A stretch of 52,908 bases of DNA. It comes from Bacteroidaceae bacterium. Lineage in GTDB: Bacteria; Bacteroidota; Bacteroidia; Bacteroidales; Bacteroidaceae. The notes beneath the pieces are model-generated. The model was not told the origin of the DNA. It saw only the letters and a program-made list of their open reading frames with translations, and did not search any database. The translations under genes and the position numbers were made by a program. The DNA lies in contig JAFUPU010000065.1 in assembly GCA_017472635.1 (NCBI GenBank), forward strand, positions 1 to 52,908, given 5' to 3'. Each line of letters opens with the position of its first letter. The first letter of the stretch is position 1. This document shows, one piece after another, positions 1 to 52,908 of this stretch.

Positions 1-80
1 AATACCAATGTTCATCAGGTGAAAAGAGACAGGCAGCGGAAAACAAAATTATAATATAAAAAATAAACATATGAAGAAAA
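1..80 (+). repeat. Copy 1 of ~80-bp duplicated leader before NVEALA gene 1
   Basis: This stretch covers the untranslated leader and first codons of the first NVEALA gene. It recurs almost exactly at 2987-3067 before the second NVEALA gene. From position 14 to 80 the copies are identical (compare 3001-3067); upstream of that they differ by a single inserted base. The copy starts at the window edge, so its true left end is not visible. It contains no clear TAnnTTTG box; it is A-rich just before the ATG, as is usual for Bacteroidales translation starts. Confidence 0.95.
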
Positions 81-445
81 TGATTACAGCAACTTTTGCA
101 GTTGCAATAGCCGCAATGGCAGGATATAACACTTATTTGTCACACGTTGAAGATGGCATGTCAGATATGGTGTTGGAGAATGTAGAGGCATTGGCAGATG
201 ATACGGAGAATGGAAGTTTAAATGGAAATACAACTTGGCAAGAAGGAGAAAAAACAATAGTGACAGAAACATTTACAACTACAACACCGGGATATACTTG
301 GGATGCAGAATTGAATGTTTGGCTATTAAATGGTAGTGTAGTGTTGACATCTCCTCCTGATACAAAAAAGGAAATAACAACAGTTAAATTAAAATGTTGT
401 AGAGAGAAAGGAGATTTAAAGGTCTGCAGTTATGAAGCCTGCTAG
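71..445 (+). CDS. NVEALA-family secreted peptide 1
   Basis: A 124-residue protein with a short hydrophobic N-terminus (about residues 4-17, AMA at 15-17 could be a signal peptidase site), then an acidic stretch ending in the family motif NVEALA at 37-42 followed by DD. The remainder is Thr-rich and ends with four cysteines (109, 110, 119, 124), the last one being the C-terminal residue. The family is known from gut Bacteroidetes, usually beside beta-propeller lipoproteins; its function is not established to my knowledge. The 3' end overlaps the next start by 14 bp, indicating translational coupling. I infer a secreted precursor peptide whose motif may be a second processing site. Confidence 0.88.
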   Translation: MKKMITATFAVAIAAMAGYNTYLSHVEDGMSDMVLENVEALADDTENGSLNGNTTWQEGEKTIVTETFTTTTPGYTWDAELNVWLLNGSVVLTSPPDTKKEITTVKLKCCREKGDLKVCSYEAC

Positions 446-1583
446 AATTTTTATATTCCTGCTCTGTTTTGGGGGAGTATTAGCCGGTTGCTCTATGAAA
501 GAGCAGTCAGACACGCTTGTAGCAAACCACGAACTGTCAGTTGAAGTATCCAATTCGACAAGCTATAAACTGCCATCTTCCAGTGAGAGTATGACCTTGA
601 TACCTTTGCAGACAGCAGCGCATTGCCTGATAGGTGAGGTGGACAAACTGTATATGACGGCAGATTATATAATCGTATACGACCAGCGTAACAATCGGAT
701 ATTCCTGTTTGACAAAGCCGGCAACTTTGTCAGACAGATAGGTCAGAAGGGAGATGGACCGGAAGAGTACAATGCGTTCAGTGATGTTGTATATGATTAT
801 CAGACAGAACGGATTTATGCTTTCGAGCGTTTCCGGGAAAAGATGTATGTCTATAGTCTGGAGGGAACGTTAGAAAAGGTTATTCCGTCTGAGTTCGGTT
901 TCAATTCATTCATAAAGAGTGAAAAAGGGTATTGGATATATTCTTGTTTCAAGAAAAACAACCCCGAGCATCATTTGCTGATGCATGTCGATGAAGAACT
1001 GAGCCAAGTGTACGGACGTTTTTTTCCACAGGAGAATATAAACACCGTTCATTTCACCTCTCGCTTCACAGAGAATAGAACCGATGGTAGCCGATATTTC
1101 TATTTCGACGGGTCTGACGTCATCTGGCGTTTGTCTGATACCGCAGAGCCTTTCGCACATGTCGATTTTGGTGCTGGCACCTTACCTTACGAAGAGATGG
1201 CATGCGCCAAAGATATCGATAGCTACGATAAGTTGGTTCATCGTGCCACCCATGTCGGTTTTATCGACAATGTGCAAGTGTCTGATGACTGGCTCTTCTT
1301 CAACTGTAGTGAAAGCGGTTTGAACAAGGGTATAGCTGTCTATACGGTGAATCATAACCTGAAAGAGAAAACGACTCATATATATAAAGATATGATGTTG
1401 AAAAGCAGCGACCTTTCCTTAGAGTATAGGAGGCTGTTGCAAATCACTCAAGAGGGAGATTTCGTATACATGGTTTCTCCACAGAAACTCAACCGCTATG
1501 AATTGTATACATTGCAGGGGATACTTCCTCAAGTTGATGAAGAAAGCAATCCGGTCATTGTCTTGATGAAAGCGGGTGCGTAA
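432..1583 (+). CDS. 6-bladed beta-propeller lipoprotein 1
   Basis: This 383-residue protein has a lipoprotein signal peptide with lipobox LAGC (Cys20), so it is probably anchored in the outer membrane or periplasm. The body shows the pattern of Bacteroidetes 6-bladed beta-propeller (DUF4934/DUF5128, TolB-like) proteins: a PLQT strand near residue 57, a FDKAGNFVRQIG strand, and the turn GDGPEEY. It ends in the shared SNPVIVL motif. Its ATG lies inside the NVEALA gene, 14 bp before that stop, so the two are likely translated together. Such proteins are repeatedly found beside NVEALA peptides; I infer binding of the peptide or a ligand, but nothing here proves it. Confidence 0.85.
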   Translation: MKPARIFIFLLCFGGVLAGCSMKEQSDTLVANHELSVEVSNSTSYKLPSSSESMTLIPLQTAAHCLIGEVDKLYMTADYIIVYDQRNNRIFLFDKAGNFVRQIGQKGDGPEEYNAFSDVVYDYQTERIYAFERFREKMYVYSLEGTLEKVIPSEFGFNSFIKSEKGYWIYSCFKKNNPEHHLLMHVDEELSQVYGRFFPQENINTVHFTSRFTENRTDGSRYFYFDGSDVIWRLSDTAEPFAHVDFGAGTLPYEEMACAKDIDSYDKLVHRATHVGFIDNVQVSDDWLFFNCSESGLNKGIAVYTVNHNLKEKTTHIYKDMMLKSSDLSLEYRRLLQITQEGDFVYMVSPQKLNRYELYTLQGILPQVDEESNPVIVLMKAGA

Positions 1584-1641
1584 AAAAACAGTTGCTTTTC
1601 ATAGAGCAAAACTAAACAGTAGAATATAAATAAAATAGAGA

Positions 1642-2835
1642 ATGATGAAAAAAACAATTTGTCCCCTATTGGTCTTATTCCTCTGTGTATCTTGTTTGGA
1701 AAATAAAGATAAGCAGGTAGTGAGAGACGTGGAAGTGCTTGAAATGTCTGATTTTAAGCCGGTCTCTTTTTTAGCAATAAAAGAGAACATTGTGGAAAAA
1801 AGTGACCTTGTCAAGTTGGAACTGACAGATGCGAGTTTGGTTGGTCAAATAGCCCAAATGGAATTGGTCGATGATTTTATCTATATATTGGATTCAAAAG
1901 TGAAAACTTTGTTGCTGTTTGACAAAAACGGTAGTTTTGTAAGAACCATCGGAAAGAGAGGAAACGGACCGGGCGAATACACTTCGATAGCTTCTTTTTA
2001 TGTAGATGCTGAAGAAAACAAGATAGGTCTGTTGGACCCCTTGGCGTTGAAGGTACACCAATATACCTTGCAGGGAGAATATGTTAAAAGTGTCTCTTTT
2101 AAAGACAATGGCTATAGCCATATCAAAAGGATGGACGTGTTGAATGAACACGATTTGTGCTGTTTCACTTCAGCCGGTTGGAATGAAGGCTGTGGTTATT
2201 TTGTCATTGACAAAAGTGATTATACCAAAAAGGAACAATTGTATAGTTACCCGTTTCTGCCATCGGGATTTATCAGCTATTCTGTGAATACCAGCCCATT
2301 CTGTATATACGATGGAGCTGTTAAGTTCGTAACTCCCTTTTCCGACTCAATCTATTGCTATGATGGTGAAAAGGTGCAGGCAACCTATTATCTGAACAAC
2401 GGATTGAAGGAGATAGAACCGGCATTGTTGCAACAGTATGCAACTACGGCTGACAGCGATTACTTCAGTGTGATGAAAAGAATAAAGGATGACGGAGTAT
2501 ATACACAGGGATTGAACAACTATTTTGAGACAGAACGTTTCATTTGGGTTGAATACGGAATAATCGGTAATGCTTGGGTGTGGGATAAAGAGTTGAATGA
2601 AGGTTTTGTGTTTGACGGTTATTATTCAACCAAACCCTATATGAACAATATCGTGTATTGCAAAGAGAATACGTTGGTTCGGGTTTGGAAGAATCATGAG
2701 ATATTCTCTTATAAAAACGCGTTAGCGGAAGGAAACGTTTCCCAATCGGATATACCTCAAGAGTGGAATACTCTTATTGAAAACTATACCGAAGACGATA
2801 ACCCCATGCTTCTGCTTTGGAAAATGAAAAAGTAA
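1642..2835 (+). CDS. 6-bladed beta-propeller lipoprotein 2
   Basis: A 397-residue paralogue of the preceding gene. The signal peptide ends in CVSC (Cys18), a slightly unusual lipobox because Cys occupies the -3 position. Visible shared motifs are LVGQI, FDKNGSFVRTIG, GNGPGEY and the C-terminal EDDNPMLLL. It follows the first propeller by 58 bp on the same strand and has no NVEALA gene of its own, so it may share the first one. Two ATG codons are adjacent (1642 and 1645); either could be used. Function is unknown beyond the fold. Confidence 0.85.
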   Translation: MMKKTICPLLVLFLCVSCLENKDKQVVRDVEVLEMSDFKPVSFLAIKENIVEKSDLVKLELTDASLVGQIAQMELVDDFIYILDSKVKTLLLFDKNGSFVRTIGKRGNGPGEYTSIASFYVDAEENKIGLLDPLALKVHQYTLQGEYVKSVSFKDNGYSHIKRMDVLNEHDLCCFTSAGWNEGCGYFVIDKSDYTKKEQLYSYPFLPSGFISYSVNTSPFCIYDGAVKFVTPFSDSIYCYDGEKVQATYYLNNGLKEIEPALLQQYATTADSDYFSVMKRIKDDGVYTQGLNNYFETERFIWVEYGIIGNAWVWDKELNEGFVFDGYYSTKPYMNNIVYCKENTLVRVWKNHEIFSYKNALAEGNVSQSDIPQEWNTLIENYTEDDNPMLLLWKMKK

Positions 2836-2845
2836 ACAGATAAAA

Positions 2846-2890
2846 GGGATGGAAAGAGATCACAGTACCAATCATTCTTCTCTCCATCCC
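2846..2890 (+). terminator. Imperfect hairpin after propeller 2, weak terminator candidate
   Basis: GGGATGGA at 2846-2853 can pair with TCCATCCC at 2883-2890, with additional imperfect pairing of the flanking purine and pyrimidine tracts. No T-run follows, so it may only be a 3'-end or processing hairpin before the second leader copy. Confidence 0.3.
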
Positions 2891-2986
2891 CCGATTCCCT
2901 AAAAGAAAGGAGGTTAAACCGATGCAAAGATAAGCAATTAATTCGGAACGGGCAAATCAATGGCTGCAAACTTCCCGTACCCGTTG

Positions 2987-3067
2987 AATACCAAGTGTTC
3001 ATCAGGTGAAAAGAGACAGGCAGCGGAAAACAAAATTATAATATAAAAAATAAACATATGAAGAAAA
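2987..3067 (+). repeat. Copy 2 of ~80-bp duplicated leader before NVEALA gene 2
   Basis: Second copy of the sequence at 1-80, with one extra G near its left end. It runs through the start codon and the first residues (MKK) of the second NVEALA gene, after which the two genes diverge completely. Conservation stopping just inside the coding region points to a regulatory leader or to a recombination boundary. Confidence 0.95.
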
Positions 3068-3483
3068 TTAAAATAGTATTGATCGCTTTAGGTCTGATTG
3101 GATTTTTTGGAGTGAATATCCATACGTTGATATCTGATGAAAGTATAGATCGACTTTTGTTGTTAGAAGGTGTGGAAGCTTTGGCAGATGATGAAGTAAT
3201 AATTGGCAATGATTCCAAAAAATATCATTTGCTTTCAATTTCTTGTGGTTCGTTAGATGATGCTATAGAGAATCCTGATGATTTTCAATCATGGTTTGAT
3301 CAGATGTGTAAGGATTTAGATTATCCAGAATGGACCAAATGCAATTTTAAAGAGTTAATGGACGATTTTCAAAAAGAAATAGAATATGGTGAAGCCGGTG
3401 CAAAAATAGTAGATGCATGTTTGTATTTAGGTTATAGTACTGCTCCATGTGACCCCGCCTATGACAATACATATTGCAATTAA
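3058..3483 (+). CDS. NVEALA-family secreted peptide 2 (six cysteines)
   Basis: A 141-residue protein with a hydrophobic N-terminal segment (residues 4-21) and the family motif in the form GVEALADD at 38-45. The region after the motif is unrelated to the first peptide but contains six cysteines (63, 84, 95, 121, 131, 140), an even number that would allow three disulfides in the periplasm or outside. There is no AxA site directly after the hydrophobic core, whereas the motif itself supplies ALA-D. The gene overlaps the following propeller gene by 23 bp. Base composition is clearly more AT-rich than that of the genes from 4690 on. Confidence 0.85.
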   Translation: MKKIKIVLIALGLIGFFGVNIHTLISDESIDRLLLLEGVEALADDEVIIGNDSKKYHLLSISCGSLDDAIENPDDFQSWFDQMCKDLDYPEWTKCNFKELMDDFQKEIEYGEAGAKIVDACLYLGYSTAPCDPAYDNTYCN

Positions 3484-4684
3484 AAAGATATGCGGATGTA
3501 TTTCCTTTGGGAAATATATCTGCATATTTTTAATATCGTTTTTTATATTGATGAGTTGCTCTTCTAATATTATGATGGAGGAACTTTGTGATTCGAATAC
3601 GAAAATAATCAAAGTGTCTCCAGATGGAGCTGTGGATTCTGTTTTGTACTCGTCGTTATTTGAAAATATAGAATACATACCATTGGAAACGACTGATAGT
3701 TCTCTTATAGGGAATATAGATAAACTGATTGTTGCAGAGAATAGCTTGGTAATTGTGGATAAAAGCATAACGAAAGCTATTTATTGCGTGGATAAAAAAG
3801 GTAAGTTTAAATTTAAAATAAGTGAATTAGGGATAGGACCAGATGAATATGTAGATATTAATGATGTGGATTTTGATGAAGCAAAACAAGAGTTCTTGAT
3901 TTATTCTACAGCTACTAATAAAATCGTATTTTATGGAACCAATGGACAATTCTTGTGCGCAAGAAAAGTACCTCATAAAGGCTTGGCTTTAGCAAAAACA
4001 AATGTTGGAAGTTTTGTTCTATATAGTTCGTATTTACCTCAAGCGAACAAAGATGATGGGGAAACTCCTAATATCTTGATTTGTGATGATGAAAAAGTAA
4101 TTGAGGAAAGCTTTTTGTTTGATAATAGGATTACTACATCTGTGACTTGGACTAGCTTCCCTTGGTTTTCTCGATTTAACGATACGTTGGCTATAAAACC
4201 AGATCATAATAATATTGTTTTTCATATTTGTAAAAATGAAATCAAACCTGCTTATATGTTTGATTTTGGGAAATATAATATTAATTCTGATTATTGGGAG
4301 GTGGCAACTTCAAAAGGGATGACCTCGAAAAGGATGAATGAATATGTAAATGAATCAGGTGTTTGTGAGAGTGTCCGTTTTTTGGAAAGTTGTGATTATG
4401 TGTATGTTGAATATTATCATCGGAATAGGACTTATCATATATTGTATTCCAAGAAAACTGGTAAGGTGTTGAATTTTAGAAAAGCAATTAATGATATTAA
4501 TTATCTATCCTCTTTTAATCCGATTGCAATAGAAAATGATAAATTATATGGTTTGATATCTCCTTCAATTCTTGCGAGAATTAGTTCAGATAAGATTAGA
4601 AAACTTTTGTTTGGAAGTGAAATAGGTGAAGTGGAATTTTCAGACAATCCTATATTAATAGTTTTTAAATTGAAACAATTCTGA
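3461..4684 (+). CDS. 6-bladed beta-propeller lipoprotein 3
   Basis: This 407-residue lipoprotein has a long signal peptide with lipobox LMSC (Cys33). I chose the ATG at 3461; a GTG at 3449 in the same frame would add four residues. Family motifs are IPLETTDSSLIGNI, FKFKISELGIGPDEY and the C-terminal DNPILIVF. The start lies inside the upstream NVEALA gene, reproducing the overlap seen for the first cassette. It is strikingly AT-rich, like the NVEALA gene before it, suggesting that the pair entered together. A 5-bp gap leads to the next gene. Confidence 0.82.
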   Translation: MTIHIAIKKICGCISFGKYICIFLISFFILMSCSSNIMMEELCDSNTKIIKVSPDGAVDSVLYSSLFENIEYIPLETTDSSLIGNIDKLIVAENSLVIVDKSITKAIYCVDKKGKFKFKISELGIGPDEYVDINDVDFDEAKQEFLIYSTATNKIVFYGTNGQFLCARKVPHKGLALAKTNVGSFVLYSSYLPQANKDDGETPNILICDDEKVIEESFLFDNRITTSVTWTSFPWFSRFNDTLAIKPDHNNIVFHICKNEIKPAYMFDFGKYNINSDYWEVATSKGMTSKRMNEYVNESGVCESVRFLESCDYVYVEYYHRNRTYHILYSKKTGKVLNFRKAINDINYLSSFNPIAIENDKLYGLISPSILARISSDKIRKLLFGSEIGEVEFSDNPILIVFKLKQF

Positions 4685-4689
4685 ATGAT

Positions 4690-7179
4690 ATGAGAAAAAT
4701 ACATTTAATCGTTTTTCTTTTGGTAGTCCCCATGTTGGCATTAGCCCAACAGCCGGTCGAGTTATTTTTCCGTAATGAATTGGGCTTGATGCGTGAGAAA
4801 CTCTACTTGCATACCGACAAGCCCTATTATGCCGCTGGTGACACCATCTGGTTCAGAGGCACGCTGGTCAATGCCGACACCCATTCTTATCTGGTGAAGA
4901 CAAACTATATCTATGTAGAACTGTTGACCCCCACCGATTCGTTGGTGACCCGAAAGAAATTGAAACGCGACGGGCTATGTTTTCACAACAATATCCCGCT
5001 GGAGGTAGACCTTCCGGAGGGTGATTACTATCTGCGTGGATATACCGAATGGATGCGTAACTTTGACAACTGTTACTTTTTCTCTCGCAAGATTTCGGTA
5101 TGTAATCAGATGAATAAGGGCAAGACGCCGGTGGTGAAGAGCTACGACTATGCAGTGACATTCCTTCCTGAAGGAGGACCTTTGTTGGGAGGTGTTCGGC
5201 AACGTATCGCTTTTATTGCCCAACGTAGCGATGGACATTCAGAAGAGGTGCAGGGGAAAATCTATATAGAAGGGGGAGACACACTTGCCCATTTCGCTTC
5301 CATACACAATGGAATGGGTATGGTGGAACTGGAGGTTCCTGTGGGGAAAAGAGTTTTTGCCCGAACCATCTCGCAGACAGGTGGAGAAGTGCGTACTTTC
5401 CCATTGCCTGTAGCCGAAAGCAATGCATATGCCTTAAAGGTCTGTTCCATTCAAGACACCTTGTTGGAGGTCAGTGTCCTCTCATCAGCAGGAACCCCTC
5501 TCCTTGATGGATTACAAGTGGTGACGCATACACGAGGCATTTATACCGGCATATATCCGGTGAAAGCGGGTACTGTCACAATAGCTACCGGTGCCTGGAA
5601 AGATGGCATCAGCCAACTGTTACTCTGTACTGCCACAGGAGAGACGTTAAGCAGACGGTTGGTATTCATTCATAACAACCTGCATACCGAAACATGGCAG
5701 CTGAAGACAGACCGTCCTCTCTACGGAGCACGCGAGCGGATGCAGATAGATTTCACACTTGCCGGTGAAGGATGGAACTCATTACAAGGTGACTTCTCAG
5801 TGAGTGTGACAGATGCACATGCAATAGAGCCGGACCTTGCAGGCGACAATATTGTATCCAATCTGTTGCTCAACAGTGATCTGAAGGGAGAGATAGAATC
5901 TCCTGGCTGGTATTTTCAGGACGAGGAGGGAAGATTGGAGAAACTGGACCTGGTCATGCTTACCCACGGATGGAGTCGTTTTGATACACACAACCTGTCT
6001 GTCAGGAATGAATATCCGCTAACCTATGCTATTGAAGCAGTACAGTATATCAGCGGACATGTGGAAGGAATCTCACCCGATGAAAAGAACAACCTGATAA
6101 GCATCTACAATCCTGATGACCGTCAGTTTGCTTCTGATGTAGTCCGCCCCGATGGAACATTCAGTCTCGAAGGGTTGGATTTCCCCGATTCAACTTATTT
6201 TGGTGTACGCCTGCTTTCTAAAAAGAAGTACCAGCGTAAAATCTACATTGATAAACCAACCTATCCGCAGAGCGGCTACAAGCAGATGTTTGTATGCAAT
6301 CAACAGATACCTATGCCGGAGCGTCAGCGTTATATCCCCGAGCATATGACTTCTATCATGTTGCCCGATATAGAAGTGAGGGAATCGCGCCGGAGCCGTT
6401 TTAAGACGAACAGTGGCAGTTTTTATGCTTCAGCGTGGAATGTGCAAGAGTTGCAAGCACTCTATGATCCGAACAGTCTGGTGACAGTGCTCGATTTTGT
6501 GAACCATCTGTTGGAGACCACACATGCCGGACTTATTTTTGGACATGGCTGTACCAACTATCTGGATGGAGCAGACTTTGAACAGGGAGCCGTTTGGGGA
6601 CCTTTGAAGAGCTGTGTGGTTAACACCGATTCATATACAGGATATGATGAAGTCTACAGTGCCCTTTCCCGCATCAGCTTGTACAGTGTCGACCGTATTG
6701 AAATACATCGGGGAGCACCTTTAGGGTATTTCCAACGTAAAAACAATATGAGTGCAGGCACTTCAAGTATGGGACAGCATCACGAGATAATGACAGCCGA
6801 TATAAACCTGTCAGTGTCTGATATAAACTCTTTGGCGGGTGGTGCAACCAAAAGTCCTTCCTGTATCCTCATACGTTTCAAACCCGGTGCTGACTATATG
6901 CAACAAGCTCCTGACCCCCGCAAACGAGTTGTGTGGCCTAAGGGATATGCTTATCCTGCCTATTTCTATCATCCGGCTTATGATACCGAAGAGAAAAAAC
7001 GGCAACCTCATGATGACAAGCGTACCACTCTCTACTGGAATCCGTCGGTACAGACAGACAAGGCTGGCAAAGGAAGCATCGCCTTCTACACCTCCGACTC
7101 ACCCCGCAACTACACCCTTACCATCGAGGGAGTTACGATTGACGGTAAACCGGTATATTGGCAACAGACATTGTTTTGA
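4690..7179 (+). CDS. Large secreted MG2/TonB-plug-like protein 1 (barrel-less)
   Basis: An 829-residue protein with a cleavable signal peptide (ALA before Gln20). Its N-terminus has the motif EKLYLHTDKPYYAAGDTIWF (36-55), typical of macroglobulin MG2-like domains in Bacteroidetes. Later parts resemble a TonB-receptor plug (SVDRIEIHRG near residue 678), and the protein ends in a beta-sandwich-like segment containing LYWNPSVQT. No TonB barrel follows. Such proteins are often annotated as TonB-dependent receptor plug or carboxypeptidase-regulatory-like proteins. It directly follows a propeller gene and has a paralogue next door. The role is unknown; surface or periplasmic binding is plausible. 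Confidence 0.8.
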   Translation: MRKIHLIVFLLVVPMLALAQQPVELFFRNELGLMREKLYLHTDKPYYAAGDTIWFRGTLVNADTHSYLVKTNYIYVELLTPTDSLVTRKKLKRDGLCFHNNIPLEVDLPEGDYYLRGYTEWMRNFDNCYFFSRKISVCNQMNKGKTPVVKSYDYAVTFLPEGGPLLGGVRQRIAFIAQRSDGHSEEVQGKIYIEGGDTLAHFASIHNGMGMVELEVPVGKRVFARTISQTGGEVRTFPLPVAESNAYALKVCSIQDTLLEVSVLSSAGTPLLDGLQVVTHTRGIYTGIYPVKAGTVTIATGAWKDGISQLLLCTATGETLSRRLVFIHNNLHTETWQLKTDRPLYGARERMQIDFTLAGEGWNSLQGDFSVSVTDAHAIEPDLAGDNIVSNLLLNSDLKGEIESPGWYFQDEEGRLEKLDLVMLTHGWSRFDTHNLSVRNEYPLTYAIEAVQYISGHVEGISPDEKNNLISIYNPDDRQFASDVVRPDGTFSLEGLDFPDSTYFGVRLLSKKKYQRKIYIDKPTYPQSGYKQMFVCNQQIPMPERQRYIPEHMTSIMLPDIEVRESRRSRFKTNSGSFYASAWNVQELQALYDPNSLVTVLDFVNHLLETTHAGLIFGHGCTNYLDGADFEQGAVWGPLKSCVVNTDSYTGYDEVYSALSRISLYSVDRIEIHRGAPLGYFQRKNNMSAGTSSMGQHHEIMTADINLSVSDINSLAGGATKSPSCILIRFKPGADYMQQAPDPRKRVVWPKGYAYPAYFYHPAYDTEEKKRQPHDDKRTTLYWNPSVQTDKAGKGSIAFYTSDSPRNYTLTIEGVTIDGKPVYWQQTLF

Positions 7180-7296
7180 ACGGAATAGAGGAAAGTTATG
7201 AGTGTGACGAGCAAATATTGAATCTGCTTTGCACGATTGAGAGATAGAAATGTATATGATAACTAAGGTACAGATATTTTTAATGATTTTACCGCT

Positions 7297-9792
7297 ATGA
7301 TACGTCTGTTCTTGATATTTTCGTTGTTTGTATTGGGAGTGCATGCCCAAGAGGTAGATTCATTGTTGCGCTTTGTCCGTAACATCCAAACCTTCAATTA
7401 CCTCTATCCGCAAGAGAAGGTCTATCTGCATTTCGACAATAATGCCTATTTTCAAGGTGATACCATTTGGTTTGCAGCCTATGTGGTATCGGCTGAAACC
7501 CTACAGCCTGCCGACTTGAGTCGCGTGTTGTATGTGGAGTTGTTGTCGGAAGAGGGAGAATTGGTCTCTACCCAACGATTGGAGATAGAGGACGGACGCT
7601 GTCATGGTCAGATAGCACTGAATACAGAGCAGGAACGAAGCCACTTTGCCAATCTGAAAGAAAAATATCGTTCGGGCTTTTTTCCTGTTAATAGAGAAAC
7701 GGATTGTTTTGTAATCCCTTTGCCTTCTGGATTTTATGAGGTTCGTGCTTATACTCGTGTCATGTTGAATTGGGGAACGGATGTCTGTTTTTCGCGGGTG
7801 TTTCCTGTGTTTGATGCTCCAGAAAAAGACGGGGATTTTACACAATTGACGATGGAGAAACGGATACGTGAATATGAAAATAAACGCCCGAAATCGAGAA
7901 AAGAAGAAAAGGTTCGTGTAGAATTTTATCCAGAAGGAGGATGTTTGATTCAAGGATTATCATCGCGGGTCGCTTTTAAGGTGATTGACAGTAAAGGAAG
8001 TCCCTTGTCAACCTCTGGTTTTCTTTATGTCAATGACACTCAATTGTGTCCTGTTCATACCATACATGATGGTATGGGAAGTTTCCGTTTGACCGCTTTG
8101 TCGGGGGATTATCATTTGCGATTATCAATAGACGATGAGGAGTATCGGTTTAAACTTCCAAAAGTGGATGAAGCGGGAATAGTTTTGTCTGTTGTTGAAA
8201 GTGAAGAAGGTGTATGGTCTTTTAATTTATCTCACTCGGGAGTTATTCCTAAAAGTAAGTTTGGTGTAACAGTCACTTGTCGTGGTAAGTTGTTGCATTT
8301 TTCCAACTTCGATGATAAGGATTCTTCTTATGTGTTTGATTTAAAAGAGGAACAACTGCAAAAAGGGATCAATCAAGTCACTGTATTTGATACAGAAGGG
8401 CGGGTATATGCTGAGCGATTGTTTTTTGTACAAGGTACAGCAAAGCCTTGCTCTTCCGATTCTTTTTGTTGCACATGGGATAAAAAAACTTATGCTCCAT
8501 TTGGACGTATTAATTTGGGGATACGCGTTTGTAAGAGCAATTCACGGGATTCTTCTATAGTTTCAAAACGTTTATGTAGGACTGTATCGTTAAGTGTGCG
8601 TGATGGTGATGCCGATATCAATACAAATTATGAAGAGAATTTACGTACTAATCTGTTACTTACGAGTGACTTGAAAGGATATATTCATCATCCAAATTAC
8701 TATTTTGAATCAGGAGATTCATTGCATCGTGCTGCTCTGGATTTGTTGATGCTTACACAAGGTTGGCGGCGATATGAATGGAAACAACTGTCGGGTATCA
8801 CTCCTATTGAAGTAAAACATTTCATGGAAAAAGGACTTTCGTTAGATGGGCATGTCTTTTCTCCTCGAAAGAAAAAACCGTTGGTTGATATGAAAGTGTC
8901 AATTTGTATAACAGAAGGGAAGATTGCTCAACAATGGGGAAGTATGCAGACTGATGGCGTGGGACGTTTTACTTTTGGCTTAAAACCTTTTAGAGGAAGG
9001 CAAAAAATGACATTAACTTTGTTTGATGGTAGCAAGTTGATAAATGCACGCTTTTTATTGAATCGCCATTTTTCCCCTTCATTACGTTCCTATAAGCCGA
9101 CAGAATACGATATAAAATCCCGTCCAATGCCTCGAGAGAAAGAGAGACGGTTTACTCTATCGGGGATTAATGTGTTGGAAGATGTAGAGGTTTCCCGTTT
9201 CCGTAAGAGGATGATGCAGGTGAATATGCATGATATAAAAGCATTACGAGAAAAGAAAAAAGATTTGGGGGAACTGTTTAATGAACGGACGATAGTCAAG
9301 CATTTCGTGGAAGACCTCTACGATGAGTCGGCATACCCGATTGTATGGGCTTGGATGAATGCAGTCAGAGATGAACATGGGAATGTTGTTGAAAAATATA
9401 GACCTCGCAATCGTTTTCAGAAGATAAGTGAGACTTATATACATGATGTCGATTATATATTGGTTTATGGTGATCCTAATGCGCATTTATATATAGATTG
9501 GAATGGAATAGCTCCTAGTCCTAATCTCTTATTTCGTACTATTTTAGTAGGAGCAATGGAACGTCCTAAGCAGATAGAAGGATTTCGAGCCACCCATATT
9601 GACGGTTATTCATACGTGGCTGACTACTATCATCCCCGATATAATCGTGAAATGATACCCGGGGAGGTGGATTATCGTCGTACCTTATACTGGAATCCAG
9701 CTCTTTGTTTGGATGAAAAAGGAGAGGCTACCGTAACATTTTATAATAATAGTGTGTGCGAGGAGATGGTGGTAAGTTGTGAAGGACTTTAA
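7297..9792 (+). CDS. Large secreted MG2/TonB-plug-like protein 2 (barrel-less)
   Basis: An 831-residue paralogue of the previous gene, with signal peptide cleavage likely after VHA (residue 17). It repeats the MG2 motif as EKVYLHFDNNAYFQGDTIWF (40-59), the middle motif SDLKGYIHHPNYYF and the terminal RRTLYWNPALCLDEKGEATV. The protein stops shortly after this segment, so there is no outer-membrane barrel. A 117-bp gap separates it from its sister; no convincing promoter was seen there. The body of the gene is more AT-rich than the first ~500 bp, which may indicate mosaic origin. Confidence 0.8.
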   Translation: MIRLFLIFSLFVLGVHAQEVDSLLRFVRNIQTFNYLYPQEKVYLHFDNNAYFQGDTIWFAAYVVSAETLQPADLSRVLYVELLSEEGELVSTQRLEIEDGRCHGQIALNTEQERSHFANLKEKYRSGFFPVNRETDCFVIPLPSGFYEVRAYTRVMLNWGTDVCFSRVFPVFDAPEKDGDFTQLTMEKRIREYENKRPKSRKEEKVRVEFYPEGGCLIQGLSSRVAFKVIDSKGSPLSTSGFLYVNDTQLCPVHTIHDGMGSFRLTALSGDYHLRLSIDDEEYRFKLPKVDEAGIVLSVVESEEGVWSFNLSHSGVIPKSKFGVTVTCRGKLLHFSNFDDKDSSYVFDLKEEQLQKGINQVTVFDTEGRVYAERLFFVQGTAKPCSSDSFCCTWDKKTYAPFGRINLGIRVCKSNSRDSSIVSKRLCRTVSLSVRDGDADINTNYEENLRTNLLLTSDLKGYIHHPNYYFESGDSLHRAALDLLMLTQGWRRYEWKQLSGITPIEVKHFMEKGLSLDGHVFSPRKKKPLVDMKVSICITEGKIAQQWGSMQTDGVGRFTFGLKPFRGRQKMTLTLFDGSKLINARFLLNRHFSPSLRSYKPTEYDIKSRPMPREKERRFTLSGINVLEDVEVSRFRKRMMQVNMHDIKALREKKKDLGELFNERTIVKHFVEDLYDESAYPIVWAWMNAVRDEHGNVVEKYRPRNRFQKISETYIHDVDYILVYGDPNAHLYIDWNGIAPSPNLLFRTILVGAMERPKQIEGFRATHIDGYSYVADYYHPRYNREMIPGEVDYRRTLYWNPALCLDEKGEATVTFYNNSVCEEMVVSCEGL

Positions 9793-9808
9793 AAAGATTT
9801 ATAGATAT

Positions 9809-10444
9809 ATGAAAAAAACGTTGATTTATTTAGTGATAGGTTTATTGATAGTGGTAAATATTGTACTTTTATTTAGGCTTCAGAAAACTAAAACTTTGAC
9901 AGAACGTGTCAGTGACCAATATGCTAAAATGAGTATCGAGGAAGTGAGAAACTCTACCAAATTGGCTCGTAATATGCTGTTACAACACATGGCGGAAAAT
10001 GTAACATTACCTATAGTGAAAAGTTTAAATCCTTATTCGGGAGATACAATATTGTTGTCTGATATTCTTAAACAAGAAGAAAATACACTATGTTTTCGTA
10101 TCAAAGAAACCCATTGCGATGCTTGTGTACAACATGGACTTAGACTATTGAAACAGGTAAGTGAAGAGCCGGGAAGTAACATTGTAGTGTTATGTGGTTT
10201 TATGAATACCCGCCAGTTTGTAGCATTCTCAAAAGCACAAAACAAGAGATTAAGTGTTTATAACGTAACTCGGATAGCATGGGAGGTTGATGAATTTGAT
10301 GAACCTTACTTCTTTGTCGTGTCGAAAGATGGAAAAGTGCATAATCTGTTTGTTCCACTAAAAGAAGATGAGAGATTGACAGAGAGGTATATGCATGGGG
10401 TGCAACAGAAATATTGGGAAGAGAAGGTGAATTGTAATCATTGA
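9809..10444 (+). CDS. Membrane-anchored thioredoxin-like protein 1
   Basis: With the ATG at 9809 this gives 211 residues; a GTG at 9779 would add ten and overlap the previous gene. An N-terminal transmembrane anchor (residues 5-22) is followed by a domain with HCDACV, a CxxC pair at 103 and 106, and DEPYFFVV, where the Pro resembles the cis-proline of thioredoxin folds. It looks like a TlpA-like periplasmic thiol protein. A gene of the same architecture lies at 17721. Placed beside cysteine-containing NVEALA peptides, it could handle their disulfides; this is inference. Confidence 0.65.
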   Translation: MKKTLIYLVIGLLIVVNIVLLFRLQKTKTLTERVSDQYAKMSIEEVRNSTKLARNMLLQHMAENVTLPIVKSLNPYSGDTILLSDILKQEENTLCFRIKETHCDACVQHGLRLLKQVSEEPGSNIVVLCGFMNTRQFVAFSKAQNKRLSVYNVTRIAWEVDEFDEPYFFVVSKDGKVHNLFVPLKEDERLTERYMHGVQQKYWEEKVNCNH

Positions 10445-10451
10445 AAAAGGT

Positions 10452-12419
10452 ATGTATAGGTTTGGGGGATTGTTGGTGATATTGAGCATCTTTCTTTGGA
10501 GCGGATGTAAAGATACTGTCATAGATAAGGTGTTGTTGCATGCCGGTGAAAACCGAGGTGAACTGGAGCGTGTGCTGCTACACTATGAGGGGGACAGCTT
10601 GAAGCAGTTGGCTGCAATGTTTCTTATAGAGCATATGATGTATAAGTCGTATTATACCGGTGAGCAGGTAAAACACTATGACCGCTTGCTGGAGGCTTAT
10701 GACTCGTTGAGAATACATGAACAGGTTTTGGCGGGAGACCCGCCTGCTATCAAAAGGCTGTGGAATGATTTGTTGCGGGAACATGGCACGTTAAGCCGGT
10801 ATAATCTGCAACGTCAATGGGACTGTCAGACATTGAAAGCGGACTTTTTGATTGAAAACATAGATTGTGCCTTTGAGGCATGGGAGAGTACTCCAGAGCG
10901 GTGGAAGTGCAGCTTTGCACAGTTTCTCGAATATGTGTTACCCTATAGGGTTGGACAGGAGGTGCCGGAATCGTATCGGCGGGTCTATTACGAGCGTTAT
11001 AGCGGAATCCGGGACACGACGGATACTGACAGTCTGCTGATGGTGAGGATGAATGACCAGTTCTTTTGGAAAGAACATTACCGGAACAGTGAACTGATGT
11101 GGAGTTATCCGCTTGACTTGTCGGTGAGTCAGATGGAGACAGGAAAACGGGGAACTTGTCATCACTTGAGTAACTATTGTGCTTTGGTGATGCGTGCCAT
11201 GGGACTGCCGGTTGCCATTGACCACGTCATGCGTTGGGGGAACCGGAGCAAAGGGCATGCATGGAATGTGCTGATACATCCTGATGGAAGTGGTTATCCG
11301 TTTGATGCCTTTGCGAGAGACAGTCTGAAGTTTGCCTATAAACCGGCAAAGATATTGAGGCGGATGTTTTCGGTTGATGCAGACAGAACAGAACAACCGT
11401 CAACAGAGGATGTACCCATTGAACTGTTGCAACCCGATGAACGGGATGTGACTCACTTGTATGGGAAAACTTATGACGTGGAGGTTGATTGTATCTATCC
11501 GTACGAAGGGAAAGGCAAGAAAAAACATGGAGTCATCTGTGTGTTTGACAATAAAGAGTGGCAACCGATATGGTGGGGCAAGATATATAAAGAAAAGATG
11601 CGGTTTGAAAATATGATGGGAGATGTATGCTATATGGCTGCTTACTATGAGAAGGGGAGATTGTATCCGGCAAGTGCTCCCTTTATACTGACAAAAGAGG
11701 GAGAGATGCGGAAACTGAACATTGACCCGAATGTGAAGGCAGACATGAAGCTGCTGCGGAAATATCCACGATTTGAACGGATGGACATGCATGCCATGAA
11801 ATTGCGACGCTCGCGTATTGAGGGAGCTAATGATGCAGCTTTCAGAGATACGGTCTTGTTGTTTGACCAGTTTGAAACTCCGCACGATGTCAATGATTCG
11901 TTAGTGAGAAGAACTGATTTGAAGTTCCGTTTCGTAAGATGGAAAATAGCGAAATACCGGACAGGAGACTTGGCTGAAGTTGAGTTTTATGGAAAACGGA
12001 CATTGGATGGACTTGAAGAGAAGTTGAATGGAACTGTCATCGGTGCTCCTGAACCGACAGGAGAGACAGCGCACCCTTATCAGTATGCCATGGATGGAGA
12101 CCCGGCAACCTTCTTCAGCAAACCAAAAAATCAAACAGGTTATGTAGGACTTGACTTGGGAGAAGGGAACGAGGCTTACATTACCCGAGTGCATTTCCAT
12201 CCGAGGAGTGACACAAACTATATACTTATAGGAGACACCTATGAACTCTGCTATTGGGATAAAGACCGGTGGGCGAGTGCAGGAAAGCAGATTGCAACAA
12301 GGCATGAACTGACCTTCAAGGAGGTTCCTCAAGGTACTTTCTATATATTGAAAGACCTGACGAAAGGCAAGGAAGAGCGTATCTTCACTTACGAAGGTGG
12401 GGAGCAGGTATGGTGGTGA
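10452..12419 (+). CDS. Transglutaminase-like lipoprotein with discoidin-type C-terminus
   Basis: A 655-residue lipoprotein (lipobox WSGC, Cys19). The middle contains a transglutaminase/cysteine-protease fold with a complete triad: Cys236 in GTCHHL, His269 in GHAWN and Asp285 in YPFDAF. The last ~130 residues resemble an F5/8 type C (discoidin) sugar-binding domain, including YAMDGDPATFFSK and GYVGLDLGE. Related Bacteroidetes proteins are annotated as transglutaminase domain-containing. It is only 7 bp after the thioredoxin-like gene. It may be a periplasmic or surface protease or crosslinker acting on partners of this locus; the substrate is unknown. Confidence 0.82.
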   Translation: MYRFGGLLVILSIFLWSGCKDTVIDKVLLHAGENRGELERVLLHYEGDSLKQLAAMFLIEHMMYKSYYTGEQVKHYDRLLEAYDSLRIHEQVLAGDPPAIKRLWNDLLREHGTLSRYNLQRQWDCQTLKADFLIENIDCAFEAWESTPERWKCSFAQFLEYVLPYRVGQEVPESYRRVYYERYSGIRDTTDTDSLLMVRMNDQFFWKEHYRNSELMWSYPLDLSVSQMETGKRGTCHHLSNYCALVMRAMGLPVAIDHVMRWGNRSKGHAWNVLIHPDGSGYPFDAFARDSLKFAYKPAKILRRMFSVDADRTEQPSTEDVPIELLQPDERDVTHLYGKTYDVEVDCIYPYEGKGKKKHGVICVFDNKEWQPIWWGKIYKEKMRFENMMGDVCYMAAYYEKGRLYPASAPFILTKEGEMRKLNIDPNVKADMKLLRKYPRFERMDMHAMKLRRSRIEGANDAAFRDTVLLFDQFETPHDVNDSLVRRTDLKFRFVRWKIAKYRTGDLAEVEFYGKRTLDGLEEKLNGTVIGAPEPTGETAHPYQYAMDGDPATFFSKPKNQTGYVGLDLGEGNEAYITRVHFHPRSDTNYILIGDTYELCYWDKDRWASAGKQIATRHELTFKEVPQGTFYILKDLTKGKEERIFTYEGGEQVWW

Positions 12420-12423
12420 CAGC

Positions 12424-13347
12424 ATGAAGGAGGAGTATGGGATGAAAGAGCATTGGAGAAAAGGAATGAAGAGGGTATCGGATGTGGCCTATTGGTTGTT
12501 GCTGGTGGCAATGGGCATGGGGATGCTCTATATGGTGGCAACGGTCTTTTGGGTGGCAAAATTTAAAATCCCTTCTGACTCAATGGAACCGGCATTGCTG
12601 GAAGGTGACTACCTGTTGGTAGAGAAACTGACCATGGGGGCAAGATTGTTTGACTTGAAACCGGCTTTTGCCAAAGAGGAGTTTGACATCTACCGTATGC
12701 CTGCTTTGGGGAAGGTGGAACGGAATGACATATTGGTCTTCAATTATCCTTTTCCGACAAGAAAAGACAGCATTGCCTTTGACGTGATGCTCTATTATGT
12801 GAAAAGGTGTATAGCGCTGCCGGGGGATACGCTGGAGATAAGGAACGCTCATTACCTGATAAACGGAAAGGATTCCGGGGGGAACATAGAGGCGCAAGAG
12901 CGGTTGGAACGCCTGTTCAGAGAGAAACGGACAAAGGAGTATGGCATTGTGACGCGTAGCTATCCGCGTGACAGAAAGGTGGGATGGAGCATCCGAGAGA
13001 TGGGACCGCTGTATCTGCCACGGAAAGGTGACAGGTTGCCTATGAACCGTATGAACTACCTGTTGTATTATCCACTGATTGAATGGGAGACAGGAAGGGA
13101 CCTTGTCTGGGTGAATGACTCGCTCGTCACGTCAGGAGGTGAAAGGTTGGAGACCTATAGGTTTGAAAACAATTACTATTTTGTGTCCGGTGACAAGATG
13201 GAGAACTCGAAAGACTCGAGATATTGGGGGCTGTTGCCTGAACCCTATATTGTGGGAAGAGCCTGGCTGATATGGAAATCGGTGGATGAATGGGGGAATA
13301 TGAGATGGGACAGGATTGGACGAATTGAAAAAATGGGGTTGGAGTGA
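12424..13347 (+). CDS. lepB: Signal peptidase I, locus-embedded
   Basis: A 307-residue type I signal peptidase with one N-terminal transmembrane helix (about 22-42). All family boxes are visible: IPSDSMEP with nucleophile Ser53, YYVKRCIALPGD with general base Lys127, and GDKMENSKDSRYWG near the C-terminus. I chose the ATG at 12424, just after the upstream stop; the ATG at 12442 follows a purine-rich AAGGAGGAG and is a real alternative. The gene sits inside the NVEALA/propeller cluster rather than beside housekeeping lep partners, so I suspect a dedicated substrate. It overlaps the next gene at TGATG. Confidence 0.92.
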   Translation: MKEEYGMKEHWRKGMKRVSDVAYWLLLVAMGMGMLYMVATVFWVAKFKIPSDSMEPALLEGDYLLVEKLTMGARLFDLKPAFAKEEFDIYRMPALGKVERNDILVFNYPFPTRKDSIAFDVMLYYVKRCIALPGDTLEIRNAHYLINGKDSGGNIEAQERLERLFREKRTKEYGIVTRSYPRDRKVGWSIREMGPLYLPRKGDRLPMNRMNYLLYYPLIEWETGRDLVWVNDSLVTSGGERLETYRFENNYYFVSGDKMENSKDSRYWGLLPEPYIVGRAWLIWKSVDEWGNMRWDRIGRIEKMGLE

Positions 13348-15107
13348 TGAAGTCGGCTGGATGGGTAAAGTGTGTGGAGACGGTATGTGTGGGGGCATTG
13401 CTTGCCGGATGTCTATGGTGTATCTTGCAACCTATGGTGGCAGACGGGGCGGCTCTGCGTGCCGACACCGGACAGGCAGGAGCCTGGACTGTCTTTTATC
13501 GGTATGGAAGTGTCGGGGTGGTCGGACTGTGGATGGCTGCCTTATTGCTGCCGCAAAGATGGATACACCGATTGCCTGACATGGCAGCCTGGATGTTGAT
13601 GGGGATGGTGATATGGGAAACGGTGGTGGCGTTGGAACAGCTGTATGGCGAAAGGCTCTCTAACCACGCATTGTATAGGTTTACCGGAACATTTCTGAAC
13701 CCGGGACCTTTCTGCGGATTCATTGCTATGGGGATGCCTTTGGCTCTGCATGTCTTGATGGATGTCGATAAGAGGGAGACTGGCATGTCGGGGGAAAGTG
13801 AGAGTAGGCTGCCTCAGTGGATGGAGAGGCTGGTGTGTAGGGCGGCTAAGATGATTGCTTATCTTACCTTGCTTCTTTGTCTGCTGTTGTTGCCGGCAGG
13901 GATGAGCCGTTCGGCATGGGTGGCTGCTACTGTTGGATGTGTGGCGGTAGTGATGATGCACCGGTGGGAGAGATGCAGAGAGTGGTGGCGTGTCTTCAGA
14001 CGAAGCCGTAAGAGACAGATGGCGGTTTTGTTGCTTGCCGTAGGGTGTGTAACAGCCGGATGGGGTGCTTTTAACCTGAAGAGAGAGTCTGCCAATGGAA
14101 GGCTGTTTATGTGGAAGATTGCCTCTCTTGTCATTGCCGAACGACCTTGGACCGGATATGGAGGTGAGGGATTTCAGGCTGCATTTGCAAGAAGACAGGA
14201 ACGGTATTTTGCCGCAGGGAACGGTACTGACGGAGAGAGGTATGTGGCAGGTACACCCGAACATGCGTTTAATGAATACCTGACAACGACGGTGAAGTAT
14301 GGGGTAGGGGGAGTGTTGCTTATGGTGGCTATAGGTGGGACGGCACTTGCTTGTGCTTGGAGGATGCGCGCTTATGGTATAGCCGCTTCCCTATTGGCGG
14401 TGGCTGTGTTTGCCTGGTCGTCTTACCCATTGCAATTGCCTGATTTTGGGTCGGCAGTGGCGGTGTTGGTGGTGGTGCCTATCTGTACGTATTGCAGGGA
14501 GTGGGCAGTTCGGACATCGGGAAAGAGAGGAAGGCATAGATGGTTGGCGGCTCTTCTTGTCTCTGCCGTATTGGCTGTGCCCTTTGTGTGGTGGAGAATG
14601 AAACAGGCAGCACGTTGGCAGATGCGGGATGAAGCTGCCCAAGCGTGGAGCCTCGCGCGTACATTATATAATATAAAGGCATACGAGACCGTGTGTAAAG
14701 ACTATGCTCTTTTATATGAACGGATGGGGTGGAATGATGACTACCTGTTTGAATATGGACGGGCATTGCACTATGCCGAACGGTATGAAGAGTCGATGAA
14801 GATATTGAAAGAGGCGGAAGCGGTGTGTGGAGACCCTATGATATTGAACCTGTGTGGTAAGAATCATGAAGCCATGGGAGAATATGACTTGGCGGCACGG
14901 TGTTACCAACAAGCGTATGACAGAGTGCCGAGCAGGCTTTATCCGCTCTATCTGTTAATGGAGATGTATGCTTCGCCTGCCTGTGGGAAAAAGGAAAAGG
15001 CGAAAGAGGTGGCACAGACAATAGTGAAGACAAAAGAGAAGGTACCCTCTCAAGCGGTGGAGGATATGAAGAGACGGGCTAAAGAGATTTTGCAGGGAGG
15101 GGATTGA
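13347..15107 (+). CDS. O-antigen-ligase/Wzy-like membrane protein with C-terminal TPRs
   Basis: This 586-residue polytopic protein has about ten hydrophobic segments in residues 10-415 with a large loop containing RFTGTFLNPGPFCGF and WTGYGGEGF, features of Wzy_C/O-antigen ligase proteins. The last ~140 residues are hydrophilic and look like tetratricopeptide repeats (for example MGEYDLAARCYQQAYD). The ATG at 13347 shares a base with the upstream stop; a GTG at 13344 is also possible. Ligases of this kind attach glycans to lipid or protein acceptors. There are no glycan-synthesis genes nearby, so its substrate in this operon is unclear. Confidence 0.78.
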   Translation: MKSAGWVKCVETVCVGALLAGCLWCILQPMVADGAALRADTGQAGAWTVFYRYGSVGVVGLWMAALLLPQRWIHRLPDMAAWMLMGMVIWETVVALEQLYGERLSNHALYRFTGTFLNPGPFCGFIAMGMPLALHVLMDVDKRETGMSGESESRLPQWMERLVCRAAKMIAYLTLLLCLLLLPAGMSRSAWVAATVGCVAVVMMHRWERCREWWRVFRRSRKRQMAVLLLAVGCVTAGWGAFNLKRESANGRLFMWKIASLVIAERPWTGYGGEGFQAAFARRQERYFAAGNGTDGERYVAGTPEHAFNEYLTTTVKYGVGGVLLMVAIGGTALACAWRMRAYGIAASLLAVAVFAWSSYPLQLPDFGSAVAVLVVVPICTYCREWAVRTSGKRGRHRWLAALLVSAVLAVPFVWWRMKQAARWQMRDEAAQAWSLARTLYNIKAYETVCKDYALLYERMGWNDDYLFEYGRALHYAERYEESMKILKEAEAVCGDPMILNLCGKNHEAMGEYDLAARCYQQAYDRVPSRLYPLYLLMEMYASPACGKKEKAKEVAQTIVKTKEKVPSQAVEDMKRRAKEILQGGD

Positions 15108-15208
15108 AGAATAAGAGGGAGACCTTGATTTACGAGCATAAAAGTTTGTGTAGAAATGGGAGGAAGAGTATAAACAGACTGTTAGAAAAATATAAAATAG
15201 TGGAAATT

Positions 15209-15240
15209 GTTGCTTGTGTTTGAAGATTTCTTTACCTTTG
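15209..15240 (+). promoter_or_regulatory. Sigma-ABfr-type promoter for the efflux operon
   Basis: A -7 box TACCTTTG at 15233-15240 is preceded 20 nt upstream by GTTG at 15209-15212. The spacing fits the Bacteroides consensus. Transcription would begin near 15246 and leave an untranslated leader of about 65 nt before the adaptor gene. Confidence 0.6.
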
Positions 15241-15310
15241 TGGAGAAAAAATGTGAAAAGGTGAATTGGGCTGATGGCAATGAACCTGATAAATACAAAA
15301 TGGGAATAGT

Positions 15311-16408
15311 ATGAAAAAGAATAGATTGTATGTGGGGGTAATGACGATGGTACTGCTTTTGGGTGCCTGTCAGGGGGATGAGAAAAGCAATGACGAAAAG
15401 TCGGAACGGGTAAATGAGACTGCCGGGGTGGCTGTGCAGGGAAGTCAGGAGCCTATCGTAAAAATTGTGGTAGAGGAAAAACCCTTTTACAGAGAGTTGG
15501 CAGGGAATGGTAAAGTGAAGGCGGTGCGCTCGTCGGAACTGCGTTTCAACACAGCAGGATGGGTAGAACATGTGTGGGTGAAGAATGGCGACCGTGTGCG
15601 TGCCGGACAGAAGCTGGCACAACTGGAACTGTTTCGGTTGGAGAAGTCACTTGCACAGGCAAAGGACAACTTGGCACAGAGTGAACTGGAGTTGCAGGAT
15701 GTGTTGATTGGACGAGGCTATTCGTTGGACCGGCAAGATGAAGTTCCCGATGAAGAGATGGAACTGGCAAAGGTGAAGAGCGGATATAACAAGGCACTCA
15801 TAGCCTGGCAACTTGCCGAAGAGGAGTTGCGAAAGGCTACACTCTATGCTCCGTTTGACGGGGTGATAGCCAACTTGAATACGAAGGAACTGAATATGGC
15901 ACCTACCGGAGAGCCTTTCTGTTTGGTGCTGAATGACAGGCAGGTGGAGGTGAACTTTGCTGTGCTTGAGAGTGAACTGGCATTGTTGGCGGTTGGTACG
16001 GAGGTGACGGTTGTACCTTTTGCTCAGGAGGCGGTTGGTAAAACATTGCATGGCAGGGTGGTGGAAATCAATCCCTATGTAGAGAGTAACGGCATGGTGC
16101 AGGTGAAAGCGGTGGTGACTAACAATGGTACGTTGCTGGAAGGTATGAACGTGAATGTGTTGCTGCGTAACCGGATGGCAAAGAGTCTGGTCATCCCTAA
16201 AAGTGCGGTGGTGATGCGTTCGGGGAAGACGGTCGTATTTACTCAAGTGAAGGGAAAGGCGCAATGGAACTATGTGCAGGTAGTGGCTGAAAACAGTGAT
16301 TCGTGTGTGGTGGCTCCCCGTAGCAAAGAGTATGAAGGGCTGTCTGCAGGAGACACTGTAATCGTAGCCGGCAATCTGAATCTGGCACATGATAGTGAGT
16401 TGAAATAG
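15311..16408 (+). CDS. RND efflux periplasmic adaptor lipoprotein
   Basis: A 365-residue HlyD/MexA-type membrane fusion protein with lipobox LGAC (Cys20). The barrel-sandwich half motifs VEHVWVKNGDRVRAGQKLAQL and ATLYAPFDGVIANL flank an alpha-helical hairpin, and a beta-barrel follows (EVTVVPFAQ). It would connect the inner-membrane pumps to TolC. The pump does not follow directly: two other genes (16460-18332) lie between them, which is unusual for this operon type. Confidence 0.9.
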   Translation: MKKNRLYVGVMTMVLLLGACQGDEKSNDEKSERVNETAGVAVQGSQEPIVKIVVEEKPFYRELAGNGKVKAVRSSELRFNTAGWVEHVWVKNGDRVRAGQKLAQLELFRLEKSLAQAKDNLAQSELELQDVLIGRGYSLDRQDEVPDEEMELAKVKSGYNKALIAWQLAEEELRKATLYAPFDGVIANLNTKELNMAPTGEPFCLVLNDRQVEVNFAVLESELALLAVGTEVTVVPFAQEAVGKTLHGRVVEINPYVESNGMVQVKAVVTNNGTLLEGMNVNVLLRNRMAKSLVIPKSAVVMRSGKTVVFTQVKGKAQWNYVQVVAENSDSCVVAPRSKEYEGLSAGDTVIVAGNLNLAHDSELK

Positions 16409-16459
16409 TGACAAACTATTAGCTACAAGTGACGAGAGTGACCATTAAGATCTAAAGTT

Positions 16460-17686
16460 ATGAAAAAGATTAATGTAATATTATTGTCATGTTTGTTTTT
16501 TGTTGGTTGTAATAGCAATAACGAGACAAAGTCATCCTATACAGAATCTGAAATAGCATCATTGCATTTGGATAAAACAAAAGCATTATCCATAGGAACT
16601 GAAGAAATAGAGATTGTAGATTTAAATTCTCATCTGCAGAATGAAGGTTTTGATTTTACACCTTTAGTTAAAAACATTCTTTTTGTACCTTTAGAATCTA
16701 ATGATAATAGTCTGATAGCTAATATATATAAAATTGTCTTTGAAAAAGAATACATATATATATATGATGATTATTTAGGCGGAGGAGTGGCTATTTTTAC
16801 CAATAGTGGAAAATTCATTAAAAGAATACCTAATGGTGCTGGACCGGGTGAATTATACAGAATTTCTGATATAACATTTAATCAAGACCAAGGGCAGTTA
16901 TTAGTTTATCAACATCCGTATATATTATATTATACAAAGACGGGAAATTATATCACTCAAAAGAAACTCCCATTTGGATTTTATAATTTTGAATCAATCG
17001 GTGAACATCTGCTATTTAAGACATTGGATAGTAAGGGGAATCAACATTTGGAGAAAATAAAGAATAACACATTGTTTGTAACTGATCAGGATTTTAAGAT
17101 TGAATTTTCTGGATTGAGTTCTCCTGAATATAAAGCTAACTATGGGGGATATCATTATTTAAAAAAGAATGGGAATGATATTCAAATTGTAGAAAATAAT
17201 AATGATACAATTTTTCACTACGATGATTCAACAAATGAAATTAAAGCTGTTTATCTATTAGATTACGACAAAAAGAAATTGCCTGAAGAGTATTGGGCAC
17301 TGTCTGGTCGGGAATTTACGAAGGCATTGTCGAATAATAATTATTTTTTCTTTATTGGTGAGTATTTTGAAACAAAAACACATCATGCTATTTTCTTGAG
17401 AAACAATTATCTTCGAAAAACATTTGTTTATTATCGCGACAAAATGACAGGAGAAATTGTTGGCGGTTGCAACGCAAATGTTGATATAGAACAAATACCT
17501 CCTATTGCTTTTCCTAAAAGTGTATACGGTAATTACTTTATATCAATATATCACCCTAATGGTGCTTGTCCATTCATTAATAGCCGTTTTCTATCAGCAA
17601 AAGACAAATCATTGTTGCAATCAATGACTGAAGATGATAATCCTGTATTGGTATTATATGAACTAAATCGTTTTACATCGAAGTGA
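16460..17686 (+). CDS. 6-bladed beta-propeller lipoprotein 4, within efflux operon
   Basis: A 408-residue lipoprotein (lipobox FVGC, Cys17) of the same family as those at 432, 1642 and 3461. Shared motifs are FVPLESNDNSLIANI, GAGPGELYRI and the C-terminal TEDDNPVLVLYEL. It is much more AT-rich than the adaptor before it and the pump two genes later, and it has no NVEALA gene directly upstream. Its position between adaptor and pump suggests insertion into a pre-existing operon or recruitment to it. Gaps are 51 bp before and 34 bp after, so it is probably co-transcribed. Confidence 0.85.
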   Translation: MKKINVILLSCLFFVGCNSNNETKSSYTESEIASLHLDKTKALSIGTEEIEIVDLNSHLQNEGFDFTPLVKNILFVPLESNDNSLIANIYKIVFEKEYIYIYDDYLGGGVAIFTNSGKFIKRIPNGAGPGELYRISDITFNQDQGQLLVYQHPYILYYTKTGNYITQKKLPFGFYNFESIGEHLLFKTLDSKGNQHLEKIKNNTLFVTDQDFKIEFSGLSSPEYKANYGGYHYLKKNGNDIQIVENNNDTIFHYDDSTNEIKAVYLLDYDKKKLPEEYWALSGREFTKALSNNNYFFFIGEYFETKTHHAIFLRNNYLRKTFVYYRDKMTGEIVGGCNANVDIEQIPPIAFPKSVYGNYFISIYHPNGACPFINSRFLSAKDKSLLQSMTEDDNPVLVLYELNRFTSK

Positions 17687-17720
17687 TAACATAATCATCA
17701 CTTAGCTATATTAAATAATT

Positions 17721-18332
17721 ATGAAAAGATTAATGTATTTCTTTTTTGTTTTATTGATGCTATCATTTAATATTGTTTTATATATTGATCATCTTCAATA
17801 TAAAGAACAAGTTTCATCGCGTTTACATGCTGCGCAAATAGAGTCCGAGGAATATTTAATAATGAAAGAAAATTTTGAAGCTTCAATATTATGTAATTCT
17901 ATAACATTCGATTCTTTAATATGTTGTGATGTTAATGATTCCGTTTATGATTTCAGTGACTTATTTAAGAGTCAAACAAACAAGATTCTTATATGTCGTT
18001 TTTCAGAACTTGATTGTGAAAATTGCATAAATCATGCAATTGAAACATTAAAAAGCAAGGCAGGTATTGAAACTAGTAGCATTGCTTTCCTTTGTTCATA
18101 CAGAAATAGTGCTATGTTATCAAAAATGATAGAGTATTATCAATTAGATTCTTACAAAGTATATAATACAAAATTAACTATTACTCCGATTGATGAGTGG
18201 GGAAAACCATATTATTTTATTATCGATAGTAATTTGACAATCTCTGATATTATAATTCCAGAAAAAATTAATAATGAAATCCAAGAGTTGTATTTTAATA
18301 ATCTGAAACAGAAACATTTTATAGCTTACTAA
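17721..18332 (+). CDS. Membrane-anchored thioredoxin-like protein 2
   Basis: A 203-residue protein with an N-terminal transmembrane segment (5-22) and the CxxC pair CENC at 99-102, followed by the thioredoxin-type cis-Pro context WGKPYYFII. Overall layout and length match the protein at 9809, although sequence identity by eye is low. It ends 1 bp before the RND pump starts. Together with the upstream propeller it forms an AT-rich pair embedded in the efflux operon. Likely periplasmic thiol-disulfide activity; the partner is unknown. Confidence 0.65.
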   Translation: MKRLMYFFFVLLMLSFNIVLYIDHLQYKEQVSSRLHAAQIESEEYLIMKENFEASILCNSITFDSLICCDVNDSVYDFSDLFKSQTNKILICRFSELDCENCINHAIETLKSKAGIETSSIAFLCSYRNSAMLSKMIEYYQLDSYKVYNTKLTITPIDEWGKPYYFIIDSNLTISDIIIPEKINNEIQELYFNNLKQKHFIAY

Positions 18333-18333
18333 A

Positions 18334-21300
18334 ATGATCCGTTATCTCCTCCGTCGTCCCATTGCCGTGTTTATGGCATTTACAGCCTGCTTTATTGTAG
18401 GTATTGTAACGTATAAAACGTTGCCCATATCGTTGTTGCCCGATATTGCCATTCCTGAAATAACTGTGCAGGTGACTGGGGAGAACAGTGCTGCACGGGA
18501 GTTGGAGAACACGGTGATGCGTACCTTACGCTCCCAACTGATGCAGGTGGGAAGGATAGAGGAATTGCAGAGTGAGACCCGCGATGGTTCGGGACTTATA
18601 CGTATGCGATTCGACTATGGTACAGATACCGATTTGGCATTCATTGAGGTGAATGAAAAGATAGATGTGGCAATGAGTTATTTGCCTAAAGAGACTGAGC
18701 GACCGAGAGTTATCAAAGCAAGTGCGGCAGATATCCCGGTGTTGTATCTGAATCTTACGGAGAAGAGCGGATCCTATCCCGACCTTCCCCAAGGGGAAGG
18801 GACTGCCACTAATTTCCTTGCCCTCTGCGATTTTGCAGAGAATGTGGTGCGTCGTCGCATCGAACAGTTGCAGGAGGTGGCTATGGTGGATATCTCTGGC
18901 ATGATTCGCAAACAGGTGCAGCTTGTGCCCAATCGTGCCAAGATGGATGCGTTGGGACTGACTGTCGGTGACATTGAAAGTGCGTTGGCTAACAGTAATG
19001 TGGAACCGGGTGGCATGACTGTACGGGAAGGGTATTATGAGTATAATATCCGGTTTTCTACAGTGGTGCGTACCATAGAAGATATTGAGCATATTCCGCT
19101 CAGACATGACGGACGCATCATCAGACTGAAAGAGCTGGCAGAGATACGCATGGTGCCTGTTGAAGAATCGGGTCTGACTACCTATAACGGGAAACGGAGT
19201 GTGAGTCTTGCCATTATCAAGCAGGCGGAAGAGAATATGGAACAGATGAAGGCGGCTCTGAACAAGACGATACGTTCGTTGGAGCGGAGCAATCCGGCTG
19301 TTGAATTTAACATCAGCCGTAATCAGACGGAACTGTTGGACTATACACTCACCAACCTGCAACAGAACCTGACACTGGGATTTTTGTTTATCCTCATTGT
19401 GACGGTACTCTTTATGAAAGGGGTACGTTCGCCTATTGTGATAGGGGTGTGTATGGTGGTGGCTGTAGTTATCAGCTTTATCTTCTTCTATCTGTTTGAC
19501 ATGTCGCTCAACATCATTTCGCTGTCGGGACTGATATTGGCGGAAGGTATGATGATAGACAATGCCATCATCGTGACGGAAAATATTACCCAATACCGTG
19601 ACCGGGGTCATAGTTTGGACGACGCTTGTGTGAAGGGGACAAACGAGGTGATTACTCCCATGCTTTCGTCTTCGCTGACCACTATAGCCGTATTCTTTCC
19701 GTTGGTGTTCATCAGTGGTATTGCCGGAGCCATCTTTTACGATGAGGCATTTGCCGTGACGGTGGGATTGGTTGCTTCTTATGTTACCGGCATCATCCTG
19801 CTTCCGGTGTTGTATAAGATTGTGTTTGGACTCTCCCTCCTGCCCCTCCCTGTAAGGGAAGGGAGTAAAAAGTCAAACAAGGCTTTGGCAAAGCTATGTA
19901 AAAGTCTCAATCCAAAAGGCGAGAAGGGGAACATTTCACTCTCCTCCCTTGCAGGGAGGGGTAAGGGGGTGAGTCTCTTCTACGACCGGGGAATAGATTG
20001 GGTCTTTTCTCATAAAAGGCTGACAATGGGGTTGACGCTGCTGTCGATACCCTTGTGTGTGCTGATGTTTTATCTTATGCCCAAAGAACGGATGCCAGAG
20101 ACCAGCCAGACAGAACTGGCGGTGTATATCGACTGGAATGAAAATATCCACTTGGATGATAACAACATGCGGGTGGAGGAGGTGGAACGGTTCTTACGGG
20201 CTACGACGAGTGATGAGGGCAAAGTCCAAGGCTCAGAAGTTGTCTTAGAATCCCAAGCCCATATCGGTATCCAGCAATACCTGTTGGAGAAGAGCCTTGT
20301 CTCTACCACCGAAGCGGAACTTTATCTGCGTACAGCAACTACTGGACAACTGGAACGGGTGAAATACGCTTTGCAAAAGATGTTGTCGGAGAGGTATCCG
20401 CTTGCAACAGTGAAGTTCCACGAACCGGAAAACATCTTTGAACGCATTTTCGACACCAATGAACCGGAGCTGGTGGTGGAACTGTATAACAAGGATAAGG
20501 AGAAACAAAGCAACATGCAACTGCTGGAGGAGATGGAAGCGCGTATTGACGGGATGGCGGGAGAAAAGAGTGCAACCGCTGCTGTCGGGAAACAGGTAAA
20601 CCTGACTATCAACCGCGAACGTCTGCTGATGTATGGGGTTACATACAACGAGATTGTACAACAGCTGAAGACAGCATTGCGCGAAAACAAGATTGCCACC
20701 TTGCGCTCGTACCAAGATTATCTGCCCATAACGGTGGCAGCAGGAGAGCAGACGTTGGAGGGAATACTCGACCGTACATTTGTAGTCATACCGGCAAGCA
20801 GTCAGGATAGGGGGCAACACCGGATTCCGCTAAGGGCTTTTGTCACTCCGTCATGGGGAGAGGGGCATAAGACCATCACTGCCGGTATTGCCGGTGAATA
20901 TGTCCCCTATACGTTTGCTGAAACAGAGCGTGCCGGAGAGATTGCAGAAGAGGTTGAAGAGGGTTTCAAAGGAAATCGTGACGGATGGGAGGTGAACTTC
21001 TCGGGAGCATTCTTTGCCAACAACCGGATGATAGAAGAACTGGTGGTGGTATTGTTCATCTCATTACTGCTGATGTATTTTATCCTGACGTCTCAGTTCG
21101 GCAGTTTTGTGCAGCCTCTGATTGTGTTGATGGAGATACCCATAGATGTAGGGGTGGCATTGGTAATTATGCAACTGTGTGGAGTGAGTCTGAACCTGAT
21201 GAGTGCCATCGGTATTGTGGTGAGTTGCGGTATCATTGTGAATGACTCTATCTTGAAATTAGACATGATAAATGTATTGAGGGGAGAAGGGGTACCTTTG

Positions 21301-21552
21301 ATGGAAGCGATACATACGGCAGGAAGTCGTAGGTTGCGTTCCATCCTTATGACCTCTCTTACGACCATCCTTGCCATGGTGCCATTGCTCTTTACCCACG
21401 ATTTCGGTTCGGAGTTGCAGAAGCCGCTCTCCATTGCTATGATAGCTACCATGACAGTGGGTACACTGGTCAGCTTGTTTGTGATACCACTGATATATTG
21501 GGGTATATATAAGAGAAGAGAGACTCTTGCCTCTTCAAAGGCAGGATGTTGA
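18334..21552 (+). CDS. RND efflux pump permease (AcrB/MexB type)
   Basis: A 1072-residue inner-membrane transporter of the HAE1/CusA-like RND superfamily, driven by the proton gradient. It starts with RRPIAVFMAF and has two porter/transmembrane halves; the fourth transmembrane region has MMIDNAIIV and the tenth region GIIVNDSI. Two palindrome-bearing in-frame stretches break the usual family sequence: a short one at about residues 150-156 and a longer one at about 499-548, where the hydrophobic region gives way to low-complexity charged sequence. The frame stays open, so the protein is probably functional with surplus loops. Confidence 0.92.
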   Translation: MIRYLLRRPIAVFMAFTACFIVGIVTYKTLPISLLPDIAIPEITVQVTGENSAARELENTVMRTLRSQLMQVGRIEELQSETRDGSGLIRMRFDYGTDTDLAFIEVNEKIDVAMSYLPKETERPRVIKASAADIPVLYLNLTEKSGSYPDLPQGEGTATNFLALCDFAENVVRRRIEQLQEVAMVDISGMIRKQVQLVPNRAKMDALGLTVGDIESALANSNVEPGGMTVREGYYEYNIRFSTVVRTIEDIEHIPLRHDGRIIRLKELAEIRMVPVEESGLTTYNGKRSVSLAIIKQAEENMEQMKAALNKTIRSLERSNPAVEFNISRNQTELLDYTLTNLQQNLTLGFLFILIVTVLFMKGVRSPIVIGVCMVVAVVISFIFFYLFDMSLNIISLSGLILAEGMMIDNAIIVTENITQYRDRGHSLDDACVKGTNEVITPMLSSSLTTIAVFFPLVFISGIAGAIFYDEAFAVTVGLVASYVTGIILLPVLYKIVFGLSLLPLPVREGSKKSNKALAKLCKSLNPKGEKGNISLSSLAGRGKGVSLFYDRGIDWVFSHKRLTMGLTLLSIPLCVLMFYLMPKERMPETSQTELAVYIDWNENIHLDDNNMRVEEVERFLRATTSDEGKVQGSEVVLESQAHIGIQQYLLEKSLVSTTEAELYLRTATTGQLERVKYALQKMLSERYPLATVKFHEPENIFERIFDTNEPELVVELYNKDKEKQSNMQLLEEMEARIDGMAGEKSATAAVGKQVNLTINRERLLMYGVTYNEIVQQLKTALRENKIATLRSYQDYLPITVAAGEQTLEGILDRTFVVIPASSQDRGQHRIPLRAFVTPSWGEGHKTITAGIAGEYVPYTFAETERAGEIAEEVEEGFKGNRDGWEVNFSGAFFANNRMIEELVVVLFISLLLMYFILTSQFGSFVQPLIVLMEIPIDVGVALVIMQLCGVSLNLMSAIGIVVSCGIIVNDSILKLDMINVLRGEGVPLMEAIHTAGSRRLRSILMTSLTTILAMVPLLFTHDFGSELQKPLSIAMIATMTVGTLVSLFVIPLIYWGIYKRRETLASSKAGC
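18783..18800. repeat. In-frame perfect palindrome in RND pump gene
   Basis: CCTTCCCC and GGGGAAGG flank a 2-base centre, giving a perfect 18-bp palindrome that encodes part of PDLPQGEG. The G/C-run content is unlike the surrounding gene and resembles the palindromic ends of the larger element at 19829-19977. Confidence 0.75.
19829..19977. repeat. REPIN-like inverted doublet inserted in RND pump gene
   Basis: Two palindromic units lie in opposite orientation: 19829-19865 (core CCCTCCCTGTAAGGGAAGGG) and 19939-19977 (core CCTCCCTTGCAGGGAGG). The reverse complement of the second matches the first over about 37 bp with roughly 80 percent identity by eye, including the outer GACTC. About 75 bp of AT-richer sequence lies between. 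This is the layout of a REP doublet. It is translated through in frame. Confidence 0.75.
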
Positions 21553-21605
21553 GGAGTTGTCTTGCAAGATGGCGGAGAATAGATGGCGAGCATAGGCTTT
21601 GAGTG

Positions 21606-21639
21606 TAATATATAATAAGGTATAATATATAATAAGGTA
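21606..21639 (+). repeat. Tandem 17-bp direct repeat before tolC-like gene
   Basis: The unit TAATATATAATAAGGTA occurs twice in immediate succession (21606-21622 and 21623-21639), except that the copies share a TA junction. The embedded 16-mer TATATAATAAGGTATA also occurs before the gene at 41010 and after ackA. It lies within the leader of the TolC-like gene. Confidence 0.8.
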
Positions 21640-21646
21640 TATAGGA

Positions 21647-23122
21647 ATGAGATATACAACTATTGCCGGGTGGTGTCTGGTATTGCTTTCGACCCTCTCG
21701 GTACAGGCACAAGAGTTGCGGTTGACATTGGATGAAACAATCAGTATGGCAGCAGACAGTTCGCTTTCGGCTGTAAAAGCGCGTCGGTCTTATCTGTCGG
21801 GCTATTGGGAATATAGGGCATACAAGGCTGCCCGGTTGCCGAGTCTGACGTTGAACCTGACTCCTGCACAGTATAACCGGAATATTGTGCAACGGTATGA
21901 TTCAGAGAATGACCGTGATGTATTCCGTACGCAACAGTCTTATTTTGCATCGGGAGGACTGTCGGTAAAACAAAACATTGACTGGACCGGAGGAACCTTG
22001 TATCTGAACACAAGTTTGGACTATTTGCGGAGCTTCGGGGATAATACTTATACCCAGTTCAGTTCGGTACCTTTCCGCATCGGCTATTCGCAAAGTCTGG
22101 TGGGATATAACCCCTTTAAGTGGGACAAACTGATAGAACCCCTGAAATATGAACGGAAGAAAAAGGAGCTGACCTATAATATGGAACAGATTTCGGAAGA
22201 GGCTATCACCTATTTCTTTGCATTGGCACAAGCGCAGGCAGAATATGATTTGGCAGTGAAGAACCTGTCGTCATGTGACACCCTATATAAGATAGGATGT
22301 GACCGGCACAAGATTGCCGCCATATCGAAGGCTGACCTGCAGACGCTGAAGTTGGATGTCATTAATGCAAACAATACCCTCAAGAATAGTGAAATAGGTT
22401 TGCGACGTGCCATGTTTCAGTTGGCATCTTTCTTGAATCTGGACAAGCAACGGGATTTGAGAATAGAGTTGCCCAAACGACCGGAATCGTTCACCATATC
22501 GGCTGATGAAGCTTTGACGTATGCCCGTGAGAATAATCCTGAGTTTATGACTTTGAAGCAGAATCTGCTTGAAAGCAGGCAGACGGTAGACCGTACCAAG
22601 AAAGAGAGCGGCATCAATGCAAGCCTGAATGCCAGCATCGGTTTCAACCAAGTGGGGAGTGAGTTTAAGGATGTTTGGCACGACCTGTTGCAGCAGGATA
22701 TGGTTTCAGTCAGTCTCTCCATTCCGATACTTGATTGGGGGGTGCGTAAAGGTAAATACAATATGGCACGGAATAACTTGAATGTAGTAGAAATATCGGC
22801 ACGGCAGACTGAACAGAGATTGGAGGAAGAGGTTATCATGACAGTGAATGACTTTAATGTGCAAGGCGGAATGATAGAGAGTGCAGAGGAAGCGCGAATG
22901 TTAGCAGCCTCGGCATACGAAGATACCCGTATGCGTTTCATCATCGGCAAGTCAGACATCAACAGCCTGTCCATGGCACTGACCCGTAAAGATACAGCCG
23001 AGAAGAACTACATCTCTGCTCTGCGCAACTATTGGTTGAGCTATTACAAGATACGCAGGTTGACCATGTATGACTTTACGAAGAACTGTCAGATAAGGAC
23101 TGGAGAAGAGGCGGTGAGATGA
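21647..23122 (+). CDS. TolC-family outer membrane efflux protein
   Basis: A 491-residue outer-membrane factor with signal peptide ending SVQA and Q following. The two OEP half-repeats begin near LRLTLDETISMAADSS (residue 26) and ESFTISADEALTYARENN, with long coiled-coil-forming helices between. It would form the trimeric exit duct for the RND pumps encoded on either side. Its stop overlaps the next start by 4 bp (ATGA), indicating coupling to the second pump. Confidence 0.9.
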   Translation: MRYTTIAGWCLVLLSTLSVQAQELRLTLDETISMAADSSLSAVKARRSYLSGYWEYRAYKAARLPSLTLNLTPAQYNRNIVQRYDSENDRDVFRTQQSYFASGGLSVKQNIDWTGGTLYLNTSLDYLRSFGDNTYTQFSSVPFRIGYSQSLVGYNPFKWDKLIEPLKYERKKKELTYNMEQISEEAITYFFALAQAQAEYDLAVKNLSSCDTLYKIGCDRHKIAAISKADLQTLKLDVINANNTLKNSEIGLRRAMFQLASFLNLDKQRDLRIELPKRPESFTISADEALTYARENNPEFMTLKQNLLESRQTVDRTKKESGINASLNASIGFNQVGSEFKDVWHDLLQQDMVSVSLSIPILDWGVRKGKYNMARNNLNVVEISARQTEQRLEEEVIMTVNDFNVQGGMIESAEEARMLAASAYEDTRMRFIIGKSDINSLSMALTRKDTAEKNYISALRNYWLSYYKIRRLTMYDFTKNCQIRTGEEAVR

Positions 23123-26100
23123 ATGTAAATAAGACGAGTTTTAGTATAATTGTATCCTTCCTCTGTTTGGCTTTGGTTGGTGCAATAGTGTTGCCGATGT
23201 TAACAGTGCGTCTGCAACCGATACAATACAATCCGTCTCTTACGGTAAGCTTCAGTCTGCCCAACAGCTCTGCACGGGTGGTGGAGATGGAGGTGACATC
23301 CAAGTTGGAAGGACTGTTGGCACGAATGAAAGGAGTGAGAGGAGTCAGTTCTACTTCACAAAATGGAAGAGGAAACATTCGGGTGACCCTTGACAAACAT
23401 GCAAATATAGAGAACCTGCGATTAGAGGCTTCTTCCATCGTCAGACAGACTTGGAAAGATTTGCCTGATGGGACCAGCTATCCGAGGGTGACAGTGAATA
23501 CACCGAAAGACCAAAACCAACGTCCGTTTCTGACTTATACCATCCATGCTGCAGAATCGCCTGCCCGTATCCAACGTTATGTAGAGGAATATATCCAACC
23601 GACTCTTTCACGTATGGAGGGGGTATATCAGGTGAAAGTGAGCGGTGCTACCCCGATGGAGTGGCGATTGACATACAATCCTCACCAGCTGGAGGCATTG
23701 GGTATCAGTTGGCGAGATATACAGGAAGCAGTCAGTGCCTATTATGGTACAGCGTTTATAGGAAAGGTGGAAACCCATGAGGAGGGGTGGTGTCAACTCG
23801 CCATCATGCCTGAAACCTATATCGGTGAACAACTACCCTTAGACCGAATGTTTGTGAAAAAACGGGACGGGAAGCTGCTGGCAGTATCTGAATTGGTAGA
23901 TGCATTGCATGTGGAAGCAGCTCCACAGAGCTATTTCCGCATCAATGGGTTGAACTCCATTTACCTCTCTATAACAGCCGAGGAGGATGCAAACCAGCTT
24001 ACGCTTGGGGAAGAGATAAAACGGGTGATGGCATCTTTAGAGGAGAACATGCCCGAGGAGTATGAGGTGCACATCGGGTATGACGCTACGGAGTATATCG
24101 GACAAGAGTTGGAGAAAATCTATTTCCGCTCGGGGGTGACCGTACTTATCCTGTTGGTGTTTGTATTGCTTATGACCCGTAGATGGAAATACACCTTGTT
24201 GGTGGTGACGAGTCTGGTTGTCAATCTGCTTATTGCTGTGGTCATCTATTATTTTGCAGGGATAGATATCCAACTCTATACTTTAGCAGGCATCACAATC
24301 TCGCTTAACCTTATCATCGACAACACAATTGTGATGACCGACCACATCCTGCACCGGCGTAACTTGAAGGTTTACCTCTCTATATTGGCGGCTACACTCA
24401 CTACGATATGTGCATTGGGTGTCGTGTTGTTTATGGACGAAGGGTTGAGAGCCAAATTGATGGACTTCTCAATTGTGCTCATCATCAACCTGGCTGTATC
24501 GTTAGTGACAGCCCTCTTCTTTGTTCCCGCCATGATGCAGAAATTGAGGATGACACGGGAATCTAAAGATGCAAGATTGGAAATGAAAAAAAGGAGCAGG
24601 TACGCTGTCTGTTTTACCCATGGTTATGAAAAGATGATAGGTTTTGTTTGCCGTCATAAGGTATGGGCTTGTGTGATACTTGTCCTTTCTTTCGGTCTGC
24701 CGGTCTTTCTGCTTCCTGAAAAGATGGAGGATGATGAAGGGTGGCACAAATGGTATAATGCCACATTGGGCAGTGAATATTACCGAGAAGAGATTAGACC
24801 GATAGTCAACGTAGCATTAGGAGGAACTTGGAGGCTGTTTGTAGAGAAAGTCTATGAAGGCAGCTATTTTGACGAAAAGCATGAAACGGTGTTGCATGTG
24901 AGTGCCACACTGCCTAATGGAAGTACGTTAGAACAGATGAATACCTTGGTAGGACGCATGGAAGCCTATTTAAAAAGGTATGACGATATCAAGCAGTTTC
25001 ATGCTCAGGTACACAGTGCCTATCAGGCATCTATTGACATCTATTTCCCCGAAGAACATCAATACAGCAGTTTTCCTTATCAATTGAAGGCGGAACTTAC
25101 ATCGCGGGCGTTGGAACTGGGAGGAGGAAGCTGGAGTATCTATGGATTGGAAGACCAAGGATTCAACAACGATGTGCGTGAAACGGCTGGTTCGTATCGG
25201 GTGAAGTTGAAAGGATACAATTACGACCAACTGAACGAATATGCTGAAGCACTTAAAGATACACTGCTTGCCCATAGGCGGGTGCGGGATGTGCAGATAG
25301 GGGCGCAGTTCAAATGGTATAAAGATGACTATCGGGAGTTCTTGTTTGATGTTTCTACCGAACGGTTGGCAGAAGTTGATATCACACCTATGAAACTGTA
25401 TAACTCTATGCGGGGGATATTTGCCCGCGACATATTGCTTGCTACCCATCGTTCGGCTGAGGGAGTGAATGAGCATATACGGTTATCGTCAGCGCAGGCA
25501 AGCAGGTATGATACCTGGCAACTGTCTTATCGTCCGTTGCAAAATGGAGATAAAGAGTTCAAGCTTTATTCGCTTGCCGATATAGGTATTACCCCTCAGG
25601 CAGCGGAGGTGAGAAAAAACAACCAACAGTATGAGTTGTGCTTGCAATATGAGTATGTTGGGGCGTACATGATGGGGACGAAGATGTTGAAACGTACTTT
25701 AGAGGAGTTTAATGAACAATTGCCGGCAGGGTATGAGGCATACGCTGAGACGGGAGGACGCCGATGGTCGGAAAAAGACAACGGACAATATCTGTTGCTC
25801 TTGCTGATAGCGGTTGTCATATTCTTTGTTACGAGCATCCTGTTTAATTCCCTTCGTAAACCGTTTGCCATACTCTTTGTGATACCGGTGTCGTTTGTCG
25901 GGGTATTCCTGACCTTTTGGCTATTTGAACTGAATTTCGACCAAGGAGGCTTTGCTGCCATGATTCTTTTGTGTGGTATTACCGTGAATGCTGCCATCTA
26001 TTTGTTGGATGAATACGGAAATATTCGAAAGAGCAAACCTTGTATGCCTCCGGTAAGAGCATACTTGAAGGCATGGAATGTGAAAATCGTACCGATATTG

Positions 26101-26271
26101 CTCACGGTTTTGTCTACACTGCTCGGCTTTATTCCTTTTATTGTAGGACCTACCAAAGAGGCTTTCTGGTTTCCGCTTGCTGCTGCTACTATGGGCGGAC
26201 TGATTATGTCGCTTGTCGCCCTCTTTTTCTTCCTGCCAGCTTTTGTGCTTCGGTACACTTCGCGCAGTTAA
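23119..26271 (+). CDS. Second RND-superfamily permease, divergent
   Basis: A 1050-residue RND protein with the usual two-fold arrangement and 12 predicted transmembrane helices. Helix 4 carries NLIIDNTIVMTDH and helix 10 GITVNAAIYLLDEY, both changed from the common AcrB pattern. It shares little obvious identity with the pump at 18334. Because it is coupled to the TolC gene and the operon has one adaptor, the two pumps may share that adaptor, act as a heteromeric pair, or serve different substrates. Confidence 0.88.
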   Translation: MNVNKTSFSIIVSFLCLALVGAIVLPMLTVRLQPIQYNPSLTVSFSLPNSSARVVEMEVTSKLEGLLARMKGVRGVSSTSQNGRGNIRVTLDKHANIENLRLEASSIVRQTWKDLPDGTSYPRVTVNTPKDQNQRPFLTYTIHAAESPARIQRYVEEYIQPTLSRMEGVYQVKVSGATPMEWRLTYNPHQLEALGISWRDIQEAVSAYYGTAFIGKVETHEEGWCQLAIMPETYIGEQLPLDRMFVKKRDGKLLAVSELVDALHVEAAPQSYFRINGLNSIYLSITAEEDANQLTLGEEIKRVMASLEENMPEEYEVHIGYDATEYIGQELEKIYFRSGVTVLILLVFVLLMTRRWKYTLLVVTSLVVNLLIAVVIYYFAGIDIQLYTLAGITISLNLIIDNTIVMTDHILHRRNLKVYLSILAATLTTICALGVVLFMDEGLRAKLMDFSIVLIINLAVSLVTALFFVPAMMQKLRMTRESKDARLEMKKRSRYAVCFTHGYEKMIGFVCRHKVWACVILVLSFGLPVFLLPEKMEDDEGWHKWYNATLGSEYYREEIRPIVNVALGGTWRLFVEKVYEGSYFDEKHETVLHVSATLPNGSTLEQMNTLVGRMEAYLKRYDDIKQFHAQVHSAYQASIDIYFPEEHQYSSFPYQLKAELTSRALELGGGSWSIYGLEDQGFNNDVRETAGSYRVKLKGYNYDQLNEYAEALKDTLLAHRRVRDVQIGAQFKWYKDDYREFLFDVSTERLAEVDITPMKLYNSMRGIFARDILLATHRSAEGVNEHIRLSSAQASRYDTWQLSYRPLQNGDKEFKLYSLADIGITPQAAEVRKNNQQYELCLQYEYVGAYMMGTKMLKRTLEEFNEQLPAGYEAYAETGGRRWSEKDNGQYLLLLLIAVVIFFVTSILFNSLRKPFAILFVIPVSFVGVFLTFWLFELNFDQGGFAAMILLCGITVNAAIYLLDEYGNIRKSKPCMPPVRAYLKAWNVKIVPILLTVLSTLLGFIPFIVGPTKEAFWFPLAAATMGGLIMSLVALFFFLPAFVLRYTSRS

Positions 26272-26360
26272 AATGGGTGAGTGGATTTTAAGACTATCTC
26301 TCTTATAGTCAGCAGAAACTTATTCCTGATGATTCTGCTATGCTATGCTGAGAGGAGGAT

Positions 26361-26472
26361 ATAAAAATTAATGCCGGAACATCCGCTCTCCTGCGGGTCC
26401 GGCACTAATCCAACACAAAAACTAAACTAGACTTAACTAAACTATTCTTTGGGGAATTTCGCAACTCCTTCC
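26361..26472 (-). ncRNA. Candidate small RNA of about 110 nt
   Basis: On the - strand a -7 box TACCTTTG (26485-26478) has a TTG 20 nt upstream (26508-26506), predicting a start near 26472. About 70 nt later lies a hairpin pairing 26372-26378 with 26398-26404 (TGCCGGA/TCCGGCA) plus an inner CCGC/GCGG stem, followed by TTAATTTTTAT. No ORF is present. I do not recognise a known RNA family. The hairpin could alternatively only terminate aroC transcription, about 160 nt past its stop. Confidence 0.5.
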
Positions 26473-26477
26473 GTGTG

Positions 26478-26508
26478 CAAAGGTAAACATAACTTTTGGA
26501 ATACGCAA
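26478..26508 (-). promoter_or_regulatory. Sigma-ABfr-type promoter for candidate small RNA
   Basis: Reading leftwards, TTG (26508-26506), 20 nt spacer, TACCTTTG (26485-26478). It lies downstream of aroC and points away from it, so it is not needed for any annotated protein gene. Confidence 0.55.
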
Positions 26509-26565
26509 TGCAAAATCGATAAAAAGAGTTTTTTTCTCGACAATTTAGCCTTTTTTCTATTGTTT

Positions 26566-27645
26566 CTATAGAGTTGTAGCCTTATCTAACAGAAAAAAGT
26601 CTAATATTGTCATGGCTGCCATAGCTTCGACTATGGGTACAGCTCGGGGCAATACACAAGGGTCGTGTCTGCCTCGTGCCTTGACTTGTGTTTCGTTTCC
26701 ATTGAGGTCAACGGTCGGTTGTGTCATCAACAGGGTTGCTACAGGTTTGAATGCTACCCGGAAGTAGATGTCCATACCATTGCTGATGCCTCCTTGTATC
26801 CCGCCTGAATGGTTGGTGCGGGTGGCTATATTACCTTTATTATTATAAAAGATATCATTCTGTTGGGAACCGCGGGTTGTGACTCCGGCAAATCCTTCGC
26901 CATATTCGAATCCTTTTGCAGCGTTGATGCTTAGCATGGCATGTCCTAACGCAGCATGAAGCTTACCGAAAGCCGGTTGTCCCAATCGGGGCGGACAATG
27001 TTTGATTACTCCGGTGATGATGCCGCCTATAGTATCGCCCTCAGCTTTTACGGTTGTAATGAGTTGTTCCATCTCTGCTGCTTTTTGTGGGTCGGGGCAA
27101 CGCACCGCATTGGTCTCTATGGTGGCGGGGTCATAGTGGGTGTAATCGTGCTCAAGGGCGATGTCGCCTACTTGAGAGGTATAGGCATAAAGTTCAATAC
27201 CAACCTGCTTGAGTGCCAATTTGGCAAATGCTCCGCCTACACATCTTGCTATAGTTTCGCGTGCAGAGGAACGTCCTCCTCCCCGATGGTCACGGATTCC
27301 ATACTTTTGTGTATAAGTATAATCGGCATGTGACGGTCGGTAGAGGTCGCGCAGGTTCTCATAGTCGTTTGAGTGCTGATTGGTATTGCGCACCAAGAAA
27401 CCGATAGGACAACCGGTTGTCTTACCTTCGAAAATGCCGGAGAGTATCTCTATCTGGTCGGCTTCTTTACGGTCGGTGGTAAGTTTGGATTGTCCCGGTT
27501 TGCGCCGATCTAATTCTTTTTGGATAAACTCCATATCTACCTCGATGCCGGCAGGCATGCCGTCAATGACTCCACCGATGCCAGGACCATGGGACTCGCC
27601 AAAGGTCGTCAGGCGGAACAGATTGCCGAATGTGTTGTTGAACAT
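26566..27645 (-). CDS. aroC: Chorismate synthase
   Basis: A 359-residue enzyme making chorismate from EPSP, the last shikimate-pathway step, using reduced FMN. Family signatures are visible: [14 protein letters not shown] at 16-29, [12 protein letters not shown] near 120, and near the end [19 protein letters not shown]. Length is normal. It begins 22 bp after the stop of the FKBP gene and is probably transcribed with it. Confidence 0.97.
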
Positions 27646-27667
27646 TGGTCAGCTATTCGTTTAATGA

Positions 27668-28252
27668 TTAATGACAATGTCCACCGCATCCACATCCTTC
27701 ATCATCGCAATCGCCTCCGCATCCACCGCCACAGCTTCCGCATGCACAACCACATCCTTCGCCTGAGAGCATATTTATCATACCTTGAATCTCTTCGTTG
27801 GTGGCTGGGCGTGATTCGACAACTTCACCGGTGTAGGTGAGGTCTTTTCCTGCCATTCTGAGGTTGGCATCGATGACTACATCGGTTTCAGTAATCTCTA
27901 CCACTATCCCCTCGAATTGCATGCCTGCACCATTAACCAGGGGTACGATGGCACCCGGATAGATGTATTCTGAGAGGAATTTGCCGTCGCGGGTAAACTC
28001 TTCTTTAGGCAAGCTGGTGATGTAATCTTCGCTATATTCACCGTATGCTTCGGCACATGGAAGAGTGAAATTGAATTTGTCTCCACTGTTCAATCCTGCT
28101 ATTTGAGCTTCGAATGCGGGTAAAACGATACCCATTCCTGAAATGAACTGATAGGGATGTTCTTTAGTTGCTTCTTCGACAAATTCGCTCTTGCCGTTTT
28201 GTCCGGCATAAAGCTTGTAAGCTACAGTGATGTACTTGTTGTTGGTTTCCAT
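27668..28252 (-). CDS. slyD: SlyD-like FKBP-type peptidyl-prolyl isomerase
   Basis: With the start at 28252 (METNNKY) this gives 194 residues; in-frame codons upstream would run into the promoter. The N-terminal half is an FKBP fold with an inserted IF domain (FISGMGIVLPAFE, then ETDVVIDANLRMAGKDLTY). The tail is rich in Cys, Gly and His (GCGCACGSCGG and similar), as in SlyD proteins that bind nickel and other metals. It acts as a cytoplasmic prolyl isomerase/chaperone and leads the aroC transcript. Confidence 0.9.
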   Translation of the reverse strand: METNNKYITVAYKLYAGQNGKSEFVEEATKEHPYQFISGMGIVLPAFEAQIAGLNSGDKFNFTLPCAEAYGEYSEDYITSLPKEEFTRDGKFLSEYIYPGAIVPLVNGAGMQFEGIVVEITETDVVIDANLRMAGKDLTYTGEVVESRPATNEEIQGMINMLSGEGCGCACGSCGGGCGGDCDDEGCGCGGHCH

Positions 28253-28291
28253 ATTGTTTTCTTGTTGTTTGTTTCTATGAATATCGGGTGG

Positions 28292-28299
28292 CAAAGGTA
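28292..28299 (-). promoter_or_regulatory. -7 box upstream of slyD
   Basis: TACCTTTG on the - strand, about 40 nt before the slyD start. No good TTG is found at the expected spacing, so only the -7 element is claimed. It sits close to the divergent MORN-gene promoter. Confidence 0.5.
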
Positions 28300-28317
28300 C
28301 AAAAAAATGGTGAATCA

Positions 28318-28348
28318 TTGTGTATTTCAATAAATCTTTGTACGTTTG
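28318..28348 (+). promoter_or_regulatory. Sigma-ABfr-type promoter of MORN gene
   Basis: TTG at 28318-28320, 20 nt spacer and TACGTTTG at 28341-28348. The predicted start near 28354 supports translation from 28386 rather than any upstream codon. Confidence 0.6.
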
Positions 28349-28385
28349 TAGAAGAATTCAATGAATAATGATGAATAGTGATTGT

Positions 28386-29027
28386 ATGAAAACAGTTCGA
28401 TTTTTGTGTGGATGGGTGTTGGTATGGATGATGATGCCATTGGGGGTATCGGCTCAGAGGGTTGACCCATTGGAGAGATATGAACAGATACCCGATGCCT
28501 TTCAACAGGTCTTCAATGATTATTTGGAAGAGAATGATACTCGATTGATTACAACCGGGCAGGGGCAATTTTTAGGACATACCCGCGATGGCTTGCTCTA
28601 TGGATATGGGGTATATTATGCTAACGATGGTAGCCAATGGATTGGACAATATCGTAAAGGAGAGTGCATCTTTGGATTGCTTATTAGTGGAAACTATGCA
28701 ACCATTGGATCTAAGTTGCACTATGTCTATTACGATTTGACGACAAGTCTCATCAAGTTTGTCCGTCAGAGTGGTAATGACCGGTTAGTATCGGATGAAG
28801 AGGCTTCTGACTATCACTTTGAGTCTTTGAATTATGGAAATGGTGATCGTTATGTAGGAGAGACCTATAAAGGTAATAAGCACGGTTATGGTATCTATTA
28901 TTGGGCGAATGGTAACTATTGGTATGGACAGTATCGGAATAATATGCGCTATGGTTATGGTGCTCTCTTTACTCCTAAGGGAAACATTTATGTGGGTAAG
29001 TGGATAGGAGATGAAAAGGTAGAGTAG
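28386..29027 (+). CDS. Secreted MORN-repeat protein
   Basis: A 213-residue protein with a signal peptide ending GVSAQ. I use the ATG at 28386 (MKTVRF) because it gives a clean signal sequence; the ATG at 28368 would add six residues. The body carries about five MORN repeats, e.g. GDRYVGETYKGNKHGYG and GNIYVGKW. MORN repeats are structural and often bind lipids or proteins; the function here is unknown. It is convergent with ackA. Confidence 0.85.
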   Translation: MKTVRFLCGWVLVWMMMPLGVSAQRVDPLERYEQIPDAFQQVFNDYLEENDTRLITTGQGQFLGHTRDGLLYGYGVYYANDGSQWIGQYRKGECIFGLLISGNYATIGSKLHYVYYDLTTSLIKFVRQSGNDRLVSDEEASDYHFESLNYGNGDRYVGETYKGNKHGYGIYYWANGNYWYGQYRNNMRYGYGALFTPKGNIYVGKWIGDEKVE

Positions 29028-29044
29028 AACCTGATGGTGTGAAT

Positions 29045-29113
29045 GGTATATAAAGAGAGGAGGACGTGTTGTTATGTGGTTGGCACGTTCTCCTCTCTCT
29101 TGTTGTATATACC
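29045..29113. terminator. Long bidirectional hairpin between MORN gene and ackA
   Basis: GGTATATA (29045-29052) pairs with TATATACC (29106-29113) and inside it 29054-29068 pairs with 29084-29098 with one wobble (AGAGAGGAGGACGTG against CACGTTCTCCTCTCT). The stem of over 20 bp lies between two convergent genes, so it probably stops transcription from both sides. Confidence 0.75.
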
Positions 29114-29134
29114 TTATTATATATATAGGTATTA

Positions 29135-30334
29135 TTACTTCTTCAGCAAGTTCAGGGTGTCTGATGCTATCATCAACTCTTCGTCAGTAGGGATGATTAC
29201 TACTTTTACCTTAGAAGTCGGTGTAGAGATGATGGCTTCATCGCCATGGATGGTTTGGTTGAGCTCTTTGTCTATCTCAACACCCATGTATTCGAGACCT
29301 GAACAAGTCAATTCGCGGCACTCTGCTTGATTCTCTCCAACACCACCGGTGAAGAGGATTACATCAACGCCTCCCATTGCAGCGGCATAGGCACCGATGT
29401 ATTTCTTGATGCGATAGTAGTACATGTCTAATGCCAAGCGGGCACGCTTGTTGCCGTTGTTAGCAGCTGATGCCACTTCACGCATATCGGAAGAAATGCC
29501 TGAGATGCCTGCCAATCCTGATTTCTTGTTTAACAAGTTGGAAATGCCTGTTGAGTTCAGTCCCTCTTTGTCCATGATGAAGGTGACGGCACCGCCATCG
29601 ATATCACCTGAACGAGTACCCATCATCAGACCTTCAAGGGGGGTAAGACCCATAGTGGTGTCTATACATTTGCCATCTTTTACGGCAGATATAGAACCTC
29701 CATTTCCAACGTGACAGGTGATGATGCGGCTACCTTCAGCAGGGATGCCCAAGTATTCACATACGCGTTGTGATACGTACCGGTGTGAAGTTCCGTGGAA
29801 GCCATAACGGCGTACGCCATATTTCTCGTACAACTCATAGGGTACGGCATACATGTAGGCATAATCGGGCATTGTCTGGTGGAATGCAGTGTCGAATACA
29901 CCAACCTGAGGCATATTGGGGAGTATGGCAGAGACGGCATTTACTCCTTTGAGGTTGGCAGGGTTGTGCAGGGGTGCCAAGTCGTTGCAGGCGGCAAACG
30001 CGTCGAGCACCTCTTTGTTGAGGATGACAGACTCGCTGAAGCGTTCTCCTCCGTGTACCATACGGTGACCTACGGCATCGAGTTCGTCCAATGATTGCAA
30101 CGCACCATATTCGGGGTGAGTCAATGTCTGGAAGATGAATTCAACTCCTACGGTGTGTTCGGGGATATCTTTCTCGAGAATTTTTTTCTCTCCGTTAGGT
30201 AATGTCAGTTTCAAGAAAGAGCCGGTTAATCCGATTTTCTCGATACCTCCTTGAGCCAGCACCTCTTTGCTCTCCATCTCAAAGAGTTTGTATTTGATGG
30301 ATGAACTTCCGCAGTTCAATACTAATATCTTCAT
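29135..30334 (-). CDS. ackA: Acetate kinase
   Basis: A 399-residue enzyme converting acetyl phosphate and ADP to acetate and ATP, central to Bacteroidales fermentation. It shows the N-terminal phosphate-binding motif VLNCGSSSIKY (4-14), HRMVHGG, GFHGTSHRYV and FTGGVGENQ near residue 330. It follows pta by 38 bp and forms the usual pta-ackA unit. Confidence 0.97.
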   Translation of the reverse strand: MKILVLNCGSSSIKYKLFEMESKEVLAQGGIEKIGLTGSFLKLTLPNGEKKILEKDIPEHTVGVEFIFQTLTHPEYGALQSLDELDAVGHRMVHGGERFSESVILNKEVLDAFAACNDLAPLHNPANLKGVNAVSAILPNMPQVGVFDTAFHQTMPDYAYMYAVPYELYEKYGVRRYGFHGTSHRYVSQRVCEYLGIPAEGSRIITCHVGNGGSISAVKDGKCIDTTMGLTPLEGLMMGTRSGDIDGGAVTFIMDKEGLNSTGISNLLNKKSGLAGISGISSDMREVASAANNGNKRARLALDMYYYRIKKYIGAYAAAMGGVDVILFTGGVGENQAECRELTCSGLEYMGVEIDKELNQTIHGDEAIISTPTSKVKVVIIPTDEELMIASDTLNLLKK

Positions 30335-30372
30335 GATTCTTTATAAATTATACTATGTTGTTTTACGTAGGA

Positions 30373-31383
30373 TTATCCTTTTGCTGCAATGGCTTGGTTC
30401 GCTGTAATAGCCACCATTTTGTAAACATCTTCAACCGAGCAGCCGCGTGAAAGGTCGTTGACCGGACGGGCGATACCTTGAAGGATGGGACCGATGGCAT
30501 CGGCATTGCCTAAGCGTTGTACCAGCTTGTAGGCAATGTTTCCAACTTCGAGGTTGGGGAATACCAATACGTTGGCTTTTCCTGCAATGGCAGAGCCGGG
30601 AGCCTTGCTTGTACCTACAGAGGGGACAAGGGCTGCATCAGCCTGCAGTTCACCGTCTATCTTCAAGTCGGGAGCCAATTCTTTAGCAAGCGCCAAGGCT
30701 TCGGTGACTTTATCGACAACCTCATGTTTGGCTGAACCTTTAGTTGAGAAGCTGAGCATGGCTACGCGTGGGTCTTCAAATCCGGCAACAGCTTTGGCGG
30801 TTTGTGCGGTGCATACGGCAATCTGTGAGAGTTGTGCAGCATCGGGCATAGGAGTTACGGCTACGTCACCTACAACCAATACACCATTTTCACCATATTG
30901 GGGAGTTTGGGTAACCATCAGCATGGCACCTGAAACGCAAGAGATGCCCGGTGACGTCTTGATAATCTGGAGTGCAGGACGTAATACAGCACCTGTTGTG
31001 TTGCGTGCACCAGCCAATTGTCCGTCAGCGTCACCGGCTTTGATAATCAGGCATCCGAGATAAAGAGGGTCAAGCACCAATTTGCGTGCTTCTTCGATGG
31101 TCATGCCTTTCTTCTTGCGTAATTCGCAAAGCAGTTGGGCATACTCCTCTTTCTTGGGATGGTCCTCGGGGTTGATGATGGTGGCTTTCTCTATGTTCTT
31201 CAATCCGAACTGTTCTGCCAATCCTTTGATTTCGGCAGGGTTGCCGATGAGGATAAGGTCTGCTACTTCGTCGGCCAAAAGTTGGTCGGCTGCTTTCAAT
31301 GTACGTTCTTCTGTTCCTTCAGGAAGAACGATGCGTTGCTTGTTTGCTTTGGCGCGGGCAACGATTTCGCTGATTAAATCCAT
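30373..31383 (-). CDS. pta: Phosphate acetyltransferase
   Basis: A 336-residue enzyme of the short PTA_PTB type, converting acetyl-CoA and phosphate to acetyl phosphate. Motifs: IVLPEGTEERTLKAA at the N-terminus, AGARNTTGAVLRPALQIIKT in the middle and KANVLVFPNLEVGNIAYKL near 270. It is the first gene of the pta-ackA operon. The long N-terminal regulatory region of enterobacterial Pta is absent, as expected for this group. Confidence 0.97.
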   Translation of the reverse strand: MDLISEIVARAKANKQRIVLPEGTEERTLKAADQLLADEVADLILIGNPAEIKGLAEQFGLKNIEKATIINPEDHPKKEEYAQLLCELRKKKGMTIEEARKLVLDPLYLGCLIIKAGDADGQLAGARNTTGAVLRPALQIIKTSPGISCVSGAMLMVTQTPQYGENGVLVVGDVAVTPMPDAAQLSQIAVCTAQTAKAVAGFEDPRVAMLSFSTKGSAKHEVVDKVTEALALAKELAPDLKIDGELQADAALVPSVGTSKAPGSAIAGKANVLVFPNLEVGNIAYKLVQRLGNADAIGPILQGIARPVNDLSRGCSVEDVYKMVAITANQAIAAKG

Positions 31384-31434
31384 ACTTATATGTGTTTTAT
31401 GTAGTTGTTATTATATGATGCGCTATTGGCGTTG

Positions 31435-31442
31435 CAAATTTA
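31435..31442 (-). promoter_or_regulatory. -7 box upstream of pta
   Basis: TAAATTTG on the - strand about 50 nt before the pta start. A TTTG lies further upstream (31470-31467) but the 24-nt spacing is longer than ideal. Confidence 0.45.
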
Positions 31443-31553
31443 CGATATTTTGTCATATCCACCTTACAAATCGAACTACTTTTTTCAATCTTTTTTAGAA
31501 AATCTGGCATTTGTGCTGAAAATGCAAGGTTCGTGTTGCTTGGATGTGGCTTT

Positions 31554-32327
31554 TTATGGGTTGCTTTGCTCTGTTGTGAGGGTGCGTTCGAGTTCTTCAG
31601 CACTCAATCGCAGGCGTATTTTCCCATTTTGTGCCATTGATATAGCGCCCGTCTCTTCTGACACAACAATGACAAGGGCGTCTGACTCTTGTGAGATGCC
31701 TAAGGCAGCTCGATGGCGGAGTCCCAGATGCTTCGGGATGTTCAGATCGTGTGAGACGGGGAGGATACATCCGGCTGCTTTGATACGATTCTTGCTGATA
31801 ATCATGGCACCATCGTGTAACGGGCTGTTTTTGAAAAAAATGTTTTCGATGAGCCGTTGGTTGATGTTGGCATCGATGGGTTCTCCGGTGCGTATAATTT
31901 CGTTGAGTGGTAATTGTTTCTCAATGACAATCAGTGCACCCACTTTCTGTTTGCTCATGCTTAAACACGCCATGGCTATAGGAAGTGTATCTGTCTGCTC
32001 ACGTCCCTCTTTCTTGTTGCTTGTGAAGAACTTGAGCCAACGTCTGCCACGGTGTCGGGTTCCCAATGAGAGTAGAAAACGGCGGATTTCGTCTTGAAAA
32101 AGTACGATAAGGGCTATAACTCCCACATTTTGCAGAATGTCGAATATCGAGCCTAACAGACGCATCTCAAGCACTTGTGAGACCAATACCCATATAGTCA
32201 AGAATATCAATACTCCAGCAAAAATGTTCAGTGAGCCTGATTCTTTCATCAGTTTGTACAACTGGTAAAGAAGGTATGCTACCAGTAGAATGTCTAACAA
32301 GTCTTTTATTCCGAAATCTATCAGCAT
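31554..32327 (-). CDS. dacA: Diadenylate cyclase CdaA
   Basis: A 257-residue membrane enzyme making cyclic di-AMP from two ATP. About three N-terminal transmembrane helices (residues 10-80) precede the DAC domain, which has both catalytic motifs: DGA at 172-174 and RHR at 204-206. c-di-AMP controls osmotic and cell-wall balance in many bacteria. The gene starts 12 bp after folP, a common arrangement in Bacteroidetes. Confidence 0.95.
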   Translation of the reverse strand: MLIDFGIKDLLDILLVAYLLYQLYKLMKESGSLNIFAGVLIFLTIWVLVSQVLEMRLLGSIFDILQNVGVIALIVLFQDEIRRFLLSLGTRHRGRRWLKFFTSNKKEGREQTDTLPIAMACLSMSKQKVGALIVIEKQLPLNEIIRTGEPIDANINQRLIENIFFKNSPLHDGAMIISKNRIKAAGCILPVSHDLNIPKHLGLRHRAALGISQESDALVIVVSEETGAISMAQNGKIRLRLSAEELERTLTTEQSNP

Positions 32328-32339
32328 ATTTGTAAGGTT

Positions 32340-33203
32340 TTAAAAGGATTGGTGTGGAGCATTCTTGACGCTTTGCCATAATTTGATGGCTTCGCATGCT
32401 GCTTTTACATCGTGTACACGCAGGAGGTGGGCACCTTTATTCAGTGCAATCGTGTTGAGCACGGTTGTTCCGTTGAGAGCTTCATTTTCGGTACATCCCA
32501 ACTTTTTGTATATCATCGATTTGCGCGATACTCCGACGAGTAAGGGACAATCCAATTGATGAAACTCTTCCAGATGGTGCATAAGAAGGTAATTGTCTCT
32601 CAATGTCTTGCCAAATCCGAATCCGGGGTCAACTATCACATCTTTTACTCCCAACTCGTGCAATTGGTCTATCTTGTTGGCAAAATAAAGGAACACATCG
32701 CCAATCAGGTTGTTATATTGTGGGGAGTCTTGCATGGTTTGCGGTCTCCCTTGCATGTGCATTATTATATAAGGTACGTTGAGCCTGGCTATTGTGTCAA
32801 ACATCTGCTTGTCCATTTCACCGGCAGAGATGTCGTTGATCATGCTTGCACCATATTCTTCGACACACATGGTAGCCACATCTGCCCGATAGGTGTCAAC
32901 GGAAACAGGCATCTCCGGTGCTGACTTACGTATGATGTCCAACCCTTTTCTCAGTCTTCTCATCTCTTCGTCAACCGGTACGTCAACAGCTCCCGGGCGG
33001 GTTGAACAAGCACCGATGTCGATAATGGAAGCACCTTCGCTGACAATCTCTTCTACCCGTTGGGTTATGGCAACGTCGTCAGCCTGTCTGCTTGGTGCAT
33101 AAAAAGAGTCGGGTGTCACATTCAAGATACCCATCACTTTGGGATGCTCAAGAGAGACCAATTGTCCGCTAAAGTTGATAAAATAGGGCTTAATTTGGCT
33201 CAT
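32340..33203 (-). CDS. folP: Dihydropteroate synthase
   Basis: With the start at 33203 (MSQIKPYF) the protein has 287 residues. It joins p-aminobenzoate to the pterin precursor in folate synthesis and is the sulfonamide target. Visible motifs are GILNVTPDSFY (25-35), DIGACSTRPGA and VDPGFGFGKT. An upstream in-frame ATG (33242) would overlap the promoter. It is transcribed with dacA. Confidence 0.95.
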   Translation of the reverse strand: MSQIKPYFINFSGQLVSLEHPKVMGILNVTPDSFYAPSRQADDVAITQRVEEIVSEGASIIDIGACSTRPGAVDVPVDEEMRRLRKGLDIIRKSAPEMPVSVDTYRADVATMCVEEYGASMINDISAGEMDKQMFDTIARLNVPYIIMHMQGRPQTMQDSPQYNNLIGDVFLYFANKIDQLHELGVKDVIVDPGFGFGKTLRDNYLLMHHLEEFHQLDCPLLVGVSRKSMIYKKLGCTENEALNGTTVLNTIALNKGAHLLRVHDVKAACEAIKLWQSVKNAPHQSF

Positions 33204-33231
33204 ATAATCCTTTTTTTGATTTTCTGAAAGG

Positions 33232-33239
33232 CAAAAGTA
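33232..33239 (-). promoter_or_regulatory. -7 box upstream of folP
   Basis: TACTTTTG on the - strand, 29 nt before the chosen folP start; this also argues against the longer in-frame start. No clear -33 element. Confidence 0.45.
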
Positions 33240-33258
33240 CACACAATTTTTGGGATTC

Positions 33259-33291
33259 TTGCTTTTATGTTTGCTTTTTTGTGTAAGTTTG
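33259..33291 (+). promoter_or_regulatory. Promoter of murF
   Basis: TTG at 33259-33261, 22-nt spacer, and -7 box TAAGTTTG at 33284-33291, about 44 nt before murF. It is divergent from the folP promoter. Confidence 0.5.
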
Positions 33292-33334
33292 CAACCTAAA
33301 ATAGGCTAAAAGCCCATAAAAGTAGTGTTTAAGT

Positions 33335-34639
33335 ATGGAAATTTCCTCTTTATATCATCTGTTTCTGCAATATCCGGTGGTTACTACCGATAGCCGGAGT
33401 TGTCCGAAAGACTCTATCTTTTTTGCCTTACGGGGAGACAACTTCAATGGCAATGCATTTGCCTCGAAAGCGTTGCAAGATGGTTGTGCCTATGCCGTCA
33501 TTGACGATGAGGCTTATGCCGACCCTTCAGACAAACGCCTGGTGAAGGTTGACAATGTGTTGGAAACATTGCAGAAGTTGGCTAATTATCATCGGTGTCA
33601 GTTAGGCACACGCATTATAGGCATAACCGGTACCAATGGAAAGACCACTACGAAAGAGTTGGTTGCTACGGTGCTTCAGCAAGCGCACCGGGTGTTGTAT
33701 ACGCAAGGTAATCTGAACAATGCCATCGGAGTACCCCTCACCCTCTTGCGTCTGACTCCCGACCACGACTTGGCGGTGGTAGAGATGGGGGCAAGCCATC
33801 CGGGAGATATTAAGGAACTGGTAGAGATTGCAGAGCCTGATTTTGGATTGATAACGAATGTCGGATTGGCTCACCTTCAAGGATTCGGTTCGTTGGAAGG
33901 GGTGGTGAATACAAAGACTGAATTGTATGACTTCTTGCGTGGGAAAAAGGATGCAACGGTATTTGTCAATCACGACAATGCCCTTTTGATGGAGAAGACC
34001 GAAGGGTTGCATCTGATACGTTATGGCGCTCCTGACGAGCAGGCAGCATTAAGTGTGAGTGGTGAAGTGGTGGATTGTGCTCCCTGTTTGCGCTTCCGTT
34101 GGCGGATGGGAAAGTCGACATGGCGTGAGGTGCAAAGCCGTTTGATAGGTGCTTACAATATCGACAATATGCTGGCGGCAGCATCCGTAGGGCTCTATTT
34201 CGGAGTTACACCGGCTCAGATTGATGAGGCTTTGGAAGGATATATCCCTCAAAACAACCGTTCGCAATTGCAGGAGACCGAAAGAAACAAATTGATAATC
34301 GATGCCTACAATGCAAATCCTACAAGCATGAGGGCGGCTTTGGACAACTTCAAGCAGATGCAGGTACATCCGAAAATGGCGATATTGGGTGACATGAAGG
34401 AGTTGGGTGCTTGTAGCAAAGAAGAGCACCGGTTGGTGATTGAACAGCTGAAAGAAGCTGGCTTCCAGCGAGTGTGGCTGGTGGGTGAACAGTTCGCTTC
34501 GGTTGATTCGCCTTTCGAGAAGTTTGCCAATATTGAAGAGGTGAAAGTGGCGCTTGAGAAAGAACCGTTGACAGGTTATTATATCTTGATAAAAGGTTCT
34601 AATAGCATGCGGTTGGCAAGCGTTACAACTTCTTTGTAA
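33335..34639 (+). CDS. murF: UDP-MurNAc-tripeptide--D-alanyl-D-alanine ligase
   Basis: A 434-residue cytoplasmic Mur ligase that adds D-Ala-D-Ala to the peptidoglycan precursor using ATP. The P-loop GTNGKTT is at 99-105; DSRSCPKDSIFFALRG near residue 19 is the UDP-binding domain, and IDAYNANPTSMRAAL near 330 is a family signature. It stands alone here, outside a dcw cluster, as in other Bacteroidales. Its stop overlaps the next ATG (TAATG). Confidence 0.96.
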   Translation: MEISSLYHLFLQYPVVTTDSRSCPKDSIFFALRGDNFNGNAFASKALQDGCAYAVIDDEAYADPSDKRLVKVDNVLETLQKLANYHRCQLGTRIIGITGTNGKTTTKELVATVLQQAHRVLYTQGNLNNAIGVPLTLLRLTPDHDLAVVEMGASHPGDIKELVEIAEPDFGLITNVGLAHLQGFGSLEGVVNTKTELYDFLRGKKDATVFVNHDNALLMEKTEGLHLIRYGAPDEQAALSVSGEVVDCAPCLRFRWRMGKSTWREVQSRLIGAYNIDNMLAAASVGLYFGVTPAQIDEALEGYIPQNNRSQLQETERNKLIIDAYNANPTSMRAALDNFKQMQVHPKMAILGDMKELGACSKEEHRLVIEQLKEAGFQRVWLVGEQFASVDSPFEKFANIEEVKVALEKEPLTGYYILIKGSNSMRLASVTTSL

Positions 34640-35898
34640 TGAGAGTTAATAATGAAAACGAGATAAAAGGGATGAAGAGAAGAATCAGTAACTTGTTTCG
34701 ACTTGTAAAGGGAGGAGTGTTCTGTCTGTTACTCTCTTTAGCTTTTAGTGTGCAAGCTGCCCGCAACGATTCGGTGAGATTCAGCTTGATGACTTGTTCA
34801 CCAGGTGAACTGATTTATGAGCTTTTCGGGCATACGGCTATTCGTTATCAGAATTTCACGACGCACGAAGATATTGTCTACAATTACGGACTTTTCGATT
34901 TTGATGCTCCCCATTTTGTGTGGCGCTTCTTGCGGGGTGAAACGGATTATGAGTTAGGTGCCATCCCTTATCCTTATTTTGCAAAGAGTTACAGTTTGAG
35001 GGGGTCTGAGGTTTGCCAACAGGTGTTGTCGATGAGCAATGAAGAGGCATATAGGCTCGACTCGTTGTTACGGCTCAACCTGCAACCCCGACATCGGGTT
35101 TACCGTTACAACTATTTTTATGACAATTGTACGACTCGTGCCCGCGATAGGATAGAGCAAGCCTTTTTGGGTAAGATTCAATATCCAGAAGGTGAAGAGG
35201 GCGCTACCTATCGTAGTTGGGTGCGCAGGTATACCGAGGGGCATCCTTGGAGTCAGTTTGCTATCGATTGTTGTCTGGGGAGTGAAGCCGACCTCCCGAT
35301 AGATGCACACAAGCAACTTTTTTTACCTGATAACCTGAAGGAGGCTTTCCGTCTTTCAATCGTGGTTGATTCAGTGGAGGTAGGGCATAAATTATTGTCA
35401 GGTGAGGAAATAATTTTTCCCCAACGGGAGAAAAAAAATGTGCAGGCAAATGCCGATGGGTTTTGCTTGACTCCCATGTGTACCATGTGGATGGCTTTTG
35501 TCTTGATTTCCCTCATCAGTTTGATAGAGTGGAAGCGTCGGATAGTATTTTGGGGAGTAGACCTGCTGCTTTTTGGATTGCAGGGATTGGCAGGCTTGAT
35601 TATCTCGTTTCTTTTCTTCTTTTCCACTCATCCGACGGTAGGGTCGAACTTCCTCATCATACTCTTCAATCCGTTGCCTTTGATTTATCTTCCGTGGATG
35701 ATTTATAAGGTTCGGAAACGGCAAAAAGACCCTTATGATGTGGCAAATCTGATAATATTAACAATTTTTGTGGCTTTTTTGTGGGCAATACCTCAGAAAA
35801 TTAGTTTAGTAGTTGTACCTTTGGCACTGATTTTGTTGATGCGCTCAGTGTTGCACCTTGCAAATGTGCGCAAGCAACGCCATTTTATTCGACGATAA
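34639..35898 (+). CDS. DUF4105 (Lnb-type periplasmic domain) membrane protein
   Basis: A 419-residue protein with an N-terminal signal or anchor, a periplasmic domain (CSPGELIYELFGHTAIRY, YNYFYDNCTTRARDRIEQ) typical of DUF4105/Lnb N-terminal domains, and about four C-terminal transmembrane helices (from residue 279). The conserved His in FGHTA and Cys in DNCTTR suggest a papain-like hydrolase, but I infer that from family resemblance only. The ATG at 34639 overlaps murF; the one at 34672 gives a cleaner signal peptide. Confidence 0.82.
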   Translation: MRVNNENEIKGMKRRISNLFRLVKGGVFCLLLSLAFSVQAARNDSVRFSLMTCSPGELIYELFGHTAIRYQNFTTHEDIVYNYGLFDFDAPHFVWRFLRGETDYELGAIPYPYFAKSYSLRGSEVCQQVLSMSNEEAYRLDSLLRLNLQPRHRVYRYNYFYDNCTTRARDRIEQAFLGKIQYPEGEEGATYRSWVRRYTEGHPWSQFAIDCCLGSEADLPIDAHKQLFLPDNLKEAFRLSIVVDSVEVGHKLLSGEEIIFPQREKKNVQANADGFCLTPMCTMWMAFVLISLISLIEWKRRIVFWGVDLLLFGLQGLAGLIISFLFFFSTHPTVGSNFLIILFNPLPLIYLPWMIYKVRKRQKDPYDVANLIILTIFVAFLWAIPQKISLVVVPLALILLMRSVLHLANVRKQRHFIRR

Positions 35899-35901
35899 GC
35901 A

Positions 35902-37476
35902 ATGAAAGAAAAGATACTCTCTTCGCTATTGACCGTGTTGGCATTTTCAGTGATGCAGGCACAAGACGGAACTATCCCTGTAGCTCCGCGCTTGGTTGTG
36001 GGTATCACCATCGACCAGTTGCGTGCCGACTATCTGGCAACTTTTGCTTCTCTCTATGGCGAACGTGGCTTCAAACGCTTGTGGCGCGAGGGACGTGTCT
36101 ATAGCAATGCAGCGTATGGCTTCAGCAATGTAGATGGAGCCTCTGCTATGGCTTCGCTTTATACAGGAACATCACCGGCTAAAAATGGTATTGTTGCTGC
36201 TCGTTGGCTCGACCGTTCGAGCTTGCGTTCGGTCTCATGCTCTGACGACCGTGACTTTATGGGCTATTATACCGCTGAGCATACGTCACCCAAAAACTTG
36301 TTGGTCTCTACCGTGACCGACGAACTGAAGATTGCCACTCAAGGAAGATCTATAGTCTATGCCTTTGCTCCTTCACGCGATGAGGCGGTCATGGCAGCCG
36401 GACATGCGGCAGACGGAGCATATTGGCTGAATGAACTCACCGGCAAATGGGGAGGCTCGACTTATTATGGTACATTCCCCCGCTGGCTGATGGTATACAA
36501 TGATAACCAAAGCACTGACTCGCGTATAGGAAATATCCAATGGGAGTTGTTGCTCGACAAGTCGGTTTACGATAATCCTACGGGTGAAGCCGTTTTTAGC
36601 CATACTTTCTCAGATGCACGCAAATATCGCCGTCTTAAGAAGACTCCTTGTGTGAACGACGAGGTGAACAAAGTGGTGAATGCATGTCTGTATGGTACAA
36701 TGATAGGGGCTGACCCGATTACCGACTTCTTGTCGGTTACCTATCAGGCAGGTTCTTTCCATAGCGAGACTGGAGTAGAGTCGTACCTGGAGATGCAGGA
36801 TACCTATGCGCGGTTGGATAAAGACCTTGCGGCATTGTTTGACATGGTAGACAAAAAGGTGGGGTTAGAGAATACGTTGTTTTTCCTTACCTCTACCGGA
36901 TATGTCGAGGGTGGGGTGGCTGACCATTCGGCTTATCATATACCTACCGGGGAGTTTTACATCAACCGGGCTACAGCATTGCTCAATATGTATCTGATGG
37001 CGCTTTATGGCGATGGGCAATATGTTGAGGTTTCAGATGGATTGCAAATCTATCTCGACCGTAAACTGATAGAGAAGAAACAACTGATATTGAAAGACGT
37101 GCTCGACCGGAGTGCCGAGTTCTTGACAGACTTGAGCGGAGTGCAGCAGGTATATACAGCCTATGACCTGTCGAGAGGAGGATGGTCACCCGAGTTGGAG
37201 CGTGTGAGAAACGGATATAACCCTCAGCGTTCGGGCGATATCTGCCTTGAGATTTGTGCCGGATGGAAATTGATGGATGCCGACTCGCGTGAAATCAATA
37301 CAGTACGTCAGGCGTATGTGAGTTTTCCGTTGATATTCATGGGAGCCGGGATTGTTCCTGAAACCGTACACACGGTAGTTGCTACCGATTGTATAGCCCC
37401 TACACTCTCTTCGGTAATGCGCATACGTGCACCAAATGCATGTTCTTCAGCTCCTATTACCGACTTGTTTAAGTAA
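35902..37476 (+). CDS. Alkaline-phosphatase-fold protein, probably inactive
   Basis: A 524-residue secreted protein (signal ends VMQAQ) with the opening VVGITIDQLRADYL of PafA-type alkaline phosphatases and LYTGTSPAKNGI. Aligned by eye with that family, the Thr nucleophile position before YTG is occupied by Gly (segment NVDGASAMAS), the usual DHG metal-binding motif reads STGYVEGG, and the D-x-x-GH-x-x-GP motif reads AGSFHSETGVES. Most metal ligands therefore seem lost, although the ORF is full length. It starts 3 bp after the DUF4105 gene. Likely a non-catalytic relative with a binding role. Confidence 0.75.
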   Translation: MKEKILSSLLTVLAFSVMQAQDGTIPVAPRLVVGITIDQLRADYLATFASLYGERGFKRLWREGRVYSNAAYGFSNVDGASAMASLYTGTSPAKNGIVAARWLDRSSLRSVSCSDDRDFMGYYTAEHTSPKNLLVSTVTDELKIATQGRSIVYAFAPSRDEAVMAAGHAADGAYWLNELTGKWGGSTYYGTFPRWLMVYNDNQSTDSRIGNIQWELLLDKSVYDNPTGEAVFSHTFSDARKYRRLKKTPCVNDEVNKVVNACLYGTMIGADPITDFLSVTYQAGSFHSETGVESYLEMQDTYARLDKDLAALFDMVDKKVGLENTLFFLTSTGYVEGGVADHSAYHIPTGEFYINRATALLNMYLMALYGDGQYVEVSDGLQIYLDRKLIEKKQLILKDVLDRSAEFLTDLSGVQQVYTAYDLSRGGWSPELERVRNGYNPQRSGDICLEICAGWKLMDADSREINTVRQAYVSFPLIFMGAGIVPETVHTVVATDCIAPTLSSVMRIRAPNACSSAPITDLFK

Positions 37477-37547
37477 GGGGTGGAGATAAAACGTTTGAGT
37501 TGGAGTATGTTGCATATTAAAATGAAATAATAAAATAAAAATATAAA

Positions 37548-40500
37548 ATGGGATTTAATGATTTTTTAGGAAAGATATTCGGTAATAAATCAACCCGCGA
37601 CATGAAGGAGATTCAGCCTTGGGTTGAAAAGGTGAAAGCTGCTTACGCGAATATCTCGAACTTGAGCAACGATGAGTTGCGTGGTAAGATTGATGAGATT
37701 AAAGCAATTATCCGCGAGTCGGCAGCTGCTGAAAGGGCTAAGATTGCCGAATTGAAAGCTAAGGTTGAAGAGACCGACATAGAGGCACGCGAACCCTTGT
37801 TTACCCAGATTGACAAGTTGGAAAAAGAGGTGCTTGACCGTTATGAAGTGGCTTTAGACAACGTGTTGCCAGAGGTGTTTGCCGTAGTGAAAGATACGGC
37901 ACGTCGTTTTGCAGAGAATGGCGAAGTGGTGGTGACTGCTACCGATTTTGACCGTCAATTGGCAGCAGAAGGCAAAGAATTTGTAAGCATAGAAGACGAT
38001 AAAGCCATTTGGCATAATCACTGGATTGCTGGTGGTAACGACACCGTTTGGAATATGATTCACTATGATGTACAGCTTTTTGGTGGTGTCGTACTTCATA
38101 AAGGTAAGATTGCCGAGATGGCAACCGGTGAAGGTAAGACTCTGGTAGCTACTCTCCCCGTATTCTTGAATGCGTTGACCGGTAATGGCGTACACGTGGT
38201 GACCGTCAATGACTACCTCTCTAAGCGTGACTCTGAATGGATGGGACCTCTCTATCAGTTCCACGGATTGAGTGTGGATTGTATAGACAAGCATCAACCT
38301 AATAGCGAGGCTCGTCGCAAGGCATATAAAGCTGACATTACTTTCGGTACAAACAACGAGTTCGGTTTCGACTATCTGCGCGACAACATGGCAGGCAACC
38401 CCAGCGAGTTGGTACAACGTATGCACAATTATGCCATCGTCGATGAGGTTGACTCGGTATTGATTGACGATGCCCGTACTCCTTTGATTATATCCGGTCC
38501 TGTGCCCAAGCGTGGCGACCAGTTGTTTGAAAGTCTCCGTCCGTTGGTAGAACGTTTGGTTGAAGCGCAACGCAAATTGGCTACTCAATTGTTGGCTGAT
38601 GCAAAACGTCAGATAGCCAGTGAAGACAAAGCCGAGCAAGAAGCCGGTTTCCTTTCACTCTTCCGTAGCCACAAGGCTTTGCCAAAGAACAAACCGTTGA
38701 TTAAGTTCCTCAGTGAACCCGGAATCAAAACGGGTATGTTGGCTACCGAAGAGATTTATATGGAGCAAAACAACAAGCGTATGCCCGAGGCTGTTGAACC
38801 TCTCTACTTCGTTATCGAAGAGAAGATGAACAGCGTAGATTTGACCGACAAGGGTATCGACTTGATTACCGGAAATTCAGAAGACCCCACATTCTTTGTG
38901 TTGCCGGACATTACGGCTCAGTTGGCTGAACTTGAAAATGAAAACCTCTCTGACGAAGAGCGGTTGGAGAAAAAAGATGCTTTGCTGACCGACTATGCCG
39001 TAAAGAGCGAACGCGTACATACCATCAATCAGTTGCTGAAAGCATATACCATGTTTGAGCGCGATGACCAGTATGTGGTGATTGACGGACAGGTGAAGAT
39101 TGTGGATGAGCAGACAGGACGTATTATGGAAGGACGTCGCTATTCAGATGGTCTCCACCAGGCAATAGAGGCAAAGGAAGGTGTGAAGGTTGAAGCTGCA
39201 ACTCAGACATTTGCTACAATCACGCTTCAAAACTACTTCCGTATGTACCACAAGCTGGCAGGTATGACCGGTACGGCTGAGACCGAAGCTGGAGAGTTTT
39301 GGGATATCTATAAGCTTGATGTGGTGGTTATCCCCACCAACCGTCCCATTGCCCGCATCGATATGAACGACCGTGTGTATAAGACCAAACGCGAGAAGTA
39401 TAAGGCGGTGATTGAAGAGGTGGAGGCTATGGTTGCAGCCGGACGTCCGGTGTTGGTAGGTACAACATCAGTTGAAATCTCAGAGATGTTGAGTAAGATG
39501 TTGACCATGCGTAAGATTGAACACAATGTGTTGAATGCCAAGTTACACCAGAAAGAGGCAGACATTGTGGCACGTGCCGGTCAACGGAGTATTGTGACCA
39601 TTGCTACCAACATGGCTGGTCGTGGTACGGATATCAAGTTGAGCGACGAGGTGAAAGCAGCCGGTGGTTTGGCTATTATCGGTACCGAACGTCACGAGAG
39701 CCGACGCGTTGACCGTCAGTTGCGCGGACGTGCCGGACGTCAGGGTGACCCGGGTTCATCAGTCTTCTTCGTCTCTTTAGAAGATAACCTCATGCGTCTC
39801 TTCTCTTCCGACCGTATCGCCAAGGTGATGGATAGAATGGGATTTGAAGAGGGTGAAGTGATAGAGCATCCGATGATTTCAAAATCTATTGAGCGCGCTC
39901 AAAAGAAAGTGGAAGAAAACCACTTCGGTAGCCGTAAACGTTTGCTTGAATATGACGATGTGATGAACAAGCAGCGTACGGTTATCTATGACAAACGCCG
40001 CCATGCACTCATGGGTGAACGCATCGGCATGGATATCGTAAATATGATATGGGACCGTTGTGCCAATCTTGTGGAGAAACACGATTACGAAGGTGCCAAG
40101 ATGGAAGCCTTGCAGACGTTGGCAATGGAGCTCCCGCTTACTGAGCAGGAGTTCAATACCGGCAAGAAAGCTCAGTTGGCTGATAAGGTGTTTGATGCTG
40201 CCATGGAGAATTTCAAACGTCGCACCGAACAATTGACCCGTGTAGCCAATCCGGTTATCAAGCAGATTTATGAAGAGCAGGGACAGATGTATGAGAACAT
40301 CTTGATTCCTATCACCGATGGTCGTCGTCTCTATCAGATTCCTGTAAACTTGAAGACTGCCTACGAGAGTGAGTGCAAGGAGGTTGTGAAGGAATTCCAA
40401 AAGGCAATCTTGTTACACACCATTGATGAGGCTTGGAAAGAGAACTTGCGTGAGTTGGATGAGTTGAAACATTCGGTGCAGAATGCCAGCTATGAGCAGA

Positions 40501-40844
40501 AAGACCCGTTGCTGATATTCAAGTTCGAGTCAGTGACCTTGTTTGATAATATGGTCAACAAGATAAACGACCAGACAGTCTCTGTGTTGATGCGTGGTCA
40601 GATTCCTGTGCGTCAGCCGGAAGAGGTTCCTCAAGCAGCACCTGCACGCCAGGCTCCTCCTCGTCAGCAGTATCAAGAGACAAAGGTAGACCTTACTGAC
40701 CCCAACCAACGGGCAGCAGCATCACGCGATACACGTGAAGTGAAGCGCGAACCTATCCGTGCCGAGAAGACAGTAGGACGCAATGACCCTTGTCCTTGTG
40801 GAAGTGGCAAGAAATTTAAAAATTGTCACGGACGCGGACTTTAA
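37548..40844 (+). CDS. secA: Preprotein translocase ATPase SecA
   Basis: A 1098-residue motor for Sec-dependent protein export. Walker A is MATGEGKTL (Lys197), followed by [20 protein letters not shown] and [30 protein letters not shown] in the second nucleotide domain. The extreme C-terminus is a SEC-C zinc-binding motif ([15 protein letters not shown]). It is longer than the E. coli enzyme because of an insertion in the N-terminal third, as usual in Bacteroidetes. Confidence 0.98.
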
Positions 40845-40865
40845 GAGTTGAACTTTAGATAATGT

Positions 40866-40912
40866 GCGGTTTATGTGTTGAGGAAATCTCATGCATAAAC
40901 CGCGTTTTTTTT
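40866..40912 (+). terminator. Rho-independent terminator after secA
   Basis: GCGGTTTATG (40866-40875) pairs perfectly with CATAAACCGC (40894-40903), followed by G and eight T. Confidence 0.9.
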
Positions 40913-40939
40913 GTGCTCGTCTTGAGTTTTGTCTTCACT

Positions 40940-40974
40940 TTTGGGTGGGTGTATAGAAAATATGTTTATCTTTG
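40940..40974 (+). promoter_or_regulatory. Promoter of DUF6340-type lipoprotein gene
   Basis: TTTG at 40940-40943 and -7 box TATCTTTG at 40967-40974 with 23-nt spacing. The predicted start near 40980 excludes the longer in-frame ATG at 40929. The 16-mer TATATAATAAGGTATA follows at 40983-40998. Confidence 0.55.
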
Positions 40975-41009
40975 TGGCAGTATATATAATAAGGTATAAA
41001 GAGAAGCGC

Positions 41010-42026
41010 ATGAAAAGGAAAAAACGGTTTTTGCAACTTTGGTTGATGATGTGTTTGGGATGTATGGTCTCTTGTGCCCCGACCATCCATTGGGTCAGCA
41101 TGGACCGCTTGAGTCCGGCTAAGAATACGTTCTCCGAGAGAGTGCGTAGGGTAGGGGTGGTAAACAACCAACCCAACGCTGAACAAGGACAACGTGTGTC
41201 GGGTGAAATAATACTTGCTAATGCCAGACAAATAGTTGACACATTGGCGGTAAACTTGGCTGATGCGGCATATTTCGATGAAGTGGTTGTTTTCGATTCG
41301 GTATTGGCTTCACCCGGTCCGCTCAGTCGTTATGATGACCGCCAGTTATCACCTCAACGGGTTGCCGAATTGACACAACGCATGGGAGTAGACATGCTGG
41401 TATCTGTTGAGTTGGCTTTCTATATGAGCGAATCCGAACCGTATCCTTATAGCGAGTTGGGCAGTGTGCTCACGGTGGTCAAAATCTATCTTCCCGGTAG
41501 AGAGACTCCGGTTGATACCATTACATGTCGGCAGCAGATAGCATGGGAAGCTATACCTGCAGATACTGAATTCATGGAGAGCATTGTGGATGTGGCAGCC
41601 AGGTTGCCGGTACCTTTCATCGTTCCACAATGGATGGCGGTGGAGTTTCCCTACTACTCTAATGGTACGGCAGAGTTGCGCGATGGGCACGTCTGCATAG
41701 CTGAGAATGATTGGGCGGGTGCCCGCGAACAATGGATGAGTCTGTTGGGACATGAAGAACGTCGCCACCGGATGTATGGTAACTTCAACATGGCAGTGTG
41801 GCATGAAGTGCATGACGACACGATTGAAACCGCTCGTAACTATGCACTCAAGGCACGCGAGTTGGCATTGGAGGGATTGGATAAAGATGAAAAAGGACGT
41901 CCGGTTATCCCTTCCTACGATTACCTCTTCATAAACGAATATTTGGATGAAATGCAACGTCGCGGACGGAACTTGACCCGTATAAAACAGCAAATGTTAC
42001 GTTTTTTAGATGATTTTAGCGAATAA
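41010..42026 (+). CDS. DUF6340-type lipoprotein of unknown function
   Basis: A 338-residue lipoprotein (lipobox MVSC, Cys22) beginning SCAPTIHWVSMDRLSPA. An alpha/beta segment (GVDMLVSVELAFYMSE) and a C-terminal part with TPR-like helices (DWAGAREQWMSLLGHEERRHRMYGNF) match the conserved Bacteroidetes DUF6340 proteins as I recall them. Start chosen because the promoter lies inside the longer frame. Function not known. Confidence 0.75.
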   Translation: MKRKKRFLQLWLMMCLGCMVSCAPTIHWVSMDRLSPAKNTFSERVRRVGVVNNQPNAEQGQRVSGEIILANARQIVDTLAVNLADAAYFDEVVVFDSVLASPGPLSRYDDRQLSPQRVAELTQRMGVDMLVSVELAFYMSESEPYPYSELGSVLTVVKIYLPGRETPVDTITCRQQIAWEAIPADTEFMESIVDVAARLPVPFIVPQWMAVEFPYYSNGTAELRDGHVCIAENDWAGAREQWMSLLGHEERRHRMYGNFNMAVWHEVHDDTIETARNYALKARELALEGLDKDEKGRPVIPSYDYLFINEYLDEMQRRGRNLTRIKQQMLRFLDDFSE

Positions 42027-42028
42027 AG

Positions 42029-42059
42029 TTTGTACGACAAGTTTTTTTATGTACTTTTG
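42029..42059 (+). promoter_or_regulatory. Promoter of acidic hypothetical gene
   Basis: TTTG at 42029-42032, exactly 19 nt spacer, TACTTTTG at 42052-42059: a full sigma-ABfr match immediately after the previous stop. Confidence 0.7.
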
Positions 42060-42081
42060 AAGGCAAATAATTAGCAAGGAT

Positions 42082-42528
42082 ATGGATTTGGATAAAGCAA
42101 CCCGAAACTCGATTGTCTCAGCATTGAAAGAGGCTTTAAAGAAACTGGAGGAAGGTGGTGGACAGATTGTCAGCACTGACATCTATCTTCAACCTATGCA
42201 AGTGTCAGGTGAATTGGTCATCTATAATGACGATGATGACGAATTGGCACACGTGCTCGTACCTGTATGGAAAGAGATGGATGCCTCGGATTTCTATTCA
42301 GTGGTTGAACCGCAACTGGCAACCATTGTTGGCGGATTGGAACAAGATGGGGCACTTGATTCGCTTTCTTTGTTGAAACCCTATTCTTTCGTATTGGTGG
42401 ACGAAGACCACGAAACCCTCTCTGAACTTCTGTTGGTAGACGACGACACCATGTTGGTCAGCGAAAGTCTGCTCAAAGGGTTGGACGATGAGTTGGATGA
42501 ATTTCTTAAAAAACTCCTTGAAGAATAA
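42082..42528 (+). CDS. Acidic conserved hypothetical protein
   Basis: A 148-residue soluble protein without signal peptide or membrane segment. It is very acidic, with runs such as NDDDDELAH and VDDDTML, and ends in an amphipathic acidic helix (LDDELDEFLKKLLEE). I do not recognise a characterised family. It has its own near-consensus promoter and lies between a lipoprotein gene and tRNA-Leu. It may be a small cytoplasmic binding protein; no function is proposed. Confidence 0.7.
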   Translation: MDLDKATRNSIVSALKEALKKLEEGGGQIVSTDIYLQPMQVSGELVIYNDDDDELAHVLVPVWKEMDASDFYSVVEPQLATIVGGLEQDGALDSLSLLKPYSFVLVDEDHETLSELLLVDDDTMLVSESLLKGLDDELDEFLKKLLEE

Positions 42529-42608
42529 GGTTCAACTCCGTTTCTCTTCGTTTTTTGGCAACCAGAGGCTGAAAAAAGAGGTATTCAACTAAAAAACTTG
42601 CAAAAAAG

Positions 42609-42639
42609 TTTGCAGATAACGAAAAAAGCAGTATCTTTG
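42609..42639 (+). promoter_or_regulatory. Promoter of tRNA-Leu
   Basis: TTTG at 42609-42612, 19-nt spacer, TATCTTTG at 42632-42639. A textbook Bacteroides promoter, with transcription starting about 17-20 nt before the tRNA. Confidence 0.8.
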
Positions 42640-42662
42640 CACCCGCATTCGAGAAACAAGAT

Positions 42663-42746
42663 GCCCAGATGGCGGAATCGGTAGACGCGCTGGTCTCAAA
42701 CACCAGTGGATTCACTTCCATCCCGGTTCGACCCCGGGTCTGGGTA
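42663..42746 (+). tRNA. tRNA-Leu (anticodon CAA)
   Basis: An 84-nt class II tRNA. The acceptor GCCCAGA pairs with TCTGGGT (first pair G-U); the anticodon stem CTGGT/ACCAG encloses the loop CTCAAAC with anticodon CAA at 42697-42699, reading UUG. A long variable arm (TGGA...TCCA) and the T-loop TTCGACC support tRNA-Leu. No CCA is encoded. Confidence 0.95.
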
Positions 42747-42750
42747 CTGA

Positions 42751-42784
42751 AAGGAACTCCTGATATGGAGTTCCTTTTTTTATA
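42751..42784 (+). terminator. Rho-independent terminator of tRNA-Leu
   Basis: AAGGAACTCC (42751-42760) pairs perfectly with GGAGTTCCTT (42767-42776) around the loop TGATAT, and a T-run follows. Confidence 0.93.
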
Positions 42785-42890
42785 TATCATAAATTCACTT
42801 GAATATTGTATTTCTTGCCTGATATCTATAGTTCCGTCCCGAACCGGCAAGCAATCCATTCAACCCGTGTTTCAATAAGCCATGCACCGG

Positions 42891-43042
42891 GCTTGATGCA
42901 GCCTCGAAGCCTTCTTTATGAGCTGTCTCACCTGTGTGAGGAATGTTTATCACCTAAGTGATGCACTTTTGTCACTCGGGTGATAAAGTCGTCTCACCCT
43001 TGTGATACGGTATTCGAAGCAGGCTTCATGCGTGCATCAAGC
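42891..43042. repeat. Symmetric element: four TCAC-N4-GTGA palindromes at 22-bp spacing
   Basis: Outer inverted repeats GCTTGATGCA (42891-42900) and TGCATCAAGC (43033-43042) match perfectly. Between them are four 12-bp palindromes TCAC-N4-GTGA starting at 42928, 42950, 42972 and 42994, with centres CTGT, CTAA, TCGG and CCTT and 10-bp linkers. The midpoint of the outer arms and of the array coincide (42966.5). Confidence 0.9.
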
Positions 43043-43084
43043 TGTATGTTAACGCTTTCTGTTTGTATGTTAACGATTTCCGTT
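43043..43084. repeat. Two tandem 21-bp repeats
   Basis: Units 43043-43063 and 43064-43084 both begin TGTATGTTAACG and differ at two of 21 positions. They directly follow the outer arm of the palindrome array. Confidence 0.85.
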
Positions 43085-43186
43085 GACTACTTTCTATCTT
43101 ATTTGTAGCTTGGGTTGACTGAGTTAAACTTTATTTTTAGTTTGGGTTGACAGGATTAAATTTTATTTTTAGTTATCGTTGACTTG
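43077..43186. repeat. 32-bp tandem repeat, three and a half copies
   Basis: Units at 43077-43108, 43109-43140 and 43141-43172 share GTTGAC near their start and TTATTTGTAG or TTATTTTTAG at their end; a partial fourth (TTATCGTTGACTTG) follows. The two central copies are nearly identical, the outer ones more diverged. The first unit overlaps the end of the 21-bp repeat. Confidence 0.8.
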
Positions 43187-43213
43187 TTTGCCTGCTACAA
43201 GGCAGAGTTACTC

Positions 43214-44875
43214 TTACTTTTTAATTTTGCGTATGCTCCCGTCACTCATTCTGATGATATAGATGCCAGGTTTGTCCATCGAAGTGCATGGGCGTCCGCT
43301 GATATCATAGATTTCTGTTGGTGTTGTGGCGGTTTTATTCATTTCTGTGATTGAACTAGAATGCATGTCATGCTCAGAAATGTGGTCGAAATTTTTCCAT
43401 ACGTTAGCTTTTTGGTATTGGTATTTGAATCCTATCGGAACCCACAAGCGAGCATTGCTGTAAATAGTTTCGTCGAAACAATAATAATCATTATCTATTG
43501 CAGGTGGAAGGTCTGACATGCAATATATATTGGCGAGACTGTTACAGTTTAAAAATGCATATTCCCCGATATTTGTTATATTTTCTGGTATTGTAATGTC
43601 GGTTAAACTTTGGCAATAGTAGAATGTACTGCTCTGGATTTCTGTTAATGAATTAGGCAAATTGATGTTTGTAAGATTGCTGCAATTCGAAAATGCGCTA
43701 CTTCCAATACTGGTCACAGATTGTGGTATGTTGATTTTTTTCAATCCAAGAACTCCTTCGAATGCAGCAGAACCAATATTGACAACAGATTCGGGTATTA
43801 TCGTTGATTTACATCCCCTGACCAATGTATTAGAGTTGGTCTCTATGATGGCATTGCAATCTCCTCTGGAATCGTAAACCGCATTGTCTTCACCAACTTT
43901 TATGTATTCAAGGTTACTACAACCACTAAAAGTTAGAGGATCAATGCCTTTAACGGAACTTGGGATGATTATACTTCTTAATCTTTCACAAAAGTAGAAA
44001 GCTGCTTTTTCGATATGTTTTAATTGATTTGATAAAGTTATATTTGTCAGGTTTTCACAACCAGAGAAGCACCCCTCGCCTATTAATCTTACTGAATTTT
44101 CCATACTAACGGTTGTCAGTTCAGTACATTTTGCAAAAGCATAATTATTAATACTTGTTACCGAATTCGGAATTGTGATGTTTATCAGGTCGCTATAACC
44201 ATAGAACGCAAAATCATTAATGGTTGTCACTGAATTTGGTATAATCAATTCGATTACTTTCTCACCTTTCAAATAGAGGGAGGCACCGATAAAAAGAGGG
44301 TTACTATTAATATTACCAAACTTAATATTGCACCATGATGTCAGATCTGTGATATGTACAGATTCAAGGGTGCAATCCCAAAATGCATTCCTTTCGATGT
44401 TTACAACTGAATTAGGGATTACAATTTCTTTCATCCCGGTACAACGTGCAAAAGCATGTTCTCTAATGGAATGACAAGAATCTGGGATTGTAATACTGGT
44501 CAACCCTATACAGTCAGCAAAAGCTTTAGCTTCAATACTTTTTATTGTTTTAGGTAAAGATACACTAGTTATATTTTTACAATCTGCAAAAGCATTTTCC
44601 CCTACATATTTTACCGTGAAGATACCACCATTAATTGTATTGATTGTATCTTTAATGATAATGTCACCGCTTGGTTCTATATCATGTGGGTCATATTTAT
44701 CCCACGACTCTATCACTTGGGCTTCTTTTGTGTCATAATTCAATTGATAATCTATACCATAGCTATCTTGATGGACTACTGTAGCCAATATGTCAGGATT
44801 GCAGATAGCCAACAGAACGAATACGATTAATCCTCTTTTAATCCTATTCAGTGAATGTAAAACAGTCGCTTTCAT
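43214..44875 (-). CDS. BspA-like leucine-rich-repeat surface protein
   Basis: A 553-residue protein with an N-terminal signal sequence (hydrophobic 15-31) and about a dozen ~23-residue LRR_5 (BspA/TpLRR) repeats of the form IPNSVTSINNYAFAKCTEL. The C-terminal segment (EIYDISGRPC...GIYIIRMSDGSIRKIKK) resembles the small C-terminal sorting-like domain of Bacteroidales surface proteins. Such proteins mediate adhesion to host proteins or other bacteria in relatives. It follows the beta-helix gene by 64 bp and may be co-transcribed with it or use its own weak promoter. Confidence 0.9.
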   Translation of the reverse strand: MKATVLHSLNRIKRGLIVFVLLAICNPDILATVVHQDSYGIDYQLNYDTKEAQVIESWDKYDPHDIEPSGDIIIKDTINTINGGIFTVKYVGENAFADCKNITSVSLPKTIKSIEAKAFADCIGLTSITIPDSCHSIREHAFARCTGMKEIVIPNSVVNIERNAFWDCTLESVHITDLTSWCNIKFGNINSNPLFIGASLYLKGEKVIELIIPNSVTTINDFAFYGYSDLINITIPNSVTSINNYAFAKCTELTTVSMENSVRLIGEGCFSGCENLTNITLSNQLKHIEKAAFYFCERLRSIIIPSSVKGIDPLTFSGCSNLEYIKVGEDNAVYDSRGDCNAIIETNSNTLVRGCKSTIIPESVVNIGSAAFEGVLGLKKINIPQSVTSIGSSAFSNCSNLTNINLPNSLTEIQSSTFYYCQSLTDITIPENITNIGEYAFLNCNSLANIYCMSDLPPAIDNDYYCFDETIYSNARLWVPIGFKYQYQKANVWKNFDHISEHDMHSSSITEMNKTATTPTEIYDISGRPCTSMDKPGIYIIRMSDGSIRKIKK

Positions 44876-44930
44876 AATCTTATTTCTTTTAATTTGTTAT
44901 ATCCTTATTGTAAACTGATTGTCTTGTTGA

Positions 44931-44938
44931 CAAATTTA
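44931..44938 (-). promoter_or_regulatory. -7 box upstream of the LRR gene
   Basis: TAAATTTG on the - strand about 56 nt before the start codon, overlapping the end region of the upstream gene. No good -33 element at the proper distance. Confidence 0.4.
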
Positions 44939-44939
44939 C

Positions 44940-46220
44940 TCATTGTTGGTCGGAAAGATTATCACTGTTAATGATGATAGCTCCTCCTTCTATAGCTATA
45001 TCGCAAATCCAATTCCTATCACCTTTAACTCCATTGGGGCAATCGGCTTTACCTAAATTGTTGTCAAATTCTACAGCCGTATTGTCTTTTATTAGAAACA
45101 TTGTACCACCAATATTATTGGCATCAGCCATTCCATTCAAAAATCCAATGCCTCCTTTCAGATAATTATTGGTGATGCGCACATTATGGCTTCCCTTGTA
45201 TTCAAATGCATAATCAAAATGGGTCATGTGTTTGTTTACCTCCATATTTCCCAATTGATCATTTGTAAGTCCCTTGGTGTTTAAAATATTTACCAGATTT
45301 TCTCCGCCGACATTATCGTTCATTGCTGTTGTGCCATAGATTACGTTGTCACTAATCAGTACATCGCTTGACTTTTGGATATACACAGCGTGGCGGATAA
45401 CTGTACTTTCAAACACGCAACTACTTATTACACCATGCTTTATGCCGGGTTTTTCTTTATTTTGCTGGAATACGACACCATACCCACCGGCACCCCCTTC
45501 CAGTGTTCTTGTTTTATCCTCATTCTGTTCGCCACCGCTTCCTCCCGGCAAGAAAACCATGTTCCGGAATCTGCATCCGATGATGTTTATCCATTCACAC
45601 TCAAGATAGACAATTACTCCTCCTGTAGCATTGTCGAGCAGACAACCCTTCACATGAACGTTTTTAGTCCCTTCATGTACTTTAATCAAGTAATTGGCCT
45701 TTTTCTTACTGCCTTTACTTTGTAATGCCAGATTCTCTATGCTAATGTTTTCAATTCCCGAATTTACAGTTACAAGGTTGAACAATCTCTTGTCTCTTTC
45801 TCTGTCTACGGTCTTGGTGTCGCTTGTGTTGTAATAAATAGATTGTATGACAGACAAGTGGTAACCATTTCCGAATAGTCGTATTCCTGAACGTGTGATG
45901 TTTACACTCCCTGTTACTTGGAATGTTCCTTCGGGTATGAATACGTTGTCGCAAAGGTTCATAGCATTTGTCAAGGCTGCGTTATTGCCACTGTTGGATG
46001 TGGTGGATGCGCCAAAGTCGGTGATGTCAAGATATTCATTGGTTACTGTACCGATGAGTGTTCCGTTTCTGAACCGACCATTTTCGCTAAATTCCAATCT
46101 GCATCCGCTACCCAAGGTTATGGTCTCTGTCCCCAAATCAATATCAGCATTAATAGTGATGGTTTGGTTTTGAATGTTTTTCAAATTTCTTGCTTCTGAT
46201 AGTTTTGTTATTGTTGCCAT
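44940..46220 (-). CDS. Right-handed beta-helix protein without signal peptide
   Basis: A 426-residue protein whose repeated short strands (NVHVKGCLLDNATGGV, NIIGCRFRNMVF, NVRITNNYLKGG) and opening DITDFGAST...NNAALTNAM match pectate-lyase-type beta-helices; the D-F-G-A pattern is common to phage tailspikes and polysaccharide-degrading enzymes. A Gly-rich loop (GGSGGEQN, EGGAGGYG) interrupts the helix near residue 240. The N-terminus MATITKLSEARN has no export signal, odd for a protein beside surface proteins. Promoter evidence fixes this start. Could be a phage-derived or moron gene; no other phage genes are present. Confidence 0.75.
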   Translation of the reverse strand: MATITKLSEARNLKNIQNQTITINADIDLGTETITLGSGCRLEFSENGRFRNGTLIGTVTNEYLDITDFGASTTSNSGNNAALTNAMNLCDNVFIPEGTFQVTGSVNITRSGIRLFGNGYHLSVIQSIYYNTSDTKTVDRERDKRLFNLVTVNSGIENISIENLALQSKGSKKKANYLIKVHEGTKNVHVKGCLLDNATGGVIVYLECEWINIIGCRFRNMVFLPGGSGGEQNEDKTRTLEGGAGGYGVVFQQNKEKPGIKHGVISSCVFESTVIRHAVYIQKSSDVLISDNVIYGTTAMNDNVGGENLVNILNTKGLTNDQLGNMEVNKHMTHFDYAFEYKGSHNVRITNNYLKGGIGFLNGMADANNIGGTMFLIKDNTAVEFDNNLGKADCPNGVKGDRNWICDIAIEGGAIIINSDNLSDQQ

Positions 46221-46261
46221 AATACATTAAGTTTTTGTTTGTAATGTTTTTTTGTATGATA

Positions 46262-46292
46262 CAAATATATAGGAGATTTTTTGAAATACAAA
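46262..46292 (-). promoter_or_regulatory. Promoter of the beta-helix gene
   Basis: On the - strand TTTG (46292-46289), 19-nt spacer, TATATTTG (46269-46262). A full consensus match placing the transcript start about 36 nt before the ATG and excluding a longer N-terminus with a signal peptide. Confidence 0.75.
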
Positions 46293-46358
46293 GAGAAGTA
46301 TTGTTAAAAAATAAAAATAGTATAGCGTATGTATAAAAAAGTAGGCAATACTCTCTAT

Positions 46359-46408
46359 TACAAGTGTATTCCACTATAACTATACAGGGAATACACTTGT
46401 ACTTTTTT
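46359..46408 (+). terminator. Perfect 14-bp hairpin followed by T-run
   Basis: TACAAGTGTATTCC (46359-46372) pairs with GGAATACACTTGTA (46388-46401), followed by CTTTTTTTA. It has terminator form on the + strand, but no + strand gene lies upstream for 3.5 kb, so its transcript is unknown. It may protect the beta-helix promoter region from antisense transcription. Confidence 0.6.
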
Positions 46409-46420
46409 TAGATTATGTAT

Positions 46421-46434
46421 TCTCTCTCTCTCTC
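46421..46434. repeat. TC dinucleotide microsatellite (7 units)
   Basis: Seven uninterrupted TC units. Such tracts can slip during replication; here it lies upstream of a -7-like box (46455-46462) rather than in a recognised gene. Confidence 0.7.
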
Positions 46435-46675
46435 TTAGTTGGAAACTTTACAAGTATCTTTGCACCATGATAAAGAGCTTGTTTACCTTTCTGCAACTTG
46501 GTACCAGCTTTTTTAGGTCTATACCATAGACTTCCTTGCCAAAGGTTCTGTCTCTTCATAAAAGTCCGCGCGAAGACGTTCTTGAGAAAATATAAATCAG
46601 CTACCAGTGGCGAGCTATGAGCGATTGTGAAGTTGCGCTATAAGTTCAAATGAATAATGAACAGAGATAAAATAT

Positions 46676-46736
46676 AGGCGCGGATTTTGCGATTACACAG
46701 ATATTAGCTCCGTGTCAATCTGCGAAGTCCGCGCCT
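46676..46736. repeat. Long hairpin after the SusCD operon, possible terminator
   Basis: AGGCGCGGA (46676-46684) pairs with TCCGCGCCT (46728-46736), and pairing continues inwards with wobbles and single bulges to ACAC/GTGT, about 22 pairs in total. It lies about 50 bp past the last gene of the - strand SusCD operon and is followed in that direction by TATATTTTAT, so it could terminate it. The sequence looks like an intergenic repeat element. Confidence 0.6.
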
Positions 46737-46788
46737 TATGGAAAAGGGGGAAGGCTTTGTGCCTCTCGCCTTAGATTGAGTCAAGCTG

Positions 46789-47271
46789 TTACTCTTTTAC
46801 TTCTTCGTCAGCAACTTTGATGCCGGTAAAGGTATATTGGAACTTCTTTACACGGCGGTTTTCTACTTGGTTGATGACGAATGAGGTGGTGTGTACTCCC
46901 TCTTTGTCTATCGAACCATAGAATGTTACCTTCAAATCGTTTGTGCTGCTGTTGTTGAAGTAATAGAAACCTTTGTTGGCATAGGTGATGTTGGCTGTAG
47001 CCGACTTGTCGAGCGCAAACTCCTCGCTGATGAAGTGGAGAGTCACCAGATAGGCTGTGTCAGACTCTATCACCACACGACCTGTACCTTCTACGGTTGA
47101 AGAGTCGGTCAGCAACATACGGGTCCATGTACCCTCATAGACACCGGCAGCTGCCGAGTCGGGGGTGATGGGGTTGATGTGGATGTCGTATTCTTCAACT
47201 TCATTGTCGCAAGCCATGAAACTGCAACCTACAGCCAACAAGGCAATGAATGAATATATTAACTTTTTCAT
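46789..47271 (-). CDS. Small SusE-position lipoprotein
   Basis: A 160-residue lipoprotein with two possible lipobox cysteines (VGC16 and MAC21). The mature part is beta-rich (YEGTWTRMLLTDSSTVEGTGRVVIESD), suggesting a small beta-barrel or sandwich. It is the third gene of the SusC-SusD operon, 24 bp after SusD, the place usually taken by surface glycan-binding proteins. No known family is assigned. Confidence 0.7.
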   Translation of the reverse strand: MKKLIYSFIALLAVGCSFMACDNEVEEYDIHINPITPDSAAAGVYEGTWTRMLLTDSSTVEGTGRVVIESDTAYLVTLHFISEEFALDKSATANITYANKGFYYFNNSSTNDLKVTFYGSIDKEGVHTTSFVINQVENRRVKKFQYTFTGIKVADEEVKE

Positions 47272-47295
47272 CTGATTGTTTCTTTAAGTTAGTTA

Positions 47296-49137
47296 TTAAT
47301 ATCCGGGATTCTGGTCTTCGGGAGCAATGCCTTCGTTGGTGCTGATATCACCTTGTGGGATAGGACGCAACCATTTCACTTCACCCCGGTTGTTTGACAT
47401 GTCTGCCACTGAGTTGATGTAGTCGTTGAATGTCACATTGTAGCGAACCAACTGTTTGGTGCGGCGCAAGTCTACCCAACGTCCTTCATTCTCACCGAAG
47501 AGTTCGCGGGCACGTTCGTCCAACACAACATCCAGTGCGGTGACTTCGTAGTTTTCGGGCAACAGATACATGGGGCTGTAGGCTCCGAATGAGGCCAGCT
47601 CTGTAGCTTTGGCGCGCTTACGCACGGCATTCAGATAGTTTAAAGCCTCTTTCTCTTCACCTGCCATCAGATTGGCTTCGGCTGCAGTGAGGTAGAGCTC
47701 GCTCAAGTGCAACACCACAATGTCGCGATAGCAACTGTTATTGTTGTTCTGGCTCTGCAGGGTGTTGGGGTCGTCATACTTGCGTACAGTCACACCGGCT
47801 TGTGCTCTGGTACCTCCTGTATGATAATCCTCGATTGCTGTTGAGGCAATCTCGCCATTCTCTTTTACATACATGAGCACCATAGGGTCTGCCATGATGA
47901 AGAGGCCGGCTCTGGCATTTGCCATGTTGCCGGAATGTTTAAAGCGGTCGGGGTTAGCTGCAACCCAATCTTCCACCTCTTTTTGTGTCACATAATAGGG
48001 GAAGTAGGCAAAAGCAATGTTCAGATGGCTGTTGTCGGCATTGTTATAGTAGGCATAATATCCTTCAGTGCCCCATGTGGGTACTCCATCTTTCTTTGTT
48101 GAGTTGTACATTACTTGCATGAAAGTGCCTGTCCAGCGTTCGTCTCCCTTGTCCCAAAGATAAATCGCCTTTGTTGAGGGGCACAGTGCTGAACCGCATG
48201 CTTTTAAACCACTGTCGGTAGGTCCTCCATACATATGCCCGAACGCTCCTTGCAGGTTGTGTCCGCCTGTTGCGATATCACCGGGGAATCCTTCGCGTTG
48301 ATATTGCACAGAGAATATCTCTTCGGCATTGTTCTCATTGAAGGGCCACCATTTCTCTTGGAATGAGAGGGTGAGCTGTTGTCCGTTGATGGCGGTCTTA
48401 GCCCACTTGGCTGCCTCTTTGAAATATTCGGTAGACTTCACCTCATAGGTTCCTTTGACGGCATCGGTCAATGAGGTCTGTATATCCCATCCGGCTGCCA
48501 GGTATACTTTTGCCAACAAGGCGGCAGCAGCACGTTTGCTGGCACGACCTACGTTAGCGCCCAAGCTCTCTTCGGGCAGTCTGTCGCTGGTTGCCAACTC
48601 TTCGAGTTCGGTGATAAGGTGGTCATAGAGTTCGCCCAACTCCATACGCGGATAGTTGCGCTCGTCGTTGTTGATGTATTCGGTCACATAGGGTACACCT
48701 CCGAAATGTTGGGTCAGCAGGTAGTATCCATAGCAACGGAGGAACTTTGCCTCGTCGGCAAACTTGCTCTCTTCACCACCATAGAACAGTACGCCATTGG
48801 CATTGTTGATCATGGCATAGGTGTTTACATACAGGTTTTCTATGGTCCCGTTCTCTGCTGAGAAGGTGTATTTGTGGAATTCGCCCGGGTCTCCGTTGCG
48901 TACATCCACATAGAGGTCGGTACCCCATTCGTTGATTTCGGTATTCGTTGCCATCCATTTAAGACCTGAATAGGCTGTTGCCATGAATGACTCCAAACCC
49001 TCTTCGGTAGCATAGTATTCATCAGCAGTTACTCCTCCCGAACTTTTGTTCTCAGCCTCGAGGAAATCGTCACAACTGCTGAAGGTCAATGCACTTGTCA
49101 AAGCAAGGGCTGATATATAGATATATTTTTTCATCAC
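47296..49137 (-). CDS. SusD/RagB-family nutrient-binding lipoprotein
   Basis: A 613-residue surface lipoprotein (lipobox FSSC, Cys22) with the SusD N-terminal signature CDDFLEAENKSSGGVTADEYY and C-terminal ERARELFGENEGRWVDLRRTKQL. TPR-like helices bind the SusC barrel and form the lid that captures the substrate. It starts 22 bp after SusC. No glycoside hydrolase, sulfatase or regulator is within the window, so the ligand cannot be predicted. Confidence 0.95.
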   Translation of the reverse strand: MMKKYIYISALALTSALTFSSCDDFLEAENKSSGGVTADEYYATEEGLESFMATAYSGLKWMATNTEINEWGTDLYVDVRNGDPGEFHKYTFSAENGTIENLYVNTYAMINNANGVLFYGGEESKFADEAKFLRCYGYYLLTQHFGGVPYVTEYINNDERNYPRMELGELYDHLITELEELATSDRLPEESLGANVGRASKRAAAALLAKVYLAAGWDIQTSLTDAVKGTYEVKSTEYFKEAAKWAKTAINGQQLTLSFQEKWWPFNENNAEEIFSVQYQREGFPGDIATGGHNLQGAFGHMYGGPTDSGLKACGSALCPSTKAIYLWDKGDERWTGTFMQVMYNSTKKDGVPTWGTEGYYAYYNNADNSHLNIAFAYFPYYVTQKEVEDWVAANPDRFKHSGNMANARAGLFIMADPMVLMYVKENGEIASTAIEDYHTGGTRAQAGVTVRKYDDPNTLQSQNNNNSCYRDIVVLHLSELYLTAAEANLMAGEEKEALNYLNAVRKRAKATELASFGAYSPMYLLPENYEVTALDVVLDERARELFGENEGRWVDLRRTKQLVRYNVTFNDYINSVADMSNNRGEVKWLRPIPQGDISTNEGIAPEDQNPGY

Positions 49138-49159
49138 TTTACGTATTTAGTTGGTTAAA

Positions 49160-52100
49160 TTAGAACTTGATGCTTGCTCCTATCTGATAGTTCACTGTGC
49201 TGGGACCATCGTTTTGCAAACCACCGCCAGCCCATTCGGGGTCAAAGCCACGGAAGTCGGTAAGTACAAACGGGTTGGTCACAGTAGCGTAGAGGCGCAA
49301 GTATTGGCAATCGAACTTGTCAAGCCACTTCTTGGGGAATGTATAGCCCACTGAGATGTGTTTGACTTTCAGGTAAGAGGCTTCTGCCAGTGTGTTGGCA
49401 TTTCCTAACCATTGTTCCTGGTAGTTCAGTGACTGCGTGGTGAATGGATAAGAACCATAGTGTGTCTCCTCTTGGTAGACGGGGTTGATGATGGCTCCGG
49501 TCTCTGCATCATATCCGTCGCAGTCAATCAGTGTGCCGGCAGGGATATACCAGTCGGCATTCAGACGCATACGTCCGCGGTCGGTGATGTCGAAGTATTG
49601 TCCGTAGAAACCTGAACTGATGGTGTAACCCACCTTGGCATATACTGATGCCGAGAAATCCCAGTTCTTGTATGACAAGTTGGTGGTGAATCCGGCAGTG
49701 AAGTCGGGTGCCGAGCTGTATACCTTACGGTCGTTGCTCTCGTCAATCTTTCCATCACCGTTCAAGTCTGAGATGATAGGCATACCTTCTTGCCATCCGT
49801 AGATGGTGTGGTAATAGTCGCATGAACGCACCTTGTCGCCCGGAGTGAAGCCGAAGTCTTTGGCAGCCTGGTTGTCAGGTACGGTCATCATGCGGTCGCT
49901 CACGATGCCATCCCACTCATAGCTGTAGATGTTTTGTACCGGCTGACCGATGAAGAGACCACCGGTCATGCCTGTTGAAGGCATGTCGGTGCCCAGTCCG
50001 TTGATGTCCACAACCTCGTTGTGGTTGGTGGCAAAGGTGAAGCTGGTTTCCCAACGCCAGTCTTTGTTGAGCACGTTCACGGTTGTCAAAGCAGCCTCGA
50101 TACCTCTGTTCTTCACCGAACCGATGTTGGTTGTCATAGATTGTCCGCCGGTCAACAGGGGGAGGTCTACGTTGTAGAGCAGGTCTTTTGACTTTTTGGT
50201 ATACCAGTCAACCGAACCGTGGATGCGTCCGTCCAAGAATCCAAAGTCCAAACCGATGTTGAACTCTTGTGATTTCTCCCAACTGAGCAGGCGGTTCACG
50301 ATGCCGCTGAGGTTGGTACCATAGATATATTCTCCTCCCATCGGATAGTATGAGGTGTTTACCACGGTCACTTGTGTGGCATAGTTGCCGGCACCTCGGT
50401 TATTACCGGTCACACCATAAGAGGCGCGCAACTTCAGGTTGCTCAACCAACTTTTGGTGTTTTCCATCCAATTCTCATCAGAGATGCGCCATGCAGCCGC
50501 CAAAGAGGGGAATGAACCCCAGCGATAGCCATCGGCAAACTTACTGCTGCCATCCCAACGGATTGTTCCGGTAAGCATATATTTGCCTGCATAGGTATAG
50601 TTGGCGCGGAGGGCGTATGACATCATGCTACCTTCTGAATAACCGTTATAGGTGCGGGCTGCATCGATGGTTCCTGAGGTCAGGTTGTTCCAAGTGGAAC
50701 CTTCCAATACACCGGCAGAGGTGGTGGTGCTGGATTCTGAGTTGGAAGCCTCCATGCTCAACAATCCCATCACGTTGATGGCGTGCTTGTCGGCAATCGT
50801 GGTGTTGTAGGTGATGATGTTGTCCCACACCCATGAGAATCCACGTGATTCTGAACGCTGTGCCTCATTTTGTGCATCACCTACCAATGTGCCGCGGTAT
50901 GAACCGGTTATTTCGTTGCTGTAGATGGGAGAGAAGGTACTCTTCAGGTTCAGTCCCTTGATGGGGTGTATGTCTAAGTAGAAATTACCGAGCAACATCC
51001 AGTTCTCTTTAGCCTTCTCTTCGTTCTGCCAGTAGAGTAAGGGGTTGTATGAGCTGGTAAACTGGTAGCCGGTTGCACTGGTTCCCAATACCTCATGGCG
51101 TCCGGGAGTGGGGTAGAGGTTGCCATCTTCGTCATACGGATAGACAAACGGGTTTAAGCGATAAGCTTCACGCACACCGTTGTCCGAGCCATATTCATTG
51201 TCGATTTTTGCCATGTTGACACTGAGTCCGGCGCTTATATACTTGTTTATTTCGGCATCGAAGCTACCCTTTACGTTGATTTTGTTTTCTTCGTCACCTT
51301 CATAGAGACCTTTGTTTTGTGAATAGCCTACGCCCAAGTGGTAGCGTGCCTTTTCGCTTGAGCCGCTGACAGCCAGGTAGTGATTCTGTTGTTGACCGTC
51401 GCGAGTCACTCCGCGAGGCCAGTCGTAAGACTTTCCGTTGGCAAGCATCTCTTTCAATACATATTCCGAGCCGCCAATCTCTTTTTGCAAAGCCATCTGA
51501 CCGAAACCGTCGTTCATGGTGTAGATGGGTTGTGCCAAATCAGCGGTGCCACCGGCAAACACCAAGAATTCGCGCAAACGATAGGTGTAGAACTCTTGTG
51601 CATTCTGGAAATCAGGCATACGCACAGCTTTTGAGATTCCATAGTAACCATCGTATGAGATGGTGGGTTTTGACATGCTCTTGCTTACACCACCGCCGCT
51701 CTTGGTGGTAATCATTACCACACCGGCTGTTGCACGCGAACCATAGATGGCAGTTGAAGAGGCATCTTTCAATACGTCGATACGTTCGATATCTTGTGTG
51801 TTCAACCACTGGATGTCGCCACAAGCCACACCGTCTACAATATAAAGAGGTTTGGTGTTGCTGTTGATTGAAGAGACACCACGGATGTCGATATCGAAAC
51901 CTCCACCAGCACGGCTGCTGTTTTGGGTGATGTTTACACCGGGGACTGTTCCTTGCAAGGCTTCCATCAGAGTGGGGGTACCTTTCTGAATCAAATCTTC
52001 GGGAGCTACTGAACTAACCGAACCGGTCAGGTCATTCTTCTTCATGGTGCCATATCCCACAACTACCAAATCGTCAAGCTGTGCATTGTCTTCGCGAAGT

Positions 52101-52381
52101 ACAATCTTCAATGTTTGTTGATTGCCCACCTTGACGGAATGGTTCTTGAAACCTATATAACTTACCGACACGGTTGAAGATGGCTTGGCGTCATCCAACG
52201 TGAATTCTCCATTGAGGTCAGTGGCAGCCGATGGCTTTCCATCCAACGTGATGGTTACACCCATCATTGGTTCGCCATTGACATCCGTCACTTTACCTGT
52301 CACCTGCTGTTGTGCATAGGCTGTAACGCCCAACAGACCCAGCACCAAGCACATAGCGACTTTTTTGACTGTCAAATACAT
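49160..52381 (-). CDS. SusC/RagA-family TonB-dependent transporter
   Basis: A 1073-residue outer-membrane transporter. A signal peptide ending AYAQ is followed by a carboxypeptidase-regulatory-like domain (QVTGKVTDVNGEPMMGV, about 25-100), the SusC motif DDLVVVGYGTMKKNDLTGSV, a plug domain (YIVDGVACGDI) and a 22-strand barrel ending in YQIGASIKF. It imports ligand passed on by the adjacent SusD using TonB energy. No SusR, hybrid two-component or anti-sigma gene is seen in the window; a regulator may lie beyond the right edge. Confidence 0.96.
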   Translation of the reverse strand: MYLTVKKVAMCLVLGLLGVTAYAQQQVTGKVTDVNGEPMMGVTITLDGKPSAATDLNGEFTLDDAKPSSTVSVSYIGFKNHSVKVGNQQTLKIVLREDNAQLDDLVVVGYGTMKKNDLTGSVSSVAPEDLIQKGTPTLMEALQGTVPGVNITQNSSRAGGGFDIDIRGVSSINSNTKPLYIVDGVACGDIQWLNTQDIERIDVLKDASSTAIYGSRATAGVVMITTKSGGGVSKSMSKPTISYDGYYGISKAVRMPDFQNAQEFYTYRLREFLVFAGGTADLAQPIYTMNDGFGQMALQKEIGGSEYVLKEMLANGKSYDWPRGVTRDGQQQNHYLAVSGSSEKARYHLGVGYSQNKGLYEGDEENKINVKGSFDAEINKYISAGLSVNMAKIDNEYGSDNGVREAYRLNPFVYPYDEDGNLYPTPGRHEVLGTSATGYQFTSSYNPLLYWQNEEKAKENWMLLGNFYLDIHPIKGLNLKSTFSPIYSNEITGSYRGTLVGDAQNEAQRSESRGFSWVWDNIITYNTTIADKHAINVMGLLSMEASNSESSTTTSAGVLEGSTWNNLTSGTIDAARTYNGYSEGSMMSYALRANYTYAGKYMLTGTIRWDGSSKFADGYRWGSFPSLAAAWRISDENWMENTKSWLSNLKLRASYGVTGNNRGAGNYATQVTVVNTSYYPMGGEYIYGTNLSGIVNRLLSWEKSQEFNIGLDFGFLDGRIHGSVDWYTKKSKDLLYNVDLPLLTGGQSMTTNIGSVKNRGIEAALTTVNVLNKDWRWETSFTFATNHNEVVDINGLGTDMPSTGMTGGLFIGQPVQNIYSYEWDGIVSDRMMTVPDNQAAKDFGFTPGDKVRSCDYYHTIYGWQEGMPIISDLNGDGKIDESNDRKVYSSAPDFTAGFTTNLSYKNWDFSASVYAKVGYTISSGFYGQYFDITDRGRMRLNADWYIPAGTLIDCDGYDAETGAIINPVYQEETHYGSYPFTTQSLNYQEQWLGNANTLAEASYLKVKHISVGYTFPKKWLDKFDCQYLRLYATVTNPFVLTDFRGFDPEWAGGGLQNDGPSTVNYQIGASIKF

Positions 52382-52434
52382 ACTCTTTTATTTTTAGATT
52401 AATATTCTCTCTTTGCGTTTTAGTGAAGACATGA

Positions 52435-52467
52435 GAGGCGGCTCTCCGCTCGTGGAAGAGCCGCCTC
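52435..52467. terminator. Strong hairpin upstream of SusC
   Basis: GAGGCGGCTCT (52435-52445) pairs perfectly with AGAGCCGCCTC (52457-52467). It lies 27 nt beyond the stop of the partial - strand gene, so it could end that transcript. The T-run (TTTTTT from 52471) is, however, on the + strand side; in the - direction no U-tail follows. Confidence 0.5.
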
Positions 52468-52493
52468 CAATTTTTTATGTCCAGAGGGGATGG

Positions 52494-52908
52494 TTATCGG
52501 ATGATAAACTTGTTACCGTTTTGGATAACGATTCCCTTATAGTTCTTGTTAACCTGCTGACCCATTACGTTGTACATAGGAGCATCGGGGTTCAGTGTCT
52601 TGGCTACGGTAATCACTTCTACACCGCTGGGGTCATCTCCGGGTTGTTCTTCAATCACAGGCTTGTCAAGCTCGTTCTTGATGCTGGGGTCTTTCTCCCA
52701 GTTGTAACCTTCCAATTCATCGGCATGTACCATGTACACTACGATGGTTGTACCTACCTGGTTGTTACCGTCGAACAAGAACTTCAGGTCAGAGAACCAA
52801 CCCAATTCGTCGCTGAATACGGCAACCGGAGCAACCTCTGCATTCTTGGCTTCGGGGCTGTAAGGATAAGGAAGCTTTTTAATCTCTTCGTTGTCCATGA
52901 TGTCACGT
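52494..52908 (-). CDS. Secreted protein, 3' end only
   Basis: The reading frame is open to the window edge (at least 138 codons), so this is the C-terminal part of a longer gene. The last ~30 residues (APMYNVMGQQVNKNYKGIVIQNGNKFIIR pattern: Y-N-x-x-G-Q-x-V, then GIVI) are the small C-terminal domain seen on many Bacteroidales extracellular proteins. Upstream is a beta-rich segment (VGTTIVVYMVHADEL). It precedes the SusC operon on the same strand and might be a surface enzyme or binding protein of that locus; the domain that would tell is outside the window. Confidence 0.65.
   Translation of the reverse strand, partial: RDIMDNEEIKKLPYPYSPEAKNAEVAPVAVFSDELGWFSDLKFLFDGNNQVGTTIVVYMVHADELEGYNWEKDPSIKNELDKPVIEEQPGDDPSGVEVITVAKTLNPDAPMYNVMGQQVNKNYKGIVIQNGNKFIIR

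What the first reader, a model, noticed from the sequence alone, without database searches (positions are those of the whole stretch)
71..18332. Possible dedicated NVEALA-peptide maturation and export system
Seen: two NVEALA peptides, four 6-bladed propeller lipoproteins, two MG2/plug proteins, two CxxC thioredoxin-like proteins, a transglutaminase-like lipoprotein, a signal peptidase I, an O-antigen-ligase-like protein and an efflux set on one strand with mostly short gaps or overlaps. Known: NVEALA peptides and propellers co-occur in gut Bacteroidetes without an established function. Inferred: the cluster processes, folds and exports (or senses) these peptides.
Basis: partly seen in the sequence, partly recalled or inferred. 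Interest (0 to 1): 0.82.

Follow-up and report, generated by a model that had tools for sequence, protein, structure and literature searches.

The report
Gut Bacteroides secreted-peptide and partner system
Some gut Bacteroides relatives carry gene clusters that appear to make short cysteine-rich secreted peptides, usually each next to its own matching propeller-shaped lipoprotein and served by a dedicated signal peptidase and efflux pump; the pattern looks like an undescribed way for gut bacteria to compete or signal.

Summary
In detail: 17 same-strand genes (71-26271, past the stated end) encode two NVEALA peptides, four propeller lipoproteins, two CxxC proteins, a transglutaminase-like lipoprotein, signal peptidase I, an O-antigen-ligase-like protein and an RND pump. 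Comparison shows a recurrent system. In 201 related genomes a distinct peptidase clade and NVEALA co-occur (both 28, NVEALA only 8, peptidase only 9; p=1.8e-19), and a distinct pump clade joins them. New result: in 251 peptides the leader is shared while the core (median 41 aa) is variable and Cys-rich, and between genomes core similarity, not leader similarity, predicts similarity of the neighbouring propeller (33 of 33 core groups above 0.1; shuffles 4.3). 83 of 129 propellers without a peptide match a paired one elsewhere. Best reading: secreted disulfide peptides with cognate propellers, most likely toxin-immunity-like; pheromone-receptor is the main rival. MG2 genes are not core (5 of 42 loci). 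No paper found in the open library treats the family. Function is inferred, not shown.

The parts
11..81 (+). 71-nt stretch (5' untranslated region and first codons of peptide gene 1), identical to 2998-3068
71..445 (+). NVEALA peptide 1; leader 42 aa ending NVEALA, predicted core 82 aa with 4 Cys
   Evidence: PF14055 40.2 bits; translation
432..1583 (+). 6-bladed propeller lipoprotein, overlaps peptide 1 (its predicted cognate partner)
   Evidence: DUF5128/DUF4934; pairing rule
1642..2835 (+). 6-bladed propeller lipoprotein without its own peptide (orphan)
2998..3068 (+). second copy of the 71-nt stretch
3058..3483 (+). NVEALA peptide 2; leader 43 aa ending GVEALA, predicted core 98 aa with 6 Cys
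   Evidence: leader profile 38.6 bits; Pfam below cut-off
3449..4684 (+). 6-bladed propeller lipoprotein (ATG start probably 3461), overlaps peptide 2
4690..7179 (+). MG2-domain protein; accessory, more often with the transglutaminase-Wzy module
7297..9792 (+). second MG2-like protein, accessory
   Evidence: no Pfam hit; groups with the first
9779..10444 (+). CxxC membrane-anchored protein, thioredoxin-like (ATG start 9809)
   Evidence: CxxC invariant in A3; profile match to the CxxC lipoprotein family, probability 62%, E 7.4e-5
10452..12419 (+). transglutaminase-like lipoprotein
   Evidence: PF01841; Cys236 and His269 each in 54 of 55 sequences
12397..13347 (+). clade signal peptidase I (ATG start 12424)
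   Evidence: PF10502; Ser53 and Lys127 invariant in 20 of 20; own clade
13344..15107 (+). O-antigen-ligase-like (Wzy_C) membrane protein with TPR-like end
15311..16408 (+). HlyD-type adaptor of the pump
16460..17686 (+). 6-bladed propeller lipoprotein without its own peptide; resembles a paired propeller in another genome (0.30)
17721..18332 (+). second CxxC protein, thioredoxin-like
18334..21552 (+). RND pump subunit, member of a clade linked to this system
21647..23122 (+). outer-membrane channel (OEP/TolC type)
23119..26271 (+). second RND pump subunit

Best explanation
The locus makes small secreted disulfide-bonded peptides, each with its own matching propeller. Steps: (1) pre-peptides go through Sec on a hydrophobic leader; (2) a dedicated signal peptidase I cuts after N-V-E-A-L-A, 22-27 residues beyond the hydrophobic stretch; (3) local CxxC (and in some loci MauE-type) proteins make the disulfides; (4) the propeller lipoprotein encoded next to a peptide binds that peptide and protects the maker; (5) the linked RND-OEP pump removes the peptide from the periplasm to the outside, where it most likely acts on related bacteria. 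Shown by sequence: the recurrent gene set, the leader/core split, the Cys richness and the co-variation of core with propeller. Inferred: cleavage by this peptidase, disulfides, binding, export and antagonism.
For: Linkage: NVEALA and the peptidase clade in 201 genomes: both 28, NVEALA only 8, peptidase only 9, neither 156, p=1.8e-19; peptidase and pump clade: both 35, peptidase only 2, pump only 15, neither 149, p=7.3e-25. Named-genome scan: NVEALA in 14 of 20 clade-peptidase loci and 0 of 60 other loci; any of peptide, propeller, transglutaminase-like or Wzy-like in 19 of 20 against 4 of 60. Peptidase tree: the best split puts 68 of 70 partner-bearing sequences together with 4 of 48 others, support 0.76. 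Pairing: of 121 peptides 99 have a propeller as next gene; larger set 211 of 277. Co-variation: the fraction of between-genome propeller pairs above 0.2 rises from 8 of 15,382 at core similarity under 0.15 to 27 of 59, 28 of 39, 28 of 30 and 13 of 13 (bins from 0.25 up); at core similarity under 0.35 leader similarity has no effect (0-0.55% in every bin, n=16,624); 33 of 33 core groups exceed 0.1 against 4.3 in within-genome shuffles; own propellers exceed 0.2 in 59 of 92 comparisons against 20 of 92 for the best of all other propellers in the same two loci. Cores: Cys 7.9% against 0.89% in leaders, even Cys count in 185 of 251. DNA identity between paralogs with like leaders drops from about 0.9 to about 0.3 at the predicted site (21 pairs). 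Immunity-like pattern: 83 of 129 peptide-less propellers match a paired propeller elsewhere; in 66 of those 83 no matching core was found in that genome's fetched loci, against 27 of 103 for paired ones; in 8 of 11 genomes with the pump clade but neither Pfam NVEALA nor clade peptidase, propellers lie in the fetched pump stretch.
Against: No experiment was seen. 8 of 36 NVEALA genomes lack the peptidase clade and 5 of 36 lack the pump clade (e.g. G182, 99% complete), so lone peptide-propeller pairs exist. Co-variation shows a matched unit, not what the propeller does. The window's own two pairs have no close relatives (best propeller similarity 0.11 and 0.14), so cognate pairing here rests on the family rule. 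The window's type of CxxC protein is found in only 13 of 201 genomes; other loci mostly have a different, weakly related CxxC family. Transglutaminase-like relatives are in 141 and Wzy-like in 71 of 201 genomes, far beyond the NVEALA set. 14 of 40 pump-clade places in NVEALA/peptidase genomes are not within 20 kb of either gene (incomplete list of NVEALA places, many short contigs). Only 3 generic pump loci of 6 kb were fetched as control, 0 of 3 with a propeller. The Fisher tests treat genomes as independent. MG2, Wzy-like and transglutaminase-like proteins have no role in this scheme.
Confidence: 0.5

Rival explanations
1. Pheromone system: the peptides are signals and the propellers are their matched receptors or binding proteins that feed a regulator. 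A conserved peptide class (CxGxGxxxCP) beside a membrane winged-helix regulator would be the core signal.
For: 23 class-b peptides in 21 genomes, one copy in 19 of the 21; a membrane winged-helix gene (Trans_reg_C in the two examples scanned, one of them just under its cut-off) is the upstream neighbour of 21 of 23 against 17 of 228 other peptides. Receptors would also co-vary with ligands, and orphan receptors could eavesdrop.
Against: Class-b core and regulator do not co-vary more than leader and regulator (rho 0.23 against 0.32, 135 comparisons from 17 of 23 peptides). The variable, multi-copy, shuffled cores (up to 20 PF14055 matches in a genome) fit an arms race better than a shared signal. 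Propellers are mostly lipoproteins with no seen route to a regulator.
Confidence: 0.27
2. Maturation and export only: the propeller is a peptide-specific chaperone or carrier that hands the peptide to the pump.
For: Tight gene order and linked pump and peptidase. A chaperone would also co-vary with its client.
Against: 129 of 314 propellers have no peptide gene directly before them, and propellers with the pump persist in genomes without Pfam NVEALA or clade peptidase (8 of 11); a pure carrier would be useless there.
Confidence: 0.13
3. The peptides stay on the cell as structural or envelope material, cross-linked by the transglutaminase-like protein or modified by the Wzy-like protein.
For: Transglutaminase-like and Wzy-like genes are linked to the peptidase (30 and 32 of 42 stretches); the Cys and the His expected of the active site are each kept in 54 of 55.
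Against: The two genes also occur together in 14 of 16 fetched loci without any peptide (chosen for that); the ligase-type His is rare in the Wzy-like set (3 of 49); structural material is not expected to be so variable with matched partners.
Confidence: 0.07

Closest known systems
Bacteroidetocins (passages of PMC6671954)
   Same: Small secreted Bacteroidales peptides, 42 aa mature with four Cys, a thiol oxidoreductase in the gene region; NVEALA cores have median 41 aa, most often 4 or 2 Cys, and local CxxC proteins.
   Different: Bacteroidetocins have a 15-aa leader cut after GG, an ABC-like transporter with a double-glycine peptidase domain and no obvious immunity gene; here the conserved leader ends NVEALA, the linked peptidase is a signal peptidase, the linked pump is RND and peptides have matched propellers.
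Multi-bacteriocin loci with a shared leader (pln/blp type; recalled, not fetched)
   Same: One conserved leader on many variable peptides, dedicated leader peptidase and exporter, matched partner genes, orphan partner genes, a conserved extra peptide beside a regulator.
   Different: No ABC-peptidase transporter and no two-component pair seen in the window set; Sec, signal peptidase I, propellers and RND instead. Killing has not been shown.
NVEALA Pfam family PF14055 and DUF5128/DUF4934 propellers
   Same: The window's peptide 1 and all four propellers are members.
   Different: These are domain names without function; neither the system nor the core-propeller rule was found in the library searched.
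Pro-peptides exported after disulfide formation through a TolC-type pump (heat-stable peptide type; recalled only)
   Same: Sec export, disulfides in the periplasm, last step through a tripartite pump.
   Different: No sequence relation tested; pump here is RND, and peptidase and partner are dedicated.

Membership tests
NVEALA peptide (PF14055) | Pfam profile above 27 bits | tested here: met
   71-445: 40.2 bits. 3058-3483: 13.4 bits, not met; supported only by the leader profile
NVEALA peptide (PF14055) | N-terminal hydrophobic leader and conserved N-[VI]-E-A-L-[AS] site | tested here: met
   N 97%, E 98%, A 97%, L 96% of 251 peptides (partly circular, as the peptides were found by that leader); window peptides read NVEALA and GVEALA
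Signal peptidase I | S26 domain and Ser-Lys dyad | tested here: met
   PF10502 112.9 bits; Ser53 and Lys127 invariant in 20 sequences; that these are the dyad is recalled
Housekeeping LepB | Groups with the other Bacteroidota LepB and lies in unrelated neighbourhoods | tested here: not met
   Other side of the best split of the tree; neighbourhood differs
Bacteroidetocin / class II bacteriocin | Leader cut after GG and an ABC transporter with peptidase domain | tested here: not met
   The conserved site columns are L-A, not G-G; G-rich residues follow in part of the cores without a conserved GG; no such transporter among the window genes scanned
Bacteroidetocin / class II bacteriocin | Kills relatives | not testable with these tools
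   No experiment
RiPP with modifying enzyme | Known precursor or modifying-enzyme family | tested here: not met
   No NCBIfam match above cut-off for the 12 peptides scanned; window proteins scanned hit no such family
O-antigen ligase / O-glycosyltransferase | Wzy_C domain | tested here: met
   62.7 bits
O-antigen ligase / O-glycosyltransferase | Conserved loop His of WaaL/PglL type (position recalled) | tested here: inconclusive
   Column has Y 28, F 8, N 4, H 3 of 49; the window protein has His; the column was matched by eye
6-bladed propeller (DUF5128) | Pfam above cut-off; solved relative | tested here: met
   profile hits 4raa, E 3.9e-37
Thioredoxin fold | CxxC in a thioredoxin-like fold | tested here: inconclusive
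   CxxC invariant; no Pfam hit; best PDB match a thioredoxin at E 0.44; structure job not finished

The most novel reading that the evidence does not exclude
Gut Bacteroidales carry a polymorphic secreted-peptide weapon (or signal) system unlike known bacteriocins: variable disulfide cores swapped behind a common leader at the cleavage site, a private signal peptidase, a private RND exporter, a conserved inducer-like peptide with its own membrane regulator, and a large repertoire of matched propellers, held as orphan immunity by non-producers and sometimes carried on plasmids.
Probability: 0.45. Interest if true: 0.92.

Novelty: new variant of a known kind. Interest (0 to 1): 0.82.

Why it matters
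NVEALA and the propellers are named but unexplained genes of gut bacteria. The core-propeller rule turns a vague co-occurrence into a testable prediction: which propeller binds which peptide. Loci occur in the type strain Phocaeicola vulgatus ATCC 8482, apparently in Bacteroides thetaiotaomicron (BT0662-BT0669, judged only from table rows of PMC10434189), and on Phocaeicola plasmids, so genetics is possible at once.

Tried and rejected
MG2 as core part: rejected. Defence-system match: none convincing (PADLOC on 7 window proteins; one 16.8-bit hit of the Wzy-like protein). Known peptide precursor families: none above cut-off. Cognate class-b peptide and regulator: tested, not specific. Surface-export signal on propellers: only 23 of 246 with a lipobox have two or more acidic residues at +2 to +6; a weak hint of periplasmic location, from a recalled motif and a loose lipobox pattern (246 of 313 matched it). 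Promoters: consensus scans uninformative (the second pattern is a recalled Bacteroides consensus). Simple synteny as the cause of co-variation: judged unlikely from the leader control, the within-genome shuffles and the same-locus control; 22 of 69 genomes have a single pair and cannot be shuffled, and the same-locus control does match in 20 of 92, so some shared synteny exists. Structures of a propeller and a CxxC protein were requested and had not finished; no structure is used.

Limits of counts: genome lists for the Fisher tests and place lists for linkage were copied by hand, with cut-offs set by eye at score gaps (peptidase 98 bits, pump 370 bits; for the pump only 3 candidates per genome were scored; the named-genome split at 290 bits, puts L096 and L111, which look like clade members by identity or neighbours, among the 60 'other'). 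The NVEALA place list held 42 places of a longer listing that was itself cut, so near counts there are lower bounds. In one search repeated leader+core in one genome was counted once and peptides without a recognisable site were dropped (277 to 251); cores under 15 aa and propellers under 250 aa were dropped, leaving 185 pairs. Four named loci stand for genomes already fetched and were merged with them together with P. vulgatus. Gene calls are mechanical. One search (247 genomes of the phylum) found 4 with a match, 2 above cut-off, both of the window's family and one the window itself. The 16 transglutaminase/Wzy loci were chosen for lacking the clade peptidase.
Full report
What is there. The window is one whole contig (G000:C14) of an incomplete genome (2.14 Mb, 65% complete). 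From base 71 to 26271 seventeen genes lie on the + strand with short gaps or overlaps. Pfam confirms one NVEALA peptide, four DUF5128 propellers, an MG2 protein, a transglutaminase-like lipoprotein, a signal peptidase I, a Wzy_C protein with a TPR-like end, and HlyD, two ACR_tran and an OEP. The second peptide is below the Pfam cut-off but fits the leader profile. Both peptide genes overlap the propeller gene that follows them, and 71 nt around their start codons are identical. The genes scanned downstream are ordinary (chorismate synthase, acetate kinase and others), and the strand changes at 26566, so the set seems to end at 26271. Its left end is lost at the contig edge.

Is it a system? 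In 201 genomes of the family, PF14055 matches in 36. The window's signal peptidase finds a set of relatives at 98 bits or more (42 places in 37 genomes) apart from the next matches, which are about 80 bits and mostly cover residues 183-310 only. The two sets share 28 genomes (8 NVEALA only, 9 peptidase only, 156 neither; p=1.8e-19). Some 'peptidase only' genomes do hold NVEALA-like peptides missed by Pfam: the leader profile finds them in L040, L041, L047 and L048, and a divergent one is readable in L045; none was seen in L046, L049, L050 or L051. The pump subunit behaves in the same way: 50 genomes at 370 bits or more; 31 of the 36 NVEALA and 35 of the 37 peptidase genomes are among them. By contrast, relatives of the transglutaminase-like protein are in 141 and of the Wzy-like protein in 71 of the 201 genomes, and the window's type of CxxC protein in only 13.

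Neighbourhood. In 42 stretches centred on the peptidase set (window included; some are short contigs), NVEALA peptides occur in 30, propellers in 32, transglutaminase-like genes in 30, Wzy-like in 32, CxxC or DUF1573 proteins in 28, ACR in 21, HlyD in 19, membrane winged-helix in 11, MauE-like in 9 and MG2 in 5. A scan of named genomes gives a built-in control: of 80 loci, 20 carry the clade peptidase (290 bits or more) and 60 do not; NVEALA peptides are in 14 of 20 against 0 of 60, propellers 16 against 2, transglutaminase-like 16 against 1, Wzy-like 16 against 2, OEP 13 against 0. The named loci include Phocaeicola vulgatus ATCC 8482, Bacteroides rodentium, B. timonensis, Paraprevotella xylaniphila and Prevotella aff. 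ruminicola. In P. vulgatus the order is propeller, winged-helix (divergent), class-b-like peptide, CxxC lipoprotein, peptide, propeller, transglutaminase-like, peptidase, second transglutaminase-like, Wzy-like, HlyD, ACR, OEP, ACR. The P. distasonis clade peptidase (L094) has no labelled partner in its stretch.

A group of 39 proteins in 32 of 61 loci at first pass: most are CxxC lipoproteins, often with a C-terminal DUF1573 domain, and some have the DUF1573 part only; in the longer ones the CxxC cysteines are kept in 64 of 65. A MauE protein (PF07291). Membrane proteins with a C-terminal winged-helix (PF00486 in one of two examples above and in one just under its cut-off). A conserved peptide class, CxGxGxxxCP, occurs 23 times in 21 genomes and has the membrane regulator as upstream neighbour in 21 of 23 cases against 17 of 228 for other peptides. 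The pattern used to define the class is strict and misses variants such as the P. vulgatus one. Core and regulator of this class do not co-vary specifically.

Peptides. 251 distinct peptides were collected. The leader is conserved up to N-[VI]-E-A-L-[AS], which lies 22-27 residues after the end of the most hydrophobic stretch in the central 90% of 231 leaders; cores have a median of 41 aa, Cys is 7.9% of the core against 0.89% of the leader, 4 of 251 have no Cys and 185 have an even number against 62 odd. In G080, for the 21 paralog pairs chosen for like leaders, DNA identity is about 0.9 or more up to the predicted site and falls to about 0.3 right after it; leaders are more alike within than between genomes (0.59 against 0.35). 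The cores look exchanged behind a fixed leader.

The cognate rule. 185 peptide-propeller neighbours from 69 genomes were compared. Between genomes the mean propeller similarity is 0.04. When cores are alike, propellers are alike: 0.05% of propeller pairs exceed 0.2 for core similarity under 0.15 (n=15,382), 3.2% for 0.15-0.25 (n=1,183), 46% for 0.25-0.35 (n=59), 72% for 0.35-0.5 (n=39), 93% for 0.5-0.7 (n=30), 100% above 0.7 (n=13). Pairs with unlike cores show no such effect however alike their leaders are. Leaders are somewhat more alike in the like-core bins (0.42, 0.50 and 0.82 in the top three against 0.35 overall), so part of these pairs are close orthologs. Shuffling propellers within genomes lowers 96 of 141 (core 0.25 and up) to a mean of 14.0, maximum 33. 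Cores fall into 33 groups that span genomes; in all 33 most propeller pairs exceed 0.1 (shuffle mean 4.3, maximum 10) and in 25 most exceed 0.2 (mean 2.7, maximum 8); among the 20 groups with unlike leaders the numbers are 20 and 13 (shuffle means 2.3 and 1.1). The 8 groups unmatched at 0.2 have mean propeller similarity 0.15-0.41. Other propellers of the same two loci match less often (20 of 92, best of all, against 59 of 92). So the unit that is kept together is core plus propeller, although the leader is in the same gene as the core and the propeller is not. This is what a bound pair predicts.

Which kind of pair? 129 of 314 propellers have no peptide directly before them; 83 of these resemble a paired propeller of another genome, and for 66 of the 83 no core of the matching type was found in the fetched loci of the same genome, against 27 of 103 for paired ones. 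The fetched loci are not whole genomes, so absence is provisional; 10 of the 129 are near a locus edge. In the 11 genomes with the pump clade but no Pfam NVEALA and no clade peptidase, propellers are in the fetched stretch in 8 (L301-L305, L309-L311; L302 also has a weak peptidase match); not in L306 (3 kb only), L307 and L308. Three generic pump loci of 6 kb had none, a small control. These patterns fit immunity held by non-producers, or eavesdropping receptors, better than a carrier role. I put immunity first because cores are many, variable and exchanged; that is judgement.

Mobility. tblastn found the clade peptidase on four Phocaeicola plasmid records at 45-47% identity over 89-99% of the query; two weaker hits were also returned. 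The P. vulgatus plasmid pPvulCL10_1 is annotated there as NVEALA, 6-bladed beta-propeller, redoxin, lepB, O-antigen ligase and transglutaminase genes. A P. massiliensis plasmid carries the whole set with winged-helix, six peptides and pump.

What is not part of it. Of 16 fetched loci chosen for transglutaminase/Wzy hits away from the clade peptidase, 14 have both genes, 7 have MG2 genes (6 of them among the 14), none has a peptide by the leader profile and one has a weak propeller match (L285-L300). The closest relative of the window's order, L279 of the same genus, does have one MG2 gene. The transglutaminase-Wzy pair is therefore a module of its own that this system seems to have taken in; its role stays open.

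Literature. No paper in the held library contains NVEALA, DUF4934, DUF5128, PF17170 or PF16288; PF14055 gave five hits that by their titles are about Plasmodium or enzyme models (listing only). The library lacks most subscription papers and holds no preprints. PMC10434189 lists BT0662 (O-antigen ligase), BT0664 (propeller), BT0667 (lepB) and BT0669 (pump adaptor) as table rows with p from 0.11 to 0.35 (passages); that this is the same system in B. thetaiotaomicron is inferred from these names. For bacteroidetocins I read passages of PMC6671954; it says that Bacteroides lack the general disulfide machinery and that the local thiol oxidoreductases likely do the job, which fits CxxC genes here. 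PMC10352776, a survey of Bacteroidales peptides, has no propeller, signal peptidase or transglutaminase in its main text (term search).

Verdict. My odds: that it is a system 0.9; core-propeller matching 0.85; the dedicated peptidase step 0.75; export by the linked pump 0.6; antagonism with immunity 0.5, signalling 0.27. The check changed counts and wording, not these odds.

Noticed in passing
window 11-81 and 2998-3068: 71 nt around the starts of both peptide genes are identical; only these two full copies in the genome's contigs, plus one weak partial match. Could be a recombination boundary or a shared 5' control element.
   Followed up: partly
L285-L300 (e.g. L285, L286, L290): MG2, transglutaminase-like and Wzy-like gene sets without NVEALA or clade peptidase: a separate, unexplained module.
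   Followed up: partly
L301, L303, L304, L310: Propellers, often several in a row, beside the linked RND pump in genomes with no Pfam NVEALA peptide or clade peptidase.
   Followed up: partly
L034 (G033:C19:117000-136999): A CxxC-lipoprotein/NVEALA block appears twice with the same CxxC protein sequence, which looks like a recent duplication.
   Followed up: no
L316 (OY726023.1): Complete NVEALA set on a 159-kb Phocaeicola massiliensis plasmid record with no annotation.
   Followed up: yes
Wzy-like family, window 13344-15107: Most relatives have Tyr or Phe where O-antigen ligases are recalled to have a catalytic His; the window protein has His.
   Followed up: partly
window 37548-40844 and 43214-52381: SecA, a BspA-type leucine-rich repeat protein and a SusC/SusD-like pair further along the contig; tRNA-Leu at 42663. 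Ordinary.
   Followed up: no
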